DNA of 64,000 nt from Bacteroidota bacterium (lineage in GTDB: Bacteria; Bacteroidota; Bacteroidia; Cytophagales; Cyclobacteriaceae). A program made the position numbers and the translations under genes. The DNA lies in assembly GCA_016178785.1 (NCBI GenBank), contig JACOSO010000026.1:1-64000 (forward strand), given 5' to 3'. Positions 1 through 64,000 of this stretch are shown in pieces (position 1 is the stretch's first letter; each line of letters opens with the position of its first letter). The notes under the pieces were generated by a model. It made no database searches. It was given only the letters and a program-made list of their open reading frames with translations, and was not told the DNA's origin.

Positions 1-1
1 A

Positions 2-950
2 AGTCCGACTTCGACCACCACTTATTCTGTTACAGGAACTAATTCCGGTGGTTGCACAGGTACTGCTTCGGTAACTGTTTCAGTAGGTTCATCACTCACG
101 GTCACAGCCACTGCATCACCGGCAACAATTTGCACGGGCGGATCCAGTACGCTTACGGCAAGCGGTGCCACTTCTTATCAATGGAATACGGGTGAGACAA
201 CGGCCAGCATCACGGTTAGTCCGACTTCAACGACAACATATTCAGTTACCGGAACTAACTCCAGTGGCTGTTCGGGAACTGCCTCTGTAACGGTTACAGT
301 AGGTTCTTCTCTTGCAGTGACTGCGACTGCATCACCGTCATCAATTTGTGCGGGTGGATCCAGTACTCTTACGGCTACCGGTGCCACTACTTATCAATGG
401 AACACAGGTGAGTCAACAGCAAGTATTACTGTGAGCCCGGCCTCAACAACAACTTATTCAGTTACTGGAACAAACTCTAGTGGTTGTTCAGGAGCAGCAT
501 CAGTGACAGTGACTGTAGGCAACGGGCTCAACGTAACCGCGACTGCCTCTCCTTCAACGATATGTTCAGGATCTTCAAGCACAATAACTGCCAGCGGTGC
601 CACAAACTATTCCTGGAGTACGGGGGAAACCACAGCGAGTATCACGGTGAGTCCCACCCAACAAACTACATACACGGTGACCGGAAATAATGGCGGCAGT
701 TGTTCAGGCTCTGCCAGCGTAACAATTTCTGTAAACCCGACACCAACCGTAACAGCCACAGCATCTCCTGCCACAATTTGCCCTGGCGCGTCATCCACGC
801 TAACTGCAAATGGAGCGAACATTTATCAATGGAATACGCAGCAGACTGGACAAACCATTACCGTGAGTCCGAGTGCAACAACGACTTACTTTGTAGCAGG
901 TTATAATGGGTTCAATTGCAGGGGCATCGGCCAAGTCACAGTGACAGTAG
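2..950 (+). repeat. Tandem 216-bp Ig-like coding repeats
   Basis: Direct in-frame repeats of about 216 bp (72 residues) are visible by their shared words, for example ATCAATGGAATACGGGTGAG near 177 and near-copies at about 393 and 609. Neighbouring copies are close at the DNA level, indicating recent expansion or homogenisation within the adhesin gene. Confidence 0.8.
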
Positions 951-1276
951 ATGCAAGCGCATGTTCAAGAACATCAAGTACAGCGCAGCAAATGCAAGCC
1001 AGTGGTAATGGAGAACAAGTTCACCCAGATGATCCTTACGCTATTGCGGTATACCCCAATCCAAGCAAGGGTATCTCATATATTAAAAATGCTCCAAAGG
1101 ATGGCGTGGTAGAGGTCTACAATGAGATTGGACAAAGGATAGTAGAAGGTACCATTCAAAATGATAATGGATCCTCTGAAATAGATCTTACGCAACATAT
1201 CAAAGGTGTATACTTTGTCAGAATCAGTCAATCAGGCAAACCGGTTTACCAGAGCAGAGTAGTTAAGATTGAATAA
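2..1276 (+). CDS. T9SS-exported Ig-like repeat protein, C-terminal part (5' truncated by window)
   Basis: The reading frame is open from the first bases, so the gene begins upstream. The visible part has about four and a half tandem Ig/PKD-like units of about 72 residues. Each begins VTATASP..IC.GGSSTLTA.GA and contains YQWNTGE, ITVSP and TTTYSVTG, with a conserved Cys pair. The last about 80 residues form a type IX secretion sorting tail: VYPNP, then VEVYNEIGQRI, then GVYFVRI and a short basic end. In Bacteroidota this tail directs export through the outer membrane and surface attachment or release. The role is inferred as a surface adhesin or matrix protein; the N-terminal domain that would define it is outside the window. 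A good terminator follows the stop codon. Confidence 0.85.
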   Translation, partial: SPTSTTTYSVTGTNSGGCTGTASVTVSVGSSLTVTATASPATICTGGSSTLTASGATSYQWNTGETTASITVSPTSTTTYSVTGTNSSGCSGTASVTVTVGSSLAVTATASPSSICAGGSSTLTATGATTYQWNTGESTASITVSPASTTTYSVTGTNSSGCSGAASVTVTVGNGLNVTATASPSTICSGSSSTITASGATNYSWSTGETTASITVSPTQQTTYTVTGNNGGSCSGSASVTISVNPTPTVTATASPATICPGASSTLTANGANIYQWNTQQTGQTITVSPSATTTYFVAGYNGFNCRGIGQVTVTVDASACSRTSSTAQQMQASGNGEQVHPDDPYAIAVYPNPSKGISYIKNAPKDGVVEVYNEIGQRIVEGTIQNDNGSSEIDLTQHIKGVYFVRISQSGKPVYQSRVVKIE

Positions 1277-1288
1277 AAGTTTGCCCCC

Positions 1289-1330
1289 AATTGCGACCGG
1301 AAAGTAAAATCTTTCGGTCGCAATTTTTTT
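1289..1330 (+). terminator. Rho-independent terminator of the adhesin gene
   Basis: A stem of about 14 bp (ATTGCGACCG-GAAAG pairing with CTTTCGGTCGCAAT, one bulged G, loop TAAAAT) is followed by a run of T residues. It starts 12 bp after the adhesin stop codon. Confidence 0.85.
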
Positions 1331-1376
1331 GATGTCTTTGTTGTCGTTCTTTTAATTACACCGCACAAGGCGAATA

Positions 1377-1419
1377 ATGACGATGAAGATCATGATTTTC
1401 CGATTATCCGTATCGTTGA
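1377..1419 (+). promoter_or_regulatory. Tandem Crp/Fnr-like operator pair A
   Basis: Two sites of the TYRAYGAT-N4-ATCRTYRA type: ATGACGAT-gaag-ATCATGAT (centre 1386.5) and a weaker one with right half ATCGTTGA (centre 1409.5), 23 bp apart. They precede the receiver/phosphotransferase operon. A poor -7 match (TACTTAGT, 1441-1448) would put the transcript start almost at the ATG at 1452, so the exact promoter is less certain than at the other sites. Confidence 0.5.
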
Positions 1420-1451
1420 TCGATGAGTGGTTTTGATTGTTACTTAGTTGC

Positions 1452-1829
1452 ATGAAAAAGATTCTGGTCGTGGAAGACGACCCCTCTATGCGTTGGCTTT
1501 TGAAAAATCTCTTGCGCAGCAGATACGAGATTGTAACTAAGAATAATGGCTTGGAAGCTTTTTCCTGGCTTTCAATTCAGAACATTCCAGATCTTATCAT
1601 TTCCGATATTAAGATGCCTGTTATGGATGGCTTTGAATTCTTAGAGAATCTGTCCATCAGTGGTCTCTATAAAAACATTCCGGTTATCATGCTCACAGGA
1701 ATTGACGAGCCTGCAACTCGCAAACGCTGCTACGACTTAGGTGCCTATTCCTATTTATCCAAGCCATTCAAGCCTAGTGAGCTCTTAGCCAAAATTGCCT
1801 TCCCATTTGTTTCAAAAATGTTTCTATAA
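1452..1829 (+). CDS. Single-domain response regulator receiver (CheY-like)
   Basis: A 125-residue stand-alone receiver domain. The start MKKILVVEDD at 1452 was chosen over a TTG five codons upstream because it matches the usual receiver N-terminus. All phosphorylation residues are present: acidic pair E8-D9-D10, phosphoacceptor D52 (ISDIKMP), the Thr of MLTG and the Lys of SKPF. There is no output domain, so it must act by protein contact or as a phosphorelay intermediate. It is the first gene of a run with two receiver-phosphotransferase fusions (the next starts 16 bp downstream), which suggests that it relays a signal to them. Tandem operator sites lie just upstream. Confidence 0.9.
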   Translation: MKKILVVEDDPSMRWLLKNLLRSRYEIVTKNNGLEAFSWLSIQNIPDLIISDIKMPVMDGFEFLENLSISGLYKNIPVIMLTGIDEPATRKRCYDLGAYSYLSKPFKPSELLAKIAFPFVSKMFL

Positions 1830-1845
1830 ACTAAACCCCCAGGTT

Positions 1846-2955
1846 ATGGAATCAACTATGCATCGTGCAGCCATTTCTCCCTCTGAAAACTTGAAAACGT
1901 ATTCACCCATTCAAGTATTACAGATACACAAGGCATCCATTATTGCAGATCAGGTAAGTGACTATCGTCCTGACGGTGTCTGTGTTTGTCACGCTCCGTT
2001 GGCCCAAACCCTGAAGATGGCCTGGATCGACAGCAGCCAAATTGATGCCGTGATTGTTGATACGGAATGCGCAATAGCAGATATTGTATCAATCCGGGAG
2101 ATTGCCGACCGAAACGGTGTTCCCCTTGTTCTCCATACTTTCAAATTTGACTGGAAAGCCAAAGAGATAGCCTTTGAAACTGGCGTTGATGAGTATCACA
2201 TCGGATACCTTGATAAGCAATTCATTAAGCGTATAAAGTTAATCAAGAGAGTAAAATCTTTCTTAAATGCAAAATCAGGCGAGCAGCAGTTGCCATTGCT
2301 CTTAGATCAAAATCCGTCTGATAAATCCTGGTTGATGAAGCGATCTTTCGACATTACCATTTCTATATTCATTATCATTCTGCTGCTCCCAATTCTATTA
2401 ATAGTTTTGCCCATCCTTAAACTGGAAACGAAAGGGTCTATATTAAGCAGCTTCAAAATAGTTGGAAAGAATTATAAGATTTTTGAGCTCTATAAATTCA
2501 AGTATCTCCCTTCAGGTAGTGATAAAAAAATAACCGGCATTTGGCAATTTTTACGGAAGCTACACCTCGTTGGGCTGCCCCAAATTATTAATGTGCTTAA
2601 AGGTGATATGTCTTTAGTAGGCAACTATCCTATCCTTGAGCAAGAAGCAGAGAAATTTACTAAAGATGGAATTGCCTGGCGGTTTTTAGCACCGGTTGGC
2701 ATTGTGGGATTGTGGCGGTTCAATCCGGCAGAAGAAAATAAAACGGACACGTGGAATACCCAGCAAGACATTGAGTATACAAAGGCAAATACGATGTGGC
2801 TGGACATTCGGATTCTATTTTACCATTTCCGAAATCTTGTAGTAGGTGGGCGAGACAGGAAAGAGAACGAATGGATGCCGCACCATCCTTCAATGGAAGA
2901 CAGCATGTCTAATTACATTTCTAAAGAGCAGGCTTTTAATGTTGCGACCAATTAA
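1846..2955 (+). CDS. Degenerate receiver fused to sugar phosphotransferase-like (PNPT) domain, probable pseudoenzyme
   Basis: A 369-residue fusion; start MESTMHRA at 1846. Residues about 20-145 resemble a receiver fold with a possible Asp (VIVDTE), but the Lys motif and the acidic pocket are lost. Residues about 165-345 match the bacterial sugar transferase domain of WcaJ/WbaP/PglC enzymes, which move a sugar phosphate onto undecaprenyl phosphate. They include the membrane hairpin (MKRSFDITISIFIIILLLP) and LPQIINVLKGDMSLVG. The catalytic Asp-Glu of DELPQ is V242-G243 here, KFRTM is KFKYL and VGPRP is VGNYP. The intact enzyme of this locus (47638-49026) keeps all three. I infer a non-catalytic, membrane-bound regulator or scaffold; a divergent active enzyme cannot be excluded. 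Confidence 0.8.
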   Translation: MESTMHRAAISPSENLKTYSPIQVLQIHKASIIADQVSDYRPDGVCVCHAPLAQTLKMAWIDSSQIDAVIVDTECAIADIVSIREIADRNGVPLVLHTFKFDWKAKEIAFETGVDEYHIGYLDKQFIKRIKLIKRVKSFLNAKSGEQQLPLLLDQNPSDKSWLMKRSFDITISIFIIILLLPILLIVLPILKLETKGSILSSFKIVGKNYKIFELYKFKYLPSGSDKKITGIWQFLRKLHLVGLPQIINVLKGDMSLVGNYPILEQEAEKFTKDGIAWRFLAPVGIVGLWRFNPAEENKTDTWNTQQDIEYTKANTMWLDIRILFYHFRNLVVGGRDRKENEWMPHHPSMEDSMSNYISKEQAFNVATN

Positions 2956-2976
2956 TCGGGCATTTAAAAAAGTATT

Positions 2977-4047
2977 ATGATGATGAGCAAGATTTTGAAT
3001 TTGAAAATTTCATTAAAAAAATATTTTATGAAAAAACCAGCAGGGAACACTTTCAGTGAAGAGGTTCCGAAAAGTAGAATCAAATTATTGTTTGTAGACT
3101 ACAATCCTTCCAATAATCTGCATGATCTTCATGGTGAGATCGAGTTCAGTGGTGCAACTGTGCAAGAAGCCCTGAATATAATTTCAAAAAAACAGTCCGC
3201 CACGGATGCGGTTGTCGTGAACGCGATGCTTGGTTTTTCTGAAATTAAGACGCTAAAAAAAACAACTGATCAGCGAGATCTACCTCTTATTCTTTATACT
3301 CCGGACTTTGATCAGGAAATAAATGATATGGCATTAACATTGGGTGTAGACGACTACTTCTCCGGTTCGATGCTTTATACTTTTGCCAGTCGTATAAAAT
3401 TTATCATGCGGTTAAGGGAGTTCAAAATTCAATGGCTCAAACAAGAGAGCGAACACAAGCATAACAAAAACGAAGAGCCTGTTGCATGGCACTTTTTTCA
3501 AAAACGTTTGGTCGATATCATTGTTTCTTCTATTGCTTTGATCCTTTCTTCACCTGTCATTTTAGTTATAGCACTTGCCAAGGAAATTGAATACATAGAA
3601 AATAACGTATTTTCCAATTCCAAAAATGCGCGCTTAATGGACAGAATTTTTAATTGGTATGAATTCCTGGTGCTGATCATGTTTTCACCCATTTTTCTAC
3701 TCATATCAATCCCTTTAAAAATCGGGTCTAAGCAAGAATATCTGTTTTCAATATCTAAAAATGTAGGCGTAGAGCATAGAATTTTTGATCAGTATAAATT
3801 CAATACAGAGTTGACTCATCCTCATCCACGCCACGCAAACAAGCGAAGCACTTGGCTGGGCATGTTATTGATAAAAACAGGGCTCGTAGAATTGCCTTTA
3901 TTGATCAATGTTTTGAAAGGCGACATTTCCTTCTTTGGAGGCAGGTCTCTTGAAATCAGAGGCGTTAAGAAGACCAAGGATCAAAATGAGAATCAATTCT
4001 TAACACAAACGAACATCATGGGATTGCGACATGCACACCAGGGATAA
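2977..4047 (+). CDS. Second degenerate receiver-PNPT fusion with duplicated membrane hairpin
   Basis: A 356-residue paralogue of the preceding gene, 21 bp downstream. The receiver-like part (residues about 30-145) has Asn instead of the phosphoacceptor Asp (VVVNAML) and lacks the Lys. The transferase part carries two hydrophobic hairpins (IIVSSIALILSSPVILVIAL and FLVLIMFSPIFLLISIPL), each followed by a related stretch (SNSKNARLMDRIFNWYEF and SISKNVGVEHRIFDQYKF), which looks like an internal duplication. The active-site region reads GLVELPLLINVLKGDISFFGG: the catalytic Asp is V304, the neighbouring E305 is kept and VGPRP is lost. Catalysis is therefore unlikely. It probably works with the upstream receiver and fusion gene. 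Its end converges on the minus-strand gene at 4084. Confidence 0.75.
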   Translation: MMMSKILNLKISLKKYFMKKPAGNTFSEEVPKSRIKLLFVDYNPSNNLHDLHGEIEFSGATVQEALNIISKKQSATDAVVVNAMLGFSEIKTLKKTTDQRDLPLILYTPDFDQEINDMALTLGVDDYFSGSMLYTFASRIKFIMRLREFKIQWLKQESEHKHNKNEEPVAWHFFQKRLVDIIVSSIALILSSPVILVIALAKEIEYIENNVFSNSKNARLMDRIFNWYEFLVLIMFSPIFLLISIPLKIGSKQEYLFSISKNVGVEHRIFDQYKFNTELTHPHPRHANKRSTWLGMLLIKTGLVELPLLINVLKGDISFFGGRSLEIRGVKKTKDQNENQFLTQTNIMGLRHAHQG

Positions 4048-4083
4048 CATAGAATTATTAAATTCTCACAAAATATAGATTTC

Positions 4084-5169
4084 CTACTTGGACATTGGAA
4101 AAGAAATAGTGAACGTTGAGCCCTCGTCTATTTTGCTTTTCGCAAAAATAAATCCATCATGCTTCTCCATGATTTTTTTGCAAAGGGCAAGACCATTATT
4201 GGTCTTCATTAACTCTCCGTTGTTATGTGACAGCCCTGTAGCGCTAAATATGTTCTCAGTATTTTTCGGATCAAACCCGACACCGTTATCCTCTACAATT
4301 ATGCGGCAATATTTATTGGCACCGCTATTTTTGGAATCCACCCCCTCTGCCGGCACACCGATTTCTGACCTGATTTTAATTACCGGATTAACATTCTTTT
4401 TACTGTAACGAAGGGCATTTGTGATCAAGTTTTGAAAAAGAGGGCGCATCAGAATTCGGCTAACCTTGAGCGTTGGAAGCGGTTCAATTAAAACAGTAGC
4501 CATTTTTTCCTTTACCTGATCTTCCATATCAACCAGGAAGTTTTTAAATAACCCATTTAAATCGCATTGCTCAAACTCAAAATGATCAATCGATAATTTG
4601 GATGATACGAGGATAGACTCCAGACTCGAAATTTCCTTTTGAAGTTTGGCATTGAGCTGTTTGACTTTCTCCTCTGAAGCCTTTAGCTCATTTATTTCTT
4701 TCTCAAGGTTCTTGTTGGTGAATGATAATAGTTGCTCCTGCTCAAACAGGAGCACATTTTTTCTATAGATATCAATGAAAACAGCCACTTTGGCCCTCAA
4801 CACTTCGGGATTGATGGGTTTAAAAATATAATCGATGCCTCCCGCCTTGTATCCTTTGAAAATATTCTCATCCCCATAATTATTCGCAGTTATAAAAATG
4901 ATCGGAATATGCCTTAATTTCTCTCTTTCGTAAATCAATGTTGCCGTTTCAAAACCATTTAAAACCGGCATTTTTACATCCATCAGGATCATCGCAAAAT
5001 CGAACTCGTTCAGCAATATCTTCAATGTTTGATGGCCGGAATAAGCCCGGGAGAATTGATAACCATCTGGCTCAAGGATAGCCTCAATGGACAATAGATT
5101 ATCCTCGCGATCATCTACCAGTAATATTTTTGGTTGCTTAGATGTCGGGTCGTTATTTACGGAAGCCAT
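4084..5169 (-). CDS. Receiver-HATPase protein lacking the histidine (DHp) domain
   Basis: 361 residues. The N-terminal receiver (about 13-130) is complete: ILLVDDRED, phosphoacceptor in LMDVKMP, FITAN and FKPINP. A coiled coil (about 140-185) leads to a GHKL ATPase with N-box NLITNALRYSKK, G1 VEDNGVGFDP and G2 NGLALCKKIM. No H-box (S/T-H-D/E-L/F-R..P) is present. LQKEISSLES, which normally precedes the H-box, runs straight into ILVSSKLS, which resembles the second DHp helix (DLLAFSRL), as if about 60 residues were deleted. It therefore cannot autophosphorylate in the usual way and may bind ATP or phosphorylate another protein's His. It faces the EPS-regulatory operon product at 5370 across a 200-bp gap. 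Confidence 0.85.
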   Translation of the reverse strand: MASVNNDPTSKQPKILLVDDREDNLLSIEAILEPDGYQFSRAYSGHQTLKILLNEFDFAMILMDVKMPVLNGFETATLIYEREKLRHIPIIFITANNYGDENIFKGYKAGGIDYIFKPINPEVLRAKVAVFIDIYRKNVLLFEQEQLLSFTNKNLEKEINELKASEEKVKQLNAKLQKEISSLESILVSSKLSIDHFEFEQCDLNGLFKNFLVDMEDQVKEKMATVLIEPLPTLKVSRILMRPLFQNLITNALRYSKKNVNPVIKIRSEIGVPAEGVDSKNSGANKYCRIIVEDNGVGFDPKNTENIFSATGLSHNNGELMKTNNGLALCKKIMEKHDGFIFAKSKIDEGSTFTISFPMSK

Positions 5170-5369
5170 AGGCGCAATAAAATCCCTATATCATTCATCC
5201 TTAGTCAAAGACGAATGTAACTCATCTTTGCCGCATTCTGTTAATGCTCCAAACAAAAAGTTGCAATTGCTTATTTTCGTGCACAGCAATAATTATGTTA
5301 CGGATTTTTACTATAGTAAAAATTGCCGTTAACACCAAGGCACATTCAGACAATCTGGCTGCCTTCCTA
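5170..5369. other. 200-bp gap between two minus-strand signalling genes
   Basis: No convincing gene, hairpin or operator pair is seen here. It must hold the promoter of the 4084-5169 gene and the 3' untranslated end of the 5370-11192 gene. The EPS operator motif is not recognisable. Confidence 0.5.
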
Positions 5370-8300
5370 CTATTGAAACCACAATCGGATCAAGGAGAGC
5401 AACTGATCAATTTTTACTGGTTTAACAATGTAATCGGAAGCTCCTGCCTCAATGCACTTTTGGCGATCCCCCTTCATTGCTTTAGCAGTAACGGCAATGA
5501 TAGGCAGCAGACTATTTTTGTCTTCTTCACGTATTTTCCGAGTAGTCTCATAGCCATCCATTTCCGGCATCATGATATCCATCAGTACCATTTCAATGTG
5601 AGGATTTTGATGAAGTATAGCGATTGCCTCCTTGCCACTTTCTGCTGTGACCACATTTATTTTGTAACGTTCCAGCACGGAGGTAAGGGTAAAAAGATTC
5701 CGTACGTCATCATCTACCACCAGGACAGTCTTCCCGATAAGAATATCTTCCTTGTTATGAATGTTTTCAATAATTTTCCTGGTATCAGCATGAAGTTTTT
5801 TATGATCAATATATAAATGTGAAATAGTTATATCCAGCAAATGATCTATCCAATTGGCTTGTTTGGAAACAAAGAAATTCGCGTTGAGCCTGATATTTTC
5901 GAGCTCTGGTTCGCTGAGGTTTCTGCCCGAGTAAACAATAATCGGTGTAAATGATTTCTTCGATTTTGAAATTTCGCGAATGAGTTCGTCTCCTGAAATA
6001 TCCTCCAGGTCATAATCAAGGACAATGCAATCAAACTCGCCCCCCTTGAGTCTTTCAATCGATTTTTTTCCGGCTTTTTCAATATCAACTTGAATCGAAT
6101 TGTCGAGGTAGGCTTTTTCGAGTTGAGAAGAATACAACTCGTTTTCACCAATTACTAAAATCTTCTTTGTGGCTTTATCACCAGATGTGATGATATCCTC
6201 AAAAAGTGCGTTGAGCGGCTTATTCCCGGCTTGCCTAACCGCAAAGGTCTTTGCCCCCCATTTTAGCGCGTGACTTCGGTTCTCTTCTCTTGAAATGATA
6301 TGGATGGGGATGTGCCTGTAGGCAAGATCCCTCCGCAATAGACTTATGGCTTTCCAACTGGTTGGATCTTTTGGTTTGACATCCATGATGATAGCAATCG
6401 GTGCAAGTCGATTGATGACATCGAAAATTTCGAGGTAATTGGTTGCGATGACCCCTTTAAGTCCTTTTACTCGTGCCGCATCAAGTACTGTTCTCCCAAA
6501 ATTCTGGTCCTCATCAAATACAACGACTACCTTATCTTTAGGCTGAACAGCACTTCGGTCATCTGCTATTTCGTTTAATAATTCACTTAGTGTATTCCTA
6601 TTCTCTATTCGTTCATGCGTCAACCGACCAAGCAGCGTGTTTATCTCGCTACCTGTGCTTTCTGCAGCGTATTCATTTTCGGGTGAATCTTTCATGGTTA
6701 CCCTGGAAGGCTTATCCAGAGGTAAGTAGAAGGTGAATACGCTTCCTTTTCCCGCTTCACTCTCAAGCTCAATTGTACCTCCCAATAATTCTGCTAAGCC
6801 CCGACTGATTGATAGCCCCAATCCGGTTCCGCCATACTTGCGACTTGTTGAGCCTTCCGCTTGTTGAAATGCCTCAAATACAATCAATTGTTTTTCCCTG
6901 GTAATCCCTATTCCGGTATCGCTGATGGAAAATGCTATAACCCCGGAGGCATTGTCCAAATTCGGATGACCTTGCTTCCAACCATTGCGAGCATTAAAAA
7001 TCCTGAGTTTGACTTCCCCTTTTTCTGTGAACTTAAATGCATTTGACAACAAATTCTTGAGAATCTGATTCAGGCGTTGGCTATCGGTATCAATTGAAGC
7101 GGGCAATTGATTATCGGTTTCAATATTAAATACTAAATTTTTCGATTCCGAAATTGGTTTGAAGGTCGTCTCGGCAAAGGACGCAATGTCTGCTATGCGC
7201 ACAGAAGATATATTCGCTGAAATGAAACCGGATTCTATCTTAGAGAGGTCGAGAATATCATTGATCAATTGAATCAGGTCATCACCACATGAGTGAATGG
7301 TTCTCGCATATCGAACTTGCTTATCATTGAGGTTGCCGTCTGCGTTTTCATACAGTTGCTGCGCCAGAATCGAAAGGCTGTTCAGCGGTGTTCTTAATTC
7401 ATGTGACATGTTGGCCAAAAATTCGGACTTGTATTTGGAAGTGAGCATGAGTTGCTCTGCTTTTTCTTCTAAAGATTTTCTTGCTTCCTCAACTTCTTTA
7501 TTTTTTGCCTCCACTTCATTCTTTTGTTTTACCAAAAGCAAGGCCTTATCCTGCAGCTCATCATTTGTTCTTCTCAATTCTTCTTGCTGAGTTTTAAGTT
7601 CACCCGCAAGGGATTGCGATTGTTCAAGCAATTCCTCAGTCCGAGTGTTTGTCTCAATGGTATTCAATACAATCCCAATACTTTCTGTAAGTTGTCCCAG
7701 AAAATCCAGGTGAGTCTCACTGAACGAATCCAGCGAAGCAAGTTCAATTACAGCCTTTACATTATTTTCAAAAAGCACGGGAAGGATTATCAGATTTGAA
7801 GGCTTTGCTTTGCCGAGCCCTGAATTTATTTTGACGTATCCCTGGGGAACATTGGTCAATAAGATTCGCTCTTTCTCAAACGCGCACTGCCCTACAAGGC
7901 CCTCGCCAACTTCGAATTCTTTAGGAATGTTTTCTTCCTCTTTGTATGCGTATGCAGCAAACAGTTTTAGTTTAACATTTTGCTTTTCATCCTCTTGTTG
8001 TAAGATATAAAAGGCACCATAATGTGCGGATACAACTTGTGCCAATTCGGATAATATTCGTTTGGTAACTGTGTTCAGGTCTTTCTGTCCTTGAAGCATC
8101 TGGGTAAAGGCTGCCAGATTTGATTTGAGCCAATCCTGATCCTGATTTCGGAGTGTGGTTTCACGGAGGTTGGTGATCATCTGGTTGATCGTATCTTTCA
8201 AAGCCTCCAACTCGCCCTTTGCATCAACTCGAATATTACGGGTAAGGTCTCCTTTGGTCACAGCTGATGCCACTTCAGAAATGGAACGCACTTGTGTTGT

Positions 8301-11192
8301 AAGATTGGCGGCCAGCTGATTCACGTTCTCAGTAAGCGCCTTCCATGTTCCTGAAGCTCCGGGAACACTCGCTTGCCCACCTAACCTTCCTTCTACTCCC
8401 ACTTCCCTGGCAACAGTGGTAACCTGGTCGGCAAAGACGGCAAGGGTATCAATCATTTCATTGATCGTGTCGGTCAATTGCGCCAACTCGCCCAAGGCGT
8501 TGATAGAAAGTTTTTGTTTCAGATTTCCTTTGGCAACCGATGTTACCACCTTGGCAATTCCCCGAACCTGGCCTGTTAAATTTGAAGCCATTTGATTTAC
8601 AGAATCCGTCAGGTCTTTCCATGTTCCGGCAACCCCGCGCACTTCGGCTTGCCCTCCTAATTTTCCTTCCGTTCCTACCTCGCGGGCAACTCGCGTTACT
8701 TCAAATGCAAAAGAGTTGAGTTGTTCCACCATCGTGTTGACCGTATTTTTCAACTCCAGTATTTCGCCTCGTACATCCACTGTAATTTTTTTGGAAAGAT
8801 CACCGTTAGCCACAGCGGTTGTTACGCCTGCGATGTTACGAACCTGGTCAGTAAGATTACCCGCCATTTGATTAACCGAATCGGTCAAGTCTTTCCATGT
8901 ACCGGCAACACCGGGCACGAAGGCCTGACCTCCGAGTTTACCATCCGTACCTACTTCCCTTGCCACACGCGTTACCTCGGAAGCAAAACCGCGGAGCTGA
9001 TCCACCATGGTGTTAATGGTTTCTTTCAATTGCAAAATTTCTCCGCGAACGTCAACGGTAATTTTTTTAGACAAGTCACCGTTTGCCACCGCAATAGACA
9101 CATCAGCGATGTTACGGATCTGAGCCGTAAGATTACCAGCCATCTGATTTACTGAATCTGTCAGCCCCTTCCATACACCTCCCACTCCTTTCACAGTTGC
9201 CTGTCCTCCTAATTTTCCTTCCGAACCCACTTCGCTTGCCACACGCGTTACCTCCGATGCAAAGGAATTCAACTGGTCCACCATTGTGTTAATTGTGTCT
9301 TTCAATTCCAGCATCTCACCCTTAACATCCACAGTAATTTTTTTGGACAAGTCTCCCCGGGCAACAGCAATCGTTACATCTGCGATATTGCGAACCTGGT
9401 TGGTCAGATTATCGGCCATCTTATTTACAGAATCAGTCAGGTCCTTCCATGTTCCGCCAACACCAGGCACGTCTGCCTGTCCGCCAAGCTGGCCTTCTGA
9501 TCCTACTTCGCGAGCAACACGTGTTACTTCTGAACCAAAAGAATTGAGCTGATCCACCATGGTATTGATGGTGTTTTTTAGTTCGAGCATTTCTCCCCGC
9601 ACATCCACTGCAATTTTCTTCGACAAATCTCCTTTTGCTACCGCAGTTGTGACATCGGCAATGTTCCTCACCTGGTTTGTAAGGTTGGATGCCATTTGAT
9701 TCACTGAGTCGGTAAGGTCCTTCCATGTTCCTCCTACTCCTGGTACGTTGGCTTGTCCTCCAAGCTGTCCGTCCGAACCCACTTCACGCGCAACCCTTGT
9801 CACTTCAGACGAGAAGGAATTCAATTGATCCACCATTGTATTAATGGTGTTTTTCAACTCAAGCAATTCTCCTTTTGCATCAACGGTAATCTTCTTCGAC
9901 AAATCGCCTTTTGCAACAGCGGTAGTTACACCGGCAATGTTTCGAACCTGCGCTGTTAGGTTGCCTGCCATCTGATTCACTGAATCTGTCAGATCTTTCC
10001 AGACCCCACCAACTCCCTTCACGGTTGCCTGGCCCCCAAGTTTACCTTCAGTTCCTACTTCGAGCGCTACACGTGTCACTTCAGAGCCGAAAGAATTAAG
10101 TTGATCCACCATGGTATTGATGGTGTTTTTCAATTCGAGCATTTCACCACGAACATCAACTGTAATTTTCTTAGATAAGTCACCGTTTGCCACGGCTGTT
10201 GTCACACCTGCTATGTTACGCACTTGGCCTGTCAGGTTGGATGCCATTTGATTCACCGAGTCGGTAAGATCTTTCCAGATACCACCAACTCCTTTTACCG
10301 TTGCCTGGCCTCCCAACTTTCCTTCTGTTCCCACTTCGAGCGCCACCCGGGTTACTTCGGAACCGAAGGAGTTAAGCTGATCTACCAGCGTATTGATTGT
10401 GTTTTTCAATTCCAGCATTTCGCCTTTCACATCCACCGTAATTTTCTTGGCGAGATTACCCTTGGCAATAGCTGTTGTAACTTCAGCTACGTTGCGTACC
10501 TGGTTGGTGAGGTTACCCGCCATTTGGTTTACTGAATCAGTCAGGTCTTTCCAAACTCCTCCAACACCTCTCACTTTTGCCTGTCCACCGAGTTTACCTT
10601 CGGAGCCTACCTCTCTTGCCACACGGGTAACTTCCATCGAAAAGAGGTTAAGTTGCTTAACCATATAGTTTACCTCTTTGGCAATTCGAAGAAACTCACC
10701 TTCTAACTTATGATCGGCAATTTCTTCATGCATCTGTTGCGACAAATTTCCTTTAGCCACAGAACTGATTACATTGGCAATTTGAATCGTTGGATAAACC
10801 AGGTCGGATATCAATTCATTCAAAGAATTAACGCCTTGGTTCCAGGAGCCTTTTGTACTTGGCACTGTAATTCTTTGTGTGAGTTTACCTTCTTTGCCTA
10901 TAGTATTGCGCGCTCTTGTAAACTCCTTCATCATCTTTTCGTTCATTGCAATGATATCATTGAGCATATCGAAAATCTTGCCCTTCATCCCGGCTTCATT
11001 GGAGGGCAGCCGGACGGCAAAATTTCCGTTTTTCACTTCCCTTAGTTTTTCTAAAAGTTCGTTGACAGGTAATTCTCCATTCCCATTGGAATCCGCCTTA
11101 TGATGTTTCCTAAAATCGCCTGATGAAATAACCTGACGACCGGCTGGGCCGCTTTTTTTTGTAATCGCTTTAGCTCCCATAACTGTAGACAT
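5370..11192 (-). CDS. Giant HAMP-array hybrid histidine kinase with GAF and three receivers
   Basis: 1940 residues with no transmembrane segment, so it is probably cytoplasmic. Order: divergent HAMP units (about 45-190); nine near-identical 92-residue HAMP pairs (about 190-1010), each with [26 protein letters not shown] and [11 protein letters not shown]; a GAF domain (about 1035-1180); a coiled coil; HisKA with [10 protein letters not shown] (phosphoacceptor H1264); and HATPase with [16 protein letters not shown] and GTGLGLSI. Three receivers follow. The first two lack key residues and the last is canonical (VLMDIMMP, D1872; TAKA; VKPV). The architecture resembles osmosensing Nik1-type (group III) kinases in which the HAMP array is the sensor. 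It is the last gene of an operon with a PAS kinase and the receiver-Crp protein (22-bp gap), so it probably feeds that regulator. Confidence 0.93.
8140..10615 (-). repeat. Nine tandem 276-bp HAMP-pair coding repeats
   Basis: The kinase gene contains nine in-frame units of about 276 bp (92 residues). They share words such as the reverse complement of GATTCAGTAAATCAAATGGC with small changes. The copies are similar enough at the DNA level for unequal recombination, so unit number may vary between strains or be mis-assembled from short reads. Confidence 0.85.
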
Positions 11193-11213
11193 TTATTAGT
11201 TCAAAGTATTTAC

Positions 11214-12272
11214 CTAGTTCCTAACTTTTTCAAGCTTGGAGTGTTGCACAATTTTTAATCCCTTATCAAAAATCTCAATGAGGCCTTCATTTTTGAAATC
11301 CACAAGAGTGCGATTGAGGGATTCTGTTGTTGTTCCTACCATACCGGAAAGATCTTTTCGAGCAACAGTAATGTGCTGGTCTTCATTAGTTGATTCTGTT
11401 TGATGATTGAGTTTGATTAACACTGTGGCCACACGTTGACGAACTGATTGGTAGGCCAACTCAAGGAGCTTGTTTTCCGCCTCATACAAATTGCTGGCGA
11501 GCATCGATATAAATTTTCTCGCAATCTCTTTGTTGGCATAGATCAGGGTCAGAAAATCCTGTTGGGGAATCATGTAGATATGTGACTCCTTCAAAACGAT
11601 AGCACTTTCATTATTGGGTTTATCTTCCAGCAATGACACAAAACCAAAAAAATCACCATTGCGGTGCAAACCTGTAATCAGTTCCTTGCCGTCATTGTTA
11701 GCCTTAAAAGTTTTTACTAAACCTTTGTCGACAAAGTAGACATGCCTGGGCTGCTCACCCTCCACGAAGACAAATTCTTTTTTCTTGTAAGTTCTGGACC
11801 TTCTGTGGTCAGAAAGCTTTTGAAAATCAGGAAGCTGTTTCGTCTTGAAGAAAAAATCATCGATGTCGGTAATCGTATTGCGGAAGGTTGTCTTAATGAG
11901 GTCATTTTTCTTTAAACGAAGCTCGATGATATTGAGGAGTTCAAGCCCATCAAAAGGTTTGGTGATGTAGTCATCGGCACCCAGATTCATCCCCACCCTG
12001 AAATCGCGCATTTCAGTCTTAGCCGTAAGAAAAATAAATGGAATATTCGCGGTGGCGGGGTCTTTGCTCAAAAGATGTAAGACACCATAGCCATCTAACT
12101 CGGGCATCATGATGTCGCATAATATCAGGTCTGGCTGGCTCTGTTGCACCAGTTCAATGCCAAGCTTTCCAGAGTTGCTGGTAAGTACATCGTATCGGCT
12201 GAGTTTAAGAATAGAAGCGATGTTCTGGCACATTTCTACATTGTCTTCAATTACAAGTATTTTATGGCTCAT
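11214..12272 (-). CDS. Response regulator fused to Crp/Fnr-type transcription factor
   Basis: 352 residues. Residues 1-125 are a canonical receiver (D10, phosphoacceptor D53 in LCDIMMPELDG, FLTAK, TKPFDG). Residues about 150-265 are a cNMP-binding-type beta barrel (FVEGEQPRHVYFVDKGLVKT, GDFFGFVSLL). A long helix and a Crp-type winged helix follow, with recognition helix TTESLNRTLVDF (E317, N320, R321), laid out like the E-x-x-S-R of Fnr. It should be a phosphorylation-controlled DNA-binding protein. It lies between a PAS kinase (ATGA overlap) and the HAMP kinase. The operon promoter carries two ideal Fnr-spaced palindromes, and similar sites precede most EPS operons, so I infer that it is the master regulator of the locus and autoregulated. 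Confidence 0.92.
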   Translation of the reverse strand: MSHKILVIEDNVEMCQNIASILKLSRYDVLTSNSGKLGIELVQQSQPDLILCDIMMPELDGYGVLHLLSKDPATANIPFIFLTAKTEMRDFRVGMNLGADDYITKPFDGLELLNIIELRLKKNDLIKTTFRNTITDIDDFFFKTKQLPDFQKLSDHRRSRTYKKKEFVFVEGEQPRHVYFVDKGLVKTFKANNDGKELITGLHRNGDFFGFVSLLEDKPNNESAIVLKESHIYMIPQQDFLTLIYANKEIARKFISMLASNLYEAENKLLELAYQSVRQRVATVLIKLNHQTESTNEDQHITVARKDLSGMVGTTTESLNRTLVDFKNEGLIEIFDKGLKIVQHSKLEKVRN

Positions 12273-13498
12273 GACTTGCGTTTGTTTTGTAATGATTTTG
12301 ATGATTCTGCTGCACGTATTGATTCTCCAATTGTAGCCGGTAGTATGACCGTAAACGTGGTGCCCACATCGAGCTGGCTTTCAAAAGTGATCGTGCCTTT
12401 AAGCAGGTGAATATATTTTTGTATGATGTGAAGACCCAAACCCGTGCCTTCAATGTTGATAGCGTTGCGTGCCCTAAAGAATCTGCCGAAAATAAACTGT
12501 TGTTCATCATCCGGAATGCCAATGCCCTGGTCCTTAACTATGAACACGATCGAGCCAGGTCCTATTTCCGAAGTAATTTCAATCGTGTCACCTGATTTGG
12601 AATATTTAAGAGAATTAGAAACAAGGTTGGTGACTATGCTCCAAAACAAGTGATGATCAATGCGGGACATCCATTGGTCGCCCGAATGATTATATTTGAT
12701 TACCTGTCCCTCTCTCTTTATTATATCCATTTCAGAGAGTGTGTCTTGAATGAATTCGGGAATATTGACATCTGAATTCACTACCTCAACTTTGTTTTGC
12801 TCCAGTTTCTCCAATGAAAGGAATTCGTTCAAGATCAAGGTCAGGTTGTTAACCGCTCTCTTGATTCGATTGGTGTGAACCATCTTCTCGGTTTCATAAT
12901 TTTCTGGAGAAGTCTTTTCAATGAGAAAAGTCGAAGAGAGAATCATGGTGAGCGGTGTCCGGAATTCGTGCGAGGCCATCGTAACAAACCGCGACTTAAG
13001 TTCTCCAAGTTCCCTCTCCTTTTTCAGCGCATTTACAAGGCCTTCCTCCATAGCCTTTCGCTCTGTAAAATCCCGTACCACGCAAAGGATTATTTTGACG
13101 GGGTTCCCGCCACTTGCTAACGGCACAGTGGTGACATGATAAAACCGCCCGCTAAAACTTACTTCACAATGAACACCCTCACCCTCGAAGGTTTTTCTTA
13201 ATTTCATTACCAAATCGTCATTGAAGGGCAGGAATGGATCTGGGGGCGCTCCCTCCGATAGCAAATTTTTGAAATCCTGGTCGAACACAAAAATCCTTGT
13301 CTCAGGAAAATTGCGCAGCACCAACTCTTGAAGGCGTTTGCGGTTCGCTAGCTTTTTTTCCAGCGTCCTGCGCTCATCTATTTCTGTTTGCAGTTCCCTT
13401 CGCAGTCTTTCGATCTCACTAAGCGCATGAATCAATTCCAGTCCTTGTTTATTCGCTCTGGATTCAGCGGTATTTCGTTTAATTACATTTTGCCTCAT
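12269..13498 (-). CDS. PAS-domain sensor histidine kinase
   Basis: 409 residues, soluble. An N-terminal coiled coil (about 20-60) is followed by a PAS-like sensor (about 60-150, ending VVRDFTERK). HisKA follows with MASHEFRTPLTMIL (H177), then HATPase with N-box NLVSNSLKYSKSGD, G1 VKDQGIGIP and G2 GTGLGLHII. It is a complete orthodox kinase without its own receiver. Its stop overlaps the start of the receiver-Crp gene by four bases (ATGA), so the two are translationally coupled and this is the probable direct phosphodonor. It is first in the operon; the start codon lies about 95 bp downstream of the inferred transcription start. Confidence 0.92.
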   Translation of the reverse strand: MRQNVIKRNTAESRANKQGLELIHALSEIERLRRELQTEIDERRTLEKKLANRKRLQELVLRNFPETRIFVFDQDFKNLLSEGAPPDPFLPFNDDLVMKLRKTFEGEGVHCEVSFSGRFYHVTTVPLASGGNPVKIILCVVRDFTERKAMEEGLVNALKKERELGELKSRFVTMASHEFRTPLTMILSSTFLIEKTSPENYETEKMVHTNRIKRAVNNLTLILNEFLSLEKLEQNKVEVVNSDVNIPEFIQDTLSEMDIIKREGQVIKYNHSGDQWMSRIDHHLFWSIVTNLVSNSLKYSKSGDTIEITSEIGPGSIVFIVKDQGIGIPDDEQQFIFGRFFRARNAINIEGTGLGLHIIQKYIHLLKGTITFESQLDVGTTFTVILPATIGESIRAAESSKSLQNKRKS

Positions 13499-13598
13499 GC
13501 GAGAAGGTATTTGCCTATACTACCATTGTTATTACAATGCTCACAGCAGAATCCATGATTCAGGCCCCTAATGTGAGCCAGACAAGCCAAAATATTTA

Positions 13599-13668
13599 TA
13601 AATATAATTCATTCATCATCCTTAATTGACGATCCATATCATCAATTATTGATGATGCGTATCGTCAA
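13599..13668 (-). promoter_or_regulatory. Promoter and ideal tandem operator pair B of the sensor/receiver-Crp operon
   Basis: Two palindromes, TTGACGAT-ccat-ATCATCAA (13626-13645, centre 13635.5) and TTGATGAT-gcgt-ATCGTCAA (13649-13668, centre 13658.5), are spaced 23 bp and together form a 43-bp imperfect palindrome. Read leftward, the inner site ends in TTGA-type bases as the -33 element. Exactly 19 bp later comes TATATTTA (13606-13599), a near-perfect Bacteroidota -7 box (TAnnTTTG). The operator is therefore centred near -41.5, as for class II Crp/Fnr activators. Confidence 0.75.
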
Positions 13669-13698
13669 AATAACGACAAGCCGGTTTGTTAAGTCTAT

Positions 13699-13726
13699 TT
13701 TGAAGTTACTGCTTTGAAGTTACTGC
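13699..13726 (+). repeat. Perfect 14-bp tandem duplication
   Basis: TTTGAAGTTACTGC occurs twice head to tail between the two divergent promoters. No function is apparent; it alters the spacing between operator pair B and the export-operon promoter. Confidence 0.8.
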
Positions 13727-13749
13727 CCCCCTTTCAAAACATTTTGCGA

Positions 13750-13795
13750 GCGATGACCACAATCGTTGAATTTCAAAGAGCTCGATTATAGTTTG
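13750..13795 (+). promoter_or_regulatory. Promoter and operator B3 of the EPS export operon
   Basis: A degenerate left half (GCGATGAC), N4 caca and a perfect right half ATCGTTGA (13762-13769, centre 13759.5). Nineteen to twenty bases after its TTGA lies TAGTTTG (13789-13795). This repeats the geometry of the other sites and places a transcript start about 22 bp before the ATG at 13823. Confidence 0.6.
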
Positions 13796-13822
13796 CGCCT
13801 TCAATAACGACACGACAAAACG

Positions 13823-14608
13823 ATGAAATCCTTCGATCCCTTAAAGGTTTATGTTAGCATCACTTTCATTCTTCTGACATCTTCATGTTACTATAACAAG
13901 AGTCTGGTCTATCTGCAGAATCGTCATTTCTCGGAAAACAAAGCTACGCTGGTAGAAAGCAAGAAGACACCATACCACTTGCAGCCAGCCGACATTCTCT
14001 CCGTGCAAATCAAGAGTTCTGCTGAAAAAGAAGTATCGGGGATGTTCAATATTTCTACACAGAATTTGATGGTGGCAAGCCCGGGTACTTTATTTCTTGA
14101 GGGATACTCCATTGATGCCAGCGGAAAAATTACATTACCGATCCTGGGCGAGCTGATAGTAAAAGACCTTACGGTAGAAGAGGCTCAGCAATTTATTCAG
14201 TTGAGTGCCAATAAGTATTTCAACAATGCAATAGTAATCGTGAAGCTGATCAGCTTTAAAGTGACCGTGTTGGGAGAAGTTAAGAGCCCGGGATACTATT
14301 ATGTGTACAACAACCAGGCAACGGCTTTAGAAGCTTTGGGGATGGCAGGAGACTTGACCAATTTTGGAAATCGAAGAAACATCAAGCTGCTCCGTCAGAA
14401 GGATTCGGGCACGGAGGTGATCTTGTTGGACCTCACGAATCCTGATCTTTTAAAATCCGAATATTTTTTTCTCAAACCAGGAGACGTGCTGTATGTCGAA
14501 CCACTGAAAGCACGATCCAAGAGGTCTAACCTGGAACTCCTAAGTGTGGTGTTTGCCGCAACCACAACCGCAGTTCTCATTTTCAGTTATGTAAACACAA
14601 AAAAATAA
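13823..14608 (+). CDS. Polysaccharide export outer-membrane lipoprotein, Wza-like
   Basis: 261 residues. A lipoprotein signal (FILLTSSC, acylated Cys near residue 22) is followed by a Poly_export domain (about 50-140; YHLQPADILSVQI, GKITLPILGEL) and an SLBB-type beta-grasp domain (VTVLGEVKSPGYYYV, about 150-230). A C-terminal hydrophobic segment (VVFAATTTAVLIFSYV) would cross the outer membrane, as in Wza. It forms the exit channel for the polymer and normally contacts the Wzc-like partner encoded immediately after it. The two genes overlap at TAATG. It heads the plus-strand export operon. Confidence 0.92.
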   Translation: MKSFDPLKVYVSITFILLTSSCYYNKSLVYLQNRHFSENKATLVESKKTPYHLQPADILSVQIKSSAEKEVSGMFNISTQNLMVASPGTLFLEGYSIDASGKITLPILGELIVKDLTVEEAQQFIQLSANKYFNNAIVIVKLISFKVTVLGEVKSPGYYYVYNNQATALEALGMAGDLTNFGNRRNIKLLRQKDSGTEVILLDLTNPDLLKSEYFFLKPGDVLYVEPLKARSKRSNLELLSVVFAATTTAVLIFSYVNTKK

Positions 14609-16929
14609 TGAACGAAAAAGTAGACATCAGGGCGATTATTCATAAGCTCATTTCGAAATGGTACTATTTCCTGTTTTGTCTGGCGATCACTGTGCCTTTT
14701 GCTTATGTCTATGTGAAATTTGCAGACACCATTTACCAAGTAAGGGCATCCATTTTATTGACAGGGCAAATGAAGAACGGTATGGGGAATGAGAAATTTA
14801 TGAAGGGGATGGAATTGCTGACATCGCATACTGAATTGGAAGATGAAATAGGTATTTTAAAATCGTTCAACCTGGTGGGAAGCACCCTTCAGAAACTCGA
14901 TTTTGGTATTTCCTATTTTGAAAAGAAAAACTTCACGACTCACGAAAAGTATGGTGACGGTTGCCCTTTCAAAATTGAATTGGACTCCAGCGTTCATCAA
15001 ATTTTAGGTGTTCCTATTTACATAAAAAGAACTTCACCTGGCACTTATTCCGTGTTTGCGTCAGCAAAAAATGTTAGCACCTATAACTTTTACACAAATC
15101 AAATGGAGGGAGTAATACCCTCCTTAGAGATTGATCAAACCCTGGCCAATGAAAAACCTTTTGTCCATAAGAATTTAAGTTTTAAAATAATCTTCGATTA
15201 TCGTTACAATTTCGACCATGAGAAAGTCTATTTTTTCATTTTACAAGATCTAGGTTCGTTAACGGAAATGTATCGCGAAAAACTGGACATTAAGCCGATC
15301 TCCAGAGAATCCAATATTGTAGAGATTAACATACGCGGAAGGAATCCAAGGAAGGATATCTTGTTCCTCAACAAGCTGCTGGATGTTTACCTCGCGAATG
15401 AACTTCACAAACGAAACCAATTGGGAATAAAAACAATCCGGTTCATCGATGACCAACTCAGTGGTGTTACGAATGAGCTTAGGCAGGCTGAGGGATCTCT
15501 TGAATCGTTCAGGTCGCGCAATAACATACTCAATATAAATGCAACAGCAGAGAATTTAACAAAGACACTTGATCGACTGGAGACAGATAAATCAGCACTG
15601 GAATTAAAATTAAAATACTATAAATATATAGCCAGCGCACTTGACAAAGCAGATCTCAAAAACATTCAGACCCCCTCTACATTTGGACTTGAAGACCCAC
15701 TGCTGAATAACTTGCTTATTGAGTTGGAGAGACTCAACCAGGAGCGGATCGGATTAAACTATAGCACCAAAGACACTAATCCCGTAGTAAAAGTTCTTGA
15801 TTTAAAAATCGCCAATCACAAGAAAGCGCTAATGGATAACGTCAGCAACTTTATCCAAGCATCAACAAATGCGTTGGCAGATTTGGATCGTAAGATTGGA
15901 GAAATACAGCGCAACGTAAATGAACTTCCGAGAAGTGAACGCGAACTGGTAAACATCCAGCGAAAATTTGACTTTAATGATAATGTTTACAACTACCTAT
16001 TGGAAAAGCGGGCTGAAGCGGGAATTGCCATTGCCTCAAATACAAATGAAAAAACAATTGTAGACAAGGCACAGCAGGTGGGCTGGGGCCCTGTTTCGCC
16101 CAATAGAAGATTGATAATGATTATCGCTGTATTAGGCGGGCTTTCTTTAGCCGTGGGACTGATTATTTTGAACGATTTGATCAACAACAACCGAATCGTC
16201 ACCACAGAGGACGTAGAAAAGAGCACGCGGATTCCAACCATTGGAACCATAGTTCATGGTGCAAAACGCGACCATATCTCGGGCATTGTGGCCAATGGCA
16301 AGTCGGTACTAGCTGAGTGTTTCCGTTCACTTCGGGTTAACCTGGAATACCTTACGTTAGGTAAGGCGAAAAGTGTGATTGGTATTACTTCCTCAATCAT
16401 GAATGAAGGCAAAACTTTTTGTTCTTCGAATTTGGCGTTGTCTATGGCACAGGCGGGAAGAAAAACTGTTTTGATTGATGCCGATATGCGAAGACCACAG
16501 GTAGCCAGAGCGTTCAACTTGAAAAATGAAAAGGGGCTTTCAAATTACTTAATTGGCGCATGTTCTCTGGAAGAAATCATCAATGAAACAGGCTCAAAAG
16601 ATCTGGATGTAATTACGTCTGGTCCTATTCCTCCCAATCCGCTTGACTTGATTGGACTACCAAAGATGGAAGAGTTGATTGAAGACCTGAAACAAGCGTA
16701 TGACATGATCATTATCGATACTCCACCGGTAGGGCCGGTTTCAGAGTATGTTATCTTAATGAAATACACCGGGGCAAATATTTGCGTGATACGCTCAAAC
16801 TACACCAGCCGAAACCACCTGGAAAAAATCAACAAACTTTATGATGAGAAGAAAATTAAAAACCTGAGCATCTTATTGAACGATGCACGGATGTCCGTCA
16901 ATGGATACGCCTACTATGACTATAAATAG
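14608..16929 (+). CDS. Wzc-like chain-length determinant fused to BY-type tyrosine kinase
   Basis: 773 residues. An N-terminal Wzz domain with a first membrane helix (about 17-35) is followed by a large periplasmic coiled-coil region (about 280-480). A second membrane helix (LIMIIAVLGGLSLAVGLIIL, about 508-527) leads to the cytoplasmic bacterial tyrosine kinase: Walker A NEGKT (K602), Walker A' VLIDADMRRPQ and Walker B MIIIDTPPVGP. The end carries the usual Tyr cluster (YAYYDYK) for autophosphorylation. It controls polymer length and couples synthesis to the outer-membrane exporter. Its first base overlaps the preceding stop codon, and it belongs to the same operon as the flippase 36 bp downstream. 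Confidence 0.95.
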   Translation: MNEKVDIRAIIHKLISKWYYFLFCLAITVPFAYVYVKFADTIYQVRASILLTGQMKNGMGNEKFMKGMELLTSHTELEDEIGILKSFNLVGSTLQKLDFGISYFEKKNFTTHEKYGDGCPFKIELDSSVHQILGVPIYIKRTSPGTYSVFASAKNVSTYNFYTNQMEGVIPSLEIDQTLANEKPFVHKNLSFKIIFDYRYNFDHEKVYFFILQDLGSLTEMYREKLDIKPISRESNIVEINIRGRNPRKDILFLNKLLDVYLANELHKRNQLGIKTIRFIDDQLSGVTNELRQAEGSLESFRSRNNILNINATAENLTKTLDRLETDKSALELKLKYYKYIASALDKADLKNIQTPSTFGLEDPLLNNLLIELERLNQERIGLNYSTKDTNPVVKVLDLKIANHKKALMDNVSNFIQASTNALADLDRKIGEIQRNVNELPRSERELVNIQRKFDFNDNVYNYLLEKRAEAGIAIASNTNEKTIVDKAQQVGWGPVSPNRRLIMIIAVLGGLSLAVGLIILNDLINNNRIVTTEDVEKSTRIPTIGTIVHGAKRDHISGIVANGKSVLAECFRSLRVNLEYLTLGKAKSVIGITSSIMNEGKTFCSSNLALSMAQAGRKTVLIDADMRRPQVARAFNLKNEKGLSNYLIGACSLEEIINETGSKDLDVITSGPIPPNPLDLIGLPKMEELIEDLKQAYDMIIIDTPPVGPVSEYVILMKYTGANICVIRSNYTSRNHLEKINKLYDEKKIKNLSILLNDARMSVNGYAYYDYK

Positions 16930-16965
16930 ATCAAATGCCCAACTTAAATAGGTAAACCTTAATTC

Positions 16966-18264
16966 ATGGATTTTGTAGCAAGCCGTTTTAGAAAGTACAT
17001 CGAAAATGCGGTCTGGTTGATCTTTGAAAAAGGGTTTTCTCTTTTCGTTGGGTTGGTAGTGGCCATTAGTGTCGCACGGTATTTAAGACCCGAAAGCTAT
17101 GGTCTCTTAAACTACTCCCTCAGTTTTGTAAGTATTTTTTCCGCTTTCTCAACATTAGGTATAGATCAAATTATAGTGCGGGAGCTTGCGAAAGAACCCG
17201 CGAAAAAAGATGAGCTTTTAGGAACCGGTTTTATCATAAAAATTGCAGGTTCAGTTCTCATGATTGTGTTGATGATGGCTGTGATGGTCTTTATGGATCA
17301 TAACGCGTTTACCAATACCCTCATCATGATCATTGCTGCGGCTGAGCTTTTCAAGGGGTTTGAGGTCATCAATTATTTCTTTCAGTCGCAAGTGATGTCC
17401 AAATTTGTAGTGCAGATTCAGCTGGTAATCAACTTTCTGATCAGCCTTTCAAAAATCGGACTGGTTTTTATTCATGCTCCTCTGATCTGGTTCGGCATTA
17501 TTGTCGTTTTGGGTTCTATTCTGAACGCAGCCGGGTTTGTTTACGCATATCAAGCCCGGGAAGGCACACCGTGGAGTTGGAGATTTAGAAGGGCTGAGGC
17601 AGTGAAGCTATTAAGTGAATCGTGGGCACTCGCCTTATACGGTGTTGCATTGAATATTCAGGCACGCATTGACCAGGTTATGCTCGGCAACATGATGAAC
17701 AATTACGAAGTTGGGCAATATTCTGTAGCCCTAAAATTTATAGAAATCTTTGGCTTTGTGCCTGTGGTTTTGATGAATACGTTTATGCCTGCCGTCACTA
17801 AGGCAAAGGTTACCGGCAGTGATCTTTACCAAAGTCGTCTGGTGAATTTATACCGACTGATGTTTTTAGCATTCCTGGTGGTTGGAATACCGATCTATCT
17901 ATTTTCAAAAGATGTGATTGTCTTACTCTATGGAAGAGAGTTCGAAGCAGCAGGATACCTGCTTTCTCTTTTTTCATTAAGGCTCTTCTTTTCCAATATG
18001 GGGGTGGGCAAATCCGTTTTTATCGTCAATGAAAGTTTGTTCAAATACTCTCTGCTTACGGTCATTGTCGGGGCAATCGCAAACATTACCCTCAACTATT
18101 TACTTATTCCACTTTACGGACCGCGTGGAGCCATCATTGCCAGCATGCTTTCGTTTACAATAAGTATTTTCCTTCTCGATGCTTTTTTTGAAAAAACAAG
18201 ATTTAATCAGAAGCTTATGCTTCAAGGGATTTTTTCATTTTGGAAATTGAACCAGGTTGCCTAG
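16966..18264 (+). CDS. Wzx-type lipid-linked oligosaccharide flippase
   Basis: 432 residues with about 12 predicted membrane helices. It belongs to the polysaccharide biosynthesis/MOP exporter family. The N-terminus (ENAVWLIFEKGFSLFVGLVV, RYLRPESYGLLNYSLSF) and TLGIDQIIVRELAK are typical of Wzx/RfbX proteins. It would flip undecaprenyl-diphosphate-linked repeat units to the periplasm for the Wzy-like polymerase at 21655. The gene has a usual family length and sits directly after the Wzc-like gene. Confidence 0.92.
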   Translation: MDFVASRFRKYIENAVWLIFEKGFSLFVGLVVAISVARYLRPESYGLLNYSLSFVSIFSAFSTLGIDQIIVRELAKEPAKKDELLGTGFIIKIAGSVLMIVLMMAVMVFMDHNAFTNTLIMIIAAAELFKGFEVINYFFQSQVMSKFVVQIQLVINFLISLSKIGLVFIHAPLIWFGIIVVLGSILNAAGFVYAYQAREGTPWSWRFRRAEAVKLLSESWALALYGVALNIQARIDQVMLGNMMNNYEVGQYSVALKFIEIFGFVPVVLMNTFMPAVTKAKVTGSDLYQSRLVNLYRLMFLAFLVVGIPIYLFSKDVIVLLYGREFEAAGYLLSLFSLRLFFSNMGVGKSVFIVNESLFKYSLLTVIVGAIANITLNYLLIPLYGPRGAIIASMLSFTISIFLLDAFFEKTRFNQKLMLQGIFSFWKLNQVA

Positions 18265-18276
18265 TCAAAATTTAGT

Positions 18277-19569
18277 ATGATCCGCATCAAGCCCGAACCG
18301 GAGAATCATTTCTTCTGCCCCAAGTGCTCTCAGAAGCCGGTGGTGAGAGAAATAGTGATGCAATCAGTTTTCACACTGGCAGATTGTAAGTGTGAAAATT
18401 GTGGTATTGAATTTTTGCAGACGTTGCCGGTCAGCCATACTGTAATTGATACACTAACGATTGATAAATCGGAAAAAAAATTATACGCGATCGATACTGG
18501 AAAATCGTGGCTCTCTGAGGCTTTGTTGAAAGCACATTGCAGCCACAGACCCGAAGAGGTTCGTATTAAAAAAATTATCTATAAAAAGCACGACCATGTT
18601 GTAGTTCTTAACACACTTGACTTTTTATATGGACACGTCTTATTAAAACTTTACAATTCTATTTACCACCTCGATCATCAAAAAGATCTTGGTCTTATCG
18701 TAATTATCCCAAAATTATTTGAATGGCTTGTTCCCGGTGGATGTGCTGAAACATGGATAGTGGATCTGAAATTAAATGACCTTGCTTATAACTATTCATA
18801 TATTCAAAAATTTGTGTCGAAGGAGTTTGAACGATTTAATACAGTTTATCTCAGCAAGGCTTATTCGCATCCGAATTTCAGCACCATCGATATTGCAAGA
18901 TTTACCGGCATCAGATCTTTTGATTTAACAAACTTCACGCAATTGCGACCTACCTTCACTTTTGTTCTGAGAGAAGACCGTTGGTGGCTACGCGGGCCTC
19001 TTGACTACTGGTTCTATCGGCTGTGCCGAAAACTCGGTACCCTGAAAATGGGAAGCCGGGTGTTATCGATGAGGCAGAATAAGCTGGTAAAAAAAACCCT
19101 ATCGTTAATTCTGGAAAAATTGCCTGGCGCGAACTTCTACATCGTTGGATTGGGAGCGGCCGGAAATTTCAAAGGGCGGGCACGCGATGAACGTAAGCGT
19201 AGTATTGATGATTCAGTCGAACGAGATTGGTGCAGAATTTACGCTCAAAGCCACGTTGTCATAGGCGTGCATGGATCAAATATGCTTTTACCTACAGCCC
19301 ACGCAGCCGGGTGTGTGGAGATTCTTCCCGAGGACAGGTATGGAAATATCGTGCAAGACATTTCAGTAAGATACGCTGACCGGAAGCAACTTTATTTTTA
19401 TCGGTTTGCAGACCAATATGCCCACCCGAAAACAGTTGCGAACAAAGTAATCTCAATTATTGAAAATTTTGAGCTCTTCGAAAAAAACATGAGTCGCAAT
19501 GTTTATCCTGCAAAGCAAGAGCCCCTCGCAATCGGCCGGTTGCGAGACGATATTTACGCCATTCATTGA
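18277..19569 (+). CDS. GT61-like glycosyltransferase with N-terminal zinc ribbon
   Basis: 430 residues. Residues about 10-50 contain two Cys pairs (FFCPKCSQKP and DCKCENCGIEF), which look like a zinc ribbon. The rest resembles the DUF563/GT61 transferases. The most recognisable part is the late motif VIGVHGSNMLLPTAHAAGCVEILPE (about 328-352), equivalent to the VGxHGAgLtN...P.G..viEi segment of that family. Acceptor and sugar cannot be told. It lies 12 bp after the flippase gene, and its stop codon overlaps operator site C. A zinc ribbon on a GT61-type enzyme is unusual, and its role (folding or protein contact) is unknown. Confidence 0.65.
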   Translation: MIRIKPEPENHFFCPKCSQKPVVREIVMQSVFTLADCKCENCGIEFLQTLPVSHTVIDTLTIDKSEKKLYAIDTGKSWLSEALLKAHCSHRPEEVRIKKIIYKKHDHVVVLNTLDFLYGHVLLKLYNSIYHLDHQKDLGLIVIIPKLFEWLVPGGCAETWIVDLKLNDLAYNYSYIQKFVSKEFERFNTVYLSKAYSHPNFSTIDIARFTGIRSFDLTNFTQLRPTFTFVLREDRWWLRGPLDYWFYRLCRKLGTLKMGSRVLSMRQNKLVKKTLSLILEKLPGANFYIVGLGAAGNFKGRARDERKRSIDDSVERDWCRIYAQSHVVIGVHGSNMLLPTAHAAGCVEILPEDRYGNIVQDISVRYADRKQLYFYRFADQYAHPKTVANKVISIIENFELFEKNMSRNVYPAKQEPLAIGRLRDDIYAIH

Positions 19570-19612
19570 TGATGCTCATCGTTGATTTGGTCACCTGCCA
19601 TCACTCAATTTT
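19566..19612 (+). promoter_or_regulatory. Operator C and probable internal promoter
   Basis: TTGATGAT-gctc-ATCGTTGA (19566-19585, centre 19575.5) overlaps the stop codon of the preceding gene. A half-site GAGACGAT lies 22 bp further upstream. About 19 bp after the site's TTGA is a weak -7 match, TCAATTTT (19605-19612). This would start a transcript about 13 bp before the ATG at 19630, giving the glycosyltransferase/polymerase half of the operon its own promoter. Confidence 0.5.
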
Positions 19613-19629
19613 AGGCTTTGGTCACAGCT

Positions 19630-20574
19630 ATGAGTTCATTCATTCCCCCGAGCCCACTTCACACCCCCGTACTGTTAGTTATTTTTAACAGGCCTGAAAC
19701 CACAAAGCTCATTTTTGAAGCTATTCGAAAAGCAAAACCACCGCGACTTTACATTGCTGCCGATGGGCCACGCAAAAATGTGAAGAGTGATATGCAGAAA
19801 TGTGCCGAGGCTAGAAAAATAATTGAACAGGTTGATTGGGAATGTAAAGTCGAAACGCTTTTCCGTGATGAAAATCTGAATTGCGGTGTAGGTCCCTCTT
19901 CCGCCTTCACATGGTTCTTTGAGCATGAAGAAGAAGGAATAATTCTCGAAGATGATTGCCTGCCTTCTCAGAGTTTCTTTTGGTTTTGTCAAGATTTATT
20001 AGAACGCTACCGATACGACTCCAGGATCATGCACATTGGCGGAAATAATTTTTTGAACGGCTGGCAAAAGGACAGCGACTATTCCTATTACTTTTCGCGA
20101 TCGGGGTATGTCTGGGGTTGGGCTACGTGGAGGCGGGCCTGGAAAAAATTTGATTTTAAAATCAAGCATTACCCAAAGGCGAAGCAAAATGGTTTTTTCA
20201 GATACTACTTCCTGAACCCGCTCGAAAAGATGTATCGCTTGAGGAAATTTAATAAAACGATTGCCGATAATGGAAATGTGAATTGGTGGGATTATCAATG
20301 GGACTTTGCCCGTTATTCCAATTCAGGTCTTGCCATTGTTCCTGGTGTGAACCTGGTAAAAAACATTGGCTTTGGAGAGTCAGCTACTCACACCGTAAAC
20401 GCCAACAGTAAGAGAGGCTTCCTTGAAGCATCGGATATCAAATTTCCTTTACGCCATCCTCCTTTCATAATTCGCGATGTCGTTTCAGATAAAAAGTATT
20501 TTAAAATTTTGATGCAGGACAATATTCAGTCCAAGGTGAAGTCCTTATTCAGAGTTCCGAAGTTTACTCTTTAA
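19630..20574 (+). CDS. GT2-like (HlpA-like) glycosyltransferase 1
   Basis: 314 residues from the ATG at 19630; an upstream in-frame TTG is less likely. The N-terminus TPVLLVIFNRPETTKLIFEA and YIAADGPR, followed by EEGIILEDDCLPS, is the signature of a GT-A fold family often annotated as sugar transferase or 'hemolytic protein HlpA-like'. The EDD group is the likely metal-binding DxD equivalent. WGWATWRRAW and DYQWDFA are conserved acceptor-side motifs. It is cytoplasmic and has no membrane helix. The next gene (13-bp gap) is a close paralogue, so two successive linkages of similar chemistry are likely. Confidence 0.85.
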   Translation: MSSFIPPSPLHTPVLLVIFNRPETTKLIFEAIRKAKPPRLYIAADGPRKNVKSDMQKCAEARKIIEQVDWECKVETLFRDENLNCGVGPSSAFTWFFEHEEEGIILEDDCLPSQSFFWFCQDLLERYRYDSRIMHIGGNNFLNGWQKDSDYSYYFSRSGYVWGWATWRRAWKKFDFKIKHYPKAKQNGFFRYYFLNPLEKMYRLRKFNKTIADNGNVNWWDYQWDFARYSNSGLAIVPGVNLVKNIGFGESATHTVNANSKRGFLEASDIKFPLRHPPFIIRDVVSDKKYFKILMQDNIQSKVKSLFRVPKFTL

Positions 20575-20586
20575 GCAAAGTCAAAA

Positions 20587-21645
20587 ATGAATAATCCAGA
20601 TACCATGAAACCCCTGACAACTCCGGTACTGCTTATGATTTTCAACAGACCTGAAACAACACGGCAGGTGATGGAAGGGATTCGGAAAGTAAAGCCAACA
20701 AAATTGTATATCGCTGCTGACGGCCCGCGTCCGAATGTAAAGGAAGATTTAGAAAAATGTAATAGAGTCCGTGAGATTACATCTCAGGTTGACTGGGATT
20801 GCACAGTAACTAAATTATTCAGAGATGAAAATTTTGGTTGCGGAAAAGGTCCTTCATCAGCGATGACCTGGTTCTTTGAGCAAGAAGAAGAAGGTATCAT
20901 ACTCGAAGATGATTGTCTTCCTTCGCCCAGTTTCTTTTTCTTTTGTGCCGATCTACTGGAGCGCTATCGGTACGATACTCGTGTCATGGAGATTGGCGGC
21001 ACGAACTTTGAAAATGAAAAAGTGAGTGGCAAAGAGTACTCTTACTTTTTTTCCAACATGATCTACATCTGGGGCTGGGCTACCTGGAGGCGGGCCTGGA
21101 AATTGTACGATTACGAGATGGGCCACTATAAAGAAATAGTCAACAAGAGATACCTCGATGGCCACTTTGATTTTGCTTACGAAGTAGAGCACTTCAACTA
21201 CATTTTTGAAAAAATGCATACTGGTGATGAACGAACAAGTCGTAAGACAGTTTGGGACTATCAATGGCAATTTATTTGCAAGATTAATTCAGGGCTGATC
21301 ATCGTTCCGGAGAAGAACCTGGTTACCAATCTTGGATTTGGTGCCGATGCCACCAATACGAAGAACCCACTGGGAGCAGGACACGATTTGAAAATAGAAG
21401 AAATGGAATTTCCGTTGAGGCATCCTGAATTTATTATGGTTGACAAAAAACGAGATCATCGGTACTTTAATGAAATCTGCAGTTCGAGATCATACAGAAT
21501 AAAGTCGAGCATTAAGCAGTACATACCTAAATCCATTTTTGAGCCTATGAAACAGTTATTTAAATCGATACTCCGACTCCTCACTCCGGCCAAAAATGAA
21601 GAGTCGCTCTCGCCCCATACGCATATGTTAGGGAACCGATCTTAA
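20587..21645 (+). CDS. GT2-like (HlpA-like) glycosyltransferase 2
   Basis: 352 residues, clearly paralogous to the preceding gene (PVLLMIFNRPETTRQVMEGI, YIAADGPRPN, EEGIILEDDCLPSPSFFFF, WGWATWRRAWKLYDYEM, DYQWQF, LRHPEF). It has an extra C-terminal extension of about 45 residues. It probably adds a sugar in the same repeat unit. The pair arose by tandem duplication and has diverged mainly in the central acceptor region (about 165-215). The polymerase gene follows 9 bp downstream. Confidence 0.85.
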   Translation: MNNPDTMKPLTTPVLLMIFNRPETTRQVMEGIRKVKPTKLYIAADGPRPNVKEDLEKCNRVREITSQVDWDCTVTKLFRDENFGCGKGPSSAMTWFFEQEEEGIILEDDCLPSPSFFFFCADLLERYRYDTRVMEIGGTNFENEKVSGKEYSYFFSNMIYIWGWATWRRAWKLYDYEMGHYKEIVNKRYLDGHFDFAYEVEHFNYIFEKMHTGDERTSRKTVWDYQWQFICKINSGLIIVPEKNLVTNLGFGADATNTKNPLGAGHDLKIEEMEFPLRHPEFIMVDKKRDHRYFNEICSSRSYRIKSSIKQYIPKSIFEPMKQLFKSILRLLTPAKNEESLSPHTHMLGNRS

Positions 21646-21654
21646 AAAAACACG

Positions 21655-23016
21655 ATGCTGAGCAAACGAGACATCATTAATTTCTTATTTGTGGCAAGCT
21701 TCCCAGTGTTTGGTATGGGTACTTACATCGCAGCTACCAGGAGTCCTTCCGGTGGATTTATAGTTGGTATTTCCGTGCACTTGCTTATCATTCTATTCTA
21801 TCTCATTGACATCCTTTATAAAAAAGAGTTTCAATCAAGGGTAAATGCCTACTACTTCTTGAACTGGCTATATCTGCTTACCTGTATCGTCTCCCTATTC
21901 AGAGCGCTATACAATGGGCTCCCGGAAGACAACCTGCCGATCACCTTGGTAAAATGTGTCGTATTCGTAGCGCCAATTAATGCATTCATCGTGGTACTGC
22001 TTTACAACGATGATTGTTGGGAGCGAATCACAAATCTTACTTTTCTCAGCTTGAGCTTGTTGCTACTCATCAACTTATTCGGATTCTTAGTGCTCAAACT
22101 ATCCAATGAGCTTCATAGCATAGAAGGTCGGCTGAACTTTCCATTTTTGGATGGATTTTACAGTGGAGCCTGTGTAATAACCATTCTCAACCTCATGTTG
22201 ATCTATTACATGGCAAGGATAAGGAATGATCCATTCCGATTTTCCTATCTCGCTGCCTATTTCATTCTCAATCTGATGTTGCTGAACCTGATTAACTCGA
22301 GGCTCAACATCCTGATATTTTTATTTGTCGCTTCGCTTCTTTCATTCCGCGTGATCGAAAAAATAAAAGGACTGTTTGTAAGCTCATTGTTTACTGTGCC
22401 CATTCTGCTTAGTTCGGGTTTCCTTCTTTACGAAATTCTCACTCTTCCTGTTTTCGTCACCATGTTAAAAAGAGTTGACGTGCAGGACATCATGACTTTC
22501 AACGGAAGGGCTTTCATTTGGAATAATGTGATGACCTGGTTAATGGACGATCAACGAGGTATCTTTTGGGGCAATGGTTTTAAGGGGCATTATTTCCTTG
22601 ACTTAATATCAGATGTTGCCAAACTCTGGAATTCGGATGCAAAAGATTATCATCACATGCATCTTCACAGCAGCTCCTTTGAGATTTTGGTGTGTCAAGG
22701 CATCTTCGGCTATGCTATTTTCATGATCTTGTTTCACCGGGTCTACACCTACTATAAGGAGAAGTATCAGTCGGGAGATCCTCAGGGAGTGTTCTTTGCC
22801 GTCACTGTATTTATGTTATTCATATTACAAGTTGACGCTTTTGTATACCTGGAAAGCTCGGGGCAGGTAATTTTCTCATTGCTCTTAGCAAGCGTGTTGG
22901 TCAATCAACAACCAAAACCTCAGCAGGAAACTTCAACTCGCGGATTCAACCATTCATTGTTGGGCCAGCAGGTTCCAAGCACTTTAGAAAATTATGGAGC
23001 AAGTAAGAGAGAATAA
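21655..23016 (+). CDS. Wzy-like polysaccharide polymerase (O-antigen polymerase/ligase type)
   Basis: 453 residues, highly hydrophobic, with about 10-11 membrane helices and a large periplasmic loop (about 265-330: NGRAFIWNNVMTWL, GNGFKGHYF, HHMHLHSSSFEILVCQGIFG). The R..W and H.S-F-E-x-x-x-Q-G pattern in that loop is typical of Wzy/WaaL-type proteins that join lipid-linked units. With Wzx, Wza and Wzc homologues in the same operon, the locus fits Wzx/Wzy-dependent export. Its 3' end overlaps the next gene by 23 bp. Confidence 0.85.
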   Translation: MLSKRDIINFLFVASFPVFGMGTYIAATRSPSGGFIVGISVHLLIILFYLIDILYKKEFQSRVNAYYFLNWLYLLTCIVSLFRALYNGLPEDNLPITLVKCVVFVAPINAFIVVLLYNDDCWERITNLTFLSLSLLLLINLFGFLVLKLSNELHSIEGRLNFPFLDGFYSGACVITILNLMLIYYMARIRNDPFRFSYLAAYFILNLMLLNLINSRLNILIFLFVASLLSFRVIEKIKGLFVSSLFTVPILLSSGFLLYEILTLPVFVTMLKRVDVQDIMTFNGRAFIWNNVMTWLMDDQRGIFWGNGFKGHYFLDLISDVAKLWNSDAKDYHHMHLHSSSFEILVCQGIFGYAIFMILFHRVYTYYKEKYQSGDPQGVFFAVTVFMLFILQVDAFVYLESSGQVIFSLLLASVLVNQQPKPQQETSTRGFNHSLLGQQVPSTLENYGASKRE

Positions 23017-24163
23017 GATCAGGTTTGTTGATGCTCTTCGCGGAATTGCAATTATAGGTGTGCTTGTTGTTCATTGCGGGCAATTTGGTGCGAATGACTT
23101 TCCAACTTTTGTGCAAAACATTATAGTGAACGGAGCTATCGGGGTTCAGCTGTTCTTTGTGGCCAGCGCGTTTACCATTTTTTTGACGTACGGGAATCGA
23201 TATGATAAAGAAACAAACCCAATTGGCAATTTCTTCATCAGAAGATTTTTTAGAATCGCCCCGATGTACTACCTGGGGATAATCTATTTTTTATGGCAGG
23301 ATGGATTCGGAGCGCGATACTGGTTGGGAGATGCTTCGCACATTTCAACATGGAATGTGTTGTCGAATATCTTATTTGTTCACAGCATAAATCCATATTG
23401 GATTACGAGCGTTGTCCCAGGAGGTTGGTCCATCGCTGTTGAAGTTAGTTTCTATTGTTTGGTGCCATTTTTATTCCTGAGGATACGAAACTTAAATCAG
23501 GCTTTCGTTTTATTTCTTTTCACAATTGTATTACGGATAGTTCTCCAATCTTTATTTCAACGTTTTCCGCTGATTTCATTTGAGCGCCTTTGGGTTGAAT
23601 ATTTGTTTTTTTATCCCCCAGATCAATTTCCCGTTTTCGCCTGCGGGATCATTTTCTATTTTCTAATCACTACTCCGCCAGCCGAATGGCGAATTGATCC
23701 CTTTGTTGTATTTGCTCTCTCCCTTTTATTTCTAGCTCAATATCTCACCCAAACTTCTTTCATATTTTCAGCTCACATCAGGTTCGCTATGGCCTTTGTT
23801 GCTTTAGGATATGCGCTTTCGAGAAAGGAGTTTTTCATTCTGGTTAATCCATTGACTGTTTACATTGGAAAGATCAGTTACAGCATGTATTTGATTCACT
23901 TCGCGATAATGTATTGGCTTACGAAATTTAATTATGTGGACTTTGCTCCTTCAAACATAGCTTATTTCCCAATTGTGAATTACCTGTTGCGTTTTTGCTG
24001 CTTGCTGTCACTCACGGTATTGGTGTCTACCTGCACTTATCTTTTGATCGAAGTACCGCTCCAAAATATCGGTAAAAGCATCGTTAGGAGAAAAGAAAGC
24101 CAGCTTCGTCTTGCCAAAGCTTCTCGCAAACACCCGCACGCAGAAGAAATATGGCAGCCCTGA
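22994..24163 (+). CDS. Membrane acyltransferase (acyltransferase 3 family)
   Basis: 389 residues with about 10 membrane helices. The N-terminal motif RFVDALRGIAIIGVLVVHCG carries the conserved Arg/His of acyltransferase 3 proteins (OafA/NodX type), and FFIRRFFRIAPMYYLG matches the second conserved block. It would O-acetylate or otherwise acylate the polymer or a sugar intermediate. The start lies 23 bp inside the polymerase gene, so it is translationally coupled. It overlaps the following glycosyltransferase by 13 bp. Confidence 0.9.
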   Translation: MEQVRENKIRFVDALRGIAIIGVLVVHCGQFGANDFPTFVQNIIVNGAIGVQLFFVASAFTIFLTYGNRYDKETNPIGNFFIRRFFRIAPMYYLGIIYFLWQDGFGARYWLGDASHISTWNVLSNILFVHSINPYWITSVVPGGWSIAVEVSFYCLVPFLFLRIRNLNQAFVLFLFTIVLRIVLQSLFQRFPLISFERLWVEYLFFYPPDQFPVFACGIIFYFLITTPPAEWRIDPFVVFALSLLFLAQYLTQTSFIFSAHIRFAMAFVALGYALSRKEFFILVNPLTVYIGKISYSMYLIHFAIMYWLTKFNYVDFAPSNIAYFPIVNYLLRFCCLLSLTVLVSTCTYLLIEVPLQNIGKSIVRRKESQLRLAKASRKHPHAEEIWQP

Positions 24164-24999
24164 TTTATATCGTTATACCCGTACACAATAGAAAAGAGTT
24201 TACCAGAAAATGCCTTTACTCTTTGCAGCACCAAACGGTATCGGGTCACCGGATTATAGTAGTAGACGATGGATCAACAGATGGAACATCAGAAATGTTG
24301 GTCAAAGAATTTCCGGAAGTAATTGTATTGCCGGGAAATGGAACCCTGTTTTGGACAGCTGCTATTAATCTAGGCATAAGACATGCGTTAACCAATGGCG
24401 CTGAATATATTTTAACGCTTAACAATGATACGGTAGCATCCGAAGATTTTCTGGAGCAAATGCATTTCTGGGCTAGCTTAACTCACGATGCATTGTTAGG
24501 CGCATTGGATGTGGATATGAAAACACAAAAACCTTATTACGGTGGTGAATGGGTTGACTGGGTGTGGGATGATTCACGGTATCTGCTTGATGAACTTAGG
24601 GTTGAGGAGCAAAAGGGATTACAGGAGGTTCACTTGTATCCTGCCCGCGGGTTACTCATCCCAAAAATTGCATTTGATAAAATCGGGCTTTTCGAAGAAA
24701 AAAAATTACCCCACTACCTCGCTGATTATGATTTTACGCAAATGGCGAGGAGACATGGATTCAAAATTTATTGTAATTACGATGCCAAACTGTACACTTA
24801 CCCTGAAGAAGGCGGTGATCATAAATTAAGAAAGAAGAAAAACTTAAGAAATTATTTTCTTCATTTATTTGGTATACGGGGTGGCGGAAACTTAAAGAAT
24901 TTTACGATCTATACGTTAAGAAACTGCCCCAAGAAATATCTTCCGGCTTCGTTGCTGACAGGCTATCTTAGAAGGCTTGCGGGATATTGGTTAAAGTGA
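24151..24999 (+). CDS. GT2 family glycosyltransferase (rhamnosyltransferase-like)
   Basis: 282 residues. A classical GT-A fold: YIVIPVHNRKEFTRKCLYSL, VVDDGSTDGT, then LTLNNDT (DxD-like NND) and a downstream ARGLLIPK..FDKIGLFEE block seen in WbbL/rhamnosyltransferase-type enzymes. A C-terminal amphipathic region may associate with the membrane. It is the last gene of the plus-strand export operon and converges with the acyltransferase at 25034. No terminator is evident in the 34-bp gap. Confidence 0.9.
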   Translation: MAALIYIVIPVHNRKEFTRKCLYSLQHQTVSGHRIIVVDDGSTDGTSEMLVKEFPEVIVLPGNGTLFWTAAINLGIRHALTNGAEYILTLNNDTVASEDFLEQMHFWASLTHDALLGALDVDMKTQKPYYGGEWVDWVWDDSRYLLDELRVEEQKGLQEVHLYPARGLLIPKIAFDKIGLFEEKKLPHYLADYDFTQMARRHGFKIYCNYDAKLYTYPEEGGDHKLRKKKNLRNYFLHLFGIRGGGNLKNFTIYTLRNCPKKYLPASLLTGYLRRLAGYWLK

Positions 25000-25033
25000 T
25001 CCACGTATTTGAAAGAAAAAAAGAGACCGTACT

Positions 25034-26110
25034 TCACCTTCCACCTGTCGCTAAATTATAAAGTCGCGGGGTGCGCCTTCTCAAAATTAAACTTAGGAGC
25101 ATGGAAAGCCCAATGGTAATTACCGGAGCAACTACGTAGATCAGGAGAGAAGAGAAGTTTGTTCTTCCCAACAAAAAAAACATTCCTTTTTTTAAAATGG
25201 TAAGCATTGGTTCGTGAAAGACAAATATGAAAAAGGAGTATCCAAAAAGAATTGAATACTTTGCGATTTGTCCGTGATCGACATGATCATATAAAGACCA
25301 AACCGATAAAATCCCGATCAATATCCCCAAATTGTTGAGGGCATTGAAAACAAAAATATCCCGATTGAATGTTATAAGGGAAGTTGTCAGTAAAACAATT
25401 AGAAGCCATAAGGCCGATAAGCAATAACTTAAAATTTTCGAGAGTCTTTGGTTAATCAACTCTGTCTTATCAAGGGTTAGGTCACAGCCCAGCGTAAAAA
25501 ATAGGAGTGCTTCATTACTAAAAAATTCAAAAGTTTTTGCGGCCACGGTCCATAAAAGTACGAGCATCACTAGCCACACTCCTCTTATGGATTTCGTTAG
25601 GTACCAAATAAGCGGACTAAATATGACCAGCATGATTAAATCCCTAACAAACCAAAGTTGATAAGGAATTGGATCCAGCAAGACTGTAAACAGTAATTTT
25701 GAAAAGGAGTAATGGATTATCAGTTCCTTTGTAAAGAAGTCTTTTGACCACGGAATTGATTGCAGGAGCCAAATAAAAATCAACCCAAATACTGACCAAA
25801 ACAAATAAGGAATTACCAGGCTTTTAAATCTCTTTATTAATTTATCAACAACACCTCTTATCGTGAAATCATACGATCTGTAAAATAAGAACCCTGAGAT
25901 TGCAAAAAAAAATGGAGCCGCAATCCGGGCTATTCCTTTGCTGAAAAAATTTTCAACAAAAAGAACGAAATAGCTTTGCCCACCGGTCATCTCTCCCGAA
26001 GCAAATTTCACCTCTTCATTATACGAGTGAATGAAGACAACCAGTATGATTGTCCCGAGGGATAATGCCTTTAACTTTCTACTTAAATAATCATTTATTA
26101 CTAAACTCAT
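25034..26110 (-). CDS. Second acyltransferase 3 family membrane protein
   Basis: 358 residues with about 10 membrane helices. Conserved features are the early IILVVFIHSYN (His of the family), FFFAISGFLFYRSY, RFKSLVIPYLFW and LWFVRDLIML. It is more distantly related to the one at 22994, so two different acylations of the polymer are possible. It is transcribed alone from the minus strand, behind operator G, which has a good -7 box. The gene lies between the end of the export operon and the terminator of the secreted beta-helix gene. Confidence 0.88.
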   Translation of the reverse strand: MSLVINDYLSRKLKALSLGTIILVVFIHSYNEEVKFASGEMTGGQSYFVLFVENFFSKGIARIAAPFFFAISGFLFYRSYDFTIRGVVDKLIKRFKSLVIPYLFWSVFGLIFIWLLQSIPWSKDFFTKELIIHYSFSKLLFTVLLDPIPYQLWFVRDLIMLVIFSPLIWYLTKSIRGVWLVMLVLLWTVAAKTFEFFSNEALLFFTLGCDLTLDKTELINQRLSKILSYCLSALWLLIVLLTTSLITFNRDIFVFNALNNLGILIGILSVWSLYDHVDHGQIAKYSILFGYSFFIFVFHEPMLTILKKGMFFLLGRTNFSSLLIYVVAPVITIGLSMLLSLILRRRTPRLYNLATGGR

Positions 26111-26147
26111 TACAACGATGCTTGTTTCGTAATGTGGGGTGGGCCAG

Positions 26148-26195
26148 GAAAATTACTAAGCATCCAGAATTAAAATCAATGATAAGCGTCATTAT
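26148..26195 (-). promoter_or_regulatory. Promoter and operator G of the acyltransferase gene
   Basis: Read on the minus strand: ATAATGAC-gctt-ATCATTGA (26195-26176, centre 26185.5), then 20 bp, then TAATTTTC (26155-26148), seven of eight matches to TAnnTTTG. The inferred start is about 33 bp before the ATG at 26110. No convincing second site is present. Confidence 0.65.
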
Positions 26196-26239
26196 AAAAA
26201 GAGAATCCATTCCTCGACTTGAGTCAAGGAATGGATTGG
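26196..26239 (-). terminator. Rho-independent terminator of the large beta-helix gene
   Basis: On the minus strand, AATCCATTCCTTGACT pairs with AGTCGAGGAATGGATT (one mismatch, very short loop) and is followed by CTCTTTTTAT. It begins about 17 bp after the stop codon at 26256 and separates this gene from operator G. Confidence 0.88.
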
Positions 26240-26255
26240 AATAGAAGAAGACTAT

Positions 26256-29200
26256 TTATCTGTTGATCACTATTCTTGTTGTTGCTTTGTCTCCGAAAGT
26301 CATAGGCGTGAATACAAGAATATAGGTACCGTTGTAAATATTATCCGTACCCAGCACAATGTTATTTGCCCCTGCATTAACCGTTACCACCGTTTGCATA
26401 ATAAGCGTACCGCCCAGATCAAAGATGCTTACCTGTGCCTGTTGCGCTACCGTTGAGGTGTATTGTATCGTGAATGTACTAACGATAGGATTTGGAAACA
26501 CAGTTATTTGACTGGCAATAACAGGTTCTGCGGGCACGAGCGTAGCGTCATTGGTAATCAGAATCCGGTCTATTTGAACATTGTCATCGTTCCAGGCCAT
26601 CTGAAGTTCATTTAACCCCTGACTAAAGGCGAAAGAAGTTACCGCCCCTGTAGACGAATCAGAAAGTTTCACCCATGTCCAGTCAGTATGGACGCCTGCT
26701 TGCCAGTTGGACCAGTTTCCTTTACCATCATAGATGTAGTAACCCTGATTACTTACTGTAGGCGATTTTACTCTTGCCCAAACGAAATAGGTATCCGTTT
26801 TCGGCAATTGAAAATTGAACGTAGCTGTTGCAGCCGGAGGTATGTAATAATTTGATCCGTTGCCGGCAGGCATAGCAAAATAACTTCCGGTTGATGCAGT
26901 GGCATCAGACGTTAGTGTCATACCACCGGTAAGTACAGCATCAGAAGCATTCAATCCCAACTGGAAGGCAGCGGTAGGATCACTAACCACAACAGGCACT
27001 GCTGTCGAAATAGTAATCGCACCCAGATTGTCAGTAGCCTTTGCTGTTAACGAGTAATTTCCAGCGGGCACACTCACCCAGGCAAAACTATAAGGGCTTG
27101 AGAGGCTTTCACCTAACTTGGTTGCGCCCTGGAAGAACTCCACTTTGGCAATTGAGCCATCACTGTCAGTTGCATTCGCATTGATGGTCACAGTCGATCC
27201 TGTTGTAAAACTTGCATTGCTGGCAGGACTTGTTATACTCACAGCGGGAGCAATGTTTGGATTGCTCACCGTAATGGCAATCACTGCTGAAGTCGTTGCT
27301 ACACCCAGATTGTCGGTGGCCTTTGCCTTTAAGGAATAGCTTCCTGCAGGAACGTTTGTCCATGTAAAAGCATAAGGACTGGTAAGGTCTTCACCTAATT
27401 TGGTTGTTCCCTGGAAGAACTCAACTTTTGAAATGGTGCCATCCGAGTCAGTAGCATTTGCAGTAATTGAGACAGAAGAGCCTACAGTGAAATTTGTATT
27501 GCTGGCAGGGCTCGTCAGATTTACTACGGGTGCGTTGTCAACTTTAATAGCAACCCCTGTAGAGGTAGTTATCGCACCCAGATTGTCCGTAGCTTTTGCA
27601 CTCAAAGAGTAATTTCCGGTGGGCGCATTGGTCCAGGTAAAGGTGTATGGACTTGCAAGGTCTTCACCCAATTTAATTGTTCCCTGAAAGAACTCTACCT
27701 TGGTTATTGTGCCATCAGAGTCAGTTGCATTGGCATTAATTATAACCGATGAGCCTGTCGTAAACCTGGCATTGCTGACAGGACTTGTTATGCTCACCAC
27801 TGGAGCAACGTTAGCATTACCCGCAGTAATCGCAATCGCTGCTGAAGTAGTCACTGCGCCTATATTGTCAGTTGCTTTTGCTGTTAGCGAGTAACTTCCG
27901 GCCGGCACACTAGCCCATGCAAAACTATAAGGACTCGCCAGAGCTTCACCTAGTTTAGTTGTTCCCTGGAAGAATTCAACTTTGGAAATCGTGCCATCGC
28001 TGTCAGTTGCAGAGGCATTGATTGTTACGGTCGAACCGGTTGCAAAACTTGCATTGTTAGCAGGACTTGTAATGCTCACCGTTGGAGCAACGTTGGCACT
28101 GCTTACGTTAATTGCGATAGCGGTTGAAGTAGTCACTGCACTTAAATTGTCAGTGGCTTTTGAAGTCAGCGAGTAACTTCCGGCCGGCACACTCGCCCAA
28201 GCAAAGCTATAAGGGCTTGTGAGGTCTTCGCCTAACTTGGTTGTTCCCTGGAAAAATTCAACTTTGGAAATCGTGCCATCGCTGTCAGTTGCAGTTGCAT
28301 TGATTGTTACGGTCGAACCGGTTGCAAAACTTGCATTGTTAGCAGGACTTGTAATGCTCACTGTTGGAGCAACGTTGGGATTAGTCACAGTAATAGCAAT
28401 CGCTGTTGAAGTAGTCACTGCACTTAGATTGTCCGTGGCTTTTGCCGTTAGTGAATAACTTCCGGCCGGCACGCTCGCCCAAGCAAAACTATAAGGGCTT
28501 GTGAGGTCTTCGCCTAACTTGGTTGTTCCCTGGAAAAATTCAACTTTAGAAATCGTGCCATCACTGTCGGTTGCAGTTGCATTAAATGTTACGGTCGAGC
28601 CGGTTGTAAAATTTGCATTGCTGGTTGGACTTGTTATACTTACTTGCGGCAGCGCATTAGAAGTAGCTCCTGATTCAAAAGCTCCTATATCAGGTAATGA
28701 CCCTGTAAAAGGATAACCAACGTTGAGTCCTGCATCTATCAAAGAGCTTCCCGTTGCCGGTATATAATAAGGTGTAGGCCGATTCCCTGTCTTGGTTACC
28801 GAAGGGTTGGAAAGGGTAGTCAAATTGATCAACGGATTAAGAAGGTTAATGAGCGATGTAATTAAACTTCCCGGATCCAAATTTGTGGTCGAGTTGTTCA
28901 GTACGGTGAGGTTGGTCATCGTAGCGCCTGGCTCGGTGTGAACCAACTGATTGGGATAATAATTGTAACCTGTATTTGAGTTAATTACCAAGTTATTCTT
29001 GATGTCAATGTTATCGCTGCTTCCCCCGTATACTCCCACCACGTTCATGGTATTGCTTCCGGTAAATTCGATCGTGTTGTTGTACAGTTTCACGTTGTGC
29101 AAACCACTCCATTGTGAACGCACCACTTCTCCCGGGTAAATACTCGACAGAGCGTAAAATGTGTTATGGTGGATATTCCAATTCTGCATGGGGTTGTCCC

Positions 29201-30230
29201 AATTGGCGATCCCATAATTTCCTTTGATGAAATAGTTATGGTCTATTTCAGCATCGTGAATGGTGAGCTCCACTCCGTAGCCTGCGCCACTGGCACGCGC
29301 TGCCATGTCAAGAGTGTTGTCGTGGACGCGAATGGTTTGAATTCCTGTGGAAGGTACAGCGCTGTTAACCAACGAAATTGTATTGTCAACATAACAGTTA
29401 TAAATTTCACAACCCACCAGGGTTGACATCCACAATTCAATGGCAATGTTAGGTGCCGATCCATTATTCCACAGGCCGAAGGGATTGACAGAAATATGGC
29501 TGTCGTGGATCTTCAAGTTAAAGATGTCGTTATACCCGTTGGGCCCGATCGCCTTGATACCATATCCGGTATTTTCATCGACATTTAGGTTAGAAACTTC
29601 CACACGCTGAAGGTTGCCCAGGTTCAACGCACCTGAACAATATCCCGTACTTCCCCAAGAGCAATTAACAAGTTGCGAGTTAGTCAATTGTGAATCTTGT
29701 ACATCCCATAGCCAGATGCCTGTGAAGTTGGTGTTTGTGACTTTAACCTGATCGATAACGACCTTGTTCCTATAGTGAACATAAATGCCACCATGCAATT
29801 GTTTTGAATCTCCATCGATGGTAAAATTCTTCAAGGATTGGTTTCCATCGGCAGGATTAAATCCGCTCAGACTGATCAGGAATTTATCTGTAGCATAACC
29901 TGGGTCAGCAGGATGGTAGTAGAAGGAACTGGCCGCTTTGAAAATGGTCATATCTACTCCGGCTCCTGAAATATTCACTCCAAGTGGCACTTCCACCAGC
30001 CCGTTTTCAATAAAAGTTCCAGCTCCAACTTGAATGGTATGGCCTTGGTTGGCCGCCACTTTTGTAACTGCATACATCAGCGTTTTCCACGGGTTTGTTG
30101 CACTTCCATTTCCGGTAGCATCATTTCCTGTAGTATTCACATAATATGTACTCGCAAAAGAATACTGAAAAAGAAACATCGCCACGATAAGGCAAAAACG
30201 CATCTTTTTCTTCATGTTATTTAGTTTCAT
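26256..30230 (-). CDS. Secreted parallel beta-helix protein with six Ig-like domains, CBM and T9SS tail
   Basis: 1324 residues. A signal peptide (KKKMRFCLIVAMFLFQYSFA) is followed by a right-handed parallel beta-helix (about 30-520; YYVNTTGNDATGNGS..NPWKTL, many N-rich turns such as DIKNNLVINSNTG). Six Big_7-type Ig repeats of about 94 residues follow (VSITSP, GSTVTINATATDSDGTISKV, FFQGTTKLGE). A beta-sandwich like a carbohydrate-binding module (about 1090-1240; FNFQLPKTDTYFVWARV) precedes the T9SS sorting tail (VFPNPIVSTFTIQY). The fold is shared with polysaccharide lyases and epimerases, so it may bind or trim the exported polymer; no catalytic triad can be assigned. It is a paralogue of 31113-33713, which has one Ig unit. 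Confidence 0.88.
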   Translation of the reverse strand: MKLNNMKKKMRFCLIVAMFLFQYSFASTYYVNTTGNDATGNGSATNPWKTLMYAVTKVAANQGHTIQVGAGTFIENGLVEVPLGVNISGAGVDMTIFKAASSFYYHPADPGYATDKFLISLSGFNPADGNQSLKNFTIDGDSKQLHGGIYVHYRNKVVIDQVKVTNTNFTGIWLWDVQDSQLTNSQLVNCSWGSTGYCSGALNLGNLQRVEVSNLNVDENTGYGIKAIGPNGYNDIFNLKIHDSHISVNPFGLWNNGSAPNIAIELWMSTLVGCEIYNCYVDNTISLVNSAVPSTGIQTIRVHDNTLDMAARASGAGYGVELTIHDAEIDHNYFIKGNYGIANWDNPMQNWNIHHNTFYALSSIYPGEVVRSQWSGLHNVKLYNNTIEFTGSNTMNVVGVYGGSSDNIDIKNNLVINSNTGYNYYPNQLVHTEPGATMTNLTVLNNSTTNLDPGSLITSLINLLNPLINLTTLSNPSVTKTGNRPTPYYIPATGSSLIDAGLNVGYPFTGSLPDIGAFESGATSNALPQVSITSPTSNANFTTGSTVTFNATATDSDGTISKVEFFQGTTKLGEDLTSPYSFAWASVPAGSYSLTAKATDNLSAVTTSTAIAITVTNPNVAPTVSITSPANNASFATGSTVTINATATDSDGTISKVEFFQGTTKLGEDLTSPYSFAWASVPAGSYSLTSKATDNLSAVTTSTAIAINVSSANVAPTVSITSPANNASFATGSTVTINASATDSDGTISKVEFFQGTTKLGEALASPYSFAWASVPAGSYSLTAKATDNIGAVTTSAAIAITAGNANVAPVVSITSPVSNARFTTGSSVIINANATDSDGTITKVEFFQGTIKLGEDLASPYTFTWTNAPTGNYSLSAKATDNLGAITTSTGVAIKVDNAPVVNLTSPASNTNFTVGSSVSITANATDSDGTISKVEFFQGTTKLGEDLTSPYAFTWTNVPAGSYSLKAKATDNLGVATTSAVIAITVSNPNIAPAVSITSPASNASFTTGSTVTINANATDSDGSIAKVEFFQGATKLGESLSSPYSFAWVSVPAGNYSLTAKATDNLGAITISTAVPVVVSDPTAAFQLGLNASDAVLTGGMTLTSDATASTGSYFAMPAGNGSNYYIPPAATATFNFQLPKTDTYFVWARVKSPTVSNQGYYIYDGKGNWSNWQAGVHTDWTWVKLSDSSTGAVTSFAFSQGLNELQMAWNDDNVQIDRILITNDATLVPAEPVIASQITVFPNPIVSTFTIQYTSTVAQQAQVSIFDLGGTLIMQTVVTVNAGANNIVLGTDNIYNGTYILVFTPMTFGDKATTRIVINR
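26978..28660 (-). repeat. Six tandem 282-bp Ig-like (Big_7-type) coding repeats
   Basis: Units of about 282 bp (94 residues). Copies around 27.98-28.55 kb are nearly identical at the DNA level (for example GAAATCGTGCCATC at 27987 and 28269). Antisense open frames across these units are repeat shadows, not genes. Confidence 0.85.
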
Positions 30231-31112
30231 TTTTTGTTTTGTTTATTCTGTCTTCTTTTTTTTGGCAATAGTTTTCCTGTGACCGGAATAAATTGACTTT
30301 ACTCCCAGCCAATTTTTAATCTGGATTTTGGAGTTGTTTAATTCAGGAACAGAGCCTTGACCTTCTATAGAAATTTTCGCTCCCGCTTATTCAATCCATC
30401 TTTTGACAATTGTTTCTTCTCTGATTTTGAATAGGTGAATGCTATCGATTCTCTTTTTATTTGTCGTGATCATTGTGTTTTTATAATTTGTTTTGACGCT
30501 GCAAAGGTGAGCTGGCACGTGAAGCCTTCCGTCAGGAAAAATCTGATTAAAAAAAATCAGGGAAGACTCTGACATTTTTTTAACTACAGCCACAACCAAA
30601 CAAAAAAGCATCTTTCTTTTATTCATACTGTTGGTTCTAATTCTTAGAGAATAAATCATCACACGACTTTGAATAATTAAGTTTGACTTAATCATTCTTG
30701 AGTCGAATAGCGCAGCGAGCTTCTTAGCTCGGAATTTTTAGAGGCTTCCTGGAAGAATTTTTAGAATAGCCAGGCGCGAAGGGTAGAAGAAAGAGAGCAT
30801 GAGAGTCTTTTCTTTCCGGAAATAAGCGTCACGCTTAACACTTTATGTAGCAAGTGGATTTTCTCATTCTTCTATTGAGAATTGCTCCAGCTCCGAATTG
30901 ATGATGCAAATGTCTACCTCAGGCGATGGAATTGGAAATGAGGATCGGCCAAGCGTACTTATAATCGATGAGTTCCAGAATTTCAATGATGCAGATCGTC
31001 ATTCTACAAGATTTATCTCGTCAGTCAACTGAAAATGTTCATATCAGCAAAATTTCTTACATCATTTTCAGATTGGGAGAAAAATAGGTTGGCCTTTTTT
31101 TGAAATTTTCAT
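30231..31112. other. 882-bp gap upstream of the large beta-helix gene
   Basis: No convincing intact gene. It contains an operator-like site D near 30983-31024, a 15-bp palindrome TAAGCGT-C-ACGCTTA (30823-30837), and two small plus-strand hairpins followed by T runs (CGAGC..GCTCG near 30715 and CTTCC..GGAAG near 30745). On the minus strand at 30626 a short frame starts MNKRKMLFCLVVAVV. This resembles the signal peptide of the 30230 gene (KKKMRFCLIVAMF), but the following sequence does not continue the family. Confidence 0.5.
30956..31024 (-). promoter_or_regulatory. Operator-like pair D, possible distant promoter of the beta-helix gene
   Basis: Read leftward: ATGACGAT-ctgc-ATCATTGA (31002-30983, centre 30992.5), with a second, partial site 22 bp upstream (CTGACGAG half). 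A weak -7 box, TATAAGTA (30963-30956), lies 19 bp after the site. It would imply a 5' leader of about 720 nt to the start at 30230, so the assignment is tentative. Confidence 0.4.
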
Positions 31113-33713
31113 CTAATGTAGAATGACTATCCTGACTGAATATTTTTGTCCGTTATTCATCAGCAAGGAAACGATATAAATACCATTACTCAAGTCATGA
31201 ATATCTATCGGAATCTCATTTTGTCCGATGTCAATTGCTACAAACAATTGCTTCACAAGCCTTGAGTTAATATCATAAATGCAAACCTGTGTTTGTTGAG
31301 AAAGAGTTGAAGTATATTCTAAATAGAATTTGTCGGTAGCAGGATTGGGATATAGTATGACGTCCTTCATCGGGTTTGATAAGGAAGGGTCAAAATTAGA
31401 GTCGTTTGTTATCATGATCCGGTCAACCTGAACATTTTCATCGTACCAGCCCATGGTGAAAGTGTTGAAGCCTTCGCTGAAAGTATACATAGCAGGAAGG
31501 CCGGAGGATGGATCAGTGATTTTCACCCAACTCCATTCTGAATTGACACCGGCCTCCCAGGTTGTCCAATTTCCTGTTCCAGGATTAATGAAATATCTCT
31601 GATGGTCTGCAGGCTGAGAGTGTACTCTCACCCAAACAGCGTAGGTGTCACTAATAGGTAATTGAAAATTAAATGTTGCTGTAGCCGGTGGTGGTAAAGA
31701 ATCATTTTTACCATTGCCTTCGGACACCGAAAAATAACTACCCCTTGACGCGGTAGAGTCCATAGTAAGAGTCATAGTGCCGGTAAGTGTGGCCTCGGGA
31801 GCATACAAGCCGAATACAATGCCTGTACTTGTTGAATCAAGGAGTGTTCCCGAAGTAATCGTAATGGGAATAGTTGTTGAGGTAGTTATTCCATTTTGAT
31901 TATCTTTTGCTCTTACTGTAAGAGAGGCCTTTCCTGCCGGAGGATCGGACCAAACAAAATGGTAAGGTGATGTCAAGACCTCACCCAGCTTAGTTGTACC
32001 ATTGAAGAATTCCACCTTGGCAATTGTGCCATCCGGATCAGATGCATTTGCCGCGAGGGGAATGGATGAACCGGTAGGATAATTTGCTCTGTTAGCAGGA
32101 TATACCATGCTTACAATAGGAGGTTGATTGGGGACAACATAGGGATCGGATTCATAGGCTCCAATATCGGGAGCAGAACCTGCATACAAAAAGCCGACAT
32201 TGAGTCCTGCATTTATTATCGAACTCCCTGGTGCCGGTATATAATAGGGAGAAGGCCTGCTTCCGCTTTTCGTGATTGCCGGATTGGGCTGAACAGTTAA
32301 ATTGATCAAGGGGTTAAGAAGGCCAAGAAGAGACGTAATTAAACTTCCCGGATCTAAATTGGTAGTCGAATTATTCAGTACCTGAAGACTTCCACTGGTG
32401 ATTGCTGCACCATTCTCGGTGTGAATCAATTGATTTGGGTAAAAATTATAACCTGTGTTTGAGTTGATCACCAAATTATTTTTGATGTCAATATTATCAC
32501 TTATCCCTCCATAAAGACCAACTACATTCATGGTCTTGTCACCGGCAAACTCAATTGTATTGTTGTACAGTTTTACATGGTGCAACCCACTCCACTGCGA
32601 ACGTACTACCTCTCCGATATATAACTCCTCGAGAGCGTAAAAAATATTGTGGTGGATATTCCAGTTTTGCATGGGATTGTCCCAATTGGCAATTCCGTAG
32701 GTTCCTTTGATGAAGTAATTGTGGTCAATTTCTGCGTCATGGATGCTGAGCTCAAGGCCATAGCCCGAACCATTGGCCCGCGTTTCCATGTCAAAGATAT
32801 TGTCGTGCACGCGGATGGTTTGAATTCCTGTGGAAGGTACAGCACTGTTCACGAGGGAAATCGTATTGTCGACATAAGTGTTATAAATCTCACAGCCAAC
32901 CAGGGTTGACTGCCACAATTCGATTGCAATATTTGGTGCGGATCCGTTATTCCACAAACCAAACGGGGTGACCGAAATATGGCAGTCGTGCATCTTCAAA
33001 TAAAAGATATCGTTGTACCCGTCAGGCCCAAGCGCCTTGATGCCATAGCCTGTATTTTCATCGACCATCAATTGAGAAATTTCCACCCGCTCCAGATTAC
33101 CCACATTCAATGCCCCTGAAGAATAACCCGTACTGCCCCAAGAACAATTGACGAGCTGGGTGTTTGTCAATTGTGAGTCCTTCACATCCCAAAGCCAGAT
33201 ACCCGTGTAGTTCGTGTTTTGAACTTTCACCTCATCGATGACAACCTTATTTCGATAACGAACATAGATGCCACCATGAAGTTGTTTTGAATCACCATCG
33301 ATGGTAAAATTTCTAAGCGTTTGATTTCCATCGAGCTGATTGAACTCACTCAGGCTTATCAGAAAGTGATTTGTGCCGTAACCGGGGTCAACAGGAGGAT
33401 GATAATAAAAGGAGCTGGCCGATTTGAAAATAGTAACATCTACTCCGGCTCCTACAACGCTTACACCGAGTGGCACTTCTATCAGGCCTTTTTCAACGAA
33501 AGTTCCTGCGCCAACCATGATGGTATGCCCCTGATTTGCGGCCACTTTTGTCACTGCGTGTCTTAGCGTTCTCCACGGACGGATAGAACTCCCATCTCCA
33601 AAATTATCGTCACCTGCCGTGCTTACATAATAGATACCCGCATATCCATGAAAATGAGACAGCACCAACGCTAAGCACACAATCGTCTTCTTGCTTATGT
33701 TACTAAACGACAT
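31113..33713 (-). CDS. Secreted parallel beta-helix protein with one Ig-like domain, CBM and T9SS tail
   Basis: 866 residues from the ATG at 33713, chosen because MSFSNISKKTIVCLALVLSH gives a proper signal peptide; a frame 20 codons longer exists. The order is the same as in 26256-30230: beta-helix (YYVSTAGDDNFGDGS..RPWRTL, about 25-510), one Big_7-type Ig unit (VSMVYPANRANYPTGSS, about 535-630), a CBM-like sandwich (FNFQLPISDTYAVWVRV) and a T9SS tail (LYPNPATDKFYLEY). The helix parts are strongly conserved between the two proteins, so they are a tandem duplication in which the Ig region later expanded in one copy. A role in binding or remodelling the exported polymer is inferred from location only. 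Confidence 0.87.
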   Translation of the reverse strand: MSFSNISKKTIVCLALVLSHFHGYAGIYYVSTAGDDNFGDGSSIRPWRTLRHAVTKVAANQGHTIMVGAGTFVEKGLIEVPLGVSVVGAGVDVTIFKSASSFYYHPPVDPGYGTNHFLISLSEFNQLDGNQTLRNFTIDGDSKQLHGGIYVRYRNKVVIDEVKVQNTNYTGIWLWDVKDSQLTNTQLVNCSWGSTGYSSGALNVGNLERVEISQLMVDENTGYGIKALGPDGYNDIFYLKMHDCHISVTPFGLWNNGSAPNIAIELWQSTLVGCEIYNTYVDNTISLVNSAVPSTGIQTIRVHDNIFDMETRANGSGYGLELSIHDAEIDHNYFIKGTYGIANWDNPMQNWNIHHNIFYALEELYIGEVVRSQWSGLHHVKLYNNTIEFAGDKTMNVVGLYGGISDNIDIKNNLVINSNTGYNFYPNQLIHTENGAAITSGSLQVLNNSTTNLDPGSLITSLLGLLNPLINLTVQPNPAITKSGSRPSPYYIPAPGSSIINAGLNVGFLYAGSAPDIGAYESDPYVVPNQPPIVSMVYPANRANYPTGSSIPLAANASDPDGTIAKVEFFNGTTKLGEVLTSPYHFVWSDPPAGKASLTVRAKDNQNGITTSTTIPITITSGTLLDSTSTGIVFGLYAPEATLTGTMTLTMDSTASRGSYFSVSEGNGKNDSLPPPATATFNFQLPISDTYAVWVRVHSQPADHQRYFINPGTGNWTTWEAGVNSEWSWVKITDPSSGLPAMYTFSEGFNTFTMGWYDENVQVDRIMITNDSNFDPSLSNPMKDVILYPNPATDKFYLEYTSTLSQQTQVCIYDINSRLVKQLFVAIDIGQNEIPIDIHDLSNGIYIVSLLMNNGQKYSVRIVILH

Positions 33714-33939
33714 CTTAGGTGTTCCGCATTCACCAATTTTCAAGGCAGATAACGCCCATCGTAAAAAATCCATATTTGAAAGTCAAAAAATTGATTCTAA
33801 AAATTCTCCCGGCTTAAACAACTTCATTCGAAAAGAAACGGTGCCATCGCGCTTAAAAAAAAACCGGATGTAGGCTATGTAATTGAAAAACACAAATCTT
33901 AATCGATGAGACAACCGTCTTATGGGTAGAAAACCCTAT

Positions 33940-34112
33940 TCAGATAGCCAATGTCGTTTCTAGTTAAGCGAGGCAATTCTAAGTTCCAGATTCAAGATTC
34001 AAAATTAGCTTAGTCCAACAATGTTGAATCTCGAATTTTAAATCCTGGATCAATGTCGTTAACTGGGTATCCTGTACTTGCAGCCCTTAGCTAAACGACA
34101 TGGTCAGATAGC
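33940..34112. mobile_element. Candidate 155-bp MITE-like insertion with 9-bp target duplication
   Basis: The 9-bp word TCAGATAGC occurs at 33940-33948 and 34104-34112. Immediately inside are terminal inverted repeats: left CAATGTCGTTT (33949-33959) and right CCATGTCGTTT read from 34103 (10 of 11 identical), extended by TAG.TAAG in both. The inside contains another CAATGTCGTT (34051) and a long imperfect hairpin (CCAGATTCAAGATTC against the complement of AATCTCGAATTTTAAATC). There is no coding capacity, so it would be mobilised by a transposase elsewhere. Confidence 0.55.
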
Positions 34113-34121
34113 TTACTCAAA

Positions 34122-34191
34122 GAGACAACAAGGATCATCAGCAGTCAGAGATTTACATCATTACTTCAGAGAAGGACGCATATTATGTTTG
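34122..34191 (+). promoter_or_regulatory. Promoter and operator pair H of the deoxysugar cassette
   Basis: Half-site ATCATCAG (34134-34141, centre 34131.5) and TCAGAGAT-ttac-ATCATTAC (34145-34164, centre 34154.5) are 23 bp apart. Exactly 19 bp after the second site is a perfect -7 box TATGTTTG (34184-34191). The inferred start is about 18 bp before the ATG at 34214. The pair begins 9 bp after the duplicated target of the MITE-like insertion. Confidence 0.65.
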
Positions 34192-34213
34192 CCAAACAAA
34201 AGCACAATGGCAT

Positions 34214-35410
34214 ATGGAAACTTCAGGGAGTAGTGGAATTTATGACATCTACAAGTCCAAGAAAGTGCTGATTACCGGCCACACAGGTTTTAAAGGCAGT
34301 TGGTTAACGCTATGGCTTAAGGAATTAGGTGCCCGTGTTTTTGGATATGCCTTGGACCCTCCCACCAATCCATCTCTTTTTGAACTTTTAGATCTTGAAA
34401 AAGAAATCGATCATGAAATCGGAGACGTCCGAGATCTTGAGCAATTAAAGAAATGTATTCAACGAGTAAAACCTGATATCATATTTCATTTGGCCGCCCA
34501 ATCTCTTGTTGGAAAGTCATACGAAGAGCCACTCGAAACAATACATGTAAATACTTTTGGAACGGTAAATTTATTGGAGGCGGTACGCCAGGTCGGGTTA
34601 GGGGTTGCCATCGTATTGATCACATCAGATAAGTGTTATGAAAATAAAGAATGGGTATTTGGATATCGCGAAACGGATACACTAGGCGGGCACGATCCCT
34701 ATTCTGCCAGCAAAGCGGCCACTGAAGTGCTGATAAGTTCGTGGAGAAATTCATTCTTTAATCCAGATGCAATTAAAGAACATGGTGTAAGGGTGGCTTC
34801 TGCACGCGCAGGAAATGTAATAGGTGGAGGCGATTGGAGTAAAAACAGAATTGTGCCTGACTGCATACGCGATCTGCAGAACCACACCTTCATTTCAGTG
34901 AGAAACCCTTACTCTACCAGGCCCTGGCAACATGTGCTGGAGCCACTCAGTGGATATTTACAACTTGGAGCAAAACTATTAGGCTCATCTAGTGAAGACG
35001 CTGCATTTTTTTGCGAGGCATTTAATTTCGGGCCACACGTTACAAACAACAAAAATGTAAAGGAACTGGTGGAAGAAATAATTGAAAGCTGGGGAAGTGG
35101 TTCCTGGAAGTGGATTTCACCAGACAAAGCAAATTATGAATCAGGGCTGCTTAACCTTTCAATTGATAAGGCCTATCACAAATTAGGTTGGCTTCCGAAA
35201 TGGAATTTTAGTGATACAATAGCCCGTACTGTAGAGTGGTATCAAACTGTAGAGTCGCATCAAAAATTTCTCCATGAGTCGACTATGATTCGCGACTTCA
35301 CAATAAAGCAAATCAGAGCGCACCAGGCAGCTCGATCCATTTCGCCCCAAACGTTACTCGCACAAGAACCAACGTCTAATTTTTTAACCAAACAATTTTA
35401 TGAAAAGTGA
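34214..35410 (+). CDS. rfbG: CDP-glucose 4,6-dehydratase
   Basis: 398 residues, extended SDR fold: NAD-binding VLITGHTGFKGSWLTLWL (Gly motif), LAAQSLVGKSYEEP, TSDKCYENKEW and the catalytic YSASKAA. The KGSWL..L and CYENKEW motifs distinguish RfbG from dTDP-glucose dehydratases. It converts CDP-glucose to CDP-4-keto-6-deoxyglucose in the cytoplasm. It is the first gene of a plus-strand cassette with a C-methyltransferase (11-bp overlap), CDP-glucose synthase, PIG-L deacetylase and an epimerase. Confidence 0.93.
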   Translation: METSGSSGIYDIYKSKKVLITGHTGFKGSWLTLWLKELGARVFGYALDPPTNPSLFELLDLEKEIDHEIGDVRDLEQLKKCIQRVKPDIIFHLAAQSLVGKSYEEPLETIHVNTFGTVNLLEAVRQVGLGVAIVLITSDKCYENKEWVFGYRETDTLGGHDPYSASKAATEVLISSWRNSFFNPDAIKEHGVRVASARAGNVIGGGDWSKNRIVPDCIRDLQNHTFISVRNPYSTRPWQHVLEPLSGYLQLGAKLLGSSSEDAAFFCEAFNFGPHVTNNKNVKELVEEIIESWGSGSWKWISPDKANYESGLLNLSIDKAYHKLGWLPKWNFSDTIARTVEWYQTVESHQKFLHESTMIRDFTIKQIRAHQAARSISPQTLLAQEPTSNFLTKQFYEK

Positions 35411-36671
35411 AAAAAAAACAGTTTCCGCAAAATGCAGGTTTTGCCAGACTCCCTTAACACATACATTCGTAGATTTAGGAATGTCGCCTTTGTGCGAAGA
35501 CCACGTAAAGCCTGAAGAGTTAAAGCAAATGGAGCCATTTTATCCGCTCCATGCTTATGTTTGTTCGAAATGTTTTTTGGTGCAAGTAGAGGAGCTTGTT
35601 TCACCGTCTGCAATTTTCACTGATTACGCTTACTTCTCCTCCTACTCTGACACCTGGCTGAATCACATAAAAAAATATACAGATCAAATACTCAAGCGAT
35701 TTGAAATTACAAGTAACAGTCTGGTAGCAGAATTAGCAAGCAATGACGGATATCTGCTACAATATTTCCTGGAAAAGAAAATTCCTGTTTTGGGCATTGA
35801 ACCCGCAGCCAACGTTGCCAAGTTTGCAATCGAAAAGGGGATCAGAACAGAAGTAAAGTTCTTTGGAAATAAAACAGCTCAAGAATTGGTGGGCCGTTAT
35901 GGAAAAGCAGATTTATTGATAGGCAACAATGTCTTGGCACATGTACCTGATATTAATGATTTCGTTTCAGGGATGAAGGTATTTCTTAAGCCGGAGGGAA
36001 CGATTACTATGGAATTTCCTCACTTGATGAGATTAGTGGAAGGGAATCAATTTGACACGATTTATCAGGAACATTTCTCGTATCTCTCTTTTACAACTGT
36101 CGAGCAGATTTTTACTCATCATGGACTTACACTATTTGATGTAGAAGAGATTCCAACGCATGGCGGATCTTTACGGATTTTCGCGAAGCACAAAGAAGAT
36201 AAATCGAAGCTGATTTCAGAAAGAGTATTGAGAATGCACGCGTTGGAAAAAAACAAAGGATTGCACTCTTTGAGTTACTACACAGACTTTAAAGAGAGGG
36301 TAAAGGAAACTAAGCGGAAAATATTAGAATTTCTCATCAACGCGAAGCGCGACAATAAAACTGTTGTGGGTTATGGTGCGCCAGGTAAAGGAAATACGCT
36401 GTTAAATTATTGCGGAGTCCGCACTGACTTTATCGACTACACTGTCGACAGAAGTCCACATAAACAAGGAAACTATTTACCCGGAACGCTAATCCCTATT
36501 TACCATCCGGATAAAATAAAAGAAACAAAACCGGATTATGTTTTCATTCTTCCATGGAATCTCAAAGACGAGATCATGGATCAGTTGTCGTTCATAACCG
36601 AATGGGGCGGACAGTTTGTTGTGCCTATTCCTGAGCTTGCCGTATACGAAACCTCAAACGTGTTGGCGTAA
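35400..36671 (+). CDS. NDP-sugar C-methyltransferase (zinc-binding N-terminus)
   Basis: 423 residues. The N-terminal zinc-binding domain has CRFCQTPL and VCSKCFLVQ (Cys pairs, about 10-65). A class I SAM domain follows (about 100-210; AELASNDGYLLQYFLEK, LLIGNNVLAHVPDI). The C-terminal domain (about 290-410) carries VGYGAPGKGNTLLNYCG and DRSPHKQGNYLPGTLIPI. This three-part layout is that of TylC3/EvaC-type sugar C-3 methyltransferases acting on 4-keto-deoxysugars. With the CDP-4-keto-6-deoxyglucose pathway alongside, the likely product is a C-methyl-branched deoxysugar. It overlaps the preceding gene. Confidence 0.9.
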   Translation: MKSEKKTVSAKCRFCQTPLTHTFVDLGMSPLCEDHVKPEELKQMEPFYPLHAYVCSKCFLVQVEELVSPSAIFTDYAYFSSYSDTWLNHIKKYTDQILKRFEITSNSLVAELASNDGYLLQYFLEKKIPVLGIEPAANVAKFAIEKGIRTEVKFFGNKTAQELVGRYGKADLLIGNNVLAHVPDINDFVSGMKVFLKPEGTITMEFPHLMRLVEGNQFDTIYQEHFSYLSFTTVEQIFTHHGLTLFDVEEIPTHGGSLRIFAKHKEDKSKLISERVLRMHALEKNKGLHSLSYYTDFKERVKETKRKILEFLINAKRDNKTVVGYGAPGKGNTLLNYCGVRTDFIDYTVDRSPHKQGNYLPGTLIPIYHPDKIKETKPDYVFILPWNLKDEIMDQLSFITEWGGQFVVPIPELAVYETSNVLA

Positions 36672-36685
36672 ATACTACACTTAAT

Positions 36686-36756
36686 TCAACGATCTGAATC
36701 GTTCGTTTTGAATCCTCTGCGTCATTGATTGAGGGAGAATTCGGCTATTACTTTTG
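36686..36756 (+). promoter_or_regulatory. Promoter and operator pair E ahead of the CDP-glucose synthase gene
   Basis: TCAACGAT-ctga-ATCGTTCG (36686-36705, centre 36695.5) and a right half GTCATTGA (36721-36728, site centre 36718.5) are 23 bp apart. Twenty bases after the second lies a perfect -7 box TACTTTTG (36749-36756). The inferred start is about 50 bp before the ATG at 36814, giving an internal promoter within the cassette. Confidence 0.65.
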
Positions 36757-36813
36757 GTAGTAGAATTTCACCGTACCAAAGAGGTGAAGATTAAACATCT
36801 TAAAACCAGTCGT

Positions 36814-37614
36814 ATGAAAGTTGTATTATTTTGTGGCGGGCAGGGAATGAGGTTAAGAGAATTTTCCGACAAGATTCCAAAACCGATGGTCCCCATCGGT
36901 TATCGCCCAATCATCTGGTACATTATGAAATACTATGCCCACTTTGGTCATCGTGATTTTATTTTATGCCTTGGGTATCTGGGAGACGCCATCAAGAATT
37001 ACTTTGTGAATTATGATGAGTACCTCTCTAACGACTTTGTCTATTCTAAAGGAGGGCATAACCTAAGCTTGCTCAACAAAGACATTGACGACTGGACTAT
37101 CACCTTTGCTGATACGGGGATCAACACAAGCTTGGGAGAACGGCTACTGGCAGTTAAAAAATATCTCAAAGGAGAAAACTGTTTTTTGGTGAACTACTCT
37201 GATGTGCTCACAGACTTGCCGTTGCCCGAGATGATCTCTCACTTCCATAAGGTGGATAAAATTGGAATGTTCATGGTAACTCCTCCTCAACGTAGTTTCC
37301 ATGTAGTTCATTTTGATGAAGACAACGAAGTGAATGAAATCAGCGCCCTAAGCAAATCGGGTCTTTGGGTCAACGCGGGATATTTTGTGTTTAAGAGCGA
37401 AATCTTTGAATACTTAAGACCCGGTGAAGATTTGGTTGACAATGCGTTGCAAAAATTAATTCTTAAAAATGAACTGTCGGTCTATCCCTACCATGGCACC
37501 TGGTTGACGATGGATACATTCAAAGAAAAGCAAATGCTCGATGACATGCACAGCAGGGGCGAAACGCCTTGGGAAGTTTGGAGAGAAAGAAGGCTGGAAT
37601 TGGTTACCGCCTGA
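36814..37614 (+). CDS. rfbF: Glucose-1-phosphate cytidylyltransferase
   Basis: 266 residues from the ATG at 36814, which begins the family N-terminus MKVVLFCGGQGMRLREFSDK. An upstream in-frame start would add 20 poorly matching residues. The nucleotidyltransferase signature GGxGxRLRE, PKPMVPIG and FILCLGYLGDAIKNYF identify the RfbF family, which makes CDP-glucose from CTP and glucose-1-phosphate. It supplies the substrate of the dehydratase at 34214. Length is normal. The next gene starts 2 bp after its stop. Confidence 0.93.
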   Translation: MKVVLFCGGQGMRLREFSDKIPKPMVPIGYRPIIWYIMKYYAHFGHRDFILCLGYLGDAIKNYFVNYDEYLSNDFVYSKGGHNLSLLNKDIDDWTITFADTGINTSLGERLLAVKKYLKGENCFLVNYSDVLTDLPLPEMISHFHKVDKIGMFMVTPPQRSFHVVHFDEDNEVNEISALSKSGLWVNAGYFVFKSEIFEYLRPGEDLVDNALQKLILKNELSVYPYHGTWLTMDTFKEKQMLDDMHSRGETPWEVWRERRLELVTA

Positions 37615-37616
37615 CC

Positions 37617-38264
37617 ATGCTGTCGGTACATTTTGCAAGCCGACCGGAAGGGCTTAGAATTTTGTGCCTGGGTGCACATTGCGATGACATTGAAATTGGG
37701 TGCGGAGGAACGATCATGCGTTTGGCTAATGAACATAAGATCCGGCAATTGAAATGGCTTGTCTTCACATCTTCTGCTGAGCGAGATGCTGAAGCCAGGC
37801 TGAGTGCAGAATATTTTGTTCAACGATGCAAAGAAAAAGAAATCATCATCAAGAAGTTTAAGGATGGATTTCTTCCTTACGAAGCCGCGCAAATCAAAAA
37901 TTTGTTTGAAGAGTTAAAATCATTTAACCCTGACATCATCTTCACGCATTGCCGGCATGACCTGCACCAGGATCATCGCACGATTTGTGAGCTGACCTGG
38001 AACACCTTTAGAGACCATCTGATTTTTGAATATGAAATTCCCAAGTATGACGGTGATCTCGGTAGTCCGAATTGTTTTATAACGCTGGAGGAAGAAGTTG
38101 CTGAAAAAAAAGTAGAAACAATAATAGAATGCTTTCGGTCACAGGCCGGTAAGCAATGGTTTGATGAGGATACATTTTTCTCACTGATGCGCATCAGGGG
38201 GCTTGAATCAGCCTCCCCCACAAAGTATGCAGAAGGATTCTATGTTAAAAAATCAGTCATGTGA
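37617..38264 (+). CDS. PIG-L/LmbE family deacetylase
   Basis: 215 residues. The start MLSVHFASRPEG at 37617 lies 2 bp after the preceding stop; a longer overlapping frame is unlikely. The zinc motif is AHCDDIEIGCGGT (family AHPDDxExGxGGT, with Cys replacing Pro), with the second His block THCRHDLHQDHR. These enzymes remove acetyl groups from N-acetyl sugars or related amides. Its place in a CDP-deoxysugar cassette suggests a modification of the branched sugar, perhaps on an amino-sugar intermediate, but no aminotransferase is seen nearby. It overlaps the next frame slightly, indicating coupling. Confidence 0.87.
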   Translation: MLSVHFASRPEGLRILCLGAHCDDIEIGCGGTIMRLANEHKIRQLKWLVFTSSAERDAEARLSAEYFVQRCKEKEIIIKKFKDGFLPYEAAQIKNLFEELKSFNPDIIFTHCRHDLHQDHRTICELTWNTFRDHLIFEYEIPKYDGDLGSPNCFITLEEEVAEKKVETIIECFRSQAGKQWFDEDTFFSLMRIRGLESASPTKYAEGFYVKKSVM

Positions 38265-38278
38265 TGGTTGTAGGAATT

Positions 38279-38818
38279 ATGATTTTTCATGAAACAAAAC
38301 TTAAAGGCGCCTTCATCATTAAACCCGAGAAAAAAGAAGACGAAAGAGGCTTTTTTGCCAGAACCTTTTCTCAGGATGAATTTCTCGCGCATGGACTAAA
38401 TGCAACCATCGTGCAAAGTGATATCTCTCACATCAGGACTAAGGGCACTTTCAGGGGAATGCATTTTCAGGCCCCTCCTTTTGAGGAAGACAAAATTGTC
38501 AGTTGTTACCAAGGTGCAATACTCGATTTCATCGTTGACCTGAGATCTGAATCCCCCACATTCAAAGAGTGGATTAAAAATGAATTGTCTTCCGAAAACG
38601 GTCACTCCATTTATATCCCCAAGTCATTTGCCCATGGCTTTTATACGCTGAGCGATAATACACAGGTTTGTTATCTGATGACTCAATATCATCGCCCTGA
38701 ACATGCGTGGGGATTCAGGTTTGACGACCCGGCATTTGACATCAGCGTACCGGATAAAATAGCCAACCTGTCAGAAAAAGATCGAAGTTATCCGGACTTG
38801 TACTTGTTGCCCTCTTAA
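38279..38818 (+). CDS. dTDP-4-dehydrorhamnose 3,5-epimerase-like sugar epimerase
   Basis: 179 residues from the ATG at 38279 (MIFHETKLKGAFIIKP). This is preferred because it gives the family N-terminus and is preceded by TAGGA; an ATG at 38264 is possible. Cupin fold with DERGFFARTF, the catalytic His in GTFRGMHFQ, DLR, FAHGF and RFDDP. In this context it probably epimerises a CDP-4-keto-6-deoxy sugar rather than a dTDP sugar, since no RmlA/B genes are here. It precedes the aminopeptidase-like gene by 15 bp. Confidence 0.88.
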   Translation: MIFHETKLKGAFIIKPEKKEDERGFFARTFSQDEFLAHGLNATIVQSDISHIRTKGTFRGMHFQAPPFEEDKIVSCYQGAILDFIVDLRSESPTFKEWIKNELSSENGHSIYIPKSFAHGFYTLSDNTQVCYLMTQYHRPEHAWGFRFDDPAFDISVPDKIANLSEKDRSYPDLYLLPS

Positions 38819-38833
38819 AAAAAAGATAAGATA

Positions 38834-40159
38834 ATGACAGAAACTGCTATAACTAAATCTGAAAAAACAACGACTGCATTAGGTGAGCAAATGTATTCGC
38901 TGATGACCGAGTTATTCCCCATTTGCCGAAGCATAACAGGTGATGGTGTTAGGCAGACCCTCGATATCATTAAAAAAGATATACCACTAAGCATTCATAA
39001 AGTTCCTAGCGGGACGAAGGTCTTTGATTGGGAAGTACCTAAAGAATGGAATATTAATGAAGCCTATATCAGAAATTCCAGAGGTGAAAAGTTAGTTGAT
39101 TTTGCCAACTCCAATTTGCATGTTTTAAATTACAGTACTCCTGTCGACCGCAGCATAACCCTTAGTGATTTAAAAGAGCATCTCTATACACTACCAGAAC
39201 ACCCCGATTGGATTCCTTACCGCACATCTTACTACAAAGAGGATTGGGGATTTTGCATGACCCACACTCAATTTCAAAAGCTAACCGATGATGTGTATGA
39301 TGTACACATTGATTCATCGCTGGAAGATGGCCATCTTACTTATGGTGAATATTATATCGCGGGCGAGCTCCCGGATGAAGTGTTGATCTCAACACGTGTT
39401 TGCCATCCCTCGATGTGCAATGATAATCTTTCAGGAATATGCATCTCTACTTACTTGGCGAAAGAACTAAGGCGTAAAAAATTGCGGTACTCCTATCGGT
39501 TTTTATTCATTCCGGGCACGATCGGAGCCATCACCTGGCTTTATGTTAACGAAGCAAAAGTCAAGAATATTAAACATGGACTGGTGGTATCACTGTTGGG
39601 CGATGCAGGTGGGTTTACTTATAAAAGATCAAGGCAAGGCAATGCGGAGATTGATCAGATTGTGGAAGCTGTTTTAAAAACGAAAGACACCAGCTACAAG
39701 ATCCTCAACTTTTCTCCATACGGAGATGATGAGCGACAGTTTTGTTCACCCGGTTTTAATCTTCCGGTAGGCAGTATAATGAGGACACCATTTGGCGAAT
39801 ACCCAGAATACCACACTTCTGCAGATAATCTTGATTTGGTAACACCCGTGGCGCTAGATGCCTCCATGCAAATGCTCCATGACGTCATAAACATGCTCGA
39901 GACCAACAAGAAGTATGTTAACATAAATCCAAAATGTGAATTGCATTTGGGAAAAAGGGGGCTGTATAATATGGTTGGTGGTGAATGGGCTGGAAGGGAC
40001 TATCAACTCTCACTCTTATGGGTCCTCAATTTTTCAGATGGAAACCATTCCCTGCTTGATATCAGCAAAGAATCGGGGATCAATTTTGAATCGATCAGCA
40101 AGGCAGCAAGCAAGCTCTTCGAGCACAAATTACTTATTGAAATAGGACATGACTCCTAA
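38834..40159 (+). CDS. DUF4910-type aminopeptidase-like protein of sugar clusters
   Basis: 441 residues. The protein resembles the DUF4910/DUF2172 aminopeptidase-like family, a zinc hydrolase fold related to M28 peptidases. Recognisable parts are LFPICRSITGDGVRQTL, the metal-site-like RVCHPSMCNDNLSG, GDAGGFTYKRS and YHTSADN. The C-terminal about 80 residues look like a winged-helix extension. Members are often found in polysaccharide or modified-sugar loci, but their reaction is, as far as I know, undefined; amide hydrolysis or amide formation on a sugar is a guess. It sits between the epimerase and a GT4 transferase in one operon. No signal peptide is present. Confidence 0.75.
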   Translation: MTETAITKSEKTTTALGEQMYSLMTELFPICRSITGDGVRQTLDIIKKDIPLSIHKVPSGTKVFDWEVPKEWNINEAYIRNSRGEKLVDFANSNLHVLNYSTPVDRSITLSDLKEHLYTLPEHPDWIPYRTSYYKEDWGFCMTHTQFQKLTDDVYDVHIDSSLEDGHLTYGEYYIAGELPDEVLISTRVCHPSMCNDNLSGICISTYLAKELRRKKLRYSYRFLFIPGTIGAITWLYVNEAKVKNIKHGLVVSLLGDAGGFTYKRSRQGNAEIDQIVEAVLKTKDTSYKILNFSPYGDDERQFCSPGFNLPVGSIMRTPFGEYPEYHTSADNLDLVTPVALDASMQMLHDVINMLETNKKYVNINPKCELHLGKRGLYNMVGGEWAGRDYQLSLLWVLNFSDGNHSLLDISKESGINFESISKAASKLFEHKLLIEIGHDS

Positions 40160-40168
40160 CCATCGCAT

Positions 40169-41395
40169 ATGAAAATCTTATTGATACACAACAAGTATAA
40201 GCAGCCCGGAGGTGAGGATAATGTATTTGAATCCGAAGGCGAATTGCTTTCTAAGCACGGGCATTTCGTTGAGCGATTAGTCTTCGAAAACTCGACCATC
40301 AGGACTTTTGTTGACGAATATCTTTCCGGCCTAAAGGCGATTTATAATCCGCAAAGCGCCTGGGAGTTCAGAGATAAAATTATGCATTTTAATCCGGACA
40401 TTATTCACGTCCACAATTTTGTTCCGCTGGTTTCTCCGGCAATCTTCTTTGTTGCAAAGGAGTTTAATATTCCTATCATACTCACTTTGCACAATTACCG
40501 GTTGATATGCCCCAGTGCAACGCTGGTTTACAAAGGCAAGATCTATGAGCAAAGCATTCATTCTCTTTTTCCAGTGGATGCGATCATGAAAGGAGTATAC
40601 AGAAACTCTAAGTTGCAGACCGCTGCCGTGGCCATTATGGTTGCATTACACAACTTGATTGGCACATGGAAAAACAAAGTGGATTTCTACATTACCCTTT
40701 CGAATTTTGCAAAAGAGAAATTCAGAACGTCTGCACTTGCAATCCCAGAAGAGCGGCTGGTAGTGAAACCAAACTTTGTTCCCGACTTTGGGATAGGACA
40801 CTCAATGAGAAATGATGAACTACTATTTATTGGACGTTTGGTTGAAGAGAAGGGAATACAAATCCTATTGAAGGCAATTAAGATCCTTCAATTCAATTTA
40901 ACGATTATAGGCGATGGTCCATTACGAAAATTAGTGACTGACGCTGCCAAGACAAACCCCAACATCCATTATCTTGGGTTTCAAGATAAGGCCAGTATTG
41001 CCAATCACCTGAAGAAGTGCAAGGCCCTGATTTTTCCATCCATTTGGTATGAAGGTTTTCCCCTGACCATTTTGGAAGCTTTTTCCACAGGCACCCTAGT
41101 GATTGCCTCTAGGTTGGGTGCCATGGCTGAAATTATTCAAGACAGAGTAAACGGTTTACTCTTTGAAGCCGGGAATGAAATCGCTTTGGCAAATAAAATT
41201 GTCGAGATGGATGCAGAGCCTGAGTGGGCAAAACACCTTGCCGAAAACGCAAGACTAAGTTATCTTCAGCATTACACTCCGGAAAAAAACTACGGTTTGC
41301 TTGTTCGCATATATAGCAAGGCAATGGCCCTCAAACACCAAGGCCAAGATGATCAATTTATCAACCAATCCATGCCCGCTTTAAGTCATTCTTAA
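40169..41395 (+). CDS. GT4 family glycosyltransferase
   Basis: 408 residues, GT-B fold. The N-terminal domain (KILLIHNKYKQPGGEDNVFESE, IIHVHNFVPLVSPAIF, LHNYRLICPS) and the nucleotide-binding C-terminal domain (LLFIGRLVEEKGIQILL, TIIGDGPLRK, PSIWYEGFPLTILEAF) carry the conserved E-x7-E. These are retaining transferases using NDP-sugars. The donor may be the CDP-branched sugar made by the upstream genes or GDP-fucose; sequence alone does not tell. It starts 9 bp after the previous gene. Confidence 0.92.
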   Translation: MKILLIHNKYKQPGGEDNVFESEGELLSKHGHFVERLVFENSTIRTFVDEYLSGLKAIYNPQSAWEFRDKIMHFNPDIIHVHNFVPLVSPAIFFVAKEFNIPIILTLHNYRLICPSATLVYKGKIYEQSIHSLFPVDAIMKGVYRNSKLQTAAVAIMVALHNLIGTWKNKVDFYITLSNFAKEKFRTSALAIPEERLVVKPNFVPDFGIGHSMRNDELLFIGRLVEEKGIQILLKAIKILQFNLTIIGDGPLRKLVTDAAKTNPNIHYLGFQDKASIANHLKKCKALIFPSIWYEGFPLTILEAFSTGTLVIASRLGAMAEIIQDRVNGLLFEAGNEIALANKIVEMDAEPEWAKHLAENARLSYLQHYTPEKNYGLLVRIYSKAMALKHQGQDDQFINQSMPALSHS

Positions 41396-41414
41396 AAAAC
41401 AATAGTCTATTAAT

Positions 41415-41816
41415 ATGAAAAGAAGGTCTTTTATTGTTGCCTCGCTTTTAAGCCTCTTGGGGATCGGTGCTTTTTCATTCATACAGTGGATTGGTAGTCA
41501 TGGCAGAGCTAAAGCATTAGCTCACCCCAAATTTTTATTTCGCCTTTGTGACCGGAGTACAATCCGGATGTTAGGACGAGCTTATCTCAAATTGAAACCT
41601 GACGAAACCAGAGATGATATATTATTGAATGATTTGCTGACCGAAAAATCACGCAAAATTGTACTGGAAAAGGAGGACATATCATCTGTTGAATCACAAA
41701 TAGAGAAAAGGGTAAAACAAGATTTTGACAACAAGAATGTAGTAGTGGTGCAAGGGTGGGTACTATCCGTTACCGAAGCTCGGCAGTGTGCATTCTTTTC
41801 AATTCTTAATTCATAA
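41415..41816 (+). CDS. Twin-arginine small subunit, gluconate 2-dehydrogenase subunit 3-like
   Basis: 133 residues. The N-terminus MKRRSFIVASLLSLLGIG has a twin-arginine (RRSF) signal followed by a hydrophobic stretch. The mature part (about 35-133) is small, helical and charged, ending VQGWVLSVTEARQCAFFSIL. This is the usual form of the small partner of membrane GMC dehydrogenases. The next gene, 2 bp after its stop, encodes a GMC oxidoreductase without its own signal, so the pair is probably co-exported through Tat. Family assignment rests on layout and context rather than on a strong motif. Confidence 0.65.
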   Translation: MKRRSFIVASLLSLLGIGAFSFIQWIGSHGRAKALAHPKFLFRLCDRSTIRMLGRAYLKLKPDETRDDILLNDLLTEKSRKIVLEKEDISSVESQIEKRVKQDFDNKNVVVVQGWVLSVTEARQCAFFSILNS

Positions 41817-41818
41817 GC

Positions 41819-43393
41819 ATGCACAGAGACGCAACCAAATTGGAAAACCATTCTGTAATAGAAGGAGACATTTGTATAGTCGGTGCCGGGATGGCCGGCA
41901 TCGCTATGGCACTTGACTGGATCAATACACCCTACAAAGTAATTCTTCTCGAAGGAGGTGGATTTAATGTGGAGAGCAAAATGCAAGATCTGTATCGTGG
42001 CAAAAATATAGGTCAACGTTATTATCCTCTTCACTCCCAGCGACTGCATTATTTTGGAGGTACTTCAGGGCACTGGGCAGGATTCTGTTCTCCTTATGAT
42101 CCCATTGATTTCAAAAAGCGTGATTGGGTTGACTATAGTGGATGGCCGATCCAGCTGGGTGATTTGCTCCCTTATTATGAACCAGCAGGAAAAATAGTCG
42201 AGCTCGACTCTGCTAATTTTGAATTAGAACATTGGAAGAAAACAGATCCGGAACTGGCGCCTTTGCCTCTTGATGAAAAAGTTCTTTGGAATAAAATGTG
42301 GCAATTCAGCCCGCCTACCCGTTTTGGCACTCGCTATAAAGATACCATCCTGAAAGCTCGAAACATTTTTCTCTACACTTACGCCAACGTTGTAAATCTT
42401 GAAACAGATGATTCTGTTTCAGCAGTGAAACAAGTCCACATCAGAAATCTTGCAGGTAAGGAGCATACAGTGAAAGCTAAATGCTTTGTCATGGCCTGTT
42501 GCGCAATTCAAAATGCCCGAATGCTTTTGGCCTCAAACCGGCAGGCGCCTAAAGGACTCGGCAATGATCACGATTTGGTAGGGCGCTTTTTTATGGATCA
42601 TCTCGAGGTAATGACTTCCGATTTGTTTATGCCGTTTGCAAGAGAGATCAAATTGTATTATCCGTGGGTGTATTCTGAAACCAAAGTGCGGGCAGAACTC
42701 GCGGTGACAGAAAGTAAGCAGACTCAATTAAAAATATTGAATGGAACCGCGTCACTAATACCAAAAGAGATTGCGTTAAACAAGCCTCCCAATATCGATA
42801 CGTTTCCTGATGATGCAGAAGCTACCGTTCAAATGTGGGATAAAATGAATAACCAACGGGGCCAAGAGAATTTCGGCATGCCGGAAAACTACGAGCGAAG
42901 AGAGTTCGAGTTATTCACACGAATGGAGCAATCACCCAATCCAAATTCAAGGATTCAATTGGATAAGGAAAAAGATGAATTGGGTGTGCCAAGGGTGAAC
43001 TTAGATTGGCGCTTATCAGCAATCGATAAAAAAAGCATTCGACAACTTCAAGAAGTCCTCGGAGAGGAAGTGGGCCGCTCAGAAATCGGCAGGGTTAGAT
43101 TGAAGGAATGGTTACAGGATGAGAATAATGATAGCGACTGGACATCTGCGCTTGGAGGGGGCTGGCACAACATGGGCACCACGCGCATGTCTGACAGTCC
43201 GAGCGAAGGTGTAGTCGATGCGAACTGCAAAGTCTTTGGCCTGACGAATTTATTTATGGCTGGATCTTCTTGTTTTACAACCTCAGGGGCGGTCAATCCA
43301 ACACTAACTCTTCTTGCGCTTACACTTCGACTTTCGGAACATTTGAAAGCGGGCGCATTGAATAATTTCAACCTGGGTCGTAAAGCAGTATGA
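41819..43393 (+). CDS. GMC-family FAD-dependent oxidoreductase
   Basis: 524 residues. FAD-binding Rossmann motif DICIVGAGMAGIAMALDW (about 19-36) and LLEGGG, then GGTSGHWAGFCSPYDP. The C-terminal GMC domain has GGGWHNMGTTRMSD, GLTNLFMAGSSCFTTSGAVNPTLT and the catalytic His/Asn pair (the His of WHNMGTT and the Asn of VNPT). It oxidises an alcohol, probably a sugar or a polymer hydroxyl. With the small Tat subunit it likely acts in the periplasm; no cytochrome subunit is seen here. Its stop overlaps the next start (ATGA). Confidence 0.9.
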   Translation: MHRDATKLENHSVIEGDICIVGAGMAGIAMALDWINTPYKVILLEGGGFNVESKMQDLYRGKNIGQRYYPLHSQRLHYFGGTSGHWAGFCSPYDPIDFKKRDWVDYSGWPIQLGDLLPYYEPAGKIVELDSANFELEHWKKTDPELAPLPLDEKVLWNKMWQFSPPTRFGTRYKDTILKARNIFLYTYANVVNLETDDSVSAVKQVHIRNLAGKEHTVKAKCFVMACCAIQNARMLLASNRQAPKGLGNDHDLVGRFFMDHLEVMTSDLFMPFAREIKLYYPWVYSETKVRAELAVTESKQTQLKILNGTASLIPKEIALNKPPNIDTFPDDAEATVQMWDKMNNQRGQENFGMPENYERREFELFTRMEQSPNPNSRIQLDKEKDELGVPRVNLDWRLSAIDKKSIRQLQEVLGEEVGRSEIGRVRLKEWLQDENNDSDWTSALGGGWHNMGTTRMSDSPSEGVVDANCKVFGLTNLFMAGSSCFTTSGAVNPTLTLLALTLRLSEHLKAGALNNFNLGRKAV

Positions 43394-44358
43394 AGTCAGA
43401 ATCATACGATACAGAACAATCAAAGAAAAATGGCAGCCTTCCATTGGTAAGCATCGGTTTACCCACCTATAACGGTGAAAAGAGAATTGTTTCAACGTTA
43501 ACATCTGTCCTGAATCAGAAATATCCAAATCTTGAAGTGATCATTTCTGACAATTGTTCTTCCGATAATACGGAAGCTGTCTGTAAAGAACTTTGCAAGA
43601 AAAATCAGGTCATTCATTATTTCCGTCAAAAAGAAAATATTGGAATAATCCCCAACTTTGAATTTGTCTTAAGCAAAGCCTCTGGCGATTTCTTTATGTG
43701 GGTTGCCGATGATGATTCACTTGAACCCGGCATCTTACAGAAGTATGTTGATTTCCTAAATGCCAACCCGGACTACTCACTCGTGTCAGGTGAAATCCGA
43801 TATTGGCGGGGTGTCCATACAGTATTTGTCGAGAGGGATTTTAGTATGGATCATAACTCACGGAATATTCGAGTGATCCGCTACTATTCTAAAGTGAAAC
43901 ATGGCGCAATCTATTACGGTCTTATGCCGCTCGAGATAGCAAAAAAAATTGCGCTGCAAAACAGAATGGGTGAGGATTGGCATTTTGTAGCAAAGGCGGC
44001 CTATCTGGGAAAGATCAAAATGCTGGATTGCATAGGATATAATAAGAAATTGGATGGTTCATCAAAGACCTTAAAGCAATATGCTAAAATTATCCGTGCC
44101 TCCTGGTTTACCACGAATTTTCCTCATGTTCAAATTGCCATCGATGCTTTTTACGAAATCATGACTTCCTCAATTTATGAAGAGAAGCGGATACATTCAA
44201 AATTAATTCTAGCACTGGCCTCTTCTGTATGCATTCTATCTAGTTTCTATTGCAAAGAATTTCCTTTCATCGTAGGTGGGAAGATTGTGCGCCTGTTGGG
44301 GTTCAAAAAAAGAATGAGAACATCGCCAAACTCTTTAAAAGAAGAGTGGGCGTCTTGA
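43390..44358 (+). CDS. GT2 family glycosyltransferase
   Basis: 322 residues, GT-A fold: LVSIGLPTYNGEKRIVSTL, EVIISDNCSSDNTEAVC, RQKENIGIIPNFEFVL and the DxD-type VADDDSLEP. The C-terminal about 80 residues include a hydrophobic segment (LILALASSVCILSSFYC) that may touch the membrane. It overlaps the oxidoreductase by four bases and is the last gene of the cassette operon. It converges on 44364 with a 5-bp gap. Confidence 0.9.
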   Translation: MKSESYDTEQSKKNGSLPLVSIGLPTYNGEKRIVSTLTSVLNQKYPNLEVIISDNCSSDNTEAVCKELCKKNQVIHYFRQKENIGIIPNFEFVLSKASGDFFMWVADDDSLEPGILQKYVDFLNANPDYSLVSGEIRYWRGVHTVFVERDFSMDHNSRNIRVIRYYSKVKHGAIYYGLMPLEIAKKIALQNRMGEDWHFVAKAAYLGKIKMLDCIGYNKKLDGSSKTLKQYAKIIRASWFTTNFPHVQIAIDAFYEIMTSSIYEEKRIHSKLILALASSVCILSSFYCKEFPFIVGGKIVRLLGFKKRMRTSPNSLKEEWAS

Positions 44359-44363
44359 TTTTA

Positions 44364-46808
44364 TTATTGATGCCTTAACAGAATTAGAGAGTTATACCCT
44401 GGCAGCATAAATGGATCTGAAACTGGCCTTCCGTTAATATCATTTAACTTCCCAGGTAAGGGAATAGTTTTTTGATTTTCGGTAGCATTATAAATTAACT
44501 GAAGGGACTCCGCTTCGCTTTCCGTTTTGGGTACTACTTCAGAGAGAGTCACGTTATCAATCCAAAATGTAGCATTGCCTCTGAAATTCACCCTTGCTTC
44601 CTTGCTACTTCTATTCGGCTTAAAGAAGTACGTAAATGATTTGAAAATCGTGTCGATAGAAAAGCAGGCATAGTCGTCAAGTGCCTCCCATTGAGCTGAT
44701 GCCATAAGTGGAGCAAATTGAATTTTACTTTTCTTGGTGCTCATGGCCGAAAAAGACAAACGATACAATTTATTGCTACGCAAACTAAAGCCGGCATGAT
44801 AAAGCAAAGCTTCTTTTTTACCAGAAGGGAACTGAACTCTCAGCGATGGGCCATCGATTTCTATTTTCTTATCTTGAGTGATGGATACCTGAGAAGGCCA
44901 AATCATCCAACCTTCGATGTTATTTGTCATACTACTGTTTTTGATAAGATTGGTACCTGTTTTGTTCTGCGTACAATCAACTATTTTAAATTGAGAATTG
45001 TTATCATTTCCTGTTTCTTGTTGCCAGTCCGATAGTGTGAGTTCTTCTACTGCATCACAGATATCTTCGTGATCATATAGTTTTGCAATAAACAAATTCG
45101 CGTGAGGTGCACTGTACTGATTCTTATCAAACACGCCCAGCGCTTTGAGGTCTTGTCCTTTTTCGGCACGCAAGTAGATACAGTGATTACCCGACCGCAT
45201 CGTAACAAATAGATTTTCTGTAACACGAAGCTCAAGAGCCCTATATTCGCTTTGCGCTACAAGGGCATCAAGCTTGATGGAAAGTTGTCCGTTCTCTCTG
45301 TTGGTCAAGTTACTCCCATTCATGAACAACTTATTTCCATGAATCGATAATCGTTTGGCATTATGAATAAAAATCCCCGTGGTACCGCAGTAAGCCACTG
45401 TGTTGTTAATGATGTCAATATCTGACGAACGATCATCAATATAAATTCCGCTCACCCATAACTGATCAGGGTCGCTCGTTCCGGCTCCAGACCCCATACC
45501 CCGAACTATGATGTTTCCTTCAATGATATTGTCACCGTAGGAATTGCCCCAGGTATATATTCCAGCGCCATCGTCTTTGATCATGCAAAAATTATTAATC
45601 AAATTATTCCTGATAGAAGTGCCGCCCGTTCGAAAATCAATTCCAATGTATCCTGTGCTATCGACAGAATTATATTGAAACAGGTTTTTTCCAAGTAGAT
45701 TATTGTTAGCGGTAATATTCACGCCAATGTATTTTCCATTACCGCTCCCTCCCCTACCCGGATGAAGACCAGTGCACAGAATTGAGTTTCTGACAAACGA
45801 TCCATTCGAGTTATCACTCCATTCAACACCATTGTTGTTCGAATTTTCTATTCGGGAATATTCAATTGAAGAGCTTTGGCATGAGATCATTTCGATTCCA
45901 TTGTTCCCGGAATATTCAACTTGGCAACTGCGCAGCAAAACATTGCTGCTGTATTTTATTTGAGCGCCCACAATTCGTTGGTATCTGAAAGTCATGTTTT
46001 GAACCGTGACGAAATTTACATTCACCATTTCGAGTCCTGCATCAGTGACGCTGGCTTCAATAATATGATTGGCAGGCTTGTCATCATTATTGCAATAAAG
46101 AAATATTTTCTTTGAGGTTTTATCAAAGAACCACTCTCCCGGTTTATCGAGGGTCGCCAGATGTTTCTGAATAAAATAACCATAACCGTTTAGTAGCGGA
46201 TAGGATGCAGGAATTGAAAAATAAAACGTCTTGTTGAAATAATTCGATATTGGCAGGTTGTCCAGTGTCCATCGGCTACTTTTTACAACAACTTCTGAAC
46301 CATCCCAGTAGCCATCTGCAAAAGCAAGGTGAATGTCTGTGAGCGTTGTTTTGCATTGTGAGCTGCAAGACAAAGTCATGTAGCCATCATTGGGATACCT
46401 TCCCAAGGGTTGATATTGGCCATCCATAAAAAGATTACCCGGCTCTACACTACAGTCAGTCACCCAGATGTTGCCGCGGAAATGTGTCCAGTTGTTTATT
46501 TCAATAGAGCCGGTTATTACCGGTTTATCGCCTGATCCATAAGCCCCCACATAAATCTCTTTGCCGGGTTTTCCCGAGGCTGACATTTTTAGCTCTCCGG
46601 CAAAAATGCTACCTCTATCAAATAAAATGGAGTCACCCGGTTGCAATAATTGCAGCACCTCTGAAAGTTTTTTCAAACTGCGCCAGGGAGCGAGAGCACT
46701 TATTCCGCTTTGCGCGTCATTACCTTTGCTTGATAAGTAATAATTTGTTGCTGAGACACGAGTGGCCGTGATTGCCATAACCATTATTATGTAAGCTGCT
46801 ATCCTCAC
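44364..46808 (-). CDS. Secreted parallel beta-helix protein with CBM-like C-terminus
   Basis: 814 residues. The signal peptide (MRIAAYIIMVMAITATRVSA) is followed by YYLSSKGNDAQSGISALAPWRSL and a right-handed beta-helix (about 25-560; NNTVAYCGTTGIFIHNAKRL, IRNNLINNFCMIKDDGAGIY). A beta-sandwich like a CBM4/9 module follows (about 620-760; NLIKNSSMTNNIEGWMIWP, FWIDNVTLSE). There is no T9SS tail, unlike the other two beta-helix proteins, so it may stay periplasmic. The fold suits polysaccharide lyases or epimerases; no catalytic residues were assigned. It is the last gene of a minus operon (14 bp after the WecG-like gene), so it may process the polymer made here. Confidence 0.82.
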   Translation of the reverse strand: MRIAAYIIMVMAITATRVSATNYYLSSKGNDAQSGISALAPWRSLKKLSEVLQLLQPGDSILFDRGSIFAGELKMSASGKPGKEIYVGAYGSGDKPVITGSIEINNWTHFRGNIWVTDCSVEPGNLFMDGQYQPLGRYPNDGYMTLSCSSQCKTTLTDIHLAFADGYWDGSEVVVKSSRWTLDNLPISNYFNKTFYFSIPASYPLLNGYGYFIQKHLATLDKPGEWFFDKTSKKIFLYCNNDDKPANHIIEASVTDAGLEMVNVNFVTVQNMTFRYQRIVGAQIKYSSNVLLRSCQVEYSGNNGIEMISCQSSSIEYSRIENSNNNGVEWSDNSNGSFVRNSILCTGLHPGRGGSGNGKYIGVNITANNNLLGKNLFQYNSVDSTGYIGIDFRTGGTSIRNNLINNFCMIKDDGAGIYTWGNSYGDNIIEGNIIVRGMGSGAGTSDPDQLWVSGIYIDDRSSDIDIINNTVAYCGTTGIFIHNAKRLSIHGNKLFMNGSNLTNRENGQLSIKLDALVAQSEYRALELRVTENLFVTMRSGNHCIYLRAEKGQDLKALGVFDKNQYSAPHANLFIAKLYDHEDICDAVEELTLSDWQQETGNDNNSQFKIVDCTQNKTGTNLIKNSSMTNNIEGWMIWPSQVSITQDKKIEIDGPSLRVQFPSGKKEALLYHAGFSLRSNKLYRLSFSAMSTKKSKIQFAPLMASAQWEALDDYACFSIDTIFKSFTYFFKPNRSSKEARVNFRGNATFWIDNVTLSEVVPKTESEAESLQLIYNATENQKTIPLPGKLNDINGRPVSDPFMLPGYNSLILLRHQ

Positions 46809-46822
46809 CTGGTGTGATTTTC

Positions 46823-47605
46823 CTAAGTCACTCGATGATGTCTTTGAAAAAATTGAATGGCTAAGTGCCTAATAGCGAGAAATAAGAAATAGGAATTGGT
46901 ATACATATACCTCTTCCACAGCCGACCTGGCTCCAGGTAAAGTCTATAAGCCCACTCCAGGGAAAGGTTGCGCATCCATTTGGGCAATCGCTTTTCCACA
47001 CCTGCATATACTTTAAATGCCTGCCCGAAGCCTAGCAGGCAAGCATTGAGTTTGTTTTTATGTTCGGCCATCCATCTTTCCTGCTTCGGACAACCAAGTG
47101 AAACAAAAACCAAATCAGGTTGAGCCGCCCTGATCTTTTCGGTAATCGCTTCGTCTTCTTTTTCTGACAAAGCTCTGAATGGAGGTGAATAATAACCCAC
47201 TATATTCAGAGCTGGAAATTCATTCTTTGCTTTTTGAGCGATGATTTTCAAAAGTTCTTCTGTCGTTCCATAAAAGTAGACTGATTTTCGAGTCGCCTCT
47301 GCTTGCTTCAAGAGGTCTGGCAGGATGTCCATACCGCAAACGCGATCCTGTTTTATCCCTTCCGATAACCTTAGAAATAAGGACAGAGGCCTGCCATCGG
47401 GAGCCACCAGATTGGCTTCGTTGATCATCTTTTGAAACGTCTTGTTATGATACGCCTCGATAATCATGTGGACGTTTGCAAAGCAGACATAGGATGGAAT
47501 TTTAGACTTGGCAAAGTGAAATATCTCATCGATGAAGGCTTGGTAATCTCCGATGGAAATGATGGAATTAAGAATTTTTTTTCTTTTCACTAAATGTAAC
47601 AGCAC
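46823..47605 (-). CDS. WecG/TagA/CpsF family glycosyltransferase (GT26)
   Basis: 260 residues; no early ATG exists, so a GTG at 47605 or 47590 is the likely start. Family motifs: YVCFANVHMIIEA, the active-site block NEANLVAPDGRPL, VYFYGTTEELL, NIVGYYSPPF and VFVSLGCPKQERWM. GT26 enzymes add the second sugar (often ManNAc-type) to the undecaprenyl-diphosphate-linked primer. It is encoded 32 bp downstream of the priming phosphotransferase, fitting the first two steps of repeat-unit assembly. The C-terminal amphipathic tail (WKRYMYTNSYFLFLAIRHL) probably docks it to the membrane. Confidence 0.9.
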   Translation of the reverse strand: MLLHLVKRKKILNSIISIGDYQAFIDEIFHFAKSKIPSYVCFANVHMIIEAYHNKTFQKMINEANLVAPDGRPLSLFLRLSEGIKQDRVCGMDILPDLLKQAEATRKSVYFYGTTEELLKIIAQKAKNEFPALNIVGYYSPPFRALSEKEDEAITEKIRAAQPDLVFVSLGCPKQERWMAEHKNKLNACLLGFGQAFKVYAGVEKRLPKWMRNLSLEWAYRLYLEPGRLWKRYMYTNSYFLFLAIRHLAIQFFQRHHRVT

Positions 47606-47637
47606 TCAGAATTCTTTGTAATAGAAAGTTTTTTAAT

Positions 47638-49026
47638 TCAATAGGCTCGTTTGTCCCCTTTAATCATATTCCAAATGGTGAGAAAAATGATTTTGATGTC
47701 AAGTGCTAGACTCCAATTCTCCAGATACAACACATCGTAGTATATGCGCTTCTCCATAAGCTCAGGATCTTTGGTCTCTCCTCGAAAACCATTGACCTGG
47801 GCGTAGCCGGTGATACCCGGAGTTATAAAATGTCTAATCTTATAAAGTTGAATGGTCTTCGAATACTTCTCCAGTTGACTGATCAAATTCGGTCTTGGCC
47901 CGACCACCGACATGTTGCCGAGCAGCACGTTGAAGAACTGAGGTAGTTCGTCCATATTTGTCTTACGTAAAAATCTTCCCACTTTGGTTATTCGCGAATC
48001 ATTCTTTGTTGCCTGTACTTCAGTAGTATTGTTGACGTACATCGTGCGAAATTTATAGCAATCGAATAGCTTGTTTTTTTTCCCGGGCCGTAACTGCTTG
48101 AAAAATATAGGCCCTTCTGAATCTAAGCGGATGGCAACAGCAATGACTGGAAATAGTATTGGAAATAACGAAAGGATTAAAGAAGCTGAGAATACGATAT
48201 CAAAGACTCTCTTCAAAATTGCATTCAATGAAATTCCCAGAGGTTCATTTCTCGGTGTGAAAACGGGGACTGAGTTGATTAGAAAAATGTGGCACTTGTC
48301 ATTAACTACTTTACTAAAATCAGGTGCGATTCTGAAGTAAATAAAATTATCGTCAGCAAACTGGGCGATTTCCTTGAGCAACCTGTCGTGAGTGAGTGGT
48401 AAAGCAAAGTATATCTCATCAATGTTCTCGCGCAGGCAAAAGTTTTTAATGTCTTTCAATTTTCCAACAACAAGTTCTTGATTGATATGTTCTTCCTCAG
48501 GTTCATCTTCAAAGAAACCCTTGAACTGGTAGCCGGCAGCTTGATGAGTCGAGAAGAACTGATAAAGTGCATTTCCCGAACTAGTTGCACCAACAATAAT
48601 TACTTTTCGTTGATCAAACCCGGAAAACTCAATGTATTTCAAGATCAATTTATACAATACCCTAATCCCGATAATAAGGATGGCTGAGAACGCATAAACG
48701 GCTGTCAGAAATTTTGTACTAATAATAAAAACCGGGAATGTCGTTAGAATAGTGACAATCATTAATAAGTGACATAGAAATGCGTTAAACAAATTGATGC
48801 TTATATTCTTTGTTAAGGAAAGCGTATCTATTCTATAGATTTTATAAAAGAACCCTGCAATAATCCAGATGAGGCTGAAGACAAGAAAAAAGGTTGTGAA
48901 CTGAGACTCGGTGATCGCGTAGGCAAAACCCAGTTCGCGCGCAATTCTAAAAGCGAACTCAATGAGCCAAAAGTCGATTATGAAAATCAGGATTTTGAGA
49001 GCAGGTGTATAATATTTGCCTTTCAT
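47638..49026 (-). CDS. Undecaprenyl-phosphate sugar phosphotransferase, WcaJ-like priming enzyme
   Basis: 462 residues. The N-terminal half has four membrane helices (about 8-125) and a CoA-binding-like Rossmann domain (KVIIVGATSSGNALYQFF). The C-terminal PNPT domain is complete: hairpin VFDIVFSASLILSLFPIL, GPIFFKQLRPGKK, CYKFRTM, FLRKTNMDELPQFFNVL with catalytic D359-E360, VGPRP and PGITGYAQVNGFRGE. It transfers a sugar-1-phosphate (often glucose-1-P) to undecaprenyl phosphate and starts repeat-unit synthesis. It is the only apparently active priming enzyme in the window; the two fusions at 1846-4047 lack its dyad. First gene of its minus operon, behind operator F1/F2. Confidence 0.94.
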   Translation of the reverse strand: MKGKYYTPALKILIFIIDFWLIEFAFRIARELGFAYAITESQFTTFFLVFSLIWIIAGFFYKIYRIDTLSLTKNISINLFNAFLCHLLMIVTILTTFPVFIISTKFLTAVYAFSAILIIGIRVLYKLILKYIEFSGFDQRKVIIVGATSSGNALYQFFSTHQAAGYQFKGFFEDEPEEEHINQELVVGKLKDIKNFCLRENIDEIYFALPLTHDRLLKEIAQFADDNFIYFRIAPDFSKVVNDKCHIFLINSVPVFTPRNEPLGISLNAILKRVFDIVFSASLILSLFPILFPVIAVAIRLDSEGPIFFKQLRPGKKNKLFDCYKFRTMYVNNTTEVQATKNDSRITKVGRFLRKTNMDELPQFFNVLLGNMSVVGPRPNLISQLEKYSKTIQLYKIRHFITPGITGYAQVNGFRGETKDPELMEKRIYYDVLYLENWSLALDIKIIFLTIWNMIKGDKRAY

Positions 49027-49073
49027 AGTTTTTCACGTTAGGAGTCAGCTCCCGATTACAAATCAACCACTAA

Positions 49074-49144
49074 ACGAAGTACCTAATTTGTGGCAGTCTG
49101 ATTCAATGATTGGTATCGTTCCATAAAAAAAACTTAATCATTGA
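49074..49144 (-). promoter_or_regulatory. Operator pair F1/F2 of the priming-enzyme operon
   Basis: Read leftward: half-site TCAATGAT (49144-49137, site centre 49134.5), then GGAACGAT-acca-ATCATTGA (49122-49103, centre 49112.5), 22 bp apart. About 21 bp further is a weak -7 box TACTTCGT (49081-49074), which would give a leader of about 43 nt to the ATG at 49026. Confidence 0.5.
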
Positions 49145-49165
49145 CTCCCGATTTCCTATTAAAAA

Positions 49166-49235
49166 TTGACGATCACTATCATCGTGTTTAGAAAACCGGG
49201 ATCATTTTTTGCGCTGAGCTTATTTCATAGAATTG
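49166..49235 (+). promoter_or_regulatory. Promoter and operator pair F3/F4 of the GDP-fucose operon
   Basis: TTGACGAT-cact-ATCATCGT (49166-49185, centre 49175.5) and a right half ATCATTTT (49201-49208, site centre 49198.5) are 23 bp apart. Nineteen bases after the second lies TAGAATTG (49228-49235), seven of eight to TAnnTTTG. The inferred start is about 14 bp before the ATG at 49254. Confidence 0.65.
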
Positions 49236-49253
49236 CCATTAAAATAACTGCGC

Positions 49254-50381
49254 ATGAGAAAAAATAATAAAGTAGCTCTGATCACAGGAATCACCGGACA
49301 GGATGGTGCTTATTTGGCCGAACTCCTTTTGCAAAAAGGATATGTTGTCCACGGAATTAAAAGAAGGAGTTCCTCTCTTAATACCGATCGAATTGATCAT
49401 TTGTATCATGATCCGCATGAACACAACATCATGTTCACGTTACACTACGGTGATCTGACCGATGCAACAAATTTGATACGCATTATCCAGGAAGTGCAGC
49501 CCGATGAAATCTATAATTTGGGTGCAATGTCACATGTCAAAGTAAGTTTTGATATTCCCGAGTATGCAGCAAATACAGACGGATTAGGCACACTCAGAAT
49601 TTTGGAGGCCGTTCGACTGCTGAATCTTGCACATAAAACAAAAATATATCAGGCATCCTCTTCAGAACTATACGGATTGGTTCAGGAAATACCACAACGC
49701 GAAACAACACCATTTTATCCAAGGTCTCCTTACGCAGCCGCAAAACTTTACGCCTACTGGATTACCGTAAACTACCGGGAGGCATATAATATGTTTGCTT
49801 GCAATGGGATTTTATTTAATCACGAATCGCCTTTGCGCGGTGAAACATTTGTAACTCGGAAAATTACCCGTGCTGTCGCTCGTATTGCGTTGGGTTTGCA
49901 AGAAAAATTGTACGTTGGCAATCTCAATGCGCAGCGGGATTGGGGTCACGCAAAAGACTATGTTGAAGCCATGTGGCTGATTCTCCAGCAACCCCAACCC
50001 GAAGATTTTGTAATTGCAACCGGAGTCACCACTACTGTTCGCGAATTTGCAAGGATGGCTTTTCTGGAGGCGGGAATCGAATTGGAATTTGAGGGCGAAG
50101 GTATAGGCGAGATTGCACGAGTAGTTCGATGCCGGAACTCGGAGTATTTTGTTCCACCGGGTAAAATAGTCTTAGCAGTAGATTCAACTTATTTCAGACC
50201 AACCGAAGTTGAGCACCTGATTGGTGATTCCTCCAAAGCCCGTACTAAACTAGGTTGGCAGGCAACGTATTCAATACAAGATATTGTAAGAGATATGATA
50301 AAAGCAGATTTGAAATTATTTGAGCGCGACAAAATTCTGATTTCCAATGGCCAGGAGGTTTTAAATAACGATGAGCTATGA
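49254..50381 (+). CDS. gmd: GDP-mannose 4,6-dehydratase
   Basis: 375 residues, extended [23 protein letters not shown] (NADP-binding), [18 protein letters not shown], the Thr/Ser active-site region QASSSELYG and catalytic [33 protein letters not shown] is diagnostic of Gmd. It converts GDP-mannose to GDP-4-keto-6-deoxymannose. It is first in an operon with GDP-fucose synthase (ATGA overlap) and a methyltransferase. Confidence 0.97.
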
Positions 50382-51331
50382 AAAAAAATGCAAAAATTTA
50401 TGTGGCGGGTCACCAGGGATTGGTGGGCTCGGCTATTTGTAGAAGGCTACAAAAAGAAGGGTTTCGAAACTTTGCTTTAAAAGGACACTCTCAATTGGAT
50501 CTTCGCGATCAGCATGAAGTGCAAACTTTATTTGAAACCGAACGTCCCGAATACGTGTTTCTTGCGGCAGCAAAAGTAGGTGGCATTATGGCCAACAATA
50601 CTTACCGGGCAGATTTTATATATGACAATCTGATGATTCAGACAAACGTAATTCACTCTGCATTTATGTATAATGTGAAGAAACTTCTTTTCTTGGGCTC
50701 CTCGTGCATTTACCCGAAGTATGCACATCAGCCTATCAAAGAGGAAGCTTTGATGACGTCAGCGTTGGAACCTACCAACGAGCCCTATGCCGTAGCCAAG
50801 ATTGCAGGGATAAAAATGTGCCAGGCCTACCGCCAACAGTATGGGGCAAACTTTATTAGCTTGATGCCGACTAATTTGTATGGGCCAAATGATACATATC
50901 ATCCACAGAATTCCCACGTGTTGCCTGCTCTTATTCAAAAATTTTATGAGGCTAAAACAGAAGGAAGGAAAGCAGTCGAGATATGGGGAAGCGGCACTCC
51001 GAAAAGAGAATTCCTTCATGTTGATGACCTTGCAGATGCATGCTTGTTTTTAATGGAGAGATATGACAGTGAAGAAATAATCAATGTTGGCACGGGCGTT
51101 GATCTGAGCATCAAAGACCTTGCCCTTCTCATTAAACATTACTCAGGTTTTGATGGCGATCTCTATTTTAATACGGAGTATCCCGATGGGACTCCGCAAA
51201 AATTATTAGACACTACGAAAATAAATAATCTTGGTTGGGTTCCTAAAATAGCACTCAGCGAAGGTATTAAAGAAGTTTGCCTTGAATATGAATTGAAGGA
51301 CGACCTGTTGGAATCATTTGTTGCCAATTAG
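50378..51331 (+). CDS. fcl: GDP-L-fucose synthase
   Basis: 317 residues, SDR fold: [41 protein letters not shown] and catalytic [15 protein letters not shown], all typical of Fcl/WcaG. It epimerises and reduces GDP-4-keto-6-deoxymannose to GDP-L-fucose. It overlaps gmd by four bases. Fucose, possibly modified by the downstream methyltransferase, is therefore a probable component of the polymer. Confidence 0.96.
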
Positions 51332-51349
51332 CTTAGAATATCATGCAAA

Positions 51350-52030
51350 ATGAATGCAGCTATTAATATTAAATGGGAGGAGGCAAGAATCCAATCTCAT
51401 TATGAAGAGCACTATTTCAATGACTTTCAGAAGGCGATAGGTGAATTTGGAGGGCAAGCAAACAAGTTCATGTTTGAAGAATATGTTTTGCCTGAGGAAA
51501 CTGTATTGGATTTTGGTTGCGGAGGTGGTTTTTTGCTCCGCAACCTGAATTGCAGAGAAAAGATAGGGGTCGAACTGAATCCGGTCGCAAGAGACTATTG
51601 CAATAATCAAACAGGAATACGTTGCTATCAATCCTTAGAGCAAATTTCCAACGGATCCATTGATGTGGCGATTTCGAGTCACTGTTTAGAGCACGCTGTG
51701 AATCCTTTCGAAATCGTCTCTTCGTTGCACAAAAAACTAAAGCGAGGAGGTAAAATCGTGATCGTGGTACCACTCGACAACGAAGGGACTCACTGGATTC
51801 CTGGTGAAGTAAATAATCATTTATACAGTTTTAGTCCAATGAACCTGGGGAATATCCTGCAGGCGGTCGGGTTTAAAGAAATTAATGCTGAACCCGTGCT
51901 TCATAAATGGGTTCCGGGGTACAAAGAAATAAGCGGAATCTTTGGGTTCAAGGTTTTTCACAAGCTGAGTTGGCTGTATGGATTTATTGATAGAAGGTGT
52001 GTACAGATAAAGGGTGTCGGCAGAAAATGA
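51350..52030 (+). CDS. Class I SAM-dependent methyltransferase
   Basis: 226 residues. SAM-binding motif I TVLDFGCGGGFLLRNL (about 47-62), acidic loop GVELNP, and the post-I motif DVAISSHCLEHAVNPFEIV typical of Methyltransf_11/23-type enzymes. It lies 18 bp after the GDP-fucose synthase gene, so O-methylation of fucose or another residue of the glycan is likely; the acceptor cannot be read from sequence. The C-terminus is basic and carries a conserved W.YGFIDRR stretch. Confidence 0.85.
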   Translation: MNAAINIKWEEARIQSHYEEHYFNDFQKAIGEFGGQANKFMFEEYVLPEETVLDFGCGGGFLLRNLNCREKIGVELNPVARDYCNNQTGIRCYQSLEQISNGSIDVAISSHCLEHAVNPFEIVSSLHKKLKRGGKIVIVVPLDNEGTHWIPGEVNNHLYSFSPMNLGNILQAVGFKEINAEPVLHKWVPGYKEISGIFGFKVFHKLSWLYGFIDRRCVQIKGVGRK

Positions 52031-52098
52031 TAAACTCCCTTTAATAAAGAACCATTATTGCTCTACCGGGTACGAGATGAATGGTAATACTTGCCATT

Positions 52099-52959
52099 TT
52101 ACTTTTTAAGTCTGTAAACAAACAAATCTCCAGGGATTCCCATGGTACCTTCACTTAATGTGTAAAATTCATCGCCTTTGTAAGACCAGGTTATTGCTTC
52201 TCCTTGTGGCTCACGATTATAGGGCAACTCAATTGGCTTTCTTGTAAAGACTTCAGGCAAACTTTCGTTGGTTGATCTTTTCCAATAGTAGACCTTCTCA
52301 TAGCTTTTTAAAAGTATTTCGATTCCATCTCGGGAGATGCTTCCAGCTACTATTTTAGTAAACGGAAGCGTCATCACTTTGCGAAGCAAGATTGTATCCA
52401 TTGAAAAAGGATAGGGTGCGATGTAAAGAGCCACAGCATCTTCACGCTTAGAGATGAGAAAAAGATCATTCGTAAGCGGGTCGATTAAGATTGTTTCTGT
52501 ATCGCGTTTTCCGTCCGGCATTTTCAAGATTAAGGTGTCATATTGAGTAATCGCTATCTCCTTTTGTGATCCTAGTATCGGTTCTTCAAAGCGATAGATG
52601 AATTTCAATTCATATTGAGCCCAATTGTCACCAATGTCGGCCACGTAAACATATTTTTTTTCGGCATCAGGACCAGCACCGACAGCAATGTCCTCCCAAT
52701 CTCGATTTCGGGCATTGGAAAGCGTACAGACCATTCTGGTTTTGGCGTTTTGATCAATCAAAAAAACCTCTGGCGGATTTCCTCCGTCATTCACGCTCCA
52801 AAGAAAGCCGGGATTAGCAGTACTTGCTACAAGCCCTGAGGCTTCCGCTAATTGTGGATCGACTTGACCTAAGGACTTAGCGTCAATGGATTTGTTTTTT
52901 TTCGGCTTGCAACTCGATACGAACAGAGCGCTGATCATTAAAAGGAAAAGAACCCTCAT
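52099..52959 (-). CDS. Lipoprotein of unknown function, beta-propeller-like
   Basis: 286 residues. Lipoprotein signal LLMISALFVSSCKPK (acylated Cys near 17). The mature part has repeated strand-rich blocks (EASGLVASTANPGFLWSVND, WEDIAVGAGPDAEKKYVYVADIGDN, YRFEEP, DTETILIDPLTNDLFLISKR) suggestive of a beta-propeller of the kind seen in SdiA-regulated or esterase-like families. I do not recognise a defined function. It converges with the methyltransferase gene and does not have the EPS operator upstream, so it may not belong to the locus. Confidence 0.7.
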   Translation of the reverse strand: MRVLFLLMISALFVSSCKPKKNKSIDAKSLGQVDPQLAEASGLVASTANPGFLWSVNDGGNPPEVFLIDQNAKTRMVCTLSNARNRDWEDIAVGAGPDAEKKYVYVADIGDNWAQYELKFIYRFEEPILGSQKEIAITQYDTLILKMPDGKRDTETILIDPLTNDLFLISKREDAVALYIAPYPFSMDTILLRKVMTLPFTKIVAGSISRDGIEILLKSYEKVYYWKRSTNESLPEVFTRKPIELPYNREPQGEAITWSYKGDEFYTLSEGTMGIPGDLFVYRLKK

Positions 52960-53211
52960 TTAATTGTGTTGATTACTTTGGATTAATAGAATTGCACAAA
53001 CTGATTGTCCTATCCCCTACGTGTGTTTGTCTTGTTGTTTTATTTACCACAGTTTGATTATCAATAACAATTACAATTCATAAAAGACCTCGTTGAGCGG
53101 GATTATGCCTCGTTCTGCTACGATAAAGATAAAACATGAGAAATTAAATTAGCCGGTAGTTTTTTCATCGTCCACATCACTAACCTAATAAGTCGCAAAT
53201 GACAACGGCAA
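52960..53211. other. 252-bp gap, probably including decayed sequence
   Basis: No gene is recognised. It holds the promoter of the 52099-52959 lipoprotein gene (minus). It also lies where the missing N-terminal half of the phosphopantetheinyl transferase fragment would be, but no frame there encodes a recognisable piece of it. Confidence 0.5.
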
Positions 53212-53664
53212 TTGTCGATGTTGTTTACATTCTGGACAATGAAGGAGGCTTTTGTAAAATCGTTGGCGGTGGGTCTTTCAGATTCAATAAAGAAATATGA
53301 AGTACTTTCATTCCTAAAAAAACCATTTGATAATCCAGACTTTGATTCAACGAAGAATTGGTGTGTGGATCGCATACCGATTACAAAAAATTATAAAGCA
53401 GCATTTGCACTGAAAGCTGATAAAGTGAATTCTAAGATTTTTGATTACAATATTGAGGAAGGGCGTTACTCATCCTTAAGCGATATACTTTGTTTCGAAA
53501 ATGAATGTAATATTCAAACTACGCTCTATCATTATTTTTTTTACATGAAACGTGTATATGTCTTAAATCTTGTAAGGCCAGGATCACACATGATCACCGT
53601 TTACATCAGTCATCCGCATTATACGCATCATACGGAAAAAGCCTTTACTATGGATTTTGTGTAG
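53212..53664 (+). pseudogene. C-terminal fragment of a Sfp-type 4'-phosphopantetheinyl transferase
   Basis: About 145 codons. The opening LFTFWTMKEAFVKSLAVGLSD matches the W-x-x-KEA..K..G.GL block in the second half of Sfp/AcpT enzymes, whose Glu and Lys bind metal and CoA. The rest (W..DRIPITKNYKAAFAL) fits the family C-terminus. A stop codon lies at 53200-53202, just before the first codons, and the N-terminal half with the GVDIE-type motif is not found in any frame upstream. It is therefore a truncated remnant or at best a non-functional half-protein. Confidence 0.65.
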
Positions 53665-53677
53665 ATTATTTTTGGGT

Positions 53678-53854
53678 ATGGCAGAAAAGTTGAGAAAGGA
53701 AATTCACTTACCAAAAGATATCCTAAAAGATTTGAAGATCGTAGCTGCTTATGCGGATAAGTCAGTAAAGAAGTACATGGAGGATCTGGTCATTCAAGAT
53801 GTAAAAGGGAAGGCACCTAAGCTGCTAAAAATTCCTGTTTATGATAGACGATGA
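53678..53854 (+). CDS. Small ribbon-helix-helix-like protein
   Basis: 58 residues; start MAEKLRKEIHLPKDI at 53678. The layout (charged short strand KEIHLP, then helices DILKDLKIVAAYADKS and VKKYMEDLVIQ) resembles small CopG/Arc-type or toxin-antidote DNA-binding proteins common in Bacteroidota. It overlaps the next small gene by 14 bp, as antitoxin-toxin or two-gene accessory modules often do. The function is not established. Confidence 0.55.
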   Translation: MAEKLRKEIHLPKDILKDLKIVAAYADKSVKKYMEDLVIQDVKGKAPKLLKIPVYDRR

Positions 53855-54131
53855 TGTGACCGCTATCCTGACAAAGACGCGTGACTATTATAATTTTATC
53901 AAAGGCAGATTAGGTAAGGAATCAATTCTTTTAAAGACAGAAGATTTAGATATGCTAAACACTATTGATTCATATCTTACCATTGTCAGCGAAGATACAA
54001 GTAAACGTAGAGGGATTAAGTCAGATGTGCACAAGAATATTCTGGGAACTTGTATTAGCTATTTACAGCGCCTTGATCGAATCACGAAAGATTATAAACT
54101 ATTTCAAAACGGAAGTAACAGTAGCAAGTGA
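53841..54131 (+). CDS. Small hypothetical protein paired with the ribbon-helix-helix-like gene
   Basis: 96 residues, helical and charged (DVTAILTKTRDYYNFIKGRL, LDMLNTIDSYLTIV, SDVHKNILGTCISYLQRL). I recognise no family. It overlaps the preceding gene by 14 bp in another frame and is followed by a strong terminator, so the two form a small operon. A toxin-like or partner-protein role is only a guess from that arrangement. Confidence 0.5.
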   Translation: MIDDDVTAILTKTRDYYNFIKGRLGKESILLKTEDLDMLNTIDSYLTIVSEDTSKRRGIKSDVHKNILGTCISYLQRLDRITKDYKLFQNGSNSSK

Positions 54132-54183
54132 AGTTGTTGATCGGCACTTAGTGTCTATGTTGCGTTTAGTTACCTATAGAAGA

Positions 54184-54222
54184 AACCTCTGCACGCCTGG
54201 TGCGTGCAGAGGTTCACTTTTT
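54184..54222 (+). terminator. Strong rho-independent terminator
   Basis: A perfect 13-bp stem (AACCTCTGCACGC with GCGTGCAGAGGTT, loop CTGGT), followed by CACTTTTT. It ends the small operon at 53678-54131. Confidence 0.93.
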
Positions 54223-54305
54223 GTCTCATATTGAGTATTCTACATTTCCCCAAGACTGATTGATATAGCTTAGTTGTTATATCTCTCATGCACACTCGTA
54301 TAAAA

Positions 54306-54413
54306 TTATTTAATCAGGGAAATCAGCCAGAAAACGAAATAGGTCAACATGCAGATACCTAACAATGCAATGAAAACTCGTGCACGATTGAAATAGAATT
54401 TTGGCAGCATCAT
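54306..54413 (-). CDS. Possible small single-pass membrane protein (35 residues)
   Basis: A complete frame on the minus strand encodes MMLPKFYFNR followed by a hydrophobic helix (VFIALLGICMLTYFVFWLI) and ending SLIK. The positive N-terminus and single strong membrane helix are those of a real small membrane protein rather than of random sequence. It lies just beyond the palindrome at 54440-54460, which could hold its promoter. No homologue is recognised, and the ribosome-binding site is weak. Confidence 0.4.
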   Translation of the reverse strand: MMLPKFYFNRARVFIALLGICMLTYFVFWLISLIK

Positions 54414-54439
54414 ATCATTTGACTTTAAGCAGGCTCAAT

Positions 54440-54460
54440 TTATACGTATTATACGTATAA
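54440..54460. promoter_or_regulatory. Palindromic operator-like site
   Basis: Arms TTATACGTAT and ATACGTATAA around one T form a perfect odd palindrome. It lies 6 bp before the decayed hicA-like start at 54467 and 27 bp from the start of the small membrane frame on the other strand. That is the position expected for an autoregulated toxin-antitoxin promoter. Confidence 0.55.
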
Positions 54461-54466
54461 TAAGAT

Positions 54467-54625
54467 ATGAAATATTCTGAGATCCTAAGGCCTGGCAACT
54501 GGGATTGTCAAAATGCAAAAATGAAATACTCAAATTAACCCGAGAAAAGGTCTTTGCCCGCTCAAAGTCACAAAGAAAGAGTTGACCTCAGGTAGGTTTT
54601 AAGAAAATGGCTCCCCTCCATCTTA
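54467..54625 (+). pseudogene. Possible decayed HicA-like toxin gene
   Basis: The frame begins MKYSEILR, a start typical of HicA toxins (MKYSE-I/L-I/L-R), but stops after 23 codons. Further on, a different frame (about 54576-54611) reads PAQSHKERVDLR. This is reminiscent of the HicA end (P.H..KE...GTLR) and is interrupted by frameshifts and stops. The HicA catalytic His region (GSH) is not recognisable. The identification is tentative. Confidence 0.35.
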
Positions 54626-55136
54626 CTTCAATGAAGGAATGCAAGTGATTAAACAAGTGATGTCAAAAGAGGAATTTGACGAAAAAAATAGAGCATTAAT
54701 CTAAACACTCCTCAACTAAAAAGAACCCACCCAGTAGGTCACCGTTCGTAAAACAACAGGAGCGAAGAAGAATAAGCCATCATAAAAAAAAGCAATCATA
54801 CAGCGCTCCATACCAATGTGCATCGCGATTAATGTTGCCGTTTGATTTTCCTCTATGGCGGTAGGTGTACGCCATATACTCTATTCCAAAACACAAACAA
54901 CTAACTACACGTGGTCATTAAAATCACGACAGATATCCAGTTTTTTTCCCTCTGGTATTCCTAAAATTGGAACTAGTCGATAATGGTGAATTATAGTAAA
55001 ACCGAAAGACTTTTTTTAGGGATTTTGTTTGTAGATTCACATAGTCAAGTCAACCGTTTTACGGGGCTTTAATCGAATTCTATCTTTTTCATGTGCTGCC
55101 GCGTTTCAACTTGGGCGGAACTCAAACCTCAGAAAG
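54626..55136. other. Gap before the PAS kinase gene
   Basis: No gene is recognised. It holds a small hairpin (TATGGCG..CGCCATA, 54854-54876) and must contain the promoter of the 55137 gene. The EPS operator motif was not found. Confidence 0.5.
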
Positions 55137-58100
55137 ATGAATACAAGAAGCTTACTCGACTACCCGCCACCAACAAAATCGCGAAGAGCAATTCCAAAAA
55201 CGAACGGCAGCAACGGCCACATCAAGCCTTATTCATTTATTGACTTTGCCCCTGATGCCACCTTGATCATCGACAAGAAGGGAATGATTGTACAGGTCAA
55301 TAGTCTTGCACTAAAATTATTTGGCTACACAAAAAACACCATCCTTGGAAAGAGGATCGGCTCGCTGATTCCTGATATTTATCTGAAACTGGGAGGCGAG
55401 CCTAAATCATTTTTTAAGTCTACAAAAATCCGCAAGCTCAAGGCGGGCTTGAAATTATATGCCCTTCAGAAAAAGGGAAATAATTTTTTAATCGATCTAA
55501 CGGTTAGCCCGCTGCGGGTCGATAAGGAAATCTATTCGTGGGCTTCGATACGAAAAGTGACTCCGCAAAAACTGACAGAAGATGATCCGCGCATAGCGCA
55601 AGCCTACTCACGGAGTTTGATTGAAGCAGCGCTTGACCCATTGGTGACGATCAGTCCGGAAGGGAAAATCACAGACGTAAATGAAGCGTCTGTAAAAGCT
55701 ACTGGCGTACCACGCGAAAAATTGATTGGCACGGACTTCTCCGATTATTTTACAGAACCACAAAAAGCACGCGAAGGGTATAAGCAAGTGTTTGCCAAAG
55801 GATTTGTAGCCGACTATCCACTTACCATTCGCGACAAGAAAGGCAAACTTACCGATGTGCTCTACAATGCTTCAGTGTATCGTGATGATTTAGGTACAGT
55901 GCTTGGTGTGCTGGCAGCCGCGCGTGATATCACACAGGTAAAGCAAACATCACAATATGCACGAAGCTTGATCGAAGCCTCTCTTGACCCGCTCGTTACT
56001 ATCAACCCTGAAGGAAAAATCACGGACGTAAATGAAGCTTCGGTAAGGGCCACCGGTGTGCCAAGACAAAAACTGATCGGTACCGACTTCTCTGATTATT
56101 TTACCGAACCACAGAAGGCACGCGAAGCGTATCAGCAAGTGTTTGCCAAAGGTTATGTGGCAGATTATGCCTTGACCATTCGCGATACTAAAGGCAAACT
56201 GACGGATGTGTTGTACAATGCTACTGTTTATAAAGACAGCCTGGGCAGTGTACTCGGAGCACTGGCCACTGCTCGTGACATCACCCAGTTGAAAAGAACG
56301 TCCGAATATGCGCGAAGCTTGATTGAAGCATCTCTCGACCCGCTTGTGACTATCAACCCCGAAGGAAAAATCACAGATGTAAATGAAGCGTTGGTTCGTG
56401 CCACAGGAGTGCCGCGTGAAAAACTGATCGGCACTGACTTCTCCGATTATTTTACTGAACCGCAAAAAGCACGTGAAGGATATCAACAAGTATTTGCCAA
56501 AGGATCGGTTTCTGATTTGCCTTTGAAATTGCGCGACATGAAAGGCAAAGTCACCGATGTGCTCTACAATGCTACTGTTTATAAAGACAACCTGGGCAGC
56601 GTGCTCGGAGCCCTTGCCACCTCACGCGACATCACGCAGTTGAAAAGAACTTCTGAATATGCACGAAGTTTGATCGAAGCCTCTCTTGACCCGCTGGTAA
56701 CCATCAACCCCGAAGGAAAAATCACTGACGTGAACGAAGCGCTCGTTCGTGCGACAGGAGTGCAACGAGAAAAATTAATCGGCACTGACTTCTCTGATTA
56801 TTTTACCGAACCACGGGAGGCGCGCGAAGGATACAAGCTGGTGTTTGCGAAGGGACAGGTTTCTGATCTACCCTTGAAATTGCGCGATACGAAAGGCAAA
56901 GTCACCGATGTGCTCTACAATGCCACCGTTTATAAAGACAACCTGGGTAACGTGCTCGGAGCGCTTGCCACTTCGCGCGACATCACGCAGTTGAAAAGAA
57001 CTTCTGAATATGCGCGAAGTTTGATCGAAGCATCTCTTGACCCGCTCGTGACCATCAACCCCGAAGGAAAAATCACAGACGTGAACGAAGCGCTCGTTCG
57101 TGCTACAGGAGTACAACGCGAAAAACTAATCGGTACTGACTTCTCTGATTATTTTACCGAACCGCAAAAAGCACGAGAAGGATATAAGTTGGTGTTTGCA
57201 AAAGGACAGGTTTCTGATTTGCCTTTGAAACTGCGCGACACCAAAGGCAAGTTGACGGATGTGCTCTACAACGCAACTGTTTATAAGGACAACCTGGGCA
57301 ATGTGCTCGGGGCGCTGGCTACCTCACGCGACATCACACAATTGAAGAGGACTTCTGAATATGCACGAAGCCTGATCGAAGCGTCTCTTGACCCGCTGGT
57401 AACCGTAAACCCTGAAGGAAAAATCACGGACGTAAATGAAGCTTCAGTAAAAGCAACGGGTGTAGCCAGAGAGAAATTAATCGGCACTGACTTCTCCGAT
57501 TATTTTACCGAACCACAAAAAGCACGCGAAGGATATAAACTGGTGTTTGCGAAAGGACAGGTTTCCGACTATCCACTTACACTGCGAAACAAAAATGGAA
57601 AGTTGATTGAAGTACTTTTCAATGCTTCTATTTTTCGCGATGAAAAAGGAAGTGTTTTAGGTGCGGTTGCTGCCGCACGCGACATCACGATGCTGAAGCA
57701 AACCGAAGAGAAATTCAGGAAGATACAGGCTTACACCCGATCGCTGATCGAAACCTCACTCGACCCGCAAATCACCAAAGGCCCAGACGGAAAAATCACT
57801 GACGTGAATGAAGCAACCATATTGGTGACCGGAGTAACACGTGAAAAACTGATAGGCACGCACTTCCCTGATTATTTTACCGAACCCGACAAAGCAGAAG
57901 AAGCTTACCAACAAGCATTTTATAAAGGAGTGGTTCGCAACTATCCGCTCGCCATCAGACATGTGACAGGGAAAATCACAGACGTGCTTTACAATGCTAC
58001 GGTGTTTAAAGATGAGAGTGGAGTGGTGCAAGGTGTGTTTGCATCTGCACGCGATATCACAGATCGCAAGCAAGTAGAAGAAGAACTTAAGAAGCAACAG

Positions 58101-59873
58101 GTTTACACACGAAGCCTGATCGAAGCCAGCTTGGACCCAATGGTGGCGATCAGTCCAGGTGGTAAAATCACTGACGTAAATGAAGCACTTGTAAAAGCGA
58201 CCGGTGTGCAACGTGATAAACTGATCGGCACTGACTTCTCTGATTACTTTACCGAGCCCGACAAAGCGCGCGAAGGTTATCAAAAAGTGTTTGCTGAAGG
58301 ATTTGTGAAAGACTCACCACTCACCATCCGCCACAACATGCGCGATGTGTTGTACAATGCATCCGTCTATCGCGATGAAAAAGGAAAAGTGCTGGGTGTG
58401 TTTGCATCAGCACGTGATATTACCGATCGGAAAAAAGTAGAAGAAGAACTCAAGAAGCAACAGGTTTACACGCGTAGTTTGATTGAAGCCAGTTTGGACC
58501 CGATGGTGGCCATCAGTTCGGAAGGTAAAATCACTGACGTGAATGAATCACTTGTGAAAGCAACAGGAGTGAAGCGCGAAAGATTAATTGGTACTGACTT
58601 CTCCGATTATTTCACTGAGCCGGAAAAAGCACGTGAAGGTTATCGGCAGATTTTCGCCAAGGGATTCGTTGCAGACTCTCCGTTGACGATTCGCCATAAT
58701 CTGCGCGATGTGTTGTACAATGCCTCCGTGTATCGCGATGAAAAAGGAAAAGTACTTGGTGCGTTTGCTTCTGCCCGTGATATCACCGACCGCAAGCAGG
58801 CGGAAGAAGAAATCAAGAAGCAACAAGCGTACACACGAAGTTTGATTGAAGCCAGCTTGGACCCAATGGTGGCGATCAGTCCCGAAGGTAAAATCACAGA
58901 CGTGAATGAGGCGCTGGTGAAAGCAACAGGAGTACAGCGAGCAAGTTTGATCGGCACCGACTTCTCCGATTATTTTACCGAACCCGAAAAAGCACGCGAA
59001 GGATATCAACAGATTTTCGCGAAAGGATTTGTTGCCGACTCTCCATTGACGATTCGCCATAATCTACGCGATGTGTTGTACAATGCTTCCGTGTATCGCG
59101 ATGAAAAAAACAAAGTACTCGGTGCATTCGCATCAGCCCGTGATATCACCGCTCAAAGAAAACAGGAAGTCAGGATTAAAACACTGAACGAAGAATTGGA
59201 GCAGCGTATCATTGAGCTTGAATCATTTTCCTATTCAGTATCTCACGACTTGCGTGCCCCTCTTCGGGGTATCGATGGGTTCATCGCTATTTTCCTCGCC
59301 AAGTATTTTGAGAAGGTAGATGGCGAAGGGCAACGCCTGCTTGGCAACGTGCGAAGAAACGTAAACAAAATGGGTAGCCTTATTGATGAATTGCTAACGT
59401 TGTCACGCATTGGTATGAAAGACATCCAGATTGTTTCCATCAATATGAATGACCTGGTGCATACCGTCCTGGAAGAACTTACCGAGATGAAAGGAAAATC
59501 AACGGTCACTGTAAAAACGCTTTCGAAAGCGCAGGGTGATATTGCGCTCATCAAGCAGGTGTTGGTGAACCTGATTTCAAATGCATTTAAGTATTCAACC
59601 AAGAAAGAGAACCCGTTGATTGAAATCGGAAGCTATTCAGATGAAGGCGAAGTGCAATACTATATTAAGGACAATGGTGTTGGTTTTGATATGGAATATT
59701 CCAACAAATTGTTTGGCGTGTTCCAGCGTCTGCACGATCCACAAGAGTACCAAGGCACAGGCGTGGGGCTGGCGATTGTGAAACGAATTATTATTCGGCA
59801 CGGAGGGCGCGTGTGGGCCGAAGGTAAAGAAGGAGAAGGCGCAACATTTTATTTTTCACTTAAGCAACACTAA
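55137..59873 (+). CDS. Histidine kinase with eleven PAS domains
   Basis: 1578 residues with no membrane helix. An N-terminal divergent PAS (about 30-145; FIDFAPDATLIIDKKG) is followed by ten tandem PAS units of about 116 residues (about 156-1340). Each reads Y.RSLIEASLDP, GKITDVNEA, GTDFSDYFTEP, DVLYNA and ARDIT. HisKA follows with SYSVSHDLRAPLRGI (H1370), then HATPase with NLISNAFKYSTK, IKDNGVGFD and GTGVGLAIV, ending at the family length. Its stop is directly followed by the start of a receiver gene, and the layout (kinase, Rcp1-like receiver) resembles phytochrome-type systems. The ligand of the PAS units is unknown. Confidence 0.93.
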   Translation: MNTRSLLDYPPPTKSRRAIPKTNGSNGHIKPYSFIDFAPDATLIIDKKGMIVQVNSLALKLFGYTKNTILGKRIGSLIPDIYLKLGGEPKSFFKSTKIRKLKAGLKLYALQKKGNNFLIDLTVSPLRVDKEIYSWASIRKVTPQKLTEDDPRIAQAYSRSLIEAALDPLVTISPEGKITDVNEASVKATGVPREKLIGTDFSDYFTEPQKAREGYKQVFAKGFVADYPLTIRDKKGKLTDVLYNASVYRDDLGTVLGVLAAARDITQVKQTSQYARSLIEASLDPLVTINPEGKITDVNEASVRATGVPRQKLIGTDFSDYFTEPQKAREAYQQVFAKGYVADYALTIRDTKGKLTDVLYNATVYKDSLGSVLGALATARDITQLKRTSEYARSLIEASLDPLVTINPEGKITDVNEALVRATGVPREKLIGTDFSDYFTEPQKAREGYQQVFAKGSVSDLPLKLRDMKGKVTDVLYNATVYKDNLGSVLGALATSRDITQLKRTSEYARSLIEASLDPLVTINPEGKITDVNEALVRATGVQREKLIGTDFSDYFTEPREAREGYKLVFAKGQVSDLPLKLRDTKGKVTDVLYNATVYKDNLGNVLGALATSRDITQLKRTSEYARSLIEASLDPLVTINPEGKITDVNEALVRATGVQREKLIGTDFSDYFTEPQKAREGYKLVFAKGQVSDLPLKLRDTKGKLTDVLYNATVYKDNLGNVLGALATSRDITQLKRTSEYARSLIEASLDPLVTVNPEGKITDVNEASVKATGVAREKLIGTDFSDYFTEPQKAREGYKLVFAKGQVSDYPLTLRNKNGKLIEVLFNASIFRDEKGSVLGAVAAARDITMLKQTEEKFRKIQAYTRSLIETSLDPQITKGPDGKITDVNEATILVTGVTREKLIGTHFPDYFTEPDKAEEAYQQAFYKGVVRNYPLAIRHVTGKITDVLYNATVFKDESGVVQGVFASARDITDRKQVEEELKKQQVYTRSLIEASLDPMVAISPGGKITDVNEALVKATGVQRDKLIGTDFSDYFTEPDKAREGYQKVFAEGFVKDSPLTIRHNMRDVLYNASVYRDEKGKVLGVFASARDITDRKKVEEELKKQQVYTRSLIEASLDPMVAISSEGKITDVNESLVKATGVKRERLIGTDFSDYFTEPEKAREGYRQIFAKGFVADSPLTIRHNLRDVLYNASVYRDEKGKVLGAFASARDITDRKQAEEEIKKQQAYTRSLIEASLDPMVAISPEGKITDVNEALVKATGVQRASLIGTDFSDYFTEPEKAREGYQQIFAKGFVADSPLTIRHNLRDVLYNASVYRDEKNKVLGAFASARDITAQRKQEVRIKTLNEELEQRIIELESFSYSVSHDLRAPLRGIDGFIAIFLAKYFEKVDGEGQRLLGNVRRNVNKMGSLIDELLTLSRIGMKDIQIVSINMNDLVHTVLEELTEMKGKSTVTVKTLSKAQGDIALIKQVLVNLISNAFKYSTKKENPLIEIGSYSDEGEVQYYIKDNGVGFDMEYSNKLFGVFQRLHDPQEYQGTGVGLAIVKRIIIRHGGRVWAEGKEGEGATFYFSLKQH
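55602..59156 (+). repeat. Ten tandem PAS-unit coding repeats of about 350 bp
   Basis: Units of about 348 bp, the middle ones (about 55.95-57.70 kb) being nearly identical at DNA level, with words such as TTGATCGAAGCCTCTCTTGA recurring. They offer long substrates for unequal recombination. Antisense open frames over them are repeat shadows. Confidence 0.85.
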
Positions 59874-60353
59874 ATGGAAAAAGTAGAAGTACTTGAAAAA
59901 AAAGAATTGAAGGAGAAAAGTGATCTGATAGACGTGCTCCTGGTAGAAGATAATCCCGATGACACGGAGCTTACCATACACGCGCTCACGGAAGGAAATA
60001 AATCCCTTCACCTGCTTCACCTGAAAGACGGGGTGGAGGCTTTGGATTTCATTTTTGCAAAGAGATCATTAGAAAAACAAAAAATCCAAAATGACCTTAA
60101 GCTGGTGTTGCTGGATCTGAAGTTACCAAAACTGGATGGCCTTGAAGTGTTGAGAAAAATAAGGGAGGATGATCGCACACGTACATTACCGGTGGTGATT
60201 CTCACTTCATCGAGAGAGCGAAGAGATATCGCGGAAGCATATAAACTAGGAGTGAACAGTTACGTAGTGAAACCGGTGGGCTTTGACAATTATGTAAAGA
60301 CGATAAGTTCATTGGCTTTTTATTGGAGCCTTGTGAATGAGAAACCTGTTTAA
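59874..60353 (+). CDS. Rcp1-like single-domain response regulator
   Basis: 159 residues. The receiver domain has VLLVEDNPDDTELT, phosphoacceptor in LVLLDLKLPKLDG, VVILTSS and VVKPVGFDNY, and ends SLAFYWSLVNEKP, typical of Rcp1-type receivers paired with phytochrome-like kinases. There is no output domain. It begins directly after the kinase stop codon and is its probable phosphoacceptor. A close paralogue lies at 62230. Confidence 0.92.
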   Translation: MEKVEVLEKKELKEKSDLIDVLLVEDNPDDTELTIHALTEGNKSLHLLHLKDGVEALDFIFAKRSLEKQKIQNDLKLVLLDLKLPKLDGLEVLRKIREDDRTRTLPVVILTSSRERRDIAEAYKLGVNSYVVKPVGFDNYVKTISSLAFYWSLVNEKPV

Positions 60354-60355
60354 TC

Positions 60356-61498
60356 ATGGAGGATAAAAATACAAGTCTGTTGGTGGATGATGTGAAAGAA
60401 ATTGATTTTGAGTCAGCTGAAACTTATCAAATCCTTTTCCTGGAAGACAGTCCTGATGATGTGGAATTGATGGAACATGAATTGAAAGAAGCAGGAATGC
60501 AATTCATATCAAGGCGGGTTGATAACAAAAATCAGTTCATCAAAGAAGTAGTCGACTTCCAACCCGATATAGTTCTTGCGGATTATTCGCTAACCATGTT
60601 CAATGGGATGCAGGCTTTTCGTATGCTAAAGGAAGAGAATCTAATTGTTCCTTTCATTCTTGTAACCGGAGTACTGAGTGAGAAGCTCGCACTGGATTGC
60701 CTGAAAGAAGGAGTTGATGATTTCATTCTGAAATCAAGCTTTAAAAGATTGCCTGCGGCTATCATTAGCGCAATTCGAAAGAAGGAAATGGAAGAAGAAA
60801 AAAATCGATTCGCTGCAGAACTTAAAAAATCACATGAAGAATTAAGGCTGTTAGTAAACCGCCATCAGATCTCGATCGAAGAAGAACGGATGAACATCGC
60901 ACGCGATCTGCATGATGAATTGGGTCAGGTGCTAACTGCGTTGAAAATTGACATAGCAATGCTTCGTAAGAGATTGACTTCGGGCAAACGCCTGAGTGAG
61001 CAAACTATCAACGAAGAATTTGGTTCAATTAGTAAAACGGTTGACAAAATCGCAATGTCGGCCAAAGAAATTTCTTCGGGCTTGCGCCCCGAGGCGCTGG
61101 ATGACCTCGGAATACTGGAGGCTATTCAGTGGCAAACAATTGAATTTGAAAAACGCAATAAAATCTCTTGCCAGCTTTATTTGCCAAATGAGCATTTAGA
61201 ACTTACCAAAGAACTATCCATAGCACTGTTTAGAATTGTTCAGGAAACTTTGACGAATGTAGCTCGTCACTCATTGGCCAGCCTCGTTCAAATTTACCTC
61301 GACATTAGAGATGGGGTTTTGTTTCTTGAAATTCTCGACAATGGAAAAGGAATAGAAGACGACAAAATAAGAAGTTCAAAATCACTTGGTATTATCGGGC
61401 TTCGGGAACGGGTTCAACTTCTCCGGGGCCAGTTCTTTATTGGCAAAGCAAAAGGCGGTGGAACAAAAGTTTCGATTATGATCCCAACCAATAAATAA
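60356..61498 (+). CDS. Receiver fused to DegS/NarX-type histidine kinase (HisKA_3)
   Basis: 380 residues. A receiver (about 23-145; ILFLEDSPDDVELM, IVLADYSLTMFNG, LVTGV, ILKSSF, without the standard Lys-Pro) and a short coiled coil lead to HisKA_3 with ERMNIARDLHDELGQVL (H186). A short HATPase follows with EILDNGKGI and GIIGLRERVQLLRG. Such kinases phosphorylate NarL-type regulators, and one is encoded 7 bp downstream (61506). The receiver may take phosphate from the PAS kinase at the start of the operon, making a relay. Confidence 0.92.
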   Translation: MEDKNTSLLVDDVKEIDFESAETYQILFLEDSPDDVELMEHELKEAGMQFISRRVDNKNQFIKEVVDFQPDIVLADYSLTMFNGMQAFRMLKEENLIVPFILVTGVLSEKLALDCLKEGVDDFILKSSFKRLPAAIISAIRKKEMEEEKNRFAAELKKSHEELRLLVNRHQISIEEERMNIARDLHDELGQVLTALKIDIAMLRKRLTSGKRLSEQTINEEFGSISKTVDKIAMSAKEISSGLRPEALDDLGILEAIQWQTIEFEKRNKISCQLYLPNEHLELTKELSIALFRIVQETLTNVARHSLASLVQIYLDIRDGVLFLEILDNGKGIEDDKIRSSKSLGIIGLRERVQLLRGQFFIGKAKGGGTKVSIMIPTNK

Positions 61499-61505
61499 CT
61501 GAATT

Positions 61506-62138
61506 ATGATTAGAACATTGGTAGTTGATGATCATTCTATGGTTCGGTCAGGGTTGATGAAAATCCTGAAGGAAGAAGAAGACATTGAAGTGGTGGCTGA
61601 AGCGGATGGCTATACACAATTGATCAACTGTTTGAAATCTGTTTTACCCGATGTGGTCCTGCTTGACATTTCAATGCCAGGAAAAAATGGATTGGAGATT
61701 GTGAAAGAACTGAAGCAATCGTATCCAAACGTGAAAACGTTGATGCTTAGCATGCATCCTGAAGAGCGGTTTTCAGTGCGGGCCATCAAGGCGGGGGCCT
61801 GCGGCTATGTAACCAAAGAATCGGCTGCGGATGAGTTGGTGAAAGCCATCCGTCAGGTTTATCACGGAGGAAAATACATCACTGCGGTCGTTGCTGAGCG
61901 ACTAGCCAACTCATTTGAGCTTGACAGCAACAAACTTGCTCACGAGAGATTATCAGACCGAGAGTTTCAGGTACTGAGCATGATCGCAGCAGGCAAAAAA
62001 ATAAAAGATATCGCTACAGAACTTTCGCTAAGCCCCACTACGGTGGCTACCTACCGAGCGAGGATATTGGAGAAGATGCAACTTAAATCAAGTGTGGAAA
62101 TCACGAGCTATGCTCTGCGGAACAATTTGATCGAATAA
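61506..62138 (+). CDS. NarL/FixJ-family response regulator
   Basis: 210 residues. A receiver (TLVVDDHSMVRSGL, VVLLDISMPGKNG, MLSMHPEE, YVTKESA) is followed by a LuxR-type helix-turn-helix (LSDREFQVLSMIAAGKKIKDIATELSLSPTTVATYRARILEKM cut into its usual helices, about 148-205). It is the DNA-binding output of the adjacent DegS-like kinase. The targets cannot be read here. It ends the first transcription block; a 91-bp gap follows. Confidence 0.94.
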   Translation: MIRTLVVDDHSMVRSGLMKILKEEEDIEVVAEADGYTQLINCLKSVLPDVVLLDISMPGKNGLEIVKELKQSYPNVKTLMLSMHPEERFSVRAIKAGACGYVTKESAADELVKAIRQVYHGGKYITAVVAERLANSFELDSNKLAHERLSDREFQVLSMIAAGKKIKDIATELSLSPTTVATYRARILEKMQLKSSVEITSYALRNNLIE

Positions 62139-62229
62139 ACTTGTCATTAAATTAACTATACTTAAATCCCACTTTTCACTCTTTCAGAAAATCTACTTCA
62201 GCTCTACATTACTCACAAGAATAGAACTC

Positions 62230-62676
62230 ATGAAAAAAGACAAACAGATTGATATGCTTCTGGTAGAAGATAATCTTGACGATACTGAACTTACCCTCTA
62301 TGCACTGACAAGCGCCAACAAACGATTGCATCTTGAGCACTTCACGAACGGTGAAGACGCACTCAATTTCATTTCTCAAAATAAATCCTATTGGGGTCAA
62401 TCCGTCAATGACGGCCTAAAGCTGATTATTCTTGATTTGAAATTACAATCGAAATTGGGCGGGCTCGATATCGTCAAAAAAATTAGACGTGAAGAGAAAA
62501 CCAAATCAATTCCAATTGTGATCCTCTCCTCTTCACGTGATCACAAGGATATTCATGGTGCATATGAACTTGGGGTGAATAGTTATGTGACAAAACCGGA
62601 CGGATTTGACGGATACGTGAGAAAAATTGGTTCCCTGGCATCGTACTGGAGCACTGTAAACGAACGACCATCATAA
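62230..62676 (+). CDS. Second Rcp1-like single-domain response regulator
   Basis: 148 residues, paralogous to the product at 59874: MLLVEDNLDDTELTLYAL, IILDLKLQSKLGG, VILSSSRDHKDI, VTKPDGFDGY and SLASYWSTVNERP. All receiver residues are present except that Ser replaces Thr in ILSSS. It has no output domain. It follows the NarL-type gene by 91 bp and precedes the receiver-PAS gene by 1 bp, so it may be an alternative phosphate sink for the PAS kinase. Confidence 0.92.
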   Translation: MKKDKQIDMLLVEDNLDDTELTLYALTSANKRLHLEHFTNGEDALNFISQNKSYWGQSVNDGLKLIILDLKLQSKLGGLDIVKKIRREEKTKSIPIVILSSSRDHKDIHGAYELGVNSYVTKPDGFDGYVRKIGSLASYWSTVNERPS

Positions 62677-62677
62677 A

Positions 62678-63628
62678 ATGATCAAAATTCAGTACCCAAA
62701 TATTTCTCTAATTGATTTTTTTAAATCAAGAAATAATCTCAACCAAGAATCTGTAATGTTGACAGATATCTACTCCTGTTTTCGAGTGGCAAAACGAATT
62801 GTTTCAAAAGTTGAAGAGATTGAACAACCCAACCGCAAGGTGGTTTTGGTGGCAGATGATGAGCCGTTGACATTCGAATTGATCAATGAATTTTTTAAAG
62901 ATGCCAATCTCAGCTACAAAATTCTGAAGGCCGAAACAGGAAGAAGGGCGTACCGAATTGCGGTATCTGAAATTCCTGATTTAATCATCACTGATTGGAT
63001 CATGCCTGAGTTTAACGGACCGGATCTAATTAAGAAGTTAAAAGCCAATCCCGTCACAGAGAATATCCCGGTCATCATGACAACTGGAGCAGTGTTTCCC
63101 GACAAAGAATTTAACCGAGTGCTTGGAGAAGGCGCGATCGACTACATCCGCAAACCTATTGATGACAAAGAATTGATTGCCAGGGTGAAGACCGCCCTCG
63201 CACTTAATGAATCTTTTAGGGAAATAAGGCATAATCGTGAATCAATCCGAATCAAAAACCAAACATTAAATTTTTTGATGCACGAAACTCCCAACCCGGT
63301 TTTTTATCTCGACCGCATGGGCTGTTTACTGGGCTGTAATGAAAATTTTGAAATGCTCATAGGCCAACGGAAGTCTGATCTGCTCGGCAAAACCGTCTAT
63401 GATTTTTTTCCTGAGTCTTATGCCAGCGAACTCGAGGCGAGTTTCTATAAGCTGATAGATCTTGATACCGTAAGCAGGTGTGAACTCAAAATGGAAGATG
63501 GCAAGGGCAAGTCAAGAAACCTGTTGCTATCTTATGTTGGGTTCGGAAGTTCAGCCATAGAAATAATTATCGGATCAATTACTGACGTGACTGAGATAGT
63601 TCTGTCAGAAAATGAAACAATTGACTAA
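62678..63628 (+). CDS. Receiver-PAS protein without output domain
   Basis: 316 residues. An N-terminal extension of about 50 residues, then a receiver (about 53-175; VLVADDEPLT, LIITDWIMPEFNG, MTTGA, IRKPIDD), a short coiled coil and a PAS domain (about 195-305; NPVFYLDRMGCLLGCNENF, GSITDVTE). It ends there, with no kinase, GGDEF or DNA-binding part. It may be an adaptor that binds the multi-PAS kinase through PAS-PAS contact. It converges on the carboxypeptidase gene. Confidence 0.85.
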   Translation: MIKIQYPNISLIDFFKSRNNLNQESVMLTDIYSCFRVAKRIVSKVEEIEQPNRKVVLVADDEPLTFELINEFFKDANLSYKILKAETGRRAYRIAVSEIPDLIITDWIMPEFNGPDLIKKLKANPVTENIPVIMTTGAVFPDKEFNRVLGEGAIDYIRKPIDDKELIARVKTALALNESFREIRHNRESIRIKNQTLNFLMHETPNPVFYLDRMGCLLGCNENFEMLIGQRKSDLLGKTVYDFFPESYASELEASFYKLIDLDTVSRCELKMEDGKGKSRNLLLSYVGFGSSAIEIIIGSITDVTEIVLSENETID

Positions 63629-63647
63629 TTCAGATCTTGATTGATTT

Positions 63648-64000
63648 CTAATACTTCGCGGGCTGGCCTGCAGCTGGCATAGACTTCTTAATAAAATCGC
63701 GAATATGCTCGTTTGATGTTGCCAAGTCCTCTGCACGCAAATACATCATGTGGCCGCTTCGATAACCTTCAAAGCGCATGCGGTCCTTCAATTTTCCGCT
63801 TGGGTCAATTTGCCACATCGTATACTTTGCTTCAAAGTAAGTAGTCGCACCATCGTAGAGGCCGGATTGTACCATCAGGTGCATGTATGGATTCTCGGCC
63901 ATAGCCTGACGCAGATTTTCACCCGTGCGATCATCTTTGTTATCCCATGGATGAACAGGGCCGAACATATTGTATTTAATATCGGTCTTGTATTTGAGTA
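63648..64000 (-). CDS. Serine carboxypeptidase (peptidase S10), C-terminal part, truncated by window end
   Basis: The frame stays open to the window edge, so the 5' part lies beyond. The visible about 117 residues carry the end of an S10 peptidase: YKTDIKYNMFGPVHPWD, VQSGLYDGATTYFEA with the catalytic Asp, and GYRSGHMMYLRAEDL with the catalytic His. The nucleophile Ser would be in the missing part. It is unrelated to the signalling operon that converges on it. Confidence 0.85.
   Translation of the reverse strand, partial: LKYKTDIKYNMFGPVHPWDNKDDRTGENLRQAMAENPYMHLMVQSGLYDGATTYFEAKYTMWQIDPSGKLKDRMRFEGYRSGHMMYLRAEDLATSNEHIRDFIKKSMPAAGQPAKY

Follow-up and report, generated by a model that had tools for sequence, protein, structure and literature searches.

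A recurrent Crp/Fnr-type palindrome across an EPS locus of a Bacteroidota bacterium and its candidate REC-Crp regulator

An inverted repeat recurs along the EPS locus of a Cyclobacteriaceae bacterium. Its arrangement raises the question whether the copies could be operators of one locus-wide regulon and, if so, which protein would use them.

The palindrome in the window and in the genome

The RYGAT-N4-ATCRY palindrome was found nine times in the window, i.e. the whole stretch of 64,000 bp that was analyzed. Eight of the nine cores are intergenic, in a window with an intergenic share of 4722/64000 bp (~7%; p = 7e-9); gene calling relied on a simple longest-ORF rule, on which the coding and intergenic counts depend. 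All nine sites quoted in a preliminary description of this DNA are present at the coordinates given there. The ninth core, at 50886, lies inside a gene and was absent from that description. The site at 1377 has three mismatches to the full pattern, TYRAYGAT-N4-ATCRTYRA, and an exact RYGATN4ATCRY core; the site at 26176 matches the looser pattern only and not the core. When up to two mismatches to the full pattern were allowed, ten matches were obtained, whereas 100 shuffles of the window averaged 1.5 (sd 1.3) and gave 7 at most. No RYGATN4ATCRY core was found at contig 52-84 kb, in agreement with the earlier remark that the motif was not seen before the signalling genes beyond 52 kb.

The half-sites are related by two-fold symmetry at the spacing GAT-N4-ATC, which is that of FNR/CRP-type sites. 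As had been recognized before, the outer bases differ: the half-sites read AYGAT rather than TTGAT, and C precedes GAT in 9 of the 16 half-sites of the eight intergenic cores (hand count). The proposal that the palindromes are Crp/Fnr-type operators of a locus-wide EPS regulon gained support from enrichment, conservation, and promoter geometry, and we regard them as predicted operators of this kind.

A motif just as frequent within genes and upstream of unrelated genes would have contradicted the proposal; this was not the case. The own genome contains 56 AYGATN4ATCRT sites. Among the 50 of these that were listed and classified, 41 lie outside the window, 37 of them in coding and 4 in intergenic DNA. 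The window ratio of 8 intergenic to 1 coding site thus differs from the 4:37 among the sites listed for the genome (Fisher p = 8e-6, with 6/56 sites unlisted). In the related genome G031, where 50 of 60 sites were classified, 36 coding and 6 intergenic sites made up the 42 listed outside its EPS locus. The four listed intergenic sites outside the window are located on C57, L187, L192, and L193, and that on L192 is the kinase promoter of a REC-Crp paralogue. The C57 site was considered as a distant regulon target and rejected, since its promoter can be aligned with the one at the left edge of the G031 EPS locus. The C57 gene matches the Ig protein at the left end of the window, which itself begins at the contig edge. 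Judged by these alignments, the C57 site is the EPS locus's own left-hand promoter.

Operators along the locus and their conservation

Across nine sites aligned with G031, 82/90 half-site bases were identical, compared with 19/36 in the spacers and 751/1362 in other intergenic columns (p = 4e-13, gaps counted as mismatches). In a test of 30 wza loci, drawn from the top matches in 58 genomes, all four fetched orthologous wza promoters carried sites, whereas none of the 26 other wza-homologue promoters did. Conservation at orthologous EPS promoters was therefore evident both from this test and from the G031 footprint. The sites of G027 and G004 read ATGAT, not ACGAT. Two sites, 4690800 in G031 and 65367 in G027, were called coding by the longest-ORF rule, yet they align with intergenic counterparts.

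Operator A consists of a distal site (1377..1396, ATGACGATGAAGATCATGAT), which is conserved in G031, and, 23 bp away, a weaker proximal one (1400..1419, CCGATTATCCGTATCGTTGA). A poly-HAMP hybrid histidine kinase (5370..11192, minus strand; HAMP, GAF, HisKA, HATPase_c, and Response_reg domains) is encoded directly downstream of the regulator gene on the same strand, has an 89% orthologue in the corresponding position of G031, and possibly belongs to the regulator's operon. The regulator gene (11214..12272, minus strand), the product of which is the candidate binder, overlaps by 4 bp with that of a histidine kinase in the same operon (12269..13498; HisKA 3e-11, HATPase_c 1.3e-24). The -7 box of the kinase-regulator promoter lies at 13599..13606 on the minus strand and reads TATATTTA here and in G031, TATATTTG in G027, and TACATTTG in G004. 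Operator B comprises two exact matches to the full pattern, one proximal (13626..13645) and one distal (13649..13668), located 29 and 52 bp before this box on the minus strand; the 23-bp pair is retained in G031. Thus, the kinase operon carries a tandem pair at activating distance.

The wza operator (13750..13769, GCGATGACCACAATCGTTGA), with counterparts in G031, G027, and G004, stands ~28-30 bp before a weak -7 box and precedes the plus-strand operon 13823..19569 for a wza-like export protein, a wzc-like kinase, a wzx-like flippase, and a 430-aa protein. Operator C (19566..19585, exact match) overlaps the stop codon of the 430-aa gene and is kept at the same gene junction in G031 and G027. 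Behind it lies the plus-strand operon 19618..24999, encoding two unannotated proteins, a Wzy_C-like protein (below cut-off), an acyltransferase, and a GT2 protein. Operator G (26176..26195, two mismatches), before the acyltransferase gene 25034-26110, is located 30 bp before TAATTTTC, and operator D (30983..31002, one mismatch) ~750 bp before the Ig/T9SS-tail gene 26256-30230; both are conserved in G031. The 700-nt leader after operator D was considered as a structured RNA and rejected (fold z-score -1.2, 3/20 shuffles as good, no Rfam match).

A weak tandem operator on the plus strand (34122..34164), newly found before operon 34214-36671, has sites 52 and 29 bp before TATGTTTG (34184). Operator E (36686..36705) lies 53 bp before a perfect TACTTTTG box at 36749 and has a weak proximal half at 36709-36728. 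Operator F (49166..49185) lies 52 bp before TAGAATTG (49228), with a weak proximal half at 49189-49208 and a far site at 49103..49122, for which G031 has a degenerate counterpart. The 49166 site has counterparts in G031 and G027, the former without a box. The sites extend as far as the conserved gene block and no further.

The regulator, its family, and the promoter geometry

The product of 11214-12272 matched PF00072 (1.9e-25), PF00027 (1.2e-21), and PF13545 (4.6e-13). It thus contains a receiver, a cNMP-binding domain, and then a Crp-type HTH, the last two being the domains of the CRP/FNR superfamily. Its earlier nomination as likely binder is supported; it is, however, not a plain Crp/Fnr protein but a receiver fused to Crp. 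Syntenic EPS loci contain orthologues at 92% (G031) and 73% (G027). In 17 aligned sequences, receiver residues D10, D53, and K105 were invariant and T83 was present in at least 90%; phosphoacceptor Asp, conserved Thr, and Lys are therefore those of a response regulator, and the kinase gene overlaps upstream. A [4Fe-4S] cysteine cluster is a feature of FNR proper. In the alignment, no FNR-type cysteines were seen in or before the cNMP domain, the window protein having Cys only in the receiver. Vfr chains aligned to residues 144-339. Glu and Arg of the phosphate-binding cassette are the cAMP contacts in CRP-type proteins, and neither is kept: GDFFGELGLF of Vfr corresponds to GDFFGFVSLL with Glu replaced by Phe, and the Vfr Arg before SA is opposite a gap. 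The recognition helix has Asn in the window regulator and seven other loci (eight rows, of which L020 and L075 look like one contig) and Ile in nearly all others. This Asn was dropped as the cause of the C in ACGAT, because G027 has Asn yet ATGAT sites. The genome encodes at least two other Crp-family proteins, a second REC-Crp (C67), whose kinase gene is preceded by an ATGAT site of its own, and a Crp-like protein (C89).

Independently of the window motif, palindromes were sought upstream of kinase/REC-Crp operons (94 of 97 regions, near-duplicates removed, out of 109 loci). ATGA-N6-TCAT was the most enriched palindrome with 4-base arms, present in 27/94 regions vs 1.2 in shuffles and 37/354 upstream regions of other genes (p = 2e-5); the latter include real sites, which makes the test conservative. 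Counting against the proposal, RYGATN4ATCRY was only weakly enriched (12/94 vs 24/354, p = 0.05). TGACN4GTCA was not enriched (13/94 vs 33/354, p = 0.14), and the FNR operator TTGATN4ATCAA occurred in 0/94 family and 2/354 other regions. Near relatives of the regulator, distances from palindrome to perfect TAnnTTTG boxes peaked at 29 and 51 bp, with 34 each in a table deduplicated only near both peaks; deduplicated distances numbered 33 at 28-30 bp, 42 at 50-53 bp, and 15 over 98 other distances. According to PMC9723704, the Flavobacterium psychrophilum box extends from -12 to -5, so that the 29- and 51-bp sites would be centered at -41.5 and -63.5. Promoters of this kind reached their highest density, 0.18 per kb, at 1-2 kb from the regulator (vs 0.01-0.06 per kb at 5-9 kb). 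Relatives of the REC-Crp paralogue have a near-identical palindrome at the same distances before cbb3 oxidase, Usp, and Hsp20 genes. No EPS-gene matches were found in flanks of 1.5-10 kb around same-subtype regulators in L019, L074, L075, and L076, a test without positive control, as the 1.5-kb flanks of L016-L018 stop short of wza.

The EPS promoters were compared with this geometry in 24 sequences, which stem from four independent promoters and from no more than four genomes each. Nine of the 24 had a box with one mismatch or none at 51-53 bp (10 matches in all), and every other 3-bp distance span gave at most 3. A promoter model trained only on family loci placed four of its five best matches in 84 kb at EPS promoters, the 34122-34164 tandem being second; the remaining one (73967) and the sixth match were coding. 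In G031 the five best comprised two near operator D or its neighbor, the counterparts of 34214 and 36754 (the tandem counterpart, at 4723917, again second), and one coding match. The G031 kinase promoter was missing among the 16 best matches listed, which lowered our confidence in the preferred explanation. No good -7 box accompanies operators A, C, and D, the wza operator, or the G031 version of F. Towards wza, the strong pair 13626/13649 is at no canonical distance. An E. coli-type sigma-70 scan of 13400-14000, which carries no information in this phylum, gave 2 matches vs 1.8 in shuffles.

Interpretation and known systems

With sites, enrichment, conservation, promoter geometry, and protein domains demonstrated, it is probable that the palindromes serve a Crp/Fnr-type activator, most likely the REC-Crp regulator. 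Genuine operators could instead be used by another Crp-family protein, e.g. the C67 REC-Crp, making the EPS locus a branch of a microaerobic regulon. This is unlikely, even though relatives of C67 share the palindrome and its promoter distances before the genes named above and a model trained on such family promoters recovers EPS promoters. The C found before GAT in 9/16 window half-sites precedes GA in only 4/116 family half-sites (not deduplicated; C vs T only, 9:7 and 4:100, p = 6e-7). Moreover, the regulator gene lies inside the EPS locus, travels with it in G031 and G027, and has a strong tandem before its own operon. That the same protein represses the locus from the same operator appears improbable. 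Crp/Fnr proteins are capable of repression, and operators C and D are without a clear activating position, but several EPS operators occupy positions near -41.5/-63.5, which are among the known activator positions of CRP/FNR.

That the repeats form RNA hairpins with a terminator or attenuator role, or belong to a dispersed repeat, is barely credible. Their 8-bp arms around 4 bases could make stems, and the 19566 site is at a gene end; several sites, however, stand at fixed distances upstream of -7 boxes and hence before the transcript, the sole terminator-like match in the one region scanned (13400-14000) is at 13453, off the sites, and no Rfam match was found in the window. Diverged spacers and flanks run contrary to a recent mobile repeat. 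Chance deserves practically no credence. GAT/ATC-rich palindromes are abundant in this genome (AYGATN4ATCRT 56 vs 5 for the pattern read backwards, RYGATN4ATCRY 152 vs 20), and most classified sites outside the window are coding, which attests to a general bias, but window shuffles, intergenic bias, and distance peaks oppose this reading, and the G031 footprint already contradicts it unless the alignment is wrong.

Our best reading of the sequences is an FNR/FixK-like activator gated by phosphorylation, with one sublineage that may have been recruited to a single EPS locus; we infer DNA binding, activation rather than repression, phosphorylation, and a signal. Kinase 12269-13498 would phosphorylate Asp53 of the receiver, and phosphorylation, rather than cAMP or an Fe-S cluster, would favor the DNA-binding dimer. 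The dimer would bind AYGAT-N4-ATCRT and recruit RNA polymerase to TAnnTTTG promoters, in a tandem mode with centers near -42 and -64/-65 (kinase operon, 34214, 36754, 49254, and the left-edge Ig gene) or in a single-site mode near -41/-43 (wza operon, 25034, and perhaps 19618). The kinase-regulator operon would itself be a target, closing a positive feedback loop.

For the phylum, we lean slightly towards a wider scheme in which kinase and REC-Crp activator are a widespread stand-in for FNR/FixK in Bacteroidota, driving cbb3 oxidase, Usp, and Hsp20 genes from tandem promoters (-63.5 and -41.5 before TAnnTTTG). The EPS locus would have captured one sublineage, the operator drifting from MTGAY to AYGAT, and the captured regulator would now be devoted to switching about ten promoters within a single 50-kb block.

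E. coli FNR and CRP share with this regulator the cNMP-binding fold and HTH_Crp, and with the EPS operators the GAT-N4-ATC spacing. E. coli CRP/FNR sites are located at about -41.5 and near -61/-64, and the EPS sites are placed alike. The window regulator differs in its N-terminal receiver, the lack of FNR-type cysteines, the loss of the cAMP-contact Glu and Arg of Vfr/CRP, and its half-site AYGAT, where FNR/CRP have TTGAT or TGTGA. In the FixL-FixJ-FixK cascade of rhizobia, a kinase feeds FixK output; here, too, a kinase would feed a Crp/FixK-like output, and relatives lie near cbb3 oxidase genes with such promoters, but receiver and Crp-type output are one protein and the window member is on an EPS locus. 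Bacteroides BT4338, a Crp-family regulator predicted by comparative genomics, with predicted autoregulation, has a different palindrome, wwwTATGTTnTAnAACATAwww, and concerns sugar catabolism; the available part of the source (PMC3878776) mentions no receiver domain. A literature search, largely outside subscription journals, found nothing on a REC-Crp regulator of EPS or cbb3/low-oxygen genes in Bacteroidota.

If the preferred explanation is true, it puts forward for testing a regulator, an operator, a promoter geometry, and a set of targets, and it shows how a general family of respiratory-type regulators may be redeployed to one surface-polysaccharide locus. The promoter model of tandem palindromes and TAnnTTTG could serve regulon annotation throughout the phylum.

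Distribution and conservation of the probable operator

The window carries a polysaccharide locus with wza/wzc/wzx/wzy-like genes and genes for sugar transferases, nucleotide-sugar enzymes and T9SS-tail Ig proteins. According to the preliminary description, a Crp/Fnr-like palindrome, TYRAYGAT-N4-ATCRTYRA, recurs across this locus, and all nine sites quoted for it (1377, 13626, 13649, 19566, 26176, 30983, 36686, 49103 and 49166) were found in the sequence. With up to two mismatches, the pattern matched 10 times in the window versus a mean of 1.5 and a maximum of 7 in 100 dinucleotide shuffles. The stricter core RYGATN4ATCRY gave nine matches, eight of them in the intergenic sequence that makes up 7.4% of the window; the rightmost core lies at 50886 and the rightmost intergenic one at 49166. 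Genome-wide (4.47 Mb), AYGATN4ATCRT matched 56 times versus 5 times for the reversed-reading pattern. Among the 50 of these 56 matches that were listed, the window held 9 (8 intergenic, 1 coding), whereas 41 lay elsewhere (4 intergenic, 37 coding; p = 8e-6), showing that the motif is not equally common inside genes or before unrelated genes.

Gene order is kept in the related genome G031 and in part in G027, the conserved block extending to ~53 kb. Intergenic alignment placed the operators at 1377, 13626/13649, 19566, 26176, 30983, 36686 and 49103/49166 at the same positions in G031, the far site of the last pair being degenerate. Across nine sites compared, 82 of 90 half-site bases were identical, as were 19 of 36 bases in the four-base spacers and 751 of 1362 remaining intergenic columns (gaps counted as mismatches). 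Such better-kept half-sites have the look of a protein-binding palindrome. The 23-bp spacing of the 13626/13649 pair was unchanged in G031 despite letter changes. Among 30 wza-type loci retrieved from the genus, sites occurred within 500 bp in all four orthologous wza promoters (the window genome, G031, G027 and G004) and in none of the 26 others, bearing out the conservation anticipated at orthologous EPS promoters. Very probably, the recurrent sites are true operators of a Crp/Fnr-type activator.

The right end of another contig of the same genome, C57 (L190, L269), seems to be a leftward extension of the locus: its Ig-repeat gene resembles the first gene of the window (within 1-1276), and its operator-bearing promoter aligns to the left-edge promoter of G031. 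Three EPS-locus proteins (430, 318 and 352 aa; 18277-21645) matched no Pfam family at E 0.001 and no NCBIfam; among 58 genomes of the genus, four have the 430-aa protein, and three of these four carry the EPS locus. Between the operator at 30983 and the Ig gene lie ~700 nt (30231-30950, minus strand) that are partly conserved with G031 and contain no clear genes; one ORF of 102 aa (30387-30695) has a 73-aa counterpart there. This stretch, whose predicted structure was not unusual, is perhaps a long leader. At 55137-61498, receiver genes follow a histidine kinase of 1578 aa with 11 PAS stretches; the operator core is absent at these genes, and the kinase had no counterpart within the G031 stretch compared.

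The REC-Crp regulator and its family

The product of 11214-12272 (minus strand) is a receiver, with key residues retained, fused to a Crp-type sensor and a helix-turn-helix. Glu and Arg residues that contact cAMP in CRP and Vfr are not retained. Relatives aligning over most of its length occur in many Bacteroidota genera. In 94 non-redundant regions before the operons of these relatives, searched without use of the window motif, ATGA-N6-TCAT was the strongest palindrome with 4-base arms (27/94 versus 1.2 in shuffles and 37/354 in other upstream regions). The window form RYGATN4ATCRY was only marginally enriched (12/94 versus 24/354). In G031, ATGATTCGAATCAT stands 38 bp upstream of the called start of a plain Crp-family gene (L228, G031:C1:4776853; cNMP_binding plus HTH_Crp_2), which is likely autoregulated via a related operator.

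Near the relatives, TGAN6TCA was far commoner at 29 and 51 bp upstream of perfect TAnnTTTG boxes than at other distances; a deduplicated count for TGAYN4RTCA, covering 286 boxes, placed 33 at 28-30, 42 at 50-53 and 15 across 98 other distances. Because a Flavobacterium psychrophilum study (PMC9723704) places this box at -12 to -5, the palindromes would be centred at -41.5 and -63.5. Family-type promoters cluster around regulator genes, and genes behind them (64 scanned) included 7 for cbb3 oxidase (CcoNO), 13 for Usp and 5 for Hsp20. For CRP/FNR activators, centres at -41.5 and -63.5 correspond to class II and near-class I binding, respectively. The tandem -63.5/-41.5 promoter is widespread in Bacteroidota near REC-Crp regulators (L074-L153), where it precedes genes for CcoNO, Usp, Hsp20 and PAS kinases.

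EPS promoters and specificity of the probable operator

The partner kinase gene (12269-13498, minus strand), in one operon with the regulator gene, has its operator pair 52 and 29 bp before a box; counterparts in G031, G027 and G004 have their boxes at a distance of 51 or 52. As in the window, the G004 kinase gene diverges from wza; its contig stops before any regulator gene. A perfect box stands 53 bp from the 36686 operator, and TAGAATTG stands 52 bp from the 49166 operator. Boxes with at most one mismatch occurred at 51-53 in 9 of 24 promoter sequences examined (four independent promoters). A promoter model built solely from non-EPS loci was scanned over both strands of 84 kb; its five best matches were 36749, 34184, 73967 (coding), 49228 and 13606, four of them EPS promoters. 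The preliminary description listed no site for the 34214 operon, at whose head the 34184 match lies. The five best in G031 were 4720867 (region of the 30983 operator), 4723917 and 4726459 (counterparts of 34184 and 36749), 4739114 (coding) and 4686794 (intergenic, at the left edge, away from the operator); the G031 kinase promoter was absent from the 16 matches listed there. The operators at 1377, 19566 and 30983 and the wza site at 13750 fitted the geometry more poorly. The kinase-regulator operon is probably autoactivated.

A C precedes GAT in 9 of 16 half-sites of the eight intergenic window cores (hand count) versus 4 of 116 in the family set; thus, the EPS operator appears to have drifted from the family operator. 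Sites in G027 and G004 read ATGAT or GTGAT, and the drift would therefore be limited to one sublineage. This drift favours a dedicated binder rather than the general paralogue, a second REC-Crp protein of the same genome (C67). Judged from sequence, the likeliest binder of the operators is the REC-Crp regulator encoded within the locus, and the targets of its relatives suggest that the ancestral signal may have been low oxygen or energy stress.
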